Source: an uncultured Nitrospirota bacterium (GTDB lineage: Bacteria; CG2-30-53-67). From it: a DNA stretch of 33,531 nt. The notes below the pieces were generated by a model. It was not told the origin of the DNA. It did no database searches and saw only the letters and a program-made list of their open reading frames with translations. Positions 1 to 33,531 of this stretch are shown piece after piece. The stretch covers positions 12,034 to 45,564 of the forward strand of contig CAMYMF010000021.1 of the NCBI GenBank assembly GCA_947259355.1. Reading direction: 5' to 3'. The translations under genes were made by a program, and so were the position numbers. Position 1 is the stretch's first letter, and every line of letters begins with the position of its first letter.

Positions 1-803
1 TGCAGATTGAGATGCATGATGTCGAAGCCGAGATCCCCGGGACGGACACGCCCGATGAGGGCGTTCAGGTTTGCGCCGTCGGCGTAGATTAACCCGCCTG
101 CGGCGTGGACCATCTCGTTGATCTCCCGCACATTCGGATCGTAGAGCCCCAGGGTATTGGGAAGTGTCAACATCAGCCCTGCCGTCTCAGCGTCAAGGCT
201 CTTTTCAAGCGCCTTCATGTCGACATTGCCCAACTTGTCTGTTTTGACCTCCCGCGTCTGGAATCCAGCAAGGGTGGCGCTGGCCGGATTGGTCCCGTGG
301 GCCGAGTCGGGGATGAGGATCGTGTCCCGCCTGGCTCCTCGCTCCTTATGGTAGGCCGCGATCAGCATGAGGCCGGTGAATTCGCCGTGTGCACCGGCCA
401 GGGGCTGCAAGGTGAAATCGCCGAAACCGAGGATCTCGCTGTAGAGGCGTTGCGATTCATGGAGGACCGCCAAGGCACCCTGCACCAGTGCGGCGCCGCC
501 TTCGAGCTGCGGCAGAAGGGGGTGGAGTTTGGAAAACCCCGGAAGCGCCGCCAGGTCTTCATGAAATCTCGGGTTGTACTTCATGGTGCACGAACCGAGC
601 GGATAAAAGGCCGTCTCGATGGCCATGTTCCTCCGGCTCAAGTTGACGAAATGGCGGATGACATCCAGCTCACTGAGCTCGGGCAGTGCCGTCTCCTCGG
701 ATCGCTTCAACGCGACCGGCACGGCCTCGGCCGCCGGCACATCCGACTCGGGAAGCGTGCTGCCCCGCCGACCCGGTGATCCTTTCTCGAAAATAAGCTT
801 CAC
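1..803 (-). CDS. gcvPB: Glycine dehydrogenase (decarboxylating) subunit 2, 5' part only
   Basis: This is the C-terminal-half subunit of the split P-protein of the glycine cleavage system, which with GcvPA decarboxylates glycine and passes the aminomethyl group to lipoylated GcvH. Only the first 267 codons are inside the window. The reading frame stays open to base 1, so the gene is cut by the window edge and is not a pseudogene on this evidence. The start is GTG at 803, overlapping the gcvPA stop by 4 bp (GTGA). Family sequence is clear: YPLGSCTMKYNP near residue 68, DSAHGTNPASA near residue 185, and DIMHLNL at the edge. The last two bases begin the His of the HLNLHK motif, so the PLP-binding lysine lies just outside. 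Family members are about 480 residues long. It is translationally coupled, fourth in the gcvT-H-PA-PB operon. Confidence 0.95.
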   Translation of the reverse strand, partial: MKLIFEKGSPGRRGSTLPESDVPAAEAVPVALKRSEETALPELSELDVIRHFVNLSRRNMAIETAFYPLGSCTMKYNPRFHEDLAALPGFSKLHPLLPQLEGGAALVQGALAVLHESQRLYSEILGFGDFTLQPLAGAHGEFTGLMLIAAYHKERGARRDTILIPDSAHGTNPASATLAGFQTREVKTDKLGNVDMKALEKSLDAETAGLMLTLPNTLGLYDPNVREINEMVHAAGGLIYADGANLNALIGRVRPGDLGFDIMHLNL

Positions 804-2134
804 AGTGCCTCCTTCACGGCTTGTGCCAAGGCATCGATCTCCGCCCGGGTACGGAGCTCCGTCACCGCCACCAGAAGCTGACGCTTTCGCCCGGGGAAAA
901 AGAGACCGAGCGGCACCCCCGCGAGAAAACCTTTCTGCATCAAATGCGCCACGAGGTCCTCGGCACTCACCGGAAGTTCGATCGCGAACTCATTGAAAAA
1001 GCCATTGGGGTCCACAAACTCTACCCCTGAAATTGTCTCCAGACGGTTTCTGGCGTAGACCGCTTTGGCGTTGCAGAGCTGTCCCACGCGGCGAAAGCCG
1101 CCCTTGCCCAGGAGCGAAAGATAGATCACCGCCCGCAGGGCCAGCAGCGATTCGTTGGTGCAGATGTTCGAGGTGGCTTTCTCACGCCGGATATGCTGCT
1201 CCCTCGCCTGAAGGGTCAGCACAAAGCCCGTCTTGCCTCTGCCATCCCGGGTGCGGCCCACGATGCGCCCCGGCATTCTCCGCATGAATTCACGGGTGCT
1301 CGCGATAAACCCCAGATAGGGGCCTCCGAAGGCCAAGGGGCTGCCAAGAGACTGCCCTTCGCCGGTGACAATGTCGAAGCCCATGGCACCCGGAGGCGTT
1401 ACCAGGGAGAGAGCTACAGGATAGCATGCACAGATGGTGGTGGCCCCCAGCTCCTGCGCCTCCCCGACGAGGTCACACCAGTCGAAGAGGGCACCGAAGA
1501 AGTCAGGGTACTGAATCACCACGGCCGCGGTGTTTCTGTCCAGATGCGCCCGGAGCTCCTGCGCAACCTGCGTTGGCGGCGCGTCGGCGGTCACGACAAC
1601 CTCTCCACCGAGATGCGCGCTGGCGCATGCGATCATTTGCCGGTAAAGGGGGTTGAGGGAGCCTGCAAGGAGAATCTTCTCTCCCCGCCCCTTTCGCAGA
1701 GCCATGAGGATTGCCTCGAACAGAGCGGTGCCGCCGTCGTAGAGGGACGCGTTGGACACCGCCATCTCAGTCAATCGGCAGATGGCCGACTGGTATTCAT
1801 AAATAGCCTGCAAGGTTCCCTGGGAGGCCTCCGCCTGGTAGGGGGTATAGGCGGTGAGGAACTCGCCCCGTTCAACAATGTGGGAGATGGCTGCAGGAAT
1901 GAAATGCTCGTAAAAGCCTCCGCCGGCAAAGCAGACCAAGTCCGACCGGTTCCGAGCGGCGAGGCTCGAGAGGCGGCGGGTCACCTCGAATTCGGATTGT
2001 CTATCTGGGATAGCGTGCAGATCGGGAGAGGGTTCGAAGACTTGCGCACCCTGCCACAGGGCCTCCATACTTTCAACGCCGATGGCCTCAAGCATGGCCC
2101 GGCGATCGTCGTCCGTGTTGGCTATGTATGGCAC
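800..2134 (-). CDS. gcvPA: Glycine dehydrogenase (decarboxylating) subunit 1
   Basis: This 444-residue protein is the N-terminal-half subunit of the two-subunit P-protein. It forms the PLP-dependent glycine decarboxylase together with GcvPB. Characteristic stretches are FLTAYTPYQAEASQGTLQ near residue 93, with EYQSAI following, the SLYDGGTA region, and the FGGPYLGF segment near residue 270. Length matches the family (about 440-450). The start is a GTG at 2134. It is preceded by GAGGGGTG at about 8 nt, which lies over the end of gcvH, so the two genes are separated by only 6 bp. The 3' end overlaps gcvPB by 4 bp. Split P-proteins are typical of many anaerobes and deltaproteobacteria; single-chain GcvP is the enterobacterial form. 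Confidence 0.96.
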   Translation of the reverse strand: MPYIANTDDDRRAMLEAIGVESMEALWQGAQVFEPSPDLHAIPDRQSEFEVTRRLSSLAARNRSDLVCFAGGGFYEHFIPAAISHIVERGEFLTAYTPYQAEASQGTLQAIYEYQSAICRLTEMAVSNASLYDGGTALFEAILMALRKGRGEKILLAGSLNPLYRQMIACASAHLGGEVVVTADAPPTQVAQELRAHLDRNTAAVVIQYPDFFGALFDWCDLVGEAQELGATTICACYPVALSLVTPPGAMGFDIVTGEGQSLGSPLAFGGPYLGFIASTREFMRRMPGRIVGRTRDGRGKTGFVLTLQAREQHIRREKATSNICTNESLLALRAVIYLSLLGKGGFRRVGQLCNAKAVYARNRLETISGVEFVDPNGFFNEFAIELPVSAEDLVAHLMQKGFLAGVPLGLFFPGRKRQLLVAVTELRTRAEIDALAQAVKEAL

Positions 2135-2140
2135 AAAACA

Positions 2141-2557
2141 TCACCCCTCGTCATCGTCTTCTTCGTCACCCTCCTCTTCATTCGTCGCGAGCACCTCTTC
2201 AATATACTGTCGGTAATCCTCATGGACCATGAGATTGTCCAGTTCCGCTTCGTCCGCACCCTCCAATCGGCAGAACCAGCCTTCCTCCTCCGGCGATTCG
2301 TTCACAATTTCCGGATTGTCGACCAACTCCTCATTCACCTCAATGACCTTGCCTGAAACGGGAGCAAAGACATCCTCCGCGGCCTTGACCGATTCGACCA
2401 CCAGCATGGCCTCACCCTGTTCGAATTGGGTACCGGTTTCCGGCAACTCCACAAAGGTGACATCTCCCAACTCGTTGGCTGCGTAACTCGAGATTCCGAT
2501 GGTCGCCACTCCCCCTGTGATCTCTACCCATTCGTGCTCCTTCGAGTAAAACTTCAT
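2141..2557 (-). CDS. gcvH: Glycine cleavage system H protein
   Basis: GcvH is the lipoylated shuttle protein that carries the aminomethyl intermediate between the P, T and L proteins. The 138-residue sequence opens with the family KEHEW motif. The lipoyl attachment lysine is K58 in VVESVKAAEDVFAPVSG, and VNEEL follows as expected. The ATG at 2557 overlaps the gcvT stop by 4 bp (ATGA), so translation is coupled. One oddity is the C-terminus: after EEVLATN the protein ends in an almost entirely acidic tail of about 12 Glu/Asp/Gly residues. This makes it some 8-12 residues longer than usual GcvH proteins. No lpd (L protein) or lipoate ligase gene lies nearby in the window. Confidence 0.97.
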   Translation of the reverse strand: MKFYSKEHEWVEITGGVATIGISSYAANELGDVTFVELPETGTQFEQGEAMLVVESVKAAEDVFAPVSGKVIEVNEELVDNPEIVNESPEEEGWFCRLEGADEAELDNLMVHEDYRQYIEEVLATNEEEGDEEDDDEG

Positions 2558-3675
2558 GAATCCGCCTCCCCCTGTCCAGGCCCCTTCGCGGCCCCACCCC
2601 CGTAAAAGGGGAGACCCGTCACCACCGCCTCGAGCGGCTTGGCCGCCCCACCGACCAGAAGCGCTGTCCCCAATTCCGGTTTTTTCTCCCCAACTATATA
2701 TGCCAGGGCCACTGCCCTGTCAAGCGACGGTGCATAAGAGCCAGAGGTGACTTTTCCGACGGCCCGTCCGTCCAATGTGCGGACGGGATCCTGTCGTCGG
2801 GCGGCCCGCCGACCCTGAAGAAGCAGACCGACCAGACGCTTGCGAGGAGGGCGCTCAAGACAGCGACTCCCCACGAAAGAGCGGTGGTCCCCGCTGATCA
2901 GAGAGTCAAAACCTGCCTCCAGCGGCGTTGTGTCGATGTCCAGTTCGTGGCCATAGAGGGGAAACCCCATTTCCAGCCTGAGGGTGTCTCGTGCGCCCAG
3001 TCCCGCCGCCTGCACCCCCTCCTCCTTGAGAAGATGCTCCCAAAGCACGGTGGCTTTCTCCCACGGCAGATAGAACTCATATCCGAGCTCCCCCGTATAG
3101 CCCGTTCGGCTCAGCAGTATTTGCTCACCGATCAGTTCAATACGGCACCACTGATAATAGCGAGGCAGCCGCTCTTGTCCAAAACCAAGCCCCATGAGAA
3201 TCTCTGCGGAGCGCGGTCCCTGCAGATCAAGCTTTGCCGTTCGGGAAGACTCATCAGATAAGGAAACCGCGGGGTGAATCTTCTGCTGGAGCCAGTCGGC
3301 ATCGGCACCACGGGTGGCGGCATTTACCACCAGATAGAATTCCTCGGTCCCCAAACGGTAGACCAGAAGATCATCCCGGACCCCGCCCTCTTCTGTCAGG
3401 AGGAAGTTGTAGCGGCAGCTGCCGATGGCCTGATCCGACACGGCCCGGGCAAGCAGTCCGTCGAGCAGTGCCGCGGCCCCTGTGCCGAATACACGAAACT
3501 CCCCCATGTGGCATGTGTCGAAGAGCGATGCACCTTCGCGCGTATGCCGGTGCTCTTTGATGATACCGGGCCCATAGTGTAGCGGCATGTTCCACCCGGC
3601 AAAGGGAACCATGCGGGCACCCAAGCTGAGGTGGGCCTGCTTCAGCGGTGTGTCCAGAAGTTTCATGCTGCCCAT
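2554..3675 (-). CDS. gcvT: Glycine cleavage system T protein (aminomethyltransferase)
   Basis: GcvT releases ammonia from the aminomethyl-lipoyl GcvH intermediate and transfers the one-carbon unit to tetrahydrofolate. The protein has 373 residues, normal for the family. Recognisable segments are PFAGWNMPLHYG near residue 24, the catalytic-Asp segment GGVRDDLLVYRLG near residue 97, the RTGYTGELGYEFYL segment near residue 165, and GARDTLRLEMGFPLYGHE near residue 200. The ATG at 3675 is preceded by GGGGGGTGAG at a good distance; a second ATG three codons in is less well placed. It is the first gene of the gcv operon and overlaps gcvH by 4 bp. No glycine riboswitch was recognised in the short leader. 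Confidence 0.97.
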   Translation of the reverse strand: MGSMKLLDTPLKQAHLSLGARMVPFAGWNMPLHYGPGIIKEHRHTREGASLFDTCHMGEFRVFGTGAAALLDGLLARAVSDQAIGSCRYNFLLTEEGGVRDDLLVYRLGTEEFYLVVNAATRGADADWLQQKIHPAVSLSDESSRTAKLDLQGPRSAEILMGLGFGQERLPRYYQWCRIELIGEQILLSRTGYTGELGYEFYLPWEKATVLWEHLLKEEGVQAAGLGARDTLRLEMGFPLYGHELDIDTTPLEAGFDSLISGDHRSFVGSRCLERPPRKRLVGLLLQGRRAARRQDPVRTLDGRAVGKVTSGSYAPSLDRAVALAYIVGEKKPELGTALLVGGAAKPLEAVVTGLPFYGGGAAKGPGQGEADS

Positions 3676-3740
3676 TCGCTCACCCCCCGGTGGCTCGGAG
3701 CGCCCCTGCGTAACGGATCACGACGGGGCGCTGGCAAAGG

Positions 3741-3769
3741 AAAATATCAGCGCCCGTGGCGGTCGTCAA
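3741..3769 (-). promoter_or_regulatory. Sigma-70 promoter for the gcv operon
   Basis: On the minus strand, TTGACG (3764-3769) and TATTTT (3741-3746) are separated by exactly 17 bp. They lie about 66 bp upstream of the gcvT start. Five of six -35 positions and four of six -10 positions match consensus. The motif lies in the divergent gap between gcvT and the pagL-like gene. Confidence 0.65.
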
Positions 3770-3872
3770 GGAACGGGCGCTAAGCTGGCATCGTTTGTAC
3801 TTGCTATTTTCCTGTGGTGAGTCTACGGTTAAACCCTTGGCGCTTTGGGGCCTTTCGTTCGAGGTGCACGCC

Positions 3873-4439
3873 ATGTCTTTGGCCAGGAGAAACAGCAAAA
3901 AGTATCGGGCCCTCCCTCTTTTTACCGCCGGCATTCTGCTGATCGGCTGCGTCAGCCTTTGTGCGGCGGAGCAAGGCGGCAGAGAGATCGCGTTCGGGGC
4001 CCGGGGGGGATTCTCCGACTCAACGCCCCGTGAGAATTTCCATCAGTATGATCTGTTTGTGAGTGATGCACTCCCCTGGCGTTGGACTCTTTCGTCGGGC
4101 TGGGAGCTGCAAACGCGACTCAACGCAACGGCTTCCCTGTTGCGAGCGGCCGGAGAGAAGGGGCTGATCTTTTCCGCCGGTCCCGGGTTTGTCGTCGCAA
4201 AGTACGCTGGAAGATTCTCCCTGATCGGCGGATACAGCATCGGCTTGCTGACGGAGCACAAATACAGACGGCACGATCTGGGAGGGCCCCTTCAGTTCAT
4301 CGGCCATTTGGGCGTGGCCTACCGGCTCTATCGGAGCGTCCAGGTCGGCTATCGCCTGCAGCACATGTCCAACGCCAGCATCTATGACCCCAACCCCGGC
4401 CTCAACATGAACATGTTCTTCGTGAGCGGCACTTTCTGA
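3873..4439 (+). CDS. PagL-like lipid A 3-O-deacylase / acyloxyacyl hydrolase family protein
   Basis: The product is predicted to be an outer-membrane beta-barrel that removes an acyl chain from lipid A. The N-terminus has a basic start, then a hydrophobic stretch (LPLFTAGILLIGCVSLCAA) that reads as a signal peptide. The mature part has alternating hydrophobic/aromatic strands such as FSLIGGYSIGLL. The C-terminal signature is YRLQHMSNASIYDPNPGLN, containing the family His-x-Ser-Asn catalytic motif (H164, S166) and the terminal NPGLN. It ends with a Phe, as many outer-membrane proteins do. The ATG at 3873 is chosen because GAGGTG precedes it and the signal peptide follows. A longer in-frame start at 3756 would put non-signal sequence first and would overlap the gcv promoter. 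It is convergent with the M20 peptidase. Confidence 0.8.
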   Translation: MSLARRNSKKYRALPLFTAGILLIGCVSLCAAEQGGREIAFGARGGFSDSTPRENFHQYDLFVSDALPWRWTLSSGWELQTRLNATASLLRAAGEKGLIFSAGPGFVVAKYAGRFSLIGGYSIGLLTEHKYRRHDLGGPLQFIGHLGVAYRLYRSVQVGYRLQHMSNASIYDPNPGLNMNMFFVSGTF

Positions 4440-4472
4440 TGCCGGATTCGTAAGCACTATGCCGACTCCGCG

Positions 4473-5939
4473 CTAGAGCCCGCTCGAATTCTGAATAAGC
4501 TGATAATAAAACTTCACCATCTGCAGATAATTCTCGATGGAGATCCTCTCGTTGGTACCGTGAATGCGCGGGAGATCATCGGGGCCGAGCCGGTTCAGCA
4601 GGAAGTGATAGGTGTTCTCCGACATGTCCACAAAATAGCGGGAATCGGTGGCCCCCACCACCAGGAAGGGGACCACCACAAGATGGGTGTCTGCGCTGAT
4701 CTGACGGATGGTTGAAGCAATCATCCGGTACGTACCCGAGGCGGTGTCGGAAACGGGTGACGGGTTTCCGTAGTAGCCGGCGGGGCGGAGCTGAATCTCT
4801 GGATTATCGATGACACGGTGCACCTGTGCGATCACTGTCTGCACCGACTCGCCCGGCATGATCCGGAAATTGACAACGGCCGTGGCCCGCTGGGGCAAGA
4901 TGTTGTCTTTCACGCTCCCGGTGAACATGGTGGCCGCGGTGGTCGTACGGATGATTGCGTTCATGGTCGGAAGCCGGCCGAGACGGTTCTTGACGAGTGG
5001 CCCGAAGAGCCACAGGTTGGCCACAAACATCCGCTGGACAAAAGGCATCTCCGGCCCCAGATGCTCAAACATCCTTGCCGCAAAATCCAAATTCGCCGGG
5101 AAGCGTTTGGCTTCGAGTCGCGTAATCGCCTGGCTCAACACACCGACCGCCGTATGGCGGGGAGGCATGGAGGAATGCCCGCCGGGGCGCTCAACAACGA
5201 GTTCCAGGCTGACGTACCCCTTCTGTGCAATCCCCACCAGGGCCACCGGCGCCGCAACATTTGGAATGATCCCCTCCACGATGTTGGCCCCCTCATCCAG
5301 GACGTATCTGAACCGAGCTCCTCTGCCTGCAAGAGCCTTTGCGATCTTGGCCGCGCCCCGGGCGCCGCCCACCTCCTCATCGTGACCGAAGGCCAGATAA
5401 ATTGTCTGCAGCGGTGTGAAACCCTGCCCCAGGAGCACTTCCACGGCCTCCAGAATTCCCATCAGCCCCGATTTAATGTCGAGCGCCCCGCGCCCCCAGA
5501 CAAACCCATCGGCCATCTTGCCGGCAAAGGGCGGGTGCTCCCAGTCATGCTCGGTGCCCGGCGTGACCGGCACCACATCCTGGTGGGCCATCAGAAGAAT
5601 GGGCGCCGCCGTCGCGCTGCGGCCCCGCCAGGTGTAAAGAAGCGCAGCATCGCCGATGACTTCTCTTTTGAGAGTGCCATGAACCCTGGGGAAGGAAGAT
5701 TTCAAGTAGGCATGAAACGTCCTGAACGCGTCCAGGTTGACGCGGCTTGGATCCACGTCTGAAATCGTCTCAAACCGCAGCGCGCCGGCCAGACGCTGCG
5801 CAATCTCCTCTTGATTCAGAACGACCTCGCGTACCGGCGGTGCCTCCACCGCTATGGGTGTCATGCGAACCGTCCTCACTACTGCGATGGAGATGATGCA
5901 CAGGCAGGCGAGGAGAACGAATGCAACGAGCTTTCTCAT
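4473..5939 (-). CDS. M20 family metallopeptidase (carboxypeptidase S-like), membrane-anchored
   Basis: This is a dizinc M20 peptidase of the carboxypeptidase S/PM20D1-like type, hydrolysing peptides or N-acyl amino acids. The exact substrate is unknown. From the chosen start it has 488 residues. An N-terminal hydrophobic helix (LVAFVLLACLCIISIAVV) acts as signal or anchor, so the enzyme likely faces the periplasm. Metal-binding elements follow in order: MAHQDVVPV, WGRGALDIKSG, GHDEEVGG, LDEGANIVEG, and the late His in RIHGTNERIS. The dimerisation domain lies between, around GGHSSMPP. The ATG at 5939 has GAGG upstream and places the hydrophobic helix at the very start; a start at 6035 would add an unrelated 32-residue leader. 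It is divergent from the ABC operon. Confidence 0.85.
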   Translation of the reverse strand: MRKLVAFVLLACLCIISIAVVRTVRMTPIAVEAPPVREVVLNQEEIAQRLAGALRFETISDVDPSRVNLDAFRTFHAYLKSSFPRVHGTLKREVIGDAALLYTWRGRSATAAPILLMAHQDVVPVTPGTEHDWEHPPFAGKMADGFVWGRGALDIKSGLMGILEAVEVLLGQGFTPLQTIYLAFGHDEEVGGARGAAKIAKALAGRGARFRYVLDEGANIVEGIIPNVAAPVALVGIAQKGYVSLELVVERPGGHSSMPPRHTAVGVLSQAITRLEAKRFPANLDFAARMFEHLGPEMPFVQRMFVANLWLFGPLVKNRLGRLPTMNAIIRTTTAATMFTGSVKDNILPQRATAVVNFRIMPGESVQTVIAQVHRVIDNPEIQLRPAGYYGNPSPVSDTASGTYRMIASTIRQISADTHLVVVPFLVVGATDSRYFVDMSENTYHFLLNRLGPDDLPRIHGTNERISIENYLQMVKFYYQLIQNSSGL

Positions 5940-6077
5940 GACGACCTCGTCGGCAACCAGTGATCGGAAAGCTTCTGCGGCATGCAGAGGGATCAACCTA
6001 TCATTGATGAAGAGAATTGTCCAATCGTGGCCCACCCGCCGCCGCAGAAGCCCGCCACCGGCCGGCGAACCGCCGAA

Positions 6078-6106
6078 TTGACAGAATCTGCGCCAGCCGC
6101 CATATT
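6078..6106 (+). promoter_or_regulatory. Sigma-70 promoter for the ABC exporter operon
   Basis: A perfect TTGACA (6078-6083) is followed after 17 bp by CATATT (6101-6106, 4/6). It lies about 74 bp upstream of the ATPase start at 6180. Its position supports that start over an in-frame ATG at 5982, which would lie upstream of the transcript. Confidence 0.55.
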
Positions 6107-6179
6107 AGGACAGACCAAAAGGGAGCCGGCCAGTCCCAGCAGATCGATCGTGCTCATAACCGCCCAGATCGGCAAGACC

Positions 6180-6923
6180 ATGACCACCATTTCACCCGCA
6201 CCATTCGAGACCGCGCCCGGGACGACACTCTTTCGAACGCGGGGTCTCACCAAAGTGTATGACATGGGTGCGGTCCAGGTACATGCCCTGCGGGGGGTGG
6301 ATCTGGAACTTTTCGCCGGCGAGCTGGTGGTCCTGCTGGGACCTTCAGGAAGCGGAAAGTCGACCCTGCTCAACATCCTTGGGGGACTCGACACCGCGAC
6401 AGACGGTGCCGTGACCTACCGCGATCAGGACCTAACCCGGGCGAACGATGAGGCGCTCACCGAATACCGGCGCTTTCACGTCGGCTTTGTTTTTCAGTTC
6501 TACAATCTGATCCCCAGTCTCACGGCGCGTGAAAATGTGGCCGTTGTCACCGAGATCGCAGAGAAACCGATGACGCCGGAAGCGGCGCTGGCCCTGGTCG
6601 ATCTCTCCGATAGGCTCGATCATTTTCCGGCACAGCTCTCGGGAGGCCAGCAGCAGCGGGTCGCCATCGCCCGGGCCATTGCCAAGAATCCAGCCGTGCT
6701 GCTCTGCGACGAGCCCACGGGCGCGCTCGACTCCGAAACGGGCATTGTCGTTCTCGAAGCGCTCGAGCGGGTCAACCGGGAAATAGGCACGACCACCGTC
6801 GTGATCACCCACAACGCTGACATTGCCGGTATGGCCGATCGGGTCATCCGCCTCAGCAACGGTCTCATTGCAAACGTGCAGCGAAACGAGCACAAGAAAG
6901 CGCCGCAGGAGCTGCACTGGTAG
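6180..6923 (+). CDS. ABC transporter ATP-binding protein (LolD/MacB class)
   Basis: This 247-residue ATPase powers the FtsX-type permease encoded 5 bp downstream. The nucleotide-binding motifs are complete. The Walker [10 protein letters not shown] starts at residue 54, the Q-loop lies in VFQFYNL, the signature is LSGGQQQR (153-160), the Walker B is VLLCDEPTG (173-181), and the H-loop is VITHN. The short spacing and the FQFYNLIP sequence are typical of the LolD/MacB/YbbA type. The start at 6180 lacks a strong Shine-Dalgarno sequence but fits family length and the upstream promoter. The operon then runs permease and HlyD adaptor, a tripartite exporter arrangement. The cargo cannot be read from sequence. 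Confidence 0.93.
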
Positions 6924-6928
6924 TACTG

Positions 6929-9292
6929 ATGAAGAGCATAGACCGTAAACTCTTGCGGGACCTTTGGGAAATGCGGGGTCAGGCGCTGGCCATCGCTGGC
7001 GTGATCGCAGGCGGCGTGGCAACCTTCGTCATGTCCCTGAGCACCCTCGACTCCCTGCGGCTCACCCAAGCCACTTACTATCAAGACTATCGTTTCGCCC
7101 AGGTCTTCGCATCGCTCAAACGCGCGCCCCTGAGTCTGGCGTCGAGAATCGAAGAGATCCCCGGCGTCGACCGGGTCGAGACCCGTGTACTTGCACCGGT
7201 GACCGTCGAGATCGAGGGCTTTGCCGATCCCGTCACGGGGCTTTTGATTTCTGTGCCCGATGTCGGCGAGCCATTGCTGAACCGCCTCTTTTTGCGCGCG
7301 GGCCGCTTCGTGCACCCCAACCGTGAGGACGAAGTGGTGATCAGCGATGCCTTCGCGGCGGCCCACGGATTCACCCCCGGCACGAAACTGCATGTCACCA
7401 TCAATGGAAAGCGAAAGCACCTCACGGTGGTGGGCGTGGCCCTTTCCCCCGAGTACATCTATGAAATCCGTCCCGGCGCGATCTTCCCCGATTATGCGAG
7501 GTACGGTATCTTCTGGATGGCCCGGACACCGTTGAGCACCGCCTATGATATGGAGGGCGCGTTCAATGATGTCGCGCTCACGCAGGCCTCGGGCACGGTG
7601 CTCCAGGATGTGATCGATCGCCTCGATGCCCTGCTCGAGCGCTACGGCGGACGCGGTGCTTACGGCCGAGAGGATCAAGTATCGCACAAATACCTCTCGC
7701 AGGAAATCAAGGCGCTGGAGACGTTTGCCATCGTACTGCCGGCCATCTTTCTGGCGGTGGCCGCGTTTCTTTTGAATGTCGTCATCAGCCGGCTGATCAG
7801 CACACAGCGCGAGCAGATCGCGGCGCTCAAGGCCTTCGGCTATCGAAACATGGAAATCGGCATCCACTACATGAAGCTGGTCTTGATGATCTTGGCGGCG
7901 GGGCTCGCGGGAGGGATTGGAGGCGGCGTCTGGCTGGGGCGGTCCATGAGCAATCTGTATCAGGAGTTTTTCCGTTTCCCCTTCCTGGAATACCAGCTGG
8001 AGCCCTACGTCATCACCACAACCTGCCTGGTGGGGCTGGCCGCGGCCTTGCTGGGTACACTGCACGGCGTCCGGCGGGCCGCCGTACTCCCCCCGGCCGA
8101 AGCGATGCGACCCGAGCCTCCCGTGGCGTACCGGGAGACCCTGATCGAACGCGCGGGTCTCAAGCGTTTCTTCTCGCAGCCGACGCGAATGATTGCACGC
8201 AACATCGAGCGAAAGCCACTCAAGTCGCTTCTGTCAATCATCGGCATCGCTTTCGCCTGTGCCATCATGATGCTCGGGAGTTTCCAGGAGGATGCCATCG
8301 ACTATATGGTCAACGTGCAGTTCGGGCTTTCACAGCGGGAAGACCTGACCGTGAGCTTCGTGGAGCCGGCCGCGCCCCGAGCCCTGTATGAACTGGAGAG
8401 CTTCGAGGGCATCGAGTATGGCGAGCCCTTCCGCGCGGTGCCCGCGAGACTCCGCTTTGAGCATCGAAGCTACAGGACAGCGATCCAGGGGCTCGAGCCC
8501 AGGGGGCGACTGAAGCGCTTGCTGAACAGAAAGCTCGAGACCATCACCCTTCCCGAAAACGGCCTGATGCTCACCGACTATCTCGGCGGAATCCTGGGTG
8601 TTCGGCCTGGAGACACGTTGCGGGTGGAGGTGCTGGAGGGCAGTCGCCCGGTCCGGGAGGTCCCCGTGGCTGCGCTGGTCAGTGAGTATATCGGCGTGTC
8701 GGCCTACATGCACCGGGAAACATTGAACCGCTTGATGCGGGAAGGAAACGTCCTTTCCGGTGCATACCTGGCCGCGGACCTGTTGAAAGAGAATGAGATC
8801 TTCTCAAAACTGCGAGAAGTTCCGCGGATCGCTGGCACCGTCGCCCGGGAGGACGCGATCCGGAGCTTCTATGAAACCATGGCCGAATCGATTCTCATTT
8901 TCACCTTCTTTATCGTGCTCCTCGCCGGGACTATTGCCTTTGGCGTCGTCTACAACAGCGCGCGCATTGCGCTCTCCGAGCGTGGGCGGGAATTGGCCAG
9001 TCTTCGGGTGCTGGGCTTTACCCGCGGAGAGATATCGTATATCCTGCTCGGTGAACTGGGTGTGCTGACCCTTGCGGCCATCCCCATCGGCTTCCTGATC
9101 GGCCGAGGGTTGTGCGCCTACCTCATCGTGGCCGTGCAGTCGGAATTGTATCGCATCCCGCTGATCCTGGAGCAGAGCACCTATGCCTTTGCGGCGACAG
9201 TCGTGATCCTTTCGGCATGTATCTCCGGTCTCATCGTACGGCGGAAACTGGACCATCTCGATCTGGTCGCCGTTCTGAAAACAAAGGAATAA
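6929..9292 (+). CDS. ABC transporter permease with two FtsX domains
   Basis: This 787-residue inner-membrane permease of the type VII (mechanotransmission) class is the membrane partner of the preceding ATPase. About eight membrane segments are visible. One lies near residues 17-39, followed by a large extracytoplasmic domain. A cluster follows at roughly 262-286, 312-335 and 355-378, and another helix near 430-450. After a second extracytoplasmic domain come three helices near 660-685, 710-735 and 752-775. The repeated STQREQIAALKAFGY and SERGRELASLRVLGF segments mark the two FtsX cores. The layout resembles YbbP or a fused LolCE-like permease more than MacB, which carries its own ATPase. 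The gene starts 5 bp after the ATPase stop, and translation is probably coupled because no clear ribosome site sits in front. Confidence 0.9.
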   Translation: MKSIDRKLLRDLWEMRGQALAIAGVIAGGVATFVMSLSTLDSLRLTQATYYQDYRFAQVFASLKRAPLSLASRIEEIPGVDRVETRVLAPVTVEIEGFADPVTGLLISVPDVGEPLLNRLFLRAGRFVHPNREDEVVISDAFAAAHGFTPGTKLHVTINGKRKHLTVVGVALSPEYIYEIRPGAIFPDYARYGIFWMARTPLSTAYDMEGAFNDVALTQASGTVLQDVIDRLDALLERYGGRGAYGREDQVSHKYLSQEIKALETFAIVLPAIFLAVAAFLLNVVISRLISTQREQIAALKAFGYRNMEIGIHYMKLVLMILAAGLAGGIGGGVWLGRSMSNLYQEFFRFPFLEYQLEPYVITTTCLVGLAAALLGTLHGVRRAAVLPPAEAMRPEPPVAYRETLIERAGLKRFFSQPTRMIARNIERKPLKSLLSIIGIAFACAIMMLGSFQEDAIDYMVNVQFGLSQREDLTVSFVEPAAPRALYELESFEGIEYGEPFRAVPARLRFEHRSYRTAIQGLEPRGRLKRLLNRKLETITLPENGLMLTDYLGGILGVRPGDTLRVEVLEGSRPVREVPVAALVSEYIGVSAYMHRETLNRLMREGNVLSGAYLAADLLKENEIFSKLREVPRIAGTVAREDAIRSFYETMAESILIFTFFIVLLAGTIAFGVVYNSARIALSERGRELASLRVLGFTRGEISYILLGELGVLTLAAIPIGFLIGRGLCAYLIVAVQSELYRIPLILEQSTYAFAATVVILSACISGLIVRRKLDHLDLVAVLKTKE

Positions 9293-9298
9293 CAGATC

Positions 9299-10498
9299 AT
9301 GCCACGACGCAACTGGATACGGTTGATCCTATTCCTGGCGGAGATCGTACTTACCATCGCCTATGGGTTCCGTCCGAAACCGATTCTGGTCGATACCCTA
9401 GCAGTCCAGCGGGGCCTGATGCAGGAGACGGTCCGAGAGGAGGGGAAGACTCGGGTGATCGATCGCTTTGTGATCTCGGCCCCCGTGGCGGGTCTCTTGC
9501 GTCGTATCGAGATGGACGTCGGTGATGCTGTCGCCCGCGGTCAGGTTCTGGTCTCGCTGGAGCCGCTCCCATCGATTGTGCTCGATCCCCGCAGCCGGGC
9601 GGAAGCCGAAGCGCGCCTGGCTGCGGCCGAGGCCGCACTGCGTCGGGCGCAATCCACCACCCAGGCGGCCCAGGCCGATGCCGATCTGGCAGCCTCCGAG
9701 CTGACACGTATCCGGGGATTGTTTGCCGAGGGTTTTGCTTCCCGGGAACAGCTCGATCAGGCGGAAACCGAGGCCCAACGGACACGGGCCAATCTTCGGT
9801 CCGCACAATTCGCAGCCAAAGTCGCCCGCTTTGACGTGGAGGCGGCGCGCACAGCCCTCAAATATTCTGCTGCGGAAGGGAAAACAGCCCCCCCCGAGGT
9901 CGTCACCCTGCGTGCCCCGGTGAGTGGACGGATTCTAAAGATTCATCGTGAAAGCGAAGGGGTGGTGCAGCGGGCCGACCCTCTCATCGAAATCGGCGAC
10001 CCCCGCGCCCTGGAGATCGAAGTCGACGTGCTCTCGGCCGACGCCGTGCGGATCAAACCGGGCCTGCCTGTGCGCATAGAACGGTGGGGGGGCGACACCG
10101 CCCTGGAGGCCCGGGTCAAGACCGTGGAGCCCGTTGGTTTCACCAAGATTTCCGCGCTCGGTGTCGAAGAACAGCGGGTCTATGTCATCGCAGGGATTAC
10201 ATCGCCCGAAGCGGACTGGGACCGCCTGGGTGACGGCTACCGCGTCGAGGCTGCGTTCATCTTATGGGAAGGTGACAATGTGCTTCAGGTACCGACGAGT
10301 GCGCTCTTTCGACACAAGGAGGGGTGGGCAGTGTTCACTGTGGAAAATGGAAAAGCCCGTCGCCACTCCGTGGAGATCGATCATCGAAGCGGCTTCACGG
10401 CGGAAATCCTCTCGGGAGTCTCCGAGGGAGACGTGGTGATCATCCACCCGAACGATACGATCAGCGACGGGACGCGTGTGCGTCCACGCGCTGGGTAG
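9299..10498 (+). CDS. HlyD/MacA-type periplasmic adaptor protein
   Basis: This 399-residue membrane-fusion protein would bridge the FtsX-type permease to an outer-membrane channel. An N-terminal hydrophobic anchor (WIRLILFLAEIVLTIAYGF) is followed by a lipoyl/barrel-sandwich half (FVISAPVAGLLRRIEMDVGD). A long Ala/Glu/Arg-rich coiled-coil hairpin spans roughly residues 100-190. The second lipoyl half (LRAPVSGRILKIHRESEGVV) comes next, followed by beta-barrel and membrane-proximal domains ending with GDVVIIHPNDTISDGTRV. It starts 6 bp after the permease stop. No TolC-like outer-membrane factor is encoded in the window, so the exporter must borrow one from elsewhere if it is tripartite. Confidence 0.9.
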   Translation: MPRRNWIRLILFLAEIVLTIAYGFRPKPILVDTLAVQRGLMQETVREEGKTRVIDRFVISAPVAGLLRRIEMDVGDAVARGQVLVSLEPLPSIVLDPRSRAEAEARLAAAEAALRRAQSTTQAAQADADLAASELTRIRGLFAEGFASREQLDQAETEAQRTRANLRSAQFAAKVARFDVEAARTALKYSAAEGKTAPPEVVTLRAPVSGRILKIHRESEGVVQRADPLIEIGDPRALEIEVDVLSADAVRIKPGLPVRIERWGGDTALEARVKTVEPVGFTKISALGVEEQRVYVIAGITSPEADWDRLGDGYRVEAAFILWEGDNVLQVPTSALFRHKEGWAVFTVENGKARRHSVEIDHRSGFTAEILSGVSEGDVVIIHPNDTISDGTRVRPRAG

Positions 10499-10530
10499 CC
10501 CGCAGCAGCGCGCCGGGCTAGCTACCCCAG
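10491..10530. terminator. Hairpin at convergent gene ends (possible bidirectional terminator)
   Basis: TAGCCCG (10496-10502) pairs with CGGGCTA (10514-10520). A larger alternative pairs CTGGGTAGC (10491-10499) with GCTACCCCAG (10521-10530). The two stop codons of the converging HlyD and lipoprotein genes are part of the arms. There is no T-run, so strong intrinsic termination is doubtful. Confidence 0.4.
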
Positions 10531-11003
10531 AACATCCAGTCGGTCGTTTCCATGTCAAATTCGGGAAGCAGGCCCTTTTCATCGGCGAATTCTCGCCCCA
10601 AGCCGATCAGTCGCCCATGTTCGAAGACGAGAGGAGTCAAACACTCATCGGGCACGATGGCTTCCCGGTAACTCCTGTCCCAGTACCCCCGCATACCGCC
10701 CAACGGTTCCGCATAGTAATAGACCACCCGATAGGTCTTGTCCCCTACGGTCCGGCTCTCGGCTCTGTAAGGATTGCGGACCTCGATGATTTGATAGTCG
10801 ACCAGACGACCCTGGTAATAGACCGGCTCCTGCACCCGCTCAACGTCAACCCCCATGATTCGCCCGACCTCCGCTTCAGTCATGCCGATCTCAAGCTGCT
10901 TGAGGCTTTCAATGTTTCTGGCCCGGATGTCCTCCGTCTGCAGATGGGCGCATCCCAGGAGTGCAACGATCAAGAAATAGAACGCCCACATATATCTTTT
11001 CAT
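10518..11003 (-). CDS. Small lipoprotein, BamE/SmpA-like fold candidate
   Basis: This 161-residue lipoprotein has unknown specific function. The N-terminus MKRYMWAFYFLIVALLGC is a signal peptide with a lipobox ending at Cys18. The mature part contains SLKQLEIGMTEAEVGRIMG, the pattern seen in BamE/SmpA-like domains, where a short helix-loop (GMT..EV..imG) opens the fold. It continues with strands YRVVYYYAEPLGG and LTPLVFEHGRLIGLG. The ATG at 11003 is chosen because AGGGA sits 6 nt upstream and it gives a compact signal peptide; GTG 11018 and ATG 11009 are in-frame alternatives. It is tail-to-tail with the HlyD gene. The lipoprotein call is firm, the BamE-like call moderate. Confidence 0.75.
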   Translation of the reverse strand: MKRYMWAFYFLIVALLGCAHLQTEDIRARNIESLKQLEIGMTEAEVGRIMGVDVERVQEPVYYQGRLVDYQIIEVRNPYRAESRTVGDKTYRVVYYYAEPLGGMRGYWDRSYREAIVPDECLTPLVFEHGRLIGLGREFADEKGLLPEFDMETTDWMFWGS

Positions 11004-11103
11004 TTCCATTCCCTGCACTTCTTTTTGACCAACAGATGCAGCACGGAGTTTCGATCTTGCTCCGCATCAGCCACGGCTCCATCCGGGCCCCGTGAGGCTC
11101 CTC

Positions 11104-11301
11104 TTACACCTTGTAGCAAAGGACCCGGATCAACCCGATGGTGGCCCCTCTGTCATCGGTGGTCGGCATATCGGAAATAGAGATGACCTCTTTGACATCA
11201 TTTTCCGAGAGGAACTTTTCTACTGTCGCATCAATATCAGCAAGCTCCTGCATCGTTTTCATTGGTTTGACTTCCGTACCAAAAGATTTTACCTTGTACA
11301 T
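11104..11301 (-). CDS. Small 65-residue protein of unknown function
   Basis: I do not recognise a named family. The 65-residue product begins MYKVKSFG and ends with GATIGLIRVLCYKV, with a charged helix-like centre (MQELADIDATVEKFLSEND) between. The strand-helix-strand pattern suggests a small alpha/beta fold. It has no signal peptide or membrane helix. It looks genuinely coded because AAGGAGG lies 10 nt upstream of the ATG. It lies upstream of the lipoprotein gene on the same strand with an 100-bp gap, so co-transcription is possible but not shown. An inverted repeat GTCTCA-N6-TGAGAC is found at 11346-11363 in its upstream region. Confidence 0.65.
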   Translation of the reverse strand: MYKVKSFGTEVKPMKTMQELADIDATVEKFLSENDVKEVISISDMPTTDDRGATIGLIRVLCYKV

Positions 11302-11345
11302 GGCTCATACCTCCTTTCGGTGACTCTCTTTCCCTCAAGAAGACC

Positions 11346-11363
11346 GTCTCATCATATTGAGAC
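11346..11363. repeat. Inverted repeat GTCTCA-N6-TGAGAC
   Basis: A perfect 6-bp inverted repeat lies about 45 bp upstream of the 65-aa gene. It could be an operator or a small hairpin. No clear promoter could be assigned around it. Confidence 0.35.
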
Positions 11364-11509
11364 ACCCCTATACTCCCCGACCTTCTACGTTTCTGCCGGT
11401 TTGATTTTAGCTCAGAATCGCGAAGTTGGAAACTGGAGCGATGTGGCGGAGATGACTGCCCGTTCCACCGGCTCATGTCGGCCTGGGTGTTGGCCGGTGA
11501 CAGCTTGGG

Positions 11510-11556
11510 CAGAAAAATGAACGGCCGGACGGTGAACACCAAGCCACCGTCCGGCC
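11510..11556 (-). terminator. Rho-independent terminator of the first pilY1 operon
   Basis: Perfect 12-bp arms (11523-11534 and 11545-11556, GGCCGGACGGTG/CACCGTCCGGCC) with a 10-nt loop are followed on the minus strand by GTTCATTTTTC. It lies about 40 bp past the pilY1 stop at 11597. Confidence 0.85.
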
Positions 11557-11596
11557 TCTATGTAGAAGGGAGGTCCCCAGTGAGGGGAGCCCGCTG

Positions 11597-14500
11597 TTAC
11601 TCCTGATACCAGCCGTTGATGCGCAGCGCCGGATCGCCGCTGTCAGGAGGCGGTGGATCCCCCGGTATCGGATCGGGACCCGAGCCAGGATCGTCCACCC
11701 CGAAACGACCACGCTGATCGATAACAATGGTCTTTCCGTCCACCGCCTGCGCGGTGGCAGTGGTCTTGCCGGCCGGCGTGACTCTGACTTTGCTCCCGTC
11801 GGGACTGACCGTGATGATCTCACTGGATCCCGCACTCTCGGAGCAGAAGGCCCAAGTGTCTGCCGCACCGGTGGAAGCGATGAGGGTGGCCCGCCCTCGG
11901 TTCAGGATGGGAGCCGCATAGATCTTTGCGTTGCCCACGTAGCCGTCCCCGTCTCCGATAACGTATTTCGCTGTCCCGTCCTTGCTGCCGTCCGTTTTGT
12001 GCTTGGCGTAGATGGCATAGAAGCGGTTGTCCGTGTCACCGGCTGTACCGAAGTACACAACGAGATTCCCCGTGGAATCGAAGGCCAAAGCCGGTCGTGC
12101 ATAGATTTTGTTTGCCATGGGATCTGTATAGAGGATGCTCCCGACCCAGTCGTCATCCAGCGTGGAATCGGCGGTTTCTGCCGCAGGGTCAAAGGTGAAC
12201 TCCCAGAGCCGACCGATGAAATCGCCCACATAGGCGCGGTCCACGTAGCCGTCGTAATCGGAGTCAATGGCTGAGACCGAACCAGGGAGGAACGCGCCCG
12301 ACGGATCGGCGCAGTCGGTGCGCCGGAATTCCCAGATCTTGGAACCCGTTTCGATGTCGAGTGCGTAGACGGCAAAGCCGTCGTTGTTGTCGTTTTCGAT
12401 CCCCGATGAAATCATGGCGACATACTTCGTTGTGCCGTCCACTTTCATCCTGAGAATGCCGGGATGCGACCGGATACCGCCCAGATCGACCGCTCCCGGG
12501 AATTCCCAGAGCACCCCTGGATTGGCGGGGTCGGTGATGTCGAGCGCGAAGACCACATTCCGCTCAGCCCCCAATGGTGAGACCAGCACGGTGTGCCAAT
12601 CGGAAGCCGCGGGAGAGCCCATGTAGGAGAAGACGACATCCGCCACGGCCGGCGAGGCATCGACCTTGGCATCATCGTAGGGCGGAAAATCGAGGTTGTT
12701 CACGATCTGGGGATTGTTGTGTCTCGGAAGATACCGCCAGAGTTCCCCGCCGCTCTCGACCTTGTCCGCATAGATGGCGTGCAGCATGCCGTCGGTGGCA
12801 CCGACATAGACCATACGGTCCCGGTTGGCGTTGTTGTTCTTGAAGACCCGGAAGCTCTCCCGCTCATTGGAAGGCGACGCGTAGTACCAGAACCAGAAGG
12901 GATAGACCGGTCCCCCGACAATGGCCGGTGCGGAGTGATCGATCCCGCCGAGGGGCAGACCGGCGATGGAGGATACCTCGGCCGCTGTGAGACTGCCCGG
13001 GCATGCGGCGAGGTCACACCGGCTGTCGGTGGCATCGGAGCTGTAGATGGTGTTGTTCCCCTGCCCCGTGGCCGTCCAAAGGGGGGCAGCGGTGCTCGGA
13101 TCTGCCAGGATGTCCGCCACCCGGAATTTCCGGAAGTACCCCTCCGAGGGATCCGACGGCGCCATGAAGGAGCCCGCATAGATTGTCGCCTGATTGTTCT
13201 CGTCGGGATCGCGAGGATCAATGACGATCTCGGAGCGATAGAATTCTGTTCTGGCCACGTAGCTGAAGTTCATGTCGATCGTCTTAATGAAGGGCGTCAC
13301 GTTCACATCGTCGGTGTGCAATTCAGCCTTCCACCGAAGATCGGCGCCGTAGGTACCAAAGACCGCTGTCCAGCCGTTGCTTGCGTTCACTGGATACCAG
13401 TTTCGACCGCCATCGTTGGAAAGATAATAGGTAATGGACGTGTTGGGATAAACGACGTCCGTCACCTGCAATGTGGCACTCGTGATGGCATACTGGGTCG
13501 GATCGATATCGGCCACGTTCGTCGACTGCGCCACGCCGTCGGCGGCATAGTTGGTCAACGCTTCATTCAAATAGACGAAGGCCTTCTGCGCATCGTTTCC
13601 ATCGGCGATGAAGACATCGATATAGCCGTTCCCGTCGAAGTCACCGATACCGGCATTGTCGAAATCTCCTTCGTTGGCACCCAGATCGTTCATGTCAAAG
13701 GTAACAGGTCCTCCTGCGGAGGCATCGTATGTGTTCTCGAAGTAGAAAAGTTTTCCCGGGTGATCCGTTCCGATCATGAAGTCCGGCTTCGTGTCCTTAT
13801 TGAAATCGGCCACATTCAGGTTGGTGGCCTGGAAAACGTTACCGACGACGCAGCCAGCAACGGGATCACAGATGAAGTTCGCATTCCCGTCGTTCAGCAG
13901 CAGCTTTATCTCCGTAGAGTTGAAAGTACTCCCGACGACAATATCGATATCACCATCTCCATCAAAATCGGCCAGTCCGACGACATTTGTTCGGGGCCAG
14001 CCGGCATCGATCTCCTTGACAAACTGGAAGGTGCCATCCATGTTGTTTTTGAGATAATGAAGCCTCCCGGTGCCTGCGTCATTGGCCAGCACCAGATCGA
14101 GCCAGCCATCACCGTCAATGTCGGCGGTGGCCACCCCCGTTTCCCATAGCATGGGGGATACGGTGTGTTCGATCCCGTTGGGATTGGTGAAACTCGCGGC
14201 GCCGTCATTGAGCCAGATGCGAAGATGTCCCGCCCTGTCGTAGGAGGCCACATCCAGGTCTCCGTCGTTGTCGAAGTCCCCGGCGGCCATTCCCTTGACG
14301 GAATCTCCGTCACCGCAGTCAATAATCGTCTGCGTGGGGAAGTTACCGTCCAGCGTCGAATTTGGCAGAAAGGCAAGGGCACCGTTTGCAGAACAGCCGG
14401 TAGGCTGGTTGCCGCCCACCACCATGTCGTCATCGCCATCGCCGTCGAAATCACCACCGGCCGCGGATTTCATCCAGTTGGTGGAGACGGTGGTGGAGTT

Positions 14501-14818
14501 CATGCCGGTAAATTTAATGCCCGAGATCGGCAGGAGCAGACAATCCGTCCCGGTGCACTCCATATAGGTTTGCCCCTTTCCATCGCCCCAGCCGAATGTG
14601 GTGGTGTTTAAATCGTCTTTGTAGACGGCTGTATCAAACTGTTCCATCCCGCCGGTAAGTGCGAAGGGATTGAGATCGGTCTTTTCATCGCACGAATCCT
14701 GCGCAAATGCGGGAAACGACCCTAACAGAAACACGAAGAGCAGCGCGCTGAGGCATGATATGAGCGGCGTGCCTCCGCCTTCGCTTTTTTTATGGGTCAT
14801 CTGACTTGTTCGTCTCAT
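11597..14818 (-). CDS. pilY1: PilY1-type pilus tip/adhesin protein with FG-GAP repeats (copy 1)
   Basis: This 1073-residue exported protein is predicted to cap or prime type IV pili. A signal peptide of about 40 residues ends at FPAFAQ. The N-terminal third has six FG-GAP/VCBS-like repeats with calcium-type loops, among them DFDGDGDDDMVVGG, DFDNDGDLDVASYD, DIDGDGWLDLVLAND, DFDGDGDIDIVVGS and DFDGNGYIDVFIAD. A beta-sandwich-like middle follows (YYLSNDGGRNWYPV). The last 450 residues form the PilY1 beta-propeller: LGGIDHSAPAIV, MVYVGATDGMLHAIY, GELWRYLP, FALDITDPANPGVLWEFP and the calcium loop DSDYDGYVDRAYVGD. No von Willebrand A domain is seen, unlike Pseudomonas PilY1. The ATG at 14818 has GGAGGG upstream. 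It is the last gene of the minus-strand pilus operon and paralogous to the gene at 26101. Confidence 0.9.
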   Translation of the reverse strand: MRRTSQMTHKKSEGGGTPLISCLSALLFVFLLGSFPAFAQDSCDEKTDLNPFALTGGMEQFDTAVYKDDLNTTTFGWGDGKGQTYMECTGTDCLLLPISGIKFTGMNSTTVSTNWMKSAAGGDFDGDGDDDMVVGGNQPTGCSANGALAFLPNSTLDGNFPTQTIIDCGDGDSVKGMAAGDFDNDGDLDVASYDRAGHLRIWLNDGAASFTNPNGIEHTVSPMLWETGVATADIDGDGWLDLVLANDAGTGRLHYLKNNMDGTFQFVKEIDAGWPRTNVVGLADFDGDGDIDIVVGSTFNSTEIKLLLNDGNANFICDPVAGCVVGNVFQATNLNVADFNKDTKPDFMIGTDHPGKLFYFENTYDASAGGPVTFDMNDLGANEGDFDNAGIGDFDGNGYIDVFIADGNDAQKAFVYLNEALTNYAADGVAQSTNVADIDPTQYAITSATLQVTDVVYPNTSITYYLSNDGGRNWYPVNASNGWTAVFGTYGADLRWKAELHTDDVNVTPFIKTIDMNFSYVARTEFYRSEIVIDPRDPDENNQATIYAGSFMAPSDPSEGYFRKFRVADILADPSTAAPLWTATGQGNNTIYSSDATDSRCDLAACPGSLTAAEVSSIAGLPLGGIDHSAPAIVGGPVYPFWFWYYASPSNERESFRVFKNNNANRDRMVYVGATDGMLHAIYADKVESGGELWRYLPRHNNPQIVNNLDFPPYDDAKVDASPAVADVVFSYMGSPAASDWHTVLVSPLGAERNVVFALDITDPANPGVLWEFPGAVDLGGIRSHPGILRMKVDGTTKYVAMISSGIENDNNDGFAVYALDIETGSKIWEFRRTDCADPSGAFLPGSVSAIDSDYDGYVDRAYVGDFIGRLWEFTFDPAAETADSTLDDDWVGSILYTDPMANKIYARPALAFDSTGNLVVYFGTAGDTDNRFYAIYAKHKTDGSKDGTAKYVIGDGDGYVGNAKIYAAPILNRGRATLIASTGAADTWAFCSESAGSSEIITVSPDGSKVRVTPAGKTTATAQAVDGKTIVIDQRGRFGVDDPGSGPDPIPGDPPPPDSGDPALRINGWYQE

Positions 14819-14854
14819 GAGTATCCCTCCGTCGGAGTGGAGATATCTATATAA

Positions 14855-15355
14855 TTATTGGAAGTTCCCTTGATTCATTTCCCCGCCGCCGGCCTGGGGG
14901 TGCGATCCCCCGGTGCCCTGATTGAAGGCCAGCACGACCCGGATGGCCGCCCGTGCATTGTTGGGGCCAATCCCCTCGGAGCGGACCATGATCCGCCCCG
15001 GTTCCGTCGTCAGGGGATCCGCGACGGTGAGATTCACATCCTGCGTGCCGTCGCCGTCCACGTCGCCATTCCAGCTGCCCAGGGCGATGATGTCCGCGTC
15101 CTGTTCCTTGATGGTGCCCGCCGCCCCATCGTAGGGGAAGAACGGCAGCAGCACGTCCCGGGCTCTTTCCGCCCCGGCTTCGGCGAACTGCATGGCCATA
15201 TTGGTCTTGCGGTCATTGCCCGCCAGCTCGATTTCAATGCTGGATGAGAGCATGGAACTGATGCTGATAATGCTCAGGGCGAGCAGCAGCAAGAGAGTGG
15301 TGATCAGCACCATGCCTGCTTCGTGTGAGTTCATCTCTCTGCGTTCTCTGTTCAC
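14855..15355 (-). CDS. pilX: PilX-type minor pilin (copy 1)
   Basis: This 166-residue PilX-family minor pilin sits between pilW and pilY1. The N-terminus has a short basic leader, then a long hydrophobic helix (GMVLITTLLLLLALSIISISSML), continuing into IELAGNDRKTNMAMQFAEAGAERARDVLL. The ALxxAEAG-like helix is typical of PilX and GspK-like pilins. As in other PilX proteins, the usual Glu at position 5 of the mature pilin is absent. The GTG start at 15355 is preceded by AGGAGG at 6 nt, better than the internal ATG at 15334. The C-terminus is Gly/Gln-rich. Minor pilins and PilY1 form the tip complex that primes pilus assembly in characterised systems; this role is inferred here. Confidence 0.85.
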   Translation of the reverse strand: MNRERREMNSHEAGMVLITTLLLLLALSIISISSMLSSSIEIELAGNDRKTNMAMQFAEAGAERARDVLLPFFPYDGAAGTIKEQDADIIALGSWNGDVDGDGTQDVNLTVADPLTTEPGRIMVRSEGIGPNNARAAIRVVLAFNQGTGGSHPQAGGGEMNQGNFQ

Positions 15356-15373
15356 GTAAAACCTCCTGCCGCG

Positions 15374-16405
15374 TTAAATTCCGTAGTTTCGAACGCGCAC
15401 GGTGTTGGTTGCCGTTCTTCGGATGAAACGGATGTAATCGGCCGCGTTATAACCCGCGTCCGTCGCCGGGTCGTGGTTTTCCAGGACGAATTCTGTCGCC
15501 GGCCGGCCGGTGACACTTCGTATCGCCCGTGCCGAGCGCGCCGTAAAGCTGACCCGGACGGCACGGACCTGGTCGAGCTGGGCTGCGGCCAGCCCATTAT
15601 TGTCCCAGGCGTTGATCTCCAGGGTATTGTCCGTATTGTCCGTGTCCAGCCCGAAGGCGAGCTGCATGTCTTCGATGTTCTGGGCGACGATCTGCGGCGG
15701 GCCGGGAAGGATGTTGTTCCCGCTGTAACTCAATGTATTGTAGGGCACCCGCTGAAGGGCGCTGCCGCTCACGAAATACTTGTACCAGAAGACGTGGTAG
15801 ACGCTGTCGCCCGCGCTGTAGCCCGGAAACGTCTGATCCTGCTGCCCGCCGGGCAGGTTGAAGGTGGCGAGCCCCGCATTATGGTTCACCACGTTACCCG
15901 CCACACTGGTCACCTGAAAGAAGTGTGCCGACGCGCCGTTGGAGATCATAAAGAGATCCCCCGCAGCCAGCGCACTGGCATCGTTGAGCGTGAAGGGATT
16001 CGTTGCGTTGGCGGCATTGGCGCCGAGCGTCGTGATCAAGCGGGTCGTCAGGATGTCAAAGCTGTCCGTGTTGTTGTCGATGGCGATGGGTCCGCCAGAA
16101 GCCAGGGCAATGGTTTGAGCCGTGTTGTTATCCTGCACGACGATGGGCCGTGCGTTGTTCAGATCGACGGTTCCCGTTCCGCCCAGGGAGACACCGCCCA
16201 TGCCGTACCCCGCGTTCCGAAACTCCCGGCTCAACATCTGGTTGATAAAGCGAAGGTTCTGCTGTACCGCCACCGCCTCGCCTTGATTGGTAAAGGCCTC
16301 CTGCTGTCCGATGAATGTGCCGTAAGCACCACCCACCAGCAGGAGCCCGACCACCATGGCGATCATGAGTTCCACAATTGTAAATCCCGCAGATCCGATA
16401 CGCAT
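15374..16405 (-). CDS. pilW: PilW-type minor pilin (copy 1)
   Basis: This 343-residue minor pilin has a prepilin peptidase site at SAG/FTIVELM, with Glu5 present, followed by the hydrophobic helix IAMVVGLLLVGGAYGTF. The next segment, QEAFTNQGEAVAVQQNLRFINQMLSREFRNAGYG, is the PilW amphipathic region, including the conserved RNAGYG. The body is Asn/Thr-rich, as expected for a secreted pilin head. The ATG at 16405 is preferred for its upstream GGGAGAG and short leader. A GTG at 16423 overlapping the pilV stop (GTGA) is an alternative that adds six residues. It belongs to the fimT-pilV-pilW-pilX-pilY1 operon and is paralogous to the protein at 24620-25564. Confidence 0.87.
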   Translation of the reverse strand: MRIGSAGFTIVELMIAMVVGLLLVGGAYGTFIGQQEAFTNQGEAVAVQQNLRFINQMLSREFRNAGYGMGGVSLGGTGTVDLNNARPIVVQDNNTAQTIALASGGPIAIDNNTDSFDILTTRLITTLGANAANATNPFTLNDASALAAGDLFMISNGASAHFFQVTSVAGNVVNHNAGLATFNLPGGQQDQTFPGYSAGDSVYHVFWYKYFVSGSALQRVPYNTLSYSGNNILPGPPQIVAQNIEDMQLAFGLDTDNTDNTLEINAWDNNGLAAAQLDQVRAVRVSFTARSARAIRSVTGRPATEFVLENHDPATDAGYNAADYIRFIRRTATNTVRVRNYGI

Positions 16406-16419
16406 GAGGCTCTCCCTGA

Positions 16420-16833
16420 TCACATGATGGTTGTCAAAACGACGGACCGGTTTCGGTTGGCCGGATTGGTGTCGGGATCAAAGAGCTTCCAGGAGACGGT
16501 GACCGTCACCCGATTCAAGTCCGGCGGAATGGGCGCCACGGTGACGGCTCCTTGTCCGCTTGGCAGCGCATTCGCGACCTGGGCCTGCCAGCCTACCAGG
16601 TCGATGGTCGTGGAGGCGGCGAAGGTTGCCACGTTCGATGGGTCACTGCGAAAGCGATCCACCATTCCTTGCGCCAGCGCGTTGGCCGTGGTCATACTGG
16701 ACGCGACGGTGTTGCTCCGCACCGCCATGACCTGCATGGTGTTCATGGCCAGCAACCCCACGGAGAGAACCAGCAGGGCGACCAACACCTCGATCAGCGT
16801 GAAACCTTTCTCGCTCTTGTCTTTTCTTTTCAT
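16420..16833 (-). CDS. pilV: PilV-type minor pilin (copy 1)
   Basis: This 137-residue minor pilin has the prepilin cleavage site EKG/FTLIEV with Glu5, then the helix LVALLVLSVGLLAMNTMQVMAVRSN. This matches the PilV family, where LLAMxxMQxxAxRxN is characteristic. A short soluble head of about 95 residues follows. The ATG at 16833 has GAGGAG at 9 nt. A longer frame starting at 16884 would overlap the 3' end of fimT and put a 17-residue non-leader in front. The gene lies 25 bp after fimT and its stop overlaps the upstream option for pilW. The paralogue is at 24152-24598. Confidence 0.87.
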   Translation of the reverse strand: MKRKDKSEKGFTLIEVLVALLVLSVGLLAMNTMQVMAVRSNTVASSMTTANALAQGMVDRFRSDPSNVATFAASTTIDLVGWQAQVANALPSGQGAVTVAPIPPDLNRVTVTVSWKLFDPDTNPANRNRSVVLTTIM

Positions 16834-16858
16834 CACAAGACGCTCCTCATCCGATGCG

Positions 16859-17434
16859 CTAATCCCAGGACGAAGTGTGGTCATCCCATTTGGTAATCGC
16901 CGTACTGCCGGAGGCAGACAGCGTCACGGCATAGTTTCGCAGATTGCCGGGGTCCAGGTCAGCCTGCGCAGGATCAAAGTGAAGATAGACTTGACCGAAT
17001 AGAACGTTTCCCGCCGTGTCCCGCAAGGAGCCATCGGCCCGGAACACCACCGAAGCGCCTGAAAGATCCACGCCGCCGCCCGTGTTGAGGGCCACCCCTC
17101 CGTCTCTTCCAAAGTTGGTTTTCCCATCAAAAGTGTGCGCCCAGAGCGCCTCTCCGGCATCGATGGCACCGTTGGTGTTGGCGTCCAGGAAGGCCACCAG
17201 GCTTTCCGGTTCGGCCGTGCTGAAGTTTACCGTCACCGGTTGGGACCGCTTGATGGCCTCGAATCTTGCTTTCTGCAGATTCGAACGAATCTCATTGACA
17301 TCACTGCGCAGTTGAAAATGCGGTCCCCAATCGCTGACGGCCGGCGCGGAGAACGCCACGGTCAAGGCGAGGATGGAGAGTGTGATCAGGAGCTCAATGA
17401 ACGTGAAACCTTCTGTTTTGCTTTCAAGAAACAT
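16859..17434 (-). CDS. fimT: FimT/GspH-type minor pseudopilin (copy 1)
   Basis: This 191-residue pilin-like protein of the FimT/GspH family is first in the minus-strand pilus operon. The cleavage site is KTEG/FTFIELL with Glu5, followed by the helix ITLSILALTVAFSAPAVSDW. The GspH region has NLQKARFEAIKRSQPVTV, the conserved ARxEAIKR helix. A loop reading DANTNGAIDAGE resembles a calcium loop and is common in GspH-like heads. The ATG at 17434 has GGAGGG at 6 nt and gives the usual short leader; the longer frame beginning at 17509 would run over the sigma-54 promoter. Its counterpart is at 23527-24150. Confidence 0.87.
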   Translation of the reverse strand: MFLESKTEGFTFIELLITLSILALTVAFSAPAVSDWGPHFQLRSDVNEIRSNLQKARFEAIKRSQPVTVNFSTAEPESLVAFLDANTNGAIDAGEALWAHTFDGKTNFGRDGGVALNTGGGVDLSGASVVFRADGSLRDTAGNVLFGQVYLHFDPAQADLDPGNLRNYAVTLSASGSTAITKWDDHTSSWD

Positions 17435-17471
17435 GTGATCCCTCCCGCATGTTTGCTCTCCAAAGCTGTTT

Positions 17472-17487
17472 TGCAAAAGTGATGCCG
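17472..17487 (-). promoter_or_regulatory. Sigma-54 (-24/-12) promoter of pilus operon 1
   Basis: On the minus strand CGGCATCACTTTTGCA has GG and GC dinucleotides exactly 10 bp apart (GG at 17485-17486, GC at 17473-17474). The TTGC-A half is perfect. It ends 38 bp before the fimT start, leaving room for a short leader. The matching promoter of operon 2 supports it. Confidence 0.75.
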
Positions 17488-17513
17488 GGATATCCGCCTT
17501 TTTCGCCATCCGA

Positions 17514-17526
17514 TAACACGTTGTTT
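17514..17526 (-). promoter_or_regulatory. IHF-like site upstream of pilus operon 1
   Basis: The minus-strand sequence AAACAACGTGTTA matches the IHF consensus WATCAA-N4-TTR at all but the third position. Its centre is about 34 bp upstream of the -24 box. The equivalent position in operon 2 has a similar near-match, which is the reason for listing it. Confidence 0.35.
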
Positions 17527-17592
17527 TTATTAGGCATTAGTTTTACCGCGCGTTTACAGCCCCTGGGAAGCTTCGTCGCCGTTGTGTAGGCC

Positions 17593-17619
17593 GTTTCACG
17601 ATTATGTAACGGATTACAC
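17593..17619 (-). promoter_or_regulatory. Conserved 27-bp upstream element of pilus operon 1 (candidate enhancer)
   Basis: Read in the direction of the operon, the element is GTGTAAT-N3-TTAC-N2-AA-N2-GTGAA, containing the palindrome TGTAA-N4-TTACA. It agrees with the element upstream of operon 2 (23333-23359) at 20 of 27 positions. Its promoter-proximal edge is 107 bp from the -24 GG, against 105 bp in operon 2. This is where sigma-54 activators usually bind. Confidence 0.6.
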
Positions 17620-17668
17620 ACTGTGTCCTCGTTTTGTGGTCGGTCTCATGGAGGGGTACGGAGATTGC

Positions 17669-17716
17669 GCAACATGAATTCGAGGATGATATTTTCATCC
17701 AAAGATGATATGTTGC
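17669..17716 (+). promoter_or_regulatory. Nested inverted repeats upstream of the ferritin-REC gene
   Basis: An outer pair GCAACAT (17669-17675) / ATGTTGC (17710-17716) encloses a perfect inner hairpin GGATGA-TATTT-TCATCC (17684-17700). Another palindrome, TTGCGCAA, lies at 17665-17672. This could be a structured leader or an operator; no promoter could be confidently placed. Confidence 0.4.
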
Positions 17717-17762
17717 AGAGGACGTCACCGGTATTCGCATGCGGTCAGCGCGGGGGGGGGTG

Positions 17763-18644
17763 ATGCGAGAAACGATACGGCAAATGATTGTGCTCGAGGA
17801 GTCGATTCATCGGTTCTACCGGGACATGGCGGGCCACTTCGAGGGGATGGGCTACCTGCACGAGTTCCTCGAGGCGTTGGCCGAAGACGAGAAGGAACAT
17901 GTCGAGATACTCACCAGGGTGTGCGATAGGCTGGACCGGGATGAGCGCTTTGAAGCGGAGCTGACGATCGAGCCATCAGACCTGGAGCACATATTGCATC
18001 CGCTTCGTCAGGCCCGTGCCAGGTTTGACCGGCAACGCCCCTCTCGGAAAGAGCTTTTCCAGTGCATCGTCTCTCTCGAGTTTTCGGAGTGGAATGATAT
18101 CTTCTCGTACACTCTCTCTTCGCTCGTGCAGCAGGACAAGTCCTTCCTGTGTGAGCTGGAGAAGATTCAGCGGCACAGAGTCCGGATCCAGCAATTCTTC
18201 GAGTCCATCCCTGAGGGTCAGACATTTCTTGAAAAGATGCGCCGCCTTCCGCCAACGTGGACGGAAAGGATCCTGATTGTGGAGGATAATCGGACGGTGG
18301 CGGAGCTTCTCAAGGCGATTCTAGGGCGTATCGCAGCAGTGGATATTGCGGAGAACGGGAAAGACGGCCTGAAGAGGCTCTCGGGGCACTACTACCGCGC
18401 CATTGTCTCCGACGTCGACATGCCGGTCATGGGCGGCATTGAATTTTACAAACACGCGGCGGGAAAATACCCCCATATGCGCGAGCGTTTTCTCTTCTTC
18501 ACCGGCGATTCCTCACCGGAGCGGCTCGCCTTTTTCACCAATAACAACCTGCGCTATTGCATCAAACCCGCTCGTTTCCAGGCCGTTCGGGACACCGTGC
18601 TGCAGATGATGAACCAGGCTCCCGGCGGCGGAACGCACGCATGA
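17763..18644 (+). CDS. Ferritin-like domain fused to a response-regulator receiver domain
   Basis: This 293-residue protein has two parts. Residues 1-160 form helices like rubrerythrin/ferritin-like proteins: LEESIHRFYRDMAGHF with E12/E13, then LAEDEKEHVEIL with an E43-x-x-H46 pair. A second helical pair (LEFSEWNDIF; EKIQRHRVRIQQF) has a Glu and a His but no exact second ExxH, so the metal site may be incomplete. Residues about 173-290 form a receiver domain: acidic pair in VEDN, phospho-acceptor D217 in SDVDMPVMGG, the Thr in FFTGD, and Lys in CIKPA. There is no DNA-binding domain. The ATG at 17763 follows a G9 tract; an in-frame ATG at 17739 lies upstream of it. It is divergent from pilus operon 1. 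The function is likely signal relay sensitive to iron, oxygen or peroxide, which is inference. Confidence 0.8.
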   Translation: MRETIRQMIVLEESIHRFYRDMAGHFEGMGYLHEFLEALAEDEKEHVEILTRVCDRLDRDERFEAELTIEPSDLEHILHPLRQARARFDRQRPSRKELFQCIVSLEFSEWNDIFSYTLSSLVQQDKSFLCELEKIQRHRVRIQQFFESIPEGQTFLEKMRRLPPTWTERILIVEDNRTVAELLKAILGRIAAVDIAENGKDGLKRLSGHYYRAIVSDVDMPVMGGIEFYKHAAGKYPHMRERFLFFTGDSSPERLAFFTNNNLRYCIKPARFQAVRDTVLQMMNQAPGGGTHA

Positions 18645-18698
18645 CCTCCTGACCGCCATGCCCCATCCATGGCGTGGAATTGTCAGAGTGCGGCCCGT

Positions 18699-18727
18699 TT
18701 GGTAGGATGTTTCCTCAACACTATTGA
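18699..18727 (+). promoter_or_regulatory. Possible sigma-70 promoter for the quinone oxidoreductase gene
   Basis: TTGGTA (18699-18704) and TATTGA (18722-18727) are separated by 17 bp and lie 50 bp upstream of the start codon. Both boxes are 4/6 matches, so this is tentative. Confidence 0.35.
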
Positions 18728-18776
18728 ATTGTCCGGCTTTTCTGTGAGCGGACATCCTTCATGGAGACTTTCCGTC

Positions 18777-19754
18777 ATGACCAAAGCCATCCGCATTCAT
18801 CAAACGGGCGGCCCCGACGTCATGCTGTGGGAGGAGATTGCCGTCGGTGATCCCGGCCCGGGGGAGGTCAGACTTCGTCACACGGCCATCGGTCTCAACT
18901 TCATCGACGTCTATCACCGCACAGGCCTCTATCCCCTTCCTGCCCTGCCGTGGGTGCTCGGGATGGAAGGGGCGGGCGTGGTGGAAGCACTCGGGGAAGA
19001 CGTAACCGAGTTCGAACTTGGTGATCGCACCGCCTATGCGGGTCAACCACCCGGCGCCTATGCGCAACAGCGGCTCATCCCGGCCCACCGCCTGGTGAAA
19101 CTGCCCGATGGCATCGATGACCGTCGCGCGGCGGCCATGATGCTTCAGGGCATGACGGCCCGTTATCTGCTGCGCCGATGCTATCCGGTCAAAGCGGGGG
19201 AGACGATTCTTTTTCATGCCGCCGCAGGCGGGGTGGGTCTGCTGGCCTGTCAGTGGGCCAAACACCTGGGCGCGACGGTCATCGGAACGGCCGGCAATGA
19301 GGAGAAGGCCGAGCTGGCCCGGAGCCACGGCTGCGACCATGTGATTCTTTACCGCACGGAAGATCTGGTCGCGCGTGTCAAAGAGCTTACCAACGGAGAA
19401 GGGGTCGCCGTGGTCTATGACGGGATCGGACAGGACACGTTCGATCGATCCCTCGACTGCCTCCGTCCCATGGGGATGATGGTCAGCTTTGGCAATGCCT
19501 CGGGACCGGTGCCGTCGTTCGACCCGGCACTCCTGGCCGCCAAGGGATCCCTCTTTCTAACACGGCCCTCTCTGATGCATTACACAGCCAAGCAAGAAGA
19601 CCTTCTGGCCAGCGCCGCCGATCTTTTCGATGTTGTCGGGCGGGGTGCCGTGCGGGTGGAGATTCATCAAAGCTACCCGCTCGAAAAGGCGGCTCAGGCC
19701 CATCGTGATCTCGAAGCACGTAAAACCACGGGCTCCACCATCCTGCTTCCTTGA
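18777..19754 (+). CDS. qor: NADPH:quinone oxidoreductase, zinc-independent MDR family
   Basis: This 325-residue enzyme is predicted to reduce quinones with NADPH in the cytoplasm. Family features are GLNFIDVYHRTGLYP near residue 40, VLGMEGAGVVEALG near residue 62, and the nucleotide-binding AAAGGVGLLACQWAK near residue 146. The substrate-region segment VYDGIGQDTFDRSLDCLRPMG and the C-terminal ARKTTGSTILLP also fit. Zinc-ligand cysteines of the alcohol dehydrogenase branch are absent, and length fits Qor (324-327). The ATG at 18777 has TGGAGA about 10 nt upstream; a start at 18669 would add a Cys/Trp-rich leader with no family match. It is a single gene between the ferritin-REC and ChaN genes. 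Confidence 0.9.
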   Translation: MTKAIRIHQTGGPDVMLWEEIAVGDPGPGEVRLRHTAIGLNFIDVYHRTGLYPLPALPWVLGMEGAGVVEALGEDVTEFELGDRTAYAGQPPGAYAQQRLIPAHRLVKLPDGIDDRRAAAMMLQGMTARYLLRRCYPVKAGETILFHAAAGGVGLLACQWAKHLGATVIGTAGNEEKAELARSHGCDHVILYRTEDLVARVKELTNGEGVAVVYDGIGQDTFDRSLDCLRPMGMMVSFGNASGPVPSFDPALLAAKGSLFLTRPSLMHYTAKQEDLLASAADLFDVVGRGAVRVEIHQSYPLEKAAQAHRDLEARKTTGSTILLP

Positions 19755-19847
19755 TACCCCGCCGGGGGCGAAAAACCCCACGTCAAGTGCGCAAAGCGTG
19801 ATCACCATCGGTTTTCAACATCGCCCAATTCTCGATGAGTTCAACAC

Positions 19848-19873
19848 GCCGGGTAGCCCCCCTGCCTCCCGGC
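19848..19873. terminator. Hairpin between convergent genes
   Basis: GCCGGG (19848-19853) pairs with CCCGGC (19868-19873) just past the stop of the ChaN-family gene on the minus strand. No T-run follows, so intrinsic termination is uncertain. Confidence 0.3.
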
Positions 19874-19874
19874 A

Positions 19875-20699
19875 TCATTTTGCCGTCATCACCATCAATA
19901 GGTAATCGCCGGCCCCTCGGTGAGTCTCGCTGAAATCCAGGGTGGCCCCTTCGGAGGACGCAAGGGTCAACACGCGAAGATCCGGTGACAGCTTCTTGAG
20001 GTACCAGTAGATCCCCCCGTAATAACGGGAGTGATAGTCACCGTTATAGTGCAGAAAAAGGCCATTCTCTCTCAAATTCTTTAAAATGAAATGGGCCATG
20101 GTGGCATCTTTCACGGCCTGCGCCGCCACGAAGTTCTCCGCTTTCATCGGCATGGGGTGCTGTAAGCGTATCTCGGCCATTTCGCGGTAGCTCGGCGTAC
20201 CAGGATCGACCGTGATCGGCAGGGGGGCCATGTTGTGCTTGGCGTCGTCGGAAAGACTCACCAAGGCGTCCAGCCCTTTTCGGGCGACGAGGTTGGCGTA
20301 TCGCTTCGGAATATTGGTTGCAATGAAGCGCAGGGCATGCTCTTTGGCGAATTCTAACAGGGGCCGGTAATCCGGCTCGTAATTGCCCCATATCTTGGCT
20401 TCGTTGACAAGATGCTCGTGCTTGATTAGGCCGGCAAGATATTCATCGAGGATCAGCTGGTTGTCCGCCTCAAACATTTCTGCACCAAGAACCAGTTTCC
20501 CATGGGTCGCTTCAAAGAGGTTCCGGGTCATCTCGTACTGTAGCCCATGGATGACGGCGCTGTGGTGGAGCTCACCAAACAAGACCACGTCCGCGCGCTT
20601 CCAGGCTTGCACGACCTGCTCGCAGTCGACTGGCGCGCCGTTTCTGTCGAAGAGACGGTAGGACTGCCCGGCGCTCGGTTGCGATGGCGAGATTTTCAT
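19875..20699 (-). CDS. ChaN family (DUF399, haem-binding/TIKI-like) protein without lipobox
   Basis: This 274-residue protein belongs to the ChaN/Cofac_haem_bdg family. Conserved blocks are VVLFGELHHSAVIH near residue 38, LVLGAEMFEADNQ near residue 70, FIATNIPKRYANLV near residue 128, and the late LHYNGDYHSRYYGGIYWYL. The GELHH and GDYHSRY His residues are the family active or metal/haem-site candidates. Family members are usually exported lipoproteins; this one starts MKISPSQPSAGQ with no signal peptide or lipobox. No export signal is seen in the in-frame codons just upstream either. The ATG at 20699 has AGGAG at about 8 nt. It is convergent with the quinone oxidoreductase gene. Biochemical activity is not established for this branch. 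Confidence 0.8.
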   Translation of the reverse strand: MKISPSQPSAGQSYRLFDRNGAPVDCEQVVQAWKRADVVLFGELHHSAVIHGLQYEMTRNLFEATHGKLVLGAEMFEADNQLILDEYLAGLIKHEHLVNEAKIWGNYEPDYRPLLEFAKEHALRFIATNIPKRYANLVARKGLDALVSLSDDAKHNMAPLPITVDPGTPSYREMAEIRLQHPMPMKAENFVAAQAVKDATMAHFILKNLRENGLFLHYNGDYHSRYYGGIYWYLKKLSPDLRVLTLASSEGATLDFSETHRGAGDYLLMVMTAK

Positions 20700-20812
20700 A
20701 CCATCAGCTCCTTTTGGTGTCGTTGTGGCGGTGAAACAAAGGACGGGTGCCCGGGCTAGAATATCAGAGAAAGCTTTTCAGGACCAGCGACAGGAATGAG
20801 CCCCGCCGGCAG

Positions 20813-20843
20813 TTGACATCTGAAAAGAGTACTGGTTTAGTAT
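20813..20843 (+). promoter_or_regulatory. Possible promoter for the 105-aa gene
   Basis: A perfect TTGACA (20813-20818) is followed by TAGTAT (20838-20843) at a long 19-bp spacing. Downstream, an inverted pair CGGCCCG/CGGGCCG is spread over 20855-20902. The leader to the start codon would be about 140 nt. Confidence 0.35.
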
Positions 20844-20987
20844 TCTTAATGGGCGGCCCGTTGGACCCATAAAATCGGCAAGACTTGGCGGGCCGATGTC
20901 CACGGTCGTCTGCAAGACACGTTATTGCTTACTTTCGATTCCTTTAGGCAAAACGCGTTGCCTGAAGGTGCAAAGGAGGGGAACACC

Positions 20988-21305
20988 ATGGCAACCACCA
21001 AGAAAAACATCGATAATTACTGCAACACGCTATTTAATGAACTCACGGACGTGAAGGGAAGACTGAACGGTCTAATTGGTACCGTGGAAGGTTTTACCGG
21101 CAAGGAAGGTGAGCATGTCCGCTCCCACGCGGAGCATTTGAGAGAGCTCATTAAGAACATCGACTGGAAACTGGAAATCTTCACGAAAGTCTGCCCGCTT
21201 GACTCGGGCGGCTACTCGGACGGCGCTGTGGAGGGCTCCTCGGTGCCGACCCCGGAACTCACGAAAGAGAGTGAACGGATCGCCGGTGGGCACGCCGGCG
21301 GGTAA
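20988..21305 (+). CDS. Small 105-residue helical protein of unknown function
   Basis: I do not recognise this family. The first 70 residues are likely a helical bundle or coiled coil (NYCNTLFNELTDVKGRLNGLIGTVEG; HVRSHAEHLRELIKNIDWKLEIF). They are followed by a Gly/Ser/Glu-rich flexible tail ending GGHAGG. There are only two Cys residues and no signal peptide, so it is probably cytoplasmic. The ATG at 20988 has a very strong ribosome site (AAAGGAGGGG), and a near-perfect terminator follows 23 bp after the stop. Both suggest a highly expressed single-gene transcript. The neighbouring HD-GYP gene is on the same strand but separated by the terminator. Confidence 0.7.
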   Translation: MATTKKNIDNYCNTLFNELTDVKGRLNGLIGTVEGFTGKEGEHVRSHAEHLRELIKNIDWKLEIFTKVCPLDSGGYSDGAVEGSSVPTPELTKESERIAGGHAGG

Positions 21306-21327
21306 GCCGGGACGTTCGAACATAGGG

Positions 21328-21371
21328 GGTGAAAAAAAAGAGGGAAGCGATCTTCCCTCTTTTTTTTCACC
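21328..21371. terminator. Strong bidirectional rho-independent terminator
   Basis: Perfect 20-bp arms (21328-21347 and 21352-21371) with a CGAT loop contain GAGGGAAG/CTTCCCTC cores flanked by A8 and T8 tracts. It works on paper in both directions and ends the 105-aa gene transcript. Confidence 0.92.
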
Positions 21372-21566
21372 AGAAGCCAACCGGGTCTATATTCTGTAGT
21401 CTGAGATACCGCAGTCGCGGGCAATGATCCTTCTCCCGTCAACTCGTTTTCTCTCAAGTTTCACGAAGGAATCCCCGATAAAGAGAGCGTTGCAAGCATT
21501 GGCCCCATCAAAGGGAGCCCAATTGCGTGCTCCTGTGATCGATTTCATTGAGGTTTTGGCATTTAC

Positions 21567-23102
21567 ATGTTATCTTTGAATTTAGAGACGAATAGAGCCG
21601 AAAAGAGCGAATCCTCAACACCTAGACATAATAATATGCCGAAACCTAGCATCAAAACCATAACTGTCCGAAATCTGACTAATATACTCCTCATCACATC
21701 CCTTATCGCCCTGATCGCCATTGGGTTCGGCTTCCGGATGATTTCTTACAAAATCATCGAAAACAAAACGTTTGCCATCGCGGAGGTGATCATCGCCGGA
21801 CTGACATCCCACATGAAAGCCGACATCATGGACAAGCGGGATTATTTCCTGGAAGAGATCAGATCGCTCTATCAGGTGCAGGAGGTGTCTCTGATACGCT
21901 CCCCAGACGTAACCGGTCAGTTTGGGTCGGGCTTTGACCTGGAACAAGAAGGGGGCCCCGTGGCAAAAGAGGTCTTTGAGACGGGACAGCCTGTGTTTAT
22001 TCTCGATGAATTCAGTCGCACGCCCCATATCCGCGTACTCATTCCCTACATTGCTACCCGTGAAGGAAACCTGAACTGTCTGAGTTGTCATGCGGTCGAT
22101 GAGGGGACGGTGCTGGGCGCCGTGGGCATCAAGCTCGATCTAACGGACTACCGGAGCCTCGTGATGAAAGTACTGACGGCCATCACACTGCTTGCCTTGG
22201 TCATGATCGTTCTGATTTGCGTCAATATTTTCAGGACCATCCAACGGCATATCAAGGACCCTTTGGAGAAACTGATGACAAAGGCTCGGAAAGCCTATCT
22301 CGATCAGGAACCGCTGAATCCAGAGCAATTCGACAGCATGGAGTTCGAGGACATCGCCGAGAAATTCAACATGTTCAACACGGAAGTCCTAGCAAATCAA
22401 AACCTGATCAACGAGAAGAACTACGAGCTCCTGGCCCTGAACGATGAGATTGAGGATACGCTGAAAGAGACCGTCTTCACCATGGGTGTCGTGGAGGAGC
22501 AAAGATCACGGGAAACGGGAGACCACACGAAACGAGTCACCCGTTATTCCAACCTCCTGGCCACGAAACTGGGACTCCCCCAGCGGGACATCGACTTGGT
22601 TACGGCGGCGGCCCCTCTGCACGATATCGGAAAACTGGGCATCGCCGACTCCATCCTGCTCAAACCGGGCAAGCTGACGGATGAAGAATTTGAGATCATC
22701 AAGAATCACGCCGGTGTGGGCTACGCCATGTTGGTACATTCCCGTCGTGAGATACTGAAATCCGCTGCGATCATCGCCCACCAGCATCACGAAAAATGGG
22801 ATGGCACGGGCTACCCACAGGGACTCAAGGGAGAAGCCATCCACATCTATGCAAGAATCGTTGCCCTCGCAGACGTGTTCGATTCCCTCTCATCCGATCG
22901 AGTCTACAGACCTGCCTGGGACAAACAAAGAGTACTCGACTGGATAGAATCTCAACGGGGCAAACACTTTGAACCCCGTCTGGTGGACCTTTTCATGGAG
23001 AACCTTCCGGCTTTCCGGGAGATCCAGGAAACCCACCTGGGAGTCGTGAACGATGGTCATGATTATGTTGAGCTCCATCCCGAAACCGCAGAGTCCCGCT
23101 AA
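21567..23102 (+). CDS. HD-GYP phosphodiesterase with periplasmic c-type heme motif
   Basis: This 511-residue inner-membrane signalling protein is predicted to hydrolyse c-di-GMP (some HD-GYPs also cut cGAMP). A helix near residues 39-59 (ILLITSLIALIAIGFGF) and a second near 205-225 enclose a periplasmic sensor. The sensor carries a CxxCH c-heme motif at C171-H175 (NCLSCHAVDEG), so it probably binds covalent heme. A HAMP-like linker and coiled coil follow. The HD-GYP domain has HTKRV, HDIGK (from H352), NHAGVGYAML, HQHHEKWDGTGYP (GYP at 415-417) and ALADVFDSLSSDRVYR, so catalytic residues look intact. Start choice is unsure: ATG 21567 and ATG 21636 both lack good ribosome sites, and a possible promoter (21548-21576) would favour 21636. 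It lies 0.4 kb upstream of pilus operon 2, on the same strand. Confidence 0.9.
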   Translation: MLSLNLETNRAEKSESSTPRHNNMPKPSIKTITVRNLTNILLITSLIALIAIGFGFRMISYKIIENKTFAIAEVIIAGLTSHMKADIMDKRDYFLEEIRSLYQVQEVSLIRSPDVTGQFGSGFDLEQEGGPVAKEVFETGQPVFILDEFSRTPHIRVLIPYIATREGNLNCLSCHAVDEGTVLGAVGIKLDLTDYRSLVMKVLTAITLLALVMIVLICVNIFRTIQRHIKDPLEKLMTKARKAYLDQEPLNPEQFDSMEFEDIAEKFNMFNTEVLANQNLINEKNYELLALNDEIEDTLKETVFTMGVVEEQRSRETGDHTKRVTRYSNLLATKLGLPQRDIDLVTAAAPLHDIGKLGIADSILLKPGKLTDEEFEIIKNHAGVGYAMLVHSRREILKSAAIIAHQHHEKWDGTGYPQGLKGEAIHIYARIVALADVFDSLSSDRVYRPAWDKQRVLDWIESQRGKHFEPRLVDLFMENLPAFREIQETHLGVVNDGHDYVELHPETAESR

Positions 23103-23332
23103 ATAGCCATCGCGGATACTTTCCACCCGCCCACCCGGCACCACGCTCTGCCTGAAACAAATCCGATCCTGACACTTCTCCAAGTGTCGGTAGGTAAGAT
23201 TTCGACTCTGACCGTTCGCGACGCCAAGTAACCTCTTCTGAACCATTCCCACAGGCCGTGCCCCATCTTGCCCGCCGTGGTTTGTCCGGACTTGGCACAG
23301 ATTCTCTTGTGAAAGAACTGCACATGCCTATT
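23103..23332. other. Gene-free stretch after the HD-GYP gene
   Basis: No convincing coding frame was found here. A perfect 7-bp hairpin GACACTT-CTCC-AAGTGTC lies at 23171-23188, possibly a weak terminator without a T-run. The rest is the distal upstream region of pilus operon 2. Confidence 0.5.
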
Positions 23333-23359
23333 GTGTAATGCATTACCCAACTGTGAATC
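23333..23359 (+). promoter_or_regulatory. Conserved 27-bp upstream element of pilus operon 2 (candidate enhancer)
   Basis: The element reads GTGTAAT-N3-TTAC-N2-AA-N2-GTGAA, with the perfect palindrome GTAATGCATTAC. Twenty of 27 positions equal the element upstream of operon 1 (17593-17619). It ends 105 bp before the -24 GG. Confidence 0.6.
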
Positions 23360-23424
23360 CCTTTACCGAAAAGAGCACGCCAATGCATGCCTGCAGTGCT
23401 GAAACCATCCAAATAACATAGTAA

Positions 23425-23437
23425 AACCAACCAGTTA
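23425..23437 (+). promoter_or_regulatory. IHF-like site upstream of pilus operon 2
   Basis: AACCAACCAGTTA matches WATCAA-N4-TTR except at the third position. Its centre is about 34 bp upstream of the -24 box, the same place as in operon 1. Confidence 0.35.
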
Positions 23438-23462
23438 GAGACAAACGGCTTTCGCATTTTCT

Positions 23463-23478
23463 TGGCATGCCTGTTGCA
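23463..23478 (+). promoter_or_regulatory. Sigma-54 (-24/-12) promoter of pilus operon 2
   Basis: TGGCATGCCTGTTGCA matches the TGGCACG-N4-TTGCA consensus at all but one informative position, with GG (23464-23465) and GC (23476-23477) 10 bp apart. The fimT start is 49 bp downstream of the GC. Confidence 0.82.
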
Positions 23479-23526
23479 CATAGGTCGAGTGCGTTCTTCG
23501 AATGGACCGACGAAGGAGACAAATCG

Positions 23527-24150
23527 ATGAAAGATATCAGAGGGTTTACACTGGTTGAATTGGTCATTGCACTTGCGGTGGTGACCCTCATGCTGGCCAT
23601 GGGCGTGCCGTCCTTTTCCGATTATAACAGGGCCCAGAAAGTGAAATCGGCGGCCACCGCCATCCACGTGCAGATGCAAAAGGCCCGGATGGAGGCCATC
23701 AAGAGGAATAACAACGTGGGGCTGGAGTTGGTCGCCGGATCGCCGAATCAACTCAGGCTCTTTGAAGACAACGACGGGGACAACGACTATGGCGATGGAG
23801 ACAACAATGGCGTGCGCAACGTCGGAGAGCCTACCTTGCTCACGGTGAACCTGGAGGATGATATTTTGTTCAACACCAATGCCGGCGGCGCGGGTCCCGA
23901 TGGCGATCCCATTCCGGCGGCGGCAAACGAGGGGGTGACCTTTCCCGGAAGTCATCCTGTGCGCACACTGGTTTATGCACCCAACGGTGCGGTTTTCACC
24001 AACGGCGGCACCGTTTATGACGGCGCGGTCTATCTCAAATTGACCGAGGACGACAGCGTCCCTGACATCCCGGAATATGCCGTGACCGTTGGTCAATTCG
24101 GTGCAATCCAGCTCTATCGCTTCGATGGCGCGACCTGGCAGGAGAAATGA
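23527..24150 (+). CDS. fimT: FimT/GspH-type minor pseudopilin (copy 2)
   Basis: This 207-residue pilin-like protein is first in operon 2. The leader is only MKDIRG, then the prepilin site G/FTLVELV with Glu5 and the helix IALAVVTLMLAMGVPSFSDY. The GspH motif is QMQKARMEAIKRNNNVGLEL, matching the copy 1 ARxEAIKR helix. The head has an Asp/Asn-rich loop (EDNDGDNDYGDGDNNG) that could bind calcium and is longer than in copy 1. The ATG at 23527 has AAGGAG at 8 nt; the longer frame from 23467 would overlap the sigma-54 promoter and is rejected. The next gene starts 1 bp after the stop. Confidence 0.87.
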   Translation: MKDIRGFTLVELVIALAVVTLMLAMGVPSFSDYNRAQKVKSAATAIHVQMQKARMEAIKRNNNVGLELVAGSPNQLRLFEDNDGDNDYGDGDNNGVRNVGEPTLLTVNLEDDILFNTNAGGAGPDGDPIPAAANEGVTFPGSHPVRTLVYAPNGAVFTNGGTVYDGAVYLKLTEDDSVPDIPEYAVTVGQFGAIQLYRFDGATWQEK

Positions 24151-24151
24151 G

Positions 24152-24598
24152 ATGAGAAAGCGCATCCCACAGGAAGGCGGATTCACACTCCTGGAGACAC
24201 TCATTGCCATGTTTGTCTTCTCCATCGGTTTGCTCGGCGTCATGTCGATGCAGGTACTCGCCGTTCGCGGCAACTCGTTTGGCGATAACAACACCCGGGC
24301 AAACACACTCTGCATCGAGATGATAGAACGTATCGTCAACAACGCGGGCGCCATCAACGCCTACGACAACCTTGACACCCGCACCACCGGGGGTCCGGCC
24401 AGCGGTGTGGCCCTGAACGATTACCGGGACTGGTCCCAGCGGATTCAAGGCGAACTGGGCCCCGCGGGCTTCGGGACCGTGACGATTCAGAACAATCTGC
24501 CCGAGCCAGGCGCCAATATCGTGAACCTGCAGGTCGGTTGGAGTGATGGCGCGAACCTGCGGTCCGTGCAGATGAGCACAGTTATCAGCTACCCCTAA
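24152..24598 (+). CDS. pilV: PilV-type minor pilin (copy 2)
   Basis: This 148-residue minor pilin has the prepilin site EGG/FTLLETL with Glu5, then the helix IAMFVFSIGLLGVMSMQVLAVRGNS, which shares the PilV LLxxMxMQxxAxRxN pattern with copy 1. The head is about 110 residues. The ATG at 24152 begins one base after the fimT stop, and AGGAG sits 7 nt upstream inside fimT, so the two are probably coupled. It is followed by pilW after 21 bp. Confidence 0.87.
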   Translation: MRKRIPQEGGFTLLETLIAMFVFSIGLLGVMSMQVLAVRGNSFGDNNTRANTLCIEMIERIVNNAGAINAYDNLDTRTTGGPASGVALNDYRDWSQRIQGELGPAGFGTVTIQNNLPEPGANIVNLQVGWSDGANLRSVQMSTVISYP

Positions 24599-24619
24599 TA
24601 GAGAGAGTGGAGATGCCAC

Positions 24620-25564
24620 ATGAGAGGTCTAGTCATTAATGATCAGGGATTTTCCCTCGTCGAACTTCTGGTGACGATGGGTGTCTTAGCATTCGTGATT
24701 GGGGGGGTCTATTCCACTTCCATTGTTCAGTCCAAAAACGTCAAGGTCACGAACGACGTCGGCAAAGTCCAACAGAACATCCGGATGGCCACGGGCATGG
24801 TGGAGCGGGACCTCCGCTTCGCCGGATATGGCGTCGGGGACGGGAACATCAAGAACTCCATGACCAATGCCATGATGCCCGCGCTGAAGATCACCAACAG
24901 CAATCCCGATCGCATCGATCTGGTCTATATCGATGTCGGCAGCAAACTGACGGTGGACAAGCAAATGCCGAACACGTCGGCCGTCATCAAGATTGATCCA
25001 GCCGATCCGCCGACCCCTAAGGGATACAAGCCCGGCGACGTCATTATCATTACCGACGGCGAGCACATGGATTTAATGGGGATCACGAGCATCAACGACA
25101 CCGATGCACACATCGGGCACAACACGGGAAAAGTCGACGGCGTCACACTCAACACGAACAAGAATCTCAGTACATCATACGGCCCCGGCGCCTTTGTCTT
25201 CAAGGCCTACCAGGCCTCCTACTACATCGACAGCGGGAACCTCGTGATCGACCCCGATAGTTCCGGCCCAAAACCGGCTGAGATTCTGGTCCCCAACATT
25301 GAAACCCTGGAGGCGCTGGCGGGCGTCGATCTGAACGGAGACAACCAGGTGGACTCTACCGAATGGAAGAGCGGCGACTACGACAGCGGCGCCGATGATC
25401 TCATCGCCGTGCAACTCTCGCTCTCTTCCTTGTCCCCGAGCCTTGATCCCGATTACATGACCAATGCCGTGACTGTGGGAGACCAGACGCTGCCTGCCGG
25501 TCTGAACCATCGACGGCGACTCTATACTCGCACCGTGAACCTCAGAAACCTGGCCAGAAGATAG
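24620..25564 (+). CDS. pilW: PilW-type minor pilin (copy 2)
   Basis: This 314-residue minor pilin has the prepilin site DQG/FSLVELL with Glu5 and the helix VTMGVLAFVIGGVYSTSIVQ. The next helix, KVQQNIRMATGMVERDLRFAGYG, corresponds to the PilW QQNLRF..RNAGYG region of copy 1. The head is Asp/Thr/Asn-rich, including GVDLNGDNQVDSTEW, a calcium-loop-like segment. The ATG follows GTGGAG at about 9 nt. It lies between pilV and pilX in the same order as operon 1. Confidence 0.86.
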   Translation: MRGLVINDQGFSLVELLVTMGVLAFVIGGVYSTSIVQSKNVKVTNDVGKVQQNIRMATGMVERDLRFAGYGVGDGNIKNSMTNAMMPALKITNSNPDRIDLVYIDVGSKLTVDKQMPNTSAVIKIDPADPPTPKGYKPGDVIIITDGEHMDLMGITSINDTDAHIGHNTGKVDGVTLNTNKNLSTSYGPGAFVFKAYQASYYIDSGNLVIDPDSSGPKPAEILVPNIETLEALAGVDLNGDNQVDSTEWKSGDYDSGADDLIAVQLSLSSLSPSLDPDYMTNAVTVGDQTLPAGLNHRRRLYTRTVNLRNLARR

Positions 25565-25574
25565 GAGGGTTGAC

Positions 25575-26081
25575 ATGAGAAACAGATGCAGCGTCGGGAA
25601 GGACGAGTCCGGTATGGCCTTGATCGTTTCTCTTCTTACCCTGGTTTCGTTGACGGCCATCGGTTTCATGGCCGTTTACAACGCGACGGTGGAGACGAGC
25701 ATTTCCGGAAACGAGCGGAAAGCCTCGCAGGCGTTGATGTACGCGGGAGCGGGTATAGAACACGCCCGGCGAGCACTCCTGAGTCAGTATCCCTGGGACG
25801 GTTCTCCCGCCCACGGAGCAGATGTTCTCAACTCGGGGGTCGACACCAACGGGGATGGTATCAAAGAGGTGAACATCGACGGTGGGGCTACCGACTATCA
25901 GGTGGTGGTGTCGGACCCGCTGCCAACCATCCCTGAACAGATCAAAGTACTCAGTACCGGCTACGGGCCCAACAATTCCGTCCGGAAAATAGAAGCGTGG
26001 CTACGCTACAGAGATCCCGATGCTGCCGGGTCCTACGCCATGGCCGGATCGAACGAACACAACGACGGTGTTAGTGATTAG
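25575..26081 (+). CDS. pilX: PilX-type minor pilin (copy 2)
   Basis: This 168-residue PilX-family protein has the N-terminal segment ESGMALIVSLLTLVSLTAIGFMAVY, lacking Glu5 like copy 1, followed by TSISGNERKASQALMYAGAGIEHARRALL. The AGxGxEHARRxLL helix parallels the AEAGAERARDVLL helix of copy 1. The head contains a DTNGDGIKEVNID loop resembling a calcium site. The ATG at 25575 has GGAGGG at 5 nt. The pilY1 gene starts 19 bp after the stop. Confidence 0.85.
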   Translation: MRNRCSVGKDESGMALIVSLLTLVSLTAIGFMAVYNATVETSISGNERKASQALMYAGAGIEHARRALLSQYPWDGSPAHGADVLNSGVDTNGDGIKEVNIDGGATDYQVVVSDPLPTIPEQIKVLSTGYGPNNSVRKIEAWLRYRDPDAAGSYAMAGSNEHNDGVSD

Positions 26082-26100
26082 ACACGCAAAGGAACAGTTC

Positions 26101-29100
26101 ATGAAACGGTATATCCTTGTCGTGATACTAGCGGTTGTCAGCCTGGCGTTGACACCGGCTGCGGTGCAGGCAGGACCCTGCGGTGGGGGAACCAAGACGT
26201 TTACCGAGGATTTCTCCATCAGCACCGTCAACCGTGACAGCTCGGCCAGCACGGAAGCCGGCTGGAACGACCTGGAAGGAGAAATCCGCCTTCCATCGAC
26301 GGCCGCCGCATACACGGTGGAGAGCCCCTCGGCCCCTGACTTTATGTCAACTCTCTGGAACTACCGGGCAGTCGATATCGGTGACTTCGATGGCGACGGC
26401 AAGGACGACCTCATTGTAGCAGGCAACGGCGGCGCCATTGCCATTCTCACCCAGGGCTCTGCATTCGCGGCAACGGCCGTCTCCAACGGGGACAGCGACG
26501 ACATCTGGGATGTGGCGGCTTCGGATTTCGACGGCGACGGCGACGTCGATTTTGTCACCCTTGACGAAGACGGACAGGTACGGCGATGGGAGAACGACGG
26601 CTCGATGAATTTCTCTGTCGCCATTTCTTTCACCAACGGCTACGCCTCAGGCTCAGCGGAGAAGTCTCTCGCCGTCGGCAGACATGCATCCAATGGACGC
26701 GACGACAATCTCTTCATCGGACATATTCAAGATCAGTCAAAGGATTACTACGTCCGGGTCTATCTCAACAATGGATCCGATTTCGACTATTACTCCAGCA
26801 ATGACATCAATCCCGGCGGCAAGAACGCGCGCCATATGGTGGCTGCCGGCGACCTGGACGGTAACGGCTACGACGACATACTGGTCGCGAAAAGTGGCGG
26901 TGGCCAAGATATCCAGCTGATGCTGGCCGACGGTTCGGGCAATTTCACCGCGCCCTTTGATGTGGGCGTTATCAACAGTGGAACCGATATCGAGATCGCC
27001 GACTGGGACGGCGACGGTGATTTAGACTTTTTAACGGGGACCGACAGCAGCGCCGACTGGTATGAAAATGACGGCAGCGCCAACTTCACAAAACAGAATC
27101 TCTTTTCAGGCAACACCACCGATCTGGCAGTGGGAGACCTCAATAGCGACGGAGCGCCGGACGCGTTCTATCTCCATACTAATTCTGGAAATCTGCAATG
27201 GGTGATTAGTCAAACATCGGGCTACGCGACGTCCGCGGTGGCCCAGTCAAACAATATAGCGGCCGCCCTTCCTGCAGGTTCGGCCATCGATGCGGCAACG
27301 ATTACCAAGTCTCCTGGAGATTCTTTCGATATACGGGGCTGCGATCCGGCCTTCAACACGATGGATCCGGGAAGCTGCATCAAGTATTTCCTGACCAATG
27401 TAAACCCTGCCTCCAATCCGGGAAGCTGGGAGCAGTTTGACCCGGGCACCTCCGGTCTCTTTACCACCTCCGGCAATGAGCTTTACTTCAAGGTAGAGTT
27501 TGAGGGGGATGGCGCCACGACGTCCACCGTCAACACCCTGGCCATCGAGTACAGCTATTCCGGGGAACGCTACATCTACCGAGCCGAAAGCGTCGTGGAC
27601 AAACAGGCCCGGGTCTTGGTTCAAGGAAGCTTCAAGCAGGGCGTCACTCCTTCAGAAGGGATGCTCGAGCCCTACGATCTTACGGTGGTACCTCCCGCCC
27701 GGATGGCAGAGATAAAAGGCGTGGTCTGGAATGGACCGAGAATAGTCTACACCAGCGACGGGGCCGGCAACCGTGTCGATTATACCGCAGCCAGCTCCGG
27801 CCTCACCGGTGCACAGGTCAGCGACGTGCAAGCCCTTTCCCTCGGGGGGATCGACCATTCGGCACCGGTGATCATGCGGGGCGTGGTATTTCCCAGCTGG
27901 TACTATCTGTCCGGCAATTCAAGCCCCGTTGAAAAATCGGCATTCGACGTCTTTCGCTCCCTGCACCATCAAAGAACCACTTCCTGGTTCATCGGGGCCA
28001 ACGATGGAATGATCCACGCCTTCGACGGAGAGCCCGAAACGAGCGGCGGCGCCAGCAATCCCGACTTCGGAAAGGAACTCTGGGCCTATATCCCCTCGGA
28101 GTATGCCACGGATATCATCAACAATACGGATGCAGACCCCTCCAACGACGTGAAAGTGGACGTACCCGGAACTCTGGCCGACTGCTACGATCCGCGCCCG
28201 CTCTACCAGAAATTCAGGTCCCTCCTGGTGATGCCTTTGGCGGGCGACCGGAACGACATCGTCTGTCTCGATGTGACAGATCCCGTGAATCCGGAGGTCA
28301 TGTGGGAGTTTCCATCGGCGCCAACCAGTGACTACGACAATATCCGGGGCGTGCTGGCCATGGGACGGATCCTGGACGATGCCGCACCCTTGGCGGGCGA
28401 ACCGACAGGCCGCTTTGTCGTCATCGGAACCAGTGCTGTGCAGTGGCCGGGTGTAAGCCCGAAACACCCTGTAACCGGCGCTCCCGGTCCAGGCTACACG
28501 GTGCGGATCTTCATACTGGATGCCATCACGGGGACGTTGATCAAGGACTTTCCGATCTATTATCCCACAACGTTGGCTAACTACGCGCCTCCCGGACCGA
28601 GCGTCGCAGATCGTGACAAGGACGGCTATCTGGACATCATATTCTATCCTGACCTTTACGGGGACCTAAAGATCGTGTCACTGGGCTCGAGGATCTTAGG
28701 CAGCTTCCAGATCGACGAAGACGAAGACCCCAATCTGTGGACGCAGGAGACTTTCTACGAAGATGTCGATCCCACCTTTGATGATCTCGCCTTCGGCTAT
28801 GGCAGAGTGGCTGTGGGGCACGCGACCAATGGTGACCTCCTTGCTTTTTATGGCACGGCAGGGGACGGCGACAATCGCTTCTACGGCATCTGCGTGATGG
28901 GCACCTGCACCGAAAGGGATCCGCTGTTCATTGTTGGAGACGAAGGGAGTTACCTGCTGCAAGAGCGGGTCATCGCCTCTCCGGTCGCAATCAACAACAA
29001 TGTCTTCTTCTTTGGCACCGGCAATGAATACATCGACAGCGGGACACCTCAACCCTACGGTATCGACCAGATTCTTCCGTGCAGCGTCACCCCGCCTTCA

Positions 29101-29346
29101 ACGACGCTCTATGCGGTAAAACTGGGCTTGGGCGGCACCGGTACAGACATCGACTCGGTCGCCCATTTGGTCACCAAACAGTTTGAGGACACAGCGGCGA
29201 CCCCGCAGGCCGTCGGTGAAAGCGTGGTCGGCGTAACCAAAGATGGGGACATTATAGTCGAGGGCTCTCCCTTCTCCGAGGGGTCCGAAGGCGGCGGCAT
29301 TGGTGACAAATACATCCGCATCCTGGGATGGATCGAAATTTTCTGA
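26101..29346 (+). CDS. pilY1: PilY1-type pilus tip/adhesin protein with FG-GAP repeats (copy 2)
   Basis: This 1081-residue exported protein ends operon 2. The signal peptide runs to VQA near residue 24. FG-GAP/VCBS-like loops follow: DFDGDGKDDLIVAG, DFDGDGDVDFVTLD, DLDGNGYDDILVAK, DWDGDGDLDFLTGT and DLNSDGAPDAFYLH. A middle beta-rich part follows (CIKYFLTNVNPASNPGSW). The PilY1 propeller has LGGIDHSAPVIM, SWFIGANDGMIHAFD, ELWAYIPSEY, VCLDVTDPVNPEVMWEFP and DRDKDGYLDIIFYPDLYGD. As in copy 1, no von Willebrand A domain is visible, and both end in an R-I-x-G-W motif near the C-terminus. The ATG at 26101 has AAGGAA upstream; the in-frame ATG at 26020 lies inside pilX and is rejected. Confidence 0.9.
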   Translation: MKRYILVVILAVVSLALTPAAVQAGPCGGGTKTFTEDFSISTVNRDSSASTEAGWNDLEGEIRLPSTAAAYTVESPSAPDFMSTLWNYRAVDIGDFDGDGKDDLIVAGNGGAIAILTQGSAFAATAVSNGDSDDIWDVAASDFDGDGDVDFVTLDEDGQVRRWENDGSMNFSVAISFTNGYASGSAEKSLAVGRHASNGRDDNLFIGHIQDQSKDYYVRVYLNNGSDFDYYSSNDINPGGKNARHMVAAGDLDGNGYDDILVAKSGGGQDIQLMLADGSGNFTAPFDVGVINSGTDIEIADWDGDGDLDFLTGTDSSADWYENDGSANFTKQNLFSGNTTDLAVGDLNSDGAPDAFYLHTNSGNLQWVISQTSGYATSAVAQSNNIAAALPAGSAIDAATITKSPGDSFDIRGCDPAFNTMDPGSCIKYFLTNVNPASNPGSWEQFDPGTSGLFTTSGNELYFKVEFEGDGATTSTVNTLAIEYSYSGERYIYRAESVVDKQARVLVQGSFKQGVTPSEGMLEPYDLTVVPPARMAEIKGVVWNGPRIVYTSDGAGNRVDYTAASSGLTGAQVSDVQALSLGGIDHSAPVIMRGVVFPSWYYLSGNSSPVEKSAFDVFRSLHHQRTTSWFIGANDGMIHAFDGEPETSGGASNPDFGKELWAYIPSEYATDIINNTDADPSNDVKVDVPGTLADCYDPRPLYQKFRSLLVMPLAGDRNDIVCLDVTDPVNPEVMWEFPSAPTSDYDNIRGVLAMGRILDDAAPLAGEPTGRFVVIGTSAVQWPGVSPKHPVTGAPGPGYTVRIFILDAITGTLIKDFPIYYPTTLANYAPPGPSVADRDKDGYLDIIFYPDLYGDLKIVSLGSRILGSFQIDEDEDPNLWTQETFYEDVDPTFDDLAFGYGRVAVGHATNGDLLAFYGTAGDGDNRFYGICVMGTCTERDPLFIVGDEGSYLLQERVIASPVAINNNVFFFGTGNEYIDSGTPQPYGIDQILPCSVTPPSTTLYAVKLGLGGTGTDIDSVAHLVTKQFEDTAATPQAVGESVVGVTKDGDIIVEGSPFSEGSEGGGIGDKYIRILGWIEIF

Positions 29347-29375
29347 CCGAAGAGTTTTCTCATGGGTTATAGCGT

Positions 29376-29405
29376 AAAAAGGCCCGCCCTTTGGCGGGCC
29401 TTTTT
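29376..29405. terminator. Bidirectional rho-independent terminator after pilus operon 2
   Basis: GGCCCGCC (29381-29388) and GGCGGGCC (29393-29400) form a perfect 8-bp stem with a 4-nt loop, flanked by A5 and T5. It can serve pilY1 (plus) and the convergent ytoQ (minus). Confidence 0.92.
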
Positions 29406-29467
29406 CGCGCAGCTTCTTCAAGACAGGATACTCACCACCCGCGGTGCCAGGTACTTCGCTGATTGCC

Positions 29468-29914
29468 TCATTGGCGAGTCACATATTCCAAAACCCCGAC
29501 AACCTGCTCAGGCGTTTCCGTCACCGCCAGGGCGGCCGCATCAACCTCTTTCAGGGCATGGCTCAATTGGGTACCATGGAGCGTGATGAGGCTTTTCCCC
29601 AAAGCCGATGCGTATCCGGCGTCAAAGGCCGCATTCCATTGACGGAACTTCTCTCCGAACTTCACCACCACCACATCGGCCGTTTCGATAAGTTTTCGCG
29701 TCCGTATGGCATTGATTTTGGCTCCTTTGTGGTCACCCCAAAAAGGGCTCTCCTCCTCACCAAGAATCTCAACGCCGACATCGTCGCTGGCTTCGTGATC
29801 TGTCACAGGACAGAGTACCGTCACGGGAAGGTTTCTTTCATTGATCCCTGCCTTGATCTCGCTGCGCCATTCAGAGTGGATTTCTCCCGACAAATAAACC
29901 CTTAGCTCCGCCAT
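29468..29914 (-). CDS. ytoQ: YtoQ family protein (nucleoside 2-deoxyribosyltransferase-like)
   Basis: This 148-residue protein matches the YtoQ family, a small Rossmann-like group related by fold to nucleoside deoxyribosyltransferases; its function is unproven. Recognisable stretches are VYLSGEIHSEWRSEI at the start, VTDHEASDDVGVEILGEE near residue 38, KINAIRTRKLIETADVVVVKFGEKFRQWNAAFDAGYA near residue 65, and ALGKSLITLH. The length equals the family norm. The ATG at 29914 is preceded by GGGGAGG. It is a single gene, convergent with pilus operon 2. Confidence 0.85.
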   Translation of the reverse strand: MAELRVYLSGEIHSEWRSEIKAGINERNLPVTVLCPVTDHEASDDVGVEILGEEESPFWGDHKGAKINAIRTRKLIETADVVVVKFGEKFRQWNAAFDAGYASALGKSLITLHGTQLSHALKEVDAAALAVTETPEQVVGVLEYVTRQ

Positions 29915-30255
29915 ATGCCTCCCCTGTCAGTTTTCTGAGCTCTCGCAGTCCACTTTTCATTCTATAATGACTGCTTCGATTAATGAATCGTTTGCCCTTC
30001 TGGACGTCTCACGACCGCCCTCTCCCCACCGGTACAGAGAGAGGGAGTGGAGGGCGGAAAACCGTTTATCATCATTTCCCCCTCTTGAACTTCTTGGGGG
30101 AGAGAATAAAGCTGAGCGGGCACAGATGTCAAACGCGATATAGCCTGCCCTTCCCCGAGTGTGCAATTCGGGCAACGCCCTCAAGTGCGCGGTAATTGGG
30201 GGCTAGCACTTCAGCGGAAAGCAATAAAACAATCTTTAATCGGTGAGAGCATCGC
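29915..30255. other. Gene-free intergenic stretch
   Basis: No gene is supported. A frame at 29957-30184 (minus) is low-complexity and reads like a common intergenic repeat. The 30010-30060 part has an imperfect hairpin with CCGCCCTC and GAGGGCGG arms. The rest shows nothing recognisable. Confidence 0.5.
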
Positions 30256-30284
30256 TTGACAGGATTAGAGTGCAGATCTAGAGT
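30256..30284 (+). promoter_or_regulatory. Sigma-70 promoter for the OsmC-like gene
   Basis: A perfect TTGACA (30256-30261) and TAGAGT (30279-30284, 4/6) are separated by 17 bp. Transcription would start near 30291, leaving a leader of about 190 nt before the coding region. Confidence 0.6.
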
Positions 30285-30290
30285 TGTGTC

Positions 30291-30481
30291 TTCAGTGGGG
30301 AGTGGGTTCGTCTACAAAGGGCCCTTCCCCGCTGGCGGACAAAAGGATTTAATAATCACAAGAGAGGGTCATGCCTCTTGAATTCAGTAGGCCCGAGATT
30401 ACAGGAGTAAATTGTATAAAAGGCCGGTTTGGGGCCTTTCATGACGATCACTCATGAAATCTCGGGCTGGGAGATGCAGCC
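30291..30481 (+). ncRNA. Long structured 5' leader of the OsmC-like gene, candidate cis-regulatory RNA
   Basis: Several stems can be read. A 6-bp hairpin is CAAGAG/CTCTTG (30359-30364, 30375-30380). A closing stem of 10 perfect base pairs is GCCCGAGATT (30391-30400) with AATCTCGGGC (30458-30467). It encloses two hairpins placed back to back: AAAGGCC/GGCCTTT (30419-30425, 30433-30439) and CATGA/TCATG (30440-30444, 30452-30456). This is a three-way junction ending 1 nt before the ribosome site GGGAG (30469-30473). It does not match any riboswitch consensus I know. The three-way junction is seen in sequence; the regulatory role is inference. Confidence 0.5.
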
Positions 30482-31030
30482 ATGGCACAGGGAATACTCA
30501 ACGGCGTCAACGTCGATGACGTGCAAAACACCGTCCATGCCATTGAGGACGAGCCCGCAATCGCAAACTTCAAGTTCCGCCTTCACAACAAGTGGATCAA
30601 GGGCGGTCACAATCACTCGACGGTGAGCGATTTCTTCGGCGCAAACCAGGAGACACCCCACCTGAAGCAGTTCGAACTGGATGCGGATGAGCCTCCCATT
30701 CTCGCCGGGACTGACCGGGGCGCAAATCCGGTGGAACACCTGCTGAACGCGCTGGCTGCCTGCCTGACGACGACGCTCATCTATCATTCAGCCCTTCGGG
30801 GGATCCGGATCGATGAGCTGGAGTCCGACCTGGAGGGCGATATCGACCTCAGAGGTTTTCTGGGGCTCTCAGACGAAGTCAGGCGGGGATACAAGAAGAT
30901 CCGGGTCAACTTCCGGGTAAAGACGGACGAGAAGAACATCGAGAAGCTGAAGGCATTGAGCAAGTTGTCACCGGTCTTCGATGTCACGTCCCGCGGCACG
31001 GACGTGGAAGTAAACATTGAGAGGAAATAG
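30482..31030 (+). CDS. OsmC family protein lacking the second cysteine
   Basis: This 182-residue OsmC/Ohr-superfamily protein has the core segments GANPVEHLLNALAACLTTTLIYHSA near residue 80, ELESDLEGDIDLRGFLGL near residue 110, and LSKLSPVFDVTSRGTDVEV at the C-terminus. OsmC/Ohr peroxidases use two cysteines. Here the first Cys is present in ALAACLT and is the only Cys of the protein, and the second is Ser in SPVFD. Other members of this subgroup share that pattern as I remember it, so peroxidase activity is not assured. The ATG at 30482 has GGGAG 8 nt upstream, directly after the leader's closing stem. It is followed after 214 bp by a nitroreductase. Confidence 0.87.
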   Translation: MAQGILNGVNVDDVQNTVHAIEDEPAIANFKFRLHNKWIKGGHNHSTVSDFFGANQETPHLKQFELDADEPPILAGTDRGANPVEHLLNALAACLTTTLIYHSALRGIRIDELESDLEGDIDLRGFLGLSDEVRRGYKKIRVNFRVKTDEKNIEKLKALSKLSPVFDVTSRGTDVEVNIERK

Positions 31031-31244
31031 CCGGCGCCCTGATCGGTTTGCTGTGATGTGAGTAGCAGAAACTCAAACAGACCTTGCTCGTATCACGGCA
31101 GAAAGTTTCCCAGTTCACCGGAGCAACCGGCCGGTGGCCGAGGGAGATCGGCGGGAGCGGGAAGAGGTGCATTTTTCGCGCTCCCCGCGACCCGCCTTGC
31201 GGCACCTTGGCTCAAGAGACACCTATCTTATGAAAGGGGGACGA

Positions 31245-31763
31245 ATGAATTCGAAGCTGAGCCTCATCTTCTCGCGTCGCAGCGTTCGCAAATATCAGGA
31301 GAAAGCGATCCCAGACGAGATGGTCACCGATATCCTGGAAGCCGCCATGGCGGCGCCGTCGGCCGTGAAGAGAGATCCGTGGCATTTTATTGTGGTGAAA
31401 AAGGAAGAGACCCGCAAGCAGATCGCGTCACTGCTTCCCCATGGGAAGATGATGGCACGCGCAGCGGCGGGCATCGTGGTCTGTGGCGATATCGAGAAGG
31501 CCCATGACCAGCTGGAGTCCTACATGCTGCAGGACTGCAGTGCCGCCATCGAAAATGCGCTGATTGCCGCGAACACCCTCGGCCTAGGCGCCTGTTGGCT
31601 TGGCGTTCATCCCCGCAAGGATCGCATGGAGGGTCTGCGCAATCTTTTCAAGCTGTCGCCCAACATCATCCCCATCTCCGCAATCGCCCTCGGCTTTCCG
31701 CGGGAGAACCCTGAAGCAAGAACTCGATACAACCCGGACCTCGTGCACTGGGAGGCTTGGTGA
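31245..31763 (+). CDS. Nitroreductase family protein
   Basis: This 172-residue FMN-dependent nitroreductase-family enzyme carries the N-terminal FMN-contact motif RRSVRKYQEKAIP, then MAAPSAVKRDPWHFIVV, LPHGKMMARAAAGIVVCGD, QDCSAAIENALIAANTLGLGACWLGVHP and the end segment ARTRYNPDLVHWEAW. This matches the short nitroreductases of anaerobes. The ATG at 31245 has GGGGG upstream and gives the RRSVRKY spacing usual in the family; a longer frame from 31134 is rejected. The preceding 214 bp contains a partly paired stem near 31151-31190 but no clear promoter. Its last codons begin a repeat whose later copies lie at 33198-33489. Confidence 0.9.
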   Translation: MNSKLSLIFSRRSVRKYQEKAIPDEMVTDILEAAMAAPSAVKRDPWHFIVVKKEETRKQIASLLPHGKMMARAAAGIVVCGDIEKAHDQLESYMLQDCSAAIENALIAANTLGLGACWLGVHPRKDRMEGLRNLFKLSPNIIPISAIALGFPRENPEARTRYNPDLVHWEAW

Positions 31764-31859
31764 GGGTACGCCCTCTCTAGCCCTCCTGTCTTTCTTGAGT
31801 CCCCCCACTTCCGGCTCACGCTCAGGCACCCCCCTCGCTCCACATGGCGCGCCGCTCAA
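31747..31859 (+). repeat. Repeat copy A, left half
   Basis: From the end of the nitroreductase gene this stretch is close to 33198-33311 (roughly 85-90% by eye), including CCCTCCTGTCTTTCTT, AGTCCCCCCA and CACCCCCCTCGCTCCACAT. A MITE splits it from the right half (32035-32130). Confidence 0.8.
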
Positions 31860-32034
31860 CCCGGATATTGCATGAGCGATCGTAACGAGAGGCCGTAGAA
31901 GCAACATGGGCAAGGCGCAGAGGATTTTCTGGCTGAAGACATATTGGAATATTTCAAAGTCAGGAAATTCGCTGCAACGCCGCATATGGCAGCTTATCCG
32001 GCCTCGCAGTAGATTTGCTCATGCAATATCCGGG
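31860..32034. mobile_element. MITE-like element with perfect terminal inverted repeats
   Basis: The element has 18-bp perfect termini (CCCGGATATTGCATGAGC and its complement), is 175 bp long and has no coding frame. It is flanked by TCAA (31856-31859) and TGAA (32035-32038), a 4-bp target duplication with one mismatch. The uninterrupted copy at 33309-33312 reads TTAA at the same place. No transposase is encoded in the window, so it is non-autonomous. The family is unassigned. Confidence 0.85.
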
Positions 32035-32130
32035 TGAATCTCCGCTCCGGGGGTTTCCGTCGCCTTCGCCTATCAGCGGTCCTGTGGTGTATGCCACTAT
32101 GGGGACGCGGTGACAGGATATGTAGATTGT
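32035..32130 (+). repeat. Repeat copy A, right half
   Basis: TCCGCTCCGGGG, CGTCGCCTTCGC and GCCACTATGGGG and adjoining sequence match 33313-33405 in order. Similarity fades after about 32130. Confidence 0.75.
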
Positions 32131-32182
32131 CCGGGAGGTCTTTGACTCTTACAGGTGATGTTTTGGAATACTTTACTTTTCT

Positions 32183-32209
32183 GAGGTGGCCGCAATTTGC
32201 GACCGCCTC
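32183..32209. terminator. Imperfect hairpin downstream of higA
   Basis: GAGGTGGCCGCAA and TTGCGACCGCCTC form a 13-bp stem with one mismatch and one G-T pair around a single-base loop. It lies 17 bp past the higA stop on the minus strand. No good T-run is present. Confidence 0.35.
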
Positions 32210-32225
32210 TTGTTAGCCGGTCCTT

Positions 32226-32513
32226 TTAACCGACTCGTTGAAGTTTACGCACCCGTCGCTTTGGCTTGTTGATAACAAGGTCATAGGCAGTCTGCAGGTT
32301 TATCCAAAACTCGGGCGTAGTGTTCAGCGCTTGTGAAAGGAGCCAGGCCGTATCAGGGGTTATTCCCCGCTTCCCACGTACCAACTCATTGATCCTTTGG
32401 ACTGGTACACCAATGTGTTTCGCAAACGCCACCTGCGTTATCCCAAGAGGACCGAGGAATTCCTCCTTCAAGATTTCACCCGGGTGTGTTGGAATTCTGT
32501 TTTTCGGTAGCAT
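32226..32513 (-). CDS. higA: HigA family antitoxin
   Basis: This 95-residue helix-turn-helix antitoxin neutralises HigB and represses the operon. The N-terminal MLPKNRIPTHPGEILKEEF is the typical HigA opening. The HTH follows (ITQVAFAKHIGVPVQRINELVRGKRGI), and the C-terminus is TTPEFWINLQTAYDL plus a basic tail. The ATG at 32513 has AGGAG at 6 nt; the longer frame to 32609 would run into higB and is rejected. It lies 22 bp after the toxin gene, in the HigB-first order usual for this family. The region is visibly more AT-rich than the pilus and gcv blocks, in line with recent acquisition. Confidence 0.93.
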   Translation of the reverse strand: MLPKNRIPTHPGEILKEEFLGPLGITQVAFAKHIGVPVQRINELVRGKRGITPDTAWLLSQALNTTPEFWINLQTAYDLVINKPKRRVRKLQRVG

Positions 32514-32535
32514 AATTTCTCCTAACTCACCGAAG

Positions 32536-32826
32536 TCAATGATAATCTGTGATTTTAACCTCTTTAGCCTGGCCTGCGTCCCATTTAAATATGACACGCC
32601 ACTGATCATTAATTCGTATGCTATAAAATCCTTTGAGATCCCCTTTCAGGGCCTCAAGTTGATTGCCCGGAGGGGACCGAAGGTCAATCAGCTCTTGAGT
32701 CCCGTTAAGCATATCTAGCTTTCGAATGGATACTCTTAGTATATTTCTTGGACACTTACGTGATTCCTTACTGTTTATTCCGTGATACAAATGCTCAGTG
32801 GCTTTGTTCCCAAAAGATACGATCAT
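32536..32826 (-). CDS. higB: HigB family mRNA interferase toxin
   Basis: This 96-residue RelE/ParE-superfamily toxin is predicted to cut mRNA on the ribosome. Family segments are MIVSFGNKATEHLYHG at the start, KLDMLNGTQELIDLRSPPGN in the middle, and LEALKGDLKGFYSIRINDQW followed by RVIFKW at the end, plus a final ITDYH. The length is normal, and no frameshift or missing segment is seen. The ATG at 32826 has AGGA about 8 nt upstream. It is the first gene of the two-gene operon behind a promoter with an overlapping palindrome. Confidence 0.93.
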   Translation of the reverse strand: MIVSFGNKATEHLYHGINSKESRKCPRNILRVSIRKLDMLNGTQELIDLRSPPGNQLEALKGDLKGFYSIRINDQWRVIFKWDAGQAKEVKITDYH

Positions 32827-32845
32827 AAATACCGTCCTACGGAAG

Positions 32846-32874
32846 AATATAACACATACACGGTATCCGTGCAA
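32846..32874 (-). promoter_or_regulatory. higBA promoter with palindromic operator
   Basis: On the minus strand TTGCAC (32869-32874) and TATATT (32846-32851) are 17 bp apart. A perfect inverted repeat CACGG-ATA-CCGTG (32859-32871) lies between and over the boxes. This is a likely binding site for HigA or the HigBA complex. Confidence 0.55.
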
Positions 32875-33197
32875 GCAGGCAATCTGGGGTCTGTTTAACG
32901 AGTTCCTAGAACAACTTCTTCGCCAGACTGCTTTATCCCCTGCTGAGAAGCCTTTTCAGAATTCGTCTGAGGGTATTCGAATTCAGGTTTGCACCCGAAT
33001 GCACGTCGAGATCTATCACGTTTCGGACCCAGCACATGGAAATCTAAATCGAAGCATTTTTGACGATCGTCGCTCGATTCAGAGCGAACGATCTTTCGCT
33101 CAGGGCGTTCTACTGCCTTGGACTTTTACAGGGTCTGACCCTTTAGCAGTTTACGTACATCGTCCGGCTATCGGCCGAGGCCGCCTGCAGAGCGCAG
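32875..33197. other. Gene-free stretch with inverted repeats
   Basis: No gene is supported. GATCGTCGCTC (33065-33075) and GAGCGAACGATC (33082-33093) form a stem with one bulged base. A small palindrome AGGGTCTGACCCT lies at 33130-33142. The end (33149-33192) is a partial copy of the sequence at 33391-33434. Confidence 0.5.
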
Positions 33198-33420
33198 ACT
33201 GGAAGGGGTGGTGAGGGTTACGCCCTTTTTATCCCTCCTGTCTTTCTTCAGTCCCCCCATTTCCGGCTCAGGCTTGGGCACCCCCCTCGCTCCACATGGC
33301 GCTTCGCTTAACCTCCGCTCCGGGGAGCGCCGTCGCCTTCGCTGCTCAGCAGTCCTGTCGTGTGTGCCACTATGGGGGACCGGTGCCAGGTTGTTTACAT
33401 CGTTCGGCGGGCGGCCGAGG
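33198..33420 (+). repeat. Repeat copy B, uninterrupted
   Basis: This is the full version of the repeat that follows the nitroreductase gene. It matches copy A on both sides of the MITE and so shows the pre-insertion sequence. It begins after a relic reading ADWKGW-stop (33194-33214) and continues into another nitroreductase-like tail (33430-33489). Confidence 0.8.
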
Positions 33421-33429
33421 CTGCCGGCG

Positions 33430-33489
33430 GAGCAGCCCGAAGCGACAACGCTGTATCATGCAGGGCTTGTGCACTGGGAGGGGTGGTAG
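33430..33489 (+). pseudogene. Relic of a nitroreductase 3' end
   Basis: In frame this reads EQPEATTLYHAGLVHWEGW-stop, closely paralleling the end of the intact nitroreductase (ENPEARTRYNPDLVHWEAW-stop). Nothing upstream in the frame matches the rest of the enzyme, so only the tail remains. The intact gene also has the repeat directly downstream, as does the shorter relic at 33194-33214. Confidence 0.55.
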
Positions 33490-33531
33490 GGGGAGGTGAT
33501 TGGAGACACTCAAGATAACCGCCTGGAGGGC

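Follow-up and report, generated by a model that had tools for sequence, protein, structure and literature searches.

Two diverged FG-GAP PilY1 operons as probable accessory tip sets of a single type IVa pilus machine in an uncultured Nitrospirota bacterium

PilY1 determines what a type IV pilus adheres to. In Pseudomonas aeruginosa, it is encoded in a FimU-PilV-PilW-PilX-PilY1-PilE operon, with the gene types and order of the two operons described here. In Myxococcus xanthus, pili form on one machine with each of the separate minor-pilin/PilY1 clusters (PMC7541494), different tip complexes were considered possible by the authors (PMC8833165), and the promoters of pilY1.1 and pilY1.3 are bound by the NtrC-like protein HsfA, which alters the balance between them (PMC9109919). 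Two or more PilY1-type tip adhesins in one genome are also known from Neisseria (PilC1/PilC2) and from Xylella and Kingella (multiple PilY1), and a survey of PilY1 architectures mentions no N-terminal domains other than VWA and DUF4114 (PMC13190605).

Here we analyzed 33,531 nucleotides (the window) of contig C21 from a 3.1 Mb, 89.7% complete genome (G000) of an uncultured Nitrospirota bacterium. By open reading frames and family checks, the window carries two complete fimT-pilV-pilW-pilX-pilY1 operons of identical gene order: set A on the minus strand (17434-11597) and set B on the plus strand (23527-29346), transcribed away from each other and separated by about 6 kb of other genes (Table 1). 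An earlier interpretation made from the letters alone (the sequence-only reading) had described two paralogous, divergent operons of the same order, and this description holds, as all 10 genes are intact open frames of recognized families, and the starts that it gave, 17434 and 23527, are the correct prepilin starts. Pfam matches in the two sets comprise GspH/FimT, N_methyl, PilW, PilX_N, and FG-GAP, together with the PilY1 propeller in A, and the NCBIfam model TIGR02523 places PilV-A above and PilV-B slightly below its cut-off. Over aligned columns, the A and B proteins share 28% (FimT), 35% (PilV), 26% (PilW), 39% (PilX), and about 32% (PilY1) identity. This range of 26-39% rules out a recent duplication, and the same reading had likewise judged the pairs strongly diverged. 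The prepilin motif G-F-x-x-x-E is present in FimT, PilV, and PilW of both sets, and both PilX proteins carry G-M and lack Glu5, as does PilX of M. xanthus (PMC7541494). Both sets contain the four minor prepilins with a class III motif (PilX without Glu5) that mark a type IVa pilus (T4aP) priming tip. The genes lying between the operons encode, by Pfam, a receiver/rubrerythrin-like protein, a quinone oxidoreductase, ChaN, and an HD-GYP protein; the last, upstream of B, is a possible c-di-GMP phosphodiesterase.

Table 1 Features of the two operons and their surroundings (window positions)
Feature	Position	Strand	Basis
Set A fimT, GspH/FimT-type minor prepilin	16859..17434	-	PF12019 3e-9, N_methyl, G-FTFIE motif
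Set A pilV	16420..16884, likely start near 16833	-	TIGR02523 PilV 78.9 bits, above cut-off
Set A pilW	15374..16423	-	PF16074 2.5e-11
Set A pilX, without Glu5	14855..15355	-	PF14341 2e-7; motif
Set A pilY1, 1073 aa	11597..14818	-	PF13517 8.5e-32, PF05567 5.6e-18; profile match to 3HX6
FG-GAP (integrin-alpha-like) propeller of PilY1-A, predicted	13559..14473, about residues 116-420	-	Pfam; model matches beta-propellers
Ca2+ loop DSDYDGYVD of PilY1-A	12239..12265	-	Aligned with 3HX6 site; motif scan
Terminator-like hairpin 3' of set A	11523..11556	-	13 pairs, T-rich tail
Set A sigma-54-like -24/-12 site CGGCATCACTTTTGCA	17472..17487	-	Pattern scan and conserved layout
Set A paired palindrome TGTAATCCGTTACA and degenerate second copy	17585..17618	-	Pair scan
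Receiver domain protein, rubrerythrin-like N-terminus, neighbor between operons	17739..18644	+	Pfam
Membrane HD-GYP protein with CxxCH motif, upstream of B	21567..23102	+	PF13487 1e-31
Set B paired palindrome TGTAATGCATTACC and degenerate second copy	23334..23367	+	Pair scan
Set B sigma-54-like -24/-12 site TGGCATGCCTGTTGCA	23463..23478	+	Pattern scan and conserved layout
Set B fimT	23527..24150	+	PF12019 4e-7, N_methyl, G-FTLVE
Set B pilV	24089..24598, likely start near 24152	+	N_methyl; TIGR02523 49.4 bits, cut-off 52.2
Set B pilW	24620..25564	+	PF16074 2e-5, slightly below cut-off; N_methyl
Set B pilX, without Glu5	25575..26081	+	PF14341 1.5e-5; 36% to PilX-A, full length
Set B pilY1	26101..29346; frame open from 26020, likely start MKRYILVV at 26101	+	FG-GAP 2e-25; 33% to PilY1-A, E 7e-80
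FG-GAP propeller of PilY1-B	26353..27219, about residues 112-400 of 26020 frame	+	Pfam
Ca2+ loop DRDKDGYLD of PilY1-B	28609..28635	+	Alignment with A; motif scan

The two PilY1 proteins are built from two propellers. PilY1-A runs from a signal peptide through an FG-GAP propeller to the PilY1 propeller; the signal peptide, judged by eye, is of type I in both proteins, and the FG-GAP array (PF13517) is matched at 8.5e-32 in PilY1-A and 2.3e-25 in PilY1-B. The conserved C-terminal beta-propeller with its Ca2+ loop is present in A by direct match (PF05567, 5.6e-18) and in B by homology with A: the C-terminal half of PilY1-B alone scores below the Pfam cut-off (18.5 bits, E 0.0012), and the protein aligns with PilY1-A over its full length, Ca2+ loop included (33% identity, E 7e-80). 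In addition, the solved structure of the P. aeruginosa PilY1 C-terminal domain, 3HX6, is matched by a profile of FG-GAP PilY1s (E 1e-48), and the Ca2+ loops coincide in the alignment. The predicted fold of the FG-GAP region of PilY1-A, modeled from an alignment of five sequences with moderate confidence (pLDDT 67), matches beta-propellers, including integrin alpha4beta7, with Z scores of 22-25, and the region is predicted to be an integrin-alpha-like beta-propeller with Ca2+ loops. The AlphaFold model of the whole of PilY1-A is poor (pLDDT 47.6), and its C-terminal half supports no claim. Pfam and a motif scan revealed neither a VWA match nor a DxSGSM motif in PilY1-A or PilY1-B, and a VWA-type PilY1, as in P. 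aeruginosa or M. xanthus PilY1.3, was ruled out for both as they lack an N-terminal VWA/MIDAS.

In A and B, the FG-GAP propeller replaces the VWA and DUF4114 N-termini described so far, a point that goes beyond the sequence-only reading. The combination of FG-GAP and PilY1 propellers was not found in the literature searched, where their co-mention concerns common Ca2+ loops. The architecture is also found in two Aminicenantes genomes (L093 and L094) and, more weakly, in a Myxococcales genome (L095). Among the PilY1 loci inspected in 386 genomes, A and B alone have at least three DxDxDGxxD motifs, which is a rough screen of incomplete loci; scanning genome contigs for FG-GAP motifs returned mostly unrelated FG-GAP proteins, with only 3 of 80 loci extending over the PilY1 half.

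Genes for a major pilin or for pilus assembly were not recognized within the window, as the sequence-only reading had observed, and a dedicated pilus machine beside A and B was rejected, none being recognized on the contig. That reading had suggested a pilus machine common to the sets, and machinery is found elsewhere in the genome: PilMNOPQ at one locus on C1 and PilB-PilT-PilC with PilS and PilR at one locus on C5 (PilN, PilO, PilP, PilQ, PilC, and PilS were named by eye from position and sequence), which together make up a single T4aP machine (PilB, PilT, PilC, PilM-Q). Further PilB-like ATPases, on C2, C16, and C7, have no pilins nearby. A type II secretion (T2SS)-type locus on C12, separate from the sets of the window, contains pseudopilins, GspE, and a GspL-like gene, its other members being named by eye from position and sequence. 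A canonical major pilin was not found in G000 or in its genus-mate G001, both incomplete assemblies; tandem pilA-like genes are present in G002 and G003, and the missing gene is probably an assembly gap.

The genome contains three PilY1 sets and one set of pilins only. Set C, on contig C23, combines fimT, pilV, and pilW with a 1286-aa PilY1 whose N-terminal region bears a DASGSM motif of the VWA type; the pilX of this set is seemingly split over two frames. Set D, at the end of C23, consists of fimT, pilV, pilW, and a 458-aa PilX-like protein. Neither C nor D figured in the sequence-only reading. C and D are the standing sets of the family: C-type pilins are found in G001, G002, and G004, set D is found in G001 (about 74-80% identity), G002, G003, and G005, and G004 has genes resembling D. 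A close match to A or B was not found in G001-G005. The expectation that relatives would keep A and B together fails: G001 has the C and D pilins, but neither A nor B was detected in its incomplete assembly, and the operons of this type in G003 and G005 encode a PilY1 with a different N-terminus.

These operons, called E, have the gene order of A and B, and their PilY1 lacks FG-GAP and VWA matches by Pfam; G005 has a second, partial operon of the E order. The tree built from the PilY1 propeller joins A and B as sisters (support 100/99) and places them with G003, G005, and G006, apart from set C; PilY1-B sits on a long branch. A tree of the concatenated minor pilins agrees weakly (72/83 for A+B, 70/88 for A+B+E). 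Together with the low identity of the pairs, the two trees uphold the view of A and B as ancient paralogues, and from these groupings A and B would derive from an old duplication of an E-type operon lineage, which G003, G005, and G006 carry as well. We infer that the N-terminal module of PilY1 was exchanged within this lineage.

The promoters of the sets share a design. Upstream of both A and B lies a paired palindrome, TGTAAYNNRTTACA, with its second copy 20 bp further along, and a sigma-54 -24/-12 site follows 129-131 bp downstream of the start of the pair. The same layout is found upstream of set C of G002 and G004 (119 bp), of the E operons in G003 and G005 as well as the additional operon in G005 (131 bp), and of set C of G000, where both palindromes are degenerate and were found through an exact TTACNNAANNGTGAA core. 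Eight promoters therefore combine the palindrome element with a -24/-12 site at 119-131 bp, seven of them detected by the pair scan and that of G000 set C by the core. The pair was found nowhere else in 595 kb of family-and-class sequence, at loci chosen for pilus genes, and 0 times in 578 kb of shuffled sequence. The sigma-54 pattern alone, with 2 mismatches, occurs at chance level in the window (11 found, 9.4 expected), and the sites are convincing because of the conserved palindrome pair, the fixed spacing, and the conservation across genomes. The spacing in the A and B promoters is that of the E type, which agrees with the trees. As for other candidates, sigma-70 promoters were rejected, with one weak candidate at A and none convincing at B, and so was the palindrome spacing GTAAN5TTAC, with a single unrelated match.

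In G002 and G005, such operons have as a direct neighbor a response regulator of the NtrC type that contains a sigma-54 interaction domain; identity is 93% between the G005 copies, about 73% between these and the G002 copy, and about 45% to PilR. An orthologue was not found on contigs C21 and C23 of G000. From the common layout, joint activation of A, B, and C by an NtrC-type regulator is predicted, and the differences in the second palindrome, which is not the same in A and B, could still grade the response.

As the machine genes lie at single loci and the T2SS is separate, we consider it likely that A and B are accessory minor-pilin/PilY1 operons that provide a single type IVa machine with Ca2+-dependent tip adhesins, under a predicted joint induction of the sigma-54/NtrC type. 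This explanation draws directly on gene content, paralogy, domain make-up, the machinery elsewhere, and the conserved promoter layout. FimT, PilV, PilW, and PilX of each set would form, with PilY1, a priming complex at the inner membrane, which would be carried to the pilus tip, where PilY1 may act as a Ca2+-dependent adhesin, its C-terminal propeller being the conserved part and the FG-GAP propeller a putative N-terminal binding module. Both sets would use the cell's single machine. Transcription would depend on sigma-54, with an NtrC-type activator binding the paired palindrome in front of each of A, B, and C, and the tip types would probably be induced together and differ in binding target, with no strict switch. 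A tip or priming function is supported by homology with P. aeruginosa PilY1 (3HX6) and with M. xanthus; tip location, adhesion, the identity of the activator, and the co-expression of A, B, and C are what we infer. Against this explanation stand the major pilin not found in G000 or G001, the 89.7% completeness of the assembly, the activator orthologue not found on C21 and C23, the degeneracy of the second palindrome in the A and B promoters and of the two copies in that of C, and the modest minor-pilin support for A+B.

The sequence-only reading had proposed two tip sets swapped on one machine. The shared machine stands; the count does not, as there are three PilY1 sets, and the common promoters speak against a simple swap. 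A cell displaying A or B one at a time according to conditions would fit the separate operons and their different neighbors (the receiver protein beside A, HD-GYP before B), the second palindromes, which are not alike, and the opposite regulation of pilY1.1 and pilY1.3 by HsfA in M. xanthus (PMC9109919). However, A, B, and C have the same sigma-54 and paired-palindrome design at an activating distance, which predicts joint activation; a swap of tips is possible, is not the simplest reading, and seems to us rather unlikely. Decay or redundancy, in which A and B would be remnants of a duplicated island and set C would do the work, is improbable. The lineage restriction of A and B, not found in the genus-mate, and the long branch of PilY1-B would suit such a history, but all 10 frames are intact, both promoters and Ca2+ loops are kept, and C, with its seemingly split pilX, is not clearly better preserved. 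Decay of one set, which would have counted against the sequence-only reading, is seen in neither A nor B.

If the contig were foreign and mis-binned, coexistence with set C would be an artefact; the family lacks a full orthologue of its gcvT, and 20 kb of DNA, from gcvT up to a point shortly ahead of set B (window 3500-23400), shows no G001-G005 match above about 150 bases. Nevertheless, the left 7.3 kb matches the same-genus G001 at mostly 82-92% DNA identity, the tetranucleotide profile is within the genome's range (at its low edge in places) and nearer to it than to the family's other genera, and the tip operons of the contig have the promoter design of the family's other tip operons. On the DNA identity and the tetranucleotide profile, we reject contamination, which we regard as highly improbable: the contig is genuine and the A/B region is accessory to this species, as far as the incomplete assembly of G001 allows the comparison. 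Membership of one or both clusters in a T2SS or another pilin-based secretion device, which would likewise have told against the sequence-only reading, could draw on the relatedness of FimT to GspH and of PilX to GspK. The genome has its own pseudopilin/GspE locus on C12, the window has no T2SS-type pseudopilin, GspE, or GspL-like gene, the genes are ordered as in T4aP tip clusters, and PilY1, present in both sets, is no T2SS part; given the separate locus and PilY1, this membership is rejected as highly improbable.

Beyond the accessory tip sets on one machine, we tentatively suggest, as a less probable extension, a family with interchangeable tips, in which the N-terminal modules of PilY1 (FG-GAP, VWA, and a third type) are swapped under one sigma-54/NtrC-type enhancer code. 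One signal could then yield several tips and mixed pili, with A and B co-displayed as double-propeller Ca2+-dependent isoforms. An FG-GAP tip propeller with a common promoter code gives a handle on the diversification of tip adhesins, on their regulation, and on switched versus mixed tips.

Clusters 1-3 of M. xanthus are the closest counterpart, with several complete sets of four minor pilins each on one machine, a conserved C-terminal PilY1 propeller with divergent N-termini, and an NtrC-like regulator that binds pilY1 promoters (PMC7541494, PMC8833165, PMC9109919, PMC13190605). In contrast, A and B have an FG-GAP propeller instead of DUF4114 or VWA and lie 6 kb apart in opposite orientation, and A, B, and C have one conserved enhancer and sigma-54 layout. 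P. aeruginosa PilY1 (3HX6) shares the C-terminal propeller and Ca2+ loop, whereas its N-terminus is VWA, and here a pilE homologue is unrecognized and two such operons lie side by side. The Aminicenantes locus L094 has the fimT-pilV-pilW-pilX-pilY1 order and an FG-GAP plus propeller PilY1 (L093 is partial), but it is a single set in the stretch examined, from another phylum, with 30-31% identity to PilY1-A over the full length. Neisseria, Xylella, and Kingella resemble G000 in encoding two or more PilY1-type tip adhesins. In Neisseria, it is mainly the adhesin gene that is duplicated and phase-varied, whereas whole minor-pilin operons are duplicated here. Several tip sets per genome are already known from M. 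xanthus, and the general idea is not new (PMC9109919, PMC8833165); what is added here is an FG-GAP double-propeller PilY1 in two diverged copies, a third set, a lineage-restricted location, and a conserved promoter code.

Copies of a dispersed repeat flank, on both sides, the accessory region that carries the two predicted pilus-tip operons, sets A and B. A tRNA-Met gene lies near the side where the similarity of the DNA to relatives stops, and is a possible integration site. The repeat itself, at most 450 bp long, occurs in dozens of copies in the genomes of this bacterium's family. As for the genes adjoining the two operons, the receiver/rubrerythrin-like fusion by set A and the HD-GYP protein by set B may be signalling inputs, both putative.

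Coordinates of the features discussed (L-numbers are individual DNA stretches; G000 is the genome of the window, G005 a relative)
Feature	Location	Remark
tRNA-Met	L055:10112-10188	~1.9 kb left of window
Dispersed repeat copies	L055:7384-7833; window 31849-32034	
Direct repeat, 98 bp, 88% identical	window 31764-31861 and 33216-33313	right of set B
Receiver domain fused to rubrerythrin-like domain	window 17739-18644	adjoins set A
Membrane HD-GYP protein with CxxCH motif	window 21567-23102	precedes set B
G005 tip operons with NtrC-type regulators	L199:2-2900 and L086:3-7783	
Set D, fourth minor-pilin set	L052:5355-8220	= G000 C23:73355-76219
Set C pilX of G000	L051:8973-9559	apparently in two frames

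No canonical major pilin was found in either genome of the genus (G000 and G001), and the assembly machinery is present. Set D, which lacks PilY1 and includes a PilX-like protein of 458 aa, is kept across the family. The pilX of set C, the VWA-type PilY1 set, is apparently split in G000, through either decay or an assembly error, whereas it is intact in the relatives G002 and G004.

The two tip operons of G005 are each adjoined by an NtrC-type regulator, the two regulators being 93% identical, and operon and regulator were duplicated there. In the unrelated genome G092, two pilY1 propeller genes adjoin each other (C11:18707-22551).

Follow-up and report, generated by a model that had tools for sequence, protein, structure and literature searches.

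Tandem dyads upstream of minor-pilin/PilY1 operons as the predicted binding site of a PilR-like activator in an uncultured bacterium

Two pilus operons are found in the 33,531-nucleotide stretch of DNA analysed here (the window), and upstream of both the initial annotation had noticed a shared 27-bp element, proposed as the binding site of a PilR-like activator. The question raised by this locus is whether the similarity marks an operator and, if so, which regulator would read it. The dyad motif described below is very probably the binding site of a particular PilR-like activator, a response-regulator enhancer-binding protein (EBP), defining a small conserved pilus regulon, since the motif accompanies one such EBP in related and unrelated bacteria. 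The genome to which the window belongs (G000; 3.1 Mb, 89.7% complete) was compared with seven relatives of its class, and the genomes were scanned by pattern searches and with a sequence-only profile.

Structure and position of the shared element

The 27-bp element was indeed present upstream of both pilus operons, with 20 of its 27 positions equal, whereas the best 27-mer in 60 pairs of shuffled 200-bp regions reached only 15-18 matches. The pattern GTGTAAT-N3-TTAC-N2-AA-N2-GTGAA matched without mismatches at 17595-17619 (-) and 23333-23357 (+). With up to three mismatches allowed, it had no further match in the window, 0.02 matches being expected per dinucleotide-shuffled window. As had also been claimed, the surroundings are dissimilar: in the element-aligned flanks identity is at background level, both in the 60 bp upstream (15/60) and at 36-100 bp downstream (15/64).

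The extent of 27 bp did not hold, the full unit being longer. It consists of two tandem dyads of ~16 bp, (G/A)TGTAAY-NN-RTTACA(C/T), exactly 20 bp apart from centre to centre, and the 27 bp first described cover dyad 1 and the first half of dyad 2 (Table 1). At both sites in the window dyad 1 stands out clearly, reading TGTAAT-NN-(A/G)TTAC(A/C). Dyad 2 opens with GTGAA in the own genome but is degenerate there, and it is clear or perfect in relatives, as in GTGTAATCGATTACATAGTTGTGTAACCCGTTACAT of G005; the spacing between the two centres is always 20 bp across sites. A first pattern, in which GTGAA stood for the first half of dyad 2, did not detect the sites of the relatives, where TGTAA is found instead; a position matrix applied to the pilus loci recovered these.

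Table 1. Positions of the pilus operons, their sigma-54 promoters and the operator dyads (window coordinates, except for the third site)
Feature	Position	Strand	Basis or remark
Target operon 1	11597..17434	-	Pfam
Operon 1 GspH/FimU-like	16859-17434	-	Pfam
Operon 1 prepilin	16420-16884	-	Pfam
Operon 1 PilW	15374-16423	-	Pfam
Operon 1 PilX	14855-15355	-	Pfam
Operon 1 PilY1 with FG-GAP repeats	11597-14818	-	Pfam
Target operon 2	23527..29346	+	Pfam
Operon 2 GspH/FimU-like	23527-24150	+	Pfam
Operon 2 prepilin	24089-24598	+	Pfam
Operon 2 PilW	24620-25564	+	Pfam
Operon 2 PilX	25575-26081	+	Pfam
Operon 2 FG-GAP protein in PilY1 position	26020-29346	+	Pfam
Sigma-54 -24/-12 promoter CGGCATCACTTTTGCA	17472..17487	-	Pattern scan
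Sigma-54 -24/-12 promoter TGGCATGCCTGTTGCA	23463..23478	+	Pattern scan
Operator dyad 1 GTGTAATGCATTACCC	23333..23348	+	Exact match; 7/8 palindromic pairs; profile R1 37.2 bits, E 6.1e-9
Operator dyad 2, degenerate GTGAATCCCTTTACCG	23353..23368	+	Aligned to clear dyads in relatives; 2/8 pairs
Operator dyad 1 GTGTAATCCGTTACAT	17604..17619	-	Exact match; profile R1 35.6 bits, E 2.0e-8
Operator dyad 2 GTGAAACGGCCTACAC	17584..17599	-	Aligned to clear dyads in relatives; 4/8 pairs; 20 bp from dyad 1
Third site	G000:C23:14712	+	Upstream of 110-residue secreted-type protein, PilY1 and minor pilins

The distances to the -24 box given by the initial annotation, 107 and 105 bp counted to the GG, were reproduced. 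At all eight sites found in the own genome and its relatives, 94-106 bp lie between the end of the element and the -24 box, within the ~80-200 bp upstream of a -24/-12 promoter where sigma-54 enhancers are placed. The centre of dyad 1 is 113-114 bp from the box at three sites and 123-125 bp at the other five, forming two distance classes about one helical turn apart. Multiple dyad-symmetric sites in helical phase, a further mark of such enhancers, were likewise found, dyad 2 being weak in the own genome.

Since the two pilus operons are paralogous in content, the element might be a mere remnant of a recent duplication of operons and leaders, and not an operator. This reading is contradicted by the background identity of the flanks and by the sites of the relatives; other genomes show the same symmetry of the dyads, the same constant 20-bp spacing and the same distance classes, and tandem dyads recur in another phylum. 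A duplication remnant is therefore hardly credible.

Several further features of the locus were recorded. FG-GAP repeats occur in both proteins in the PilY1 position. The one in operon 2 has a weak PilY1 match (G000:C21:39937-40170) and no significant Pfam PilY1 domain match. The gene divergent from operon 1, at 17739-18644 (+), encodes a rubrerythrin-like stretch (residues 17-70) joined to a receiver domain (residues 178-281). Directly upstream of operon 2, at 21567-23102 (+), lies the gene of an HD-domain (HD_5) protein, which could be a link between cyclic-di-GMP and pili.

Distribution in the genome and its relatives

The element is not randomly placed. In the scan of the own genome at up to one mismatch, three sites were detected, all of them upstream of PilY1/minor-pilin operons, and the reversed control pattern gave no match. 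The third operon has its own sigma-54 -24/-12 box, TGGTACGCATCTTGCT. Its first gene codes for the 110-residue secreted-type protein (L047:4895-5227), for which no Pfam match was obtained; small proteins like this one also occupy the first position of PilY1 operons in relatives and Nitrospirota.

Conservation in pilus-operon promoters, the other expectation attached to the element, was borne out as well, with four other genomes of the family carrying it upstream of sigma-54 boxes and pilin/PilY1 operons (G002, G003, G004 and, twice, G005). A profile of the eight sites, run over the own genome and the seven relatives, returned these eight at E<=2.6e-8, a fit that is given by construction, so that what is informative is the lack of further sites and the occurrence of those in Nitrospirota. 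The remaining matches in the eight genomes were either at the same place on the other strand or had E>=0.03. The eight sites scored 35-44 bits, compared with a best score of 17.9 bits outside the family (98-genome set, 93 other genomes, stricter filters). A related-loci search with the PilY1 of the window found no relative. The nearest relative, G001, which belongs to the same genus, is without the operator, the EBP or any PilY1 match, which suggests that the whole module has been lost or that its assembly has gaps.

The candidate activator

The candidate EBP is an NtrC-type response regulator, with the Pfam domains Response_reg, Sigma54_activat and HTH_8 identified in the G005 and G002 proteins. 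Of its gene in the own genome, the edge of contig C23 leaves no more than the final ~195 codons, and the receiver would lie beyond the contig end. The five genomes that bear the site (G000, G002, G003, G004 and, twice, G005), and only these among the eight, contain its HTH at 74-100% identity, compared with no more than 48% identity in the three genomes without the site (G001, G006 and G007). Thus, site and EBP agree in all eight genomes, occurring together in five and missing together from three. EBPs of this type in the family and in Nitrospirota share the recognition helix VSYKTLLTKIK(D/E)Y, which occurs in no other aligned EBP of the own genome. NCBIfam names for the EBP (AtoC, NtrC, PEP-CTERM regulator) were dropped, all of them scoring below the curated cut-offs.

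Gene order points in the same direction. The EBP gene adjoins the site in G005:C107 and G005:C53 and lies within ~0.9 kb of it in G002:C14, and it comes after a kinase gene in G002, G003, G004 and G005:C107. The EBP gene of G003 and G004 lies on a different contig from the site, behind genes for a prepilin peptidase and a histidine kinase (domains were checked with Pfam for G004, and for the kinase in G002). No kinase for the EBP was found in the 89.7% complete assembly of the own genome, where the best candidate has ~29-33% identity, perhaps as a result of the incomplete assembly. Directly downstream of the EBP part, a further pilin cluster was observed (L048, G000:C23:66000-77385; 7355-10220, -), in which pattern and profile scans detected no operator and which has no obvious sigma-54 box.

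An alternative reader of the dyads would be the genome's canonical PilR, whose gene follows pilB-pilT-pilC-pilS on contig C5. A canonical-looking pilB-pilT-pilC-kinase-EBP locus does exist there (L169, G000:C5:98000-116000; 4311-11551), its genes being named from sequence and order rather than by a family search, and in other bacteria sigma-54 pilin promoters are under PilR control. However, the EBP of this locus is a different one. Its recognition helix, MSFRSFRYKLSKYDI, differs from the helix that tracks the site, and the protein itself is closest in the tree to the EBP encoded next to the pilin genes of G006, a genome without the site. In Pseudomonas aeruginosa, moreover, PilR sites are marked by TGT-N11-AGA and nearby GTCT elements (PMC6058289), whereas the operator described here is a tandem TGTAAY-NN-RTTACA dyad, a consensus without these hallmarks in a comparison made by eye and with the consensus only. 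Recognition of the dyads by the canonical PilR is thus unlikely, and two PilSR-like systems appear to be present in the genome. The proposal of a PilR-like activator is therefore supported as to the type, an NtrC-type EBP being implicated by co-occurrence and adjacency, and has to be amended as to the protein, the candidate being not the canonical PilR but part of a second PilSR-like system.

A regulator of the TyrR/GcsR type was also considered. Upstream of a sigma-54 promoter, GcsR/TyrR-like EBPs of Pseudomonas bind palindromes in tandem whose arms read TGTAAC/TGTAAA (PMC4894688), similar to the dyads in half-sites and tandem arrangement, and the window also contains glycine cleavage genes. 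In contrast with this reading, the profile locates sites in the own genome only at the three pilus promoters, hence none at the glycine cleavage genes, and the EBP that neighbours the site and co-occurs with it is a response regulator with a receiver domain. The known systems also differ in having amino-acid genes as targets, 18-bp repeats with N4 or N6 centres and no link with pili; compared with their sites (TGTAAA-N6-TTTACA or TGTAACG-N4-CGTTCCG), both arms and centre of the dyads are different. An assignment to this type is highly improbable.

The reading that we favour, with a probability of about 0.88, takes the element for an enhancer (upstream activating sequence) that serves a sigma-54-dependent pilus regulon and predicts that it is bound by the type of EBP encoded on contig C23. 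This EBP would join a receiver and an AAA+ sigma-54 activation domain to a Fis-type HTH with the recognition helix VSYKTLLTKIKDYxL. One EBP dimer would bind each TGTAAY-NN-RTTACA dyad and, as 20 bp amount to about two helical turns, the two dimers would be placed on nearly the same face of the DNA, an arrangement that may favour assembly of the active AAA+ ring. By DNA looping, the ring would contact the sigma-54 polymerase at the -24/-12 boxes ~95-105 bp downstream and open the promoter. The three operons, each comprising a minor-pilin set and a PilY1-type tip protein, would in this way be switched on together, and the EBP itself would probably be controlled by the histidine kinase whose gene is next to its own in relatives. 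From binding onward, the scheme follows the established mechanism of NtrC-type activators. The tandem dyads, their distance to the sigma-54 box, the restriction to pilus operons and the co-occurrence and adjacency of the EBP are read in the sequences, and from them we infer binding, ring assembly, activation and kinase control.

Nitrospirota sites and known systems

The HTH of the EBP served as the sole criterion in choosing comparison loci from other genomes, mostly Nitrospirota. Tandem dyads with the same 20-bp spacing were found in G115 (two places), G139, G103 and G146, and a single dyad in G105. At E<=0.1 there were 21 distinct places; a sigma-54 box scoring 11 bits or more is within reach of 16 of them, as compared with 2.9% of random positions in a control (40-220 bp, either strand) whose reach is close to, and not identical with, that used for the 21 places. 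Ten of these 16 box-bearing places are followed by a prepilin gene or a small secreted-type protein, and four of the latter are followed by a protein that begins like PilY1, as judged by eye from the translations. In Candidatus Manganitrophus (Nitrospirota), a prepilin peptidase, kinase-like frames, the EBP, pilins, a dyad, a sigma-54 box, minor pilins and PilY1 (assigned by Pfam) are encountered within 14 kb.

The association is not uniform in this phylum. In 32 of 50 Nitrospirota genomes with this HTH type, no site was detected at E<=0.1; either the pairing of site and HTH is looser in Nitrospirota, or the sites have diverged beyond the profile. Dyad enrichment at prepilin sigma-54 promoters of the Nitrospirota loci was not significant (p=0.16; 9 vs 52 promoters). 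The bare dyad count in 80 loci was 12, 6 of them from three family records, against 8 for the reversed control pattern, and in those 80 loci only position and tandem structure discriminate, not the bare count.

The predicted system resembles PilSR/PilR of Pseudomonas aeruginosa, Geobacter sulfurreducens and Myxococcus xanthus (PilS1R1, PilS2R2) in that a two-component NtrC-type EBP is encoded with pilus genes and is here predicted likewise to act on sigma-54 promoters from an upstream site; in Myxococcus, a second set, pilR2S2, is known (PMC6060248). It differs in that its targets are minor-pilin/PilY1 operons and in that its EBP is distinct from the canonical-looking PilR of the same genome. 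Another similar case is DVU2114 of Desulfovibrio vulgaris, a sigma-54-dependent response regulator that was mapped to pilin promoters and whose motif is conserved in a few relatives (PMC3333781); however, its target pilin genes are most similar to those of Tad/Cpa pili. A text search of open papers, a scope outside which most subscription papers fall, including a survey of PilR sites in Geobacter, returned nothing on this site or combination, and the novelty of the motif is not proven.

The 27-bp similarity spotted by eye has thus turned out to be part of a longer conserved operator. Whether a dedicated second PilSR-like system, with its own operator code, controls the tip (PilY1/minor pilin) operons apart from the fibre, the pair having been kept in at least two phyla, is in our judgement an evenly balanced matter. 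If true, the pilus tip regulon would be readable from DNA alone, and control of the tip operons would be set apart from canonical PilR control. The predicted activator-operator pair for pilus tip genes can be read from sequence and is testable in uncultured lineages and in Nitrospirota, so that regulons can be drawn even from fragmentary genomes.
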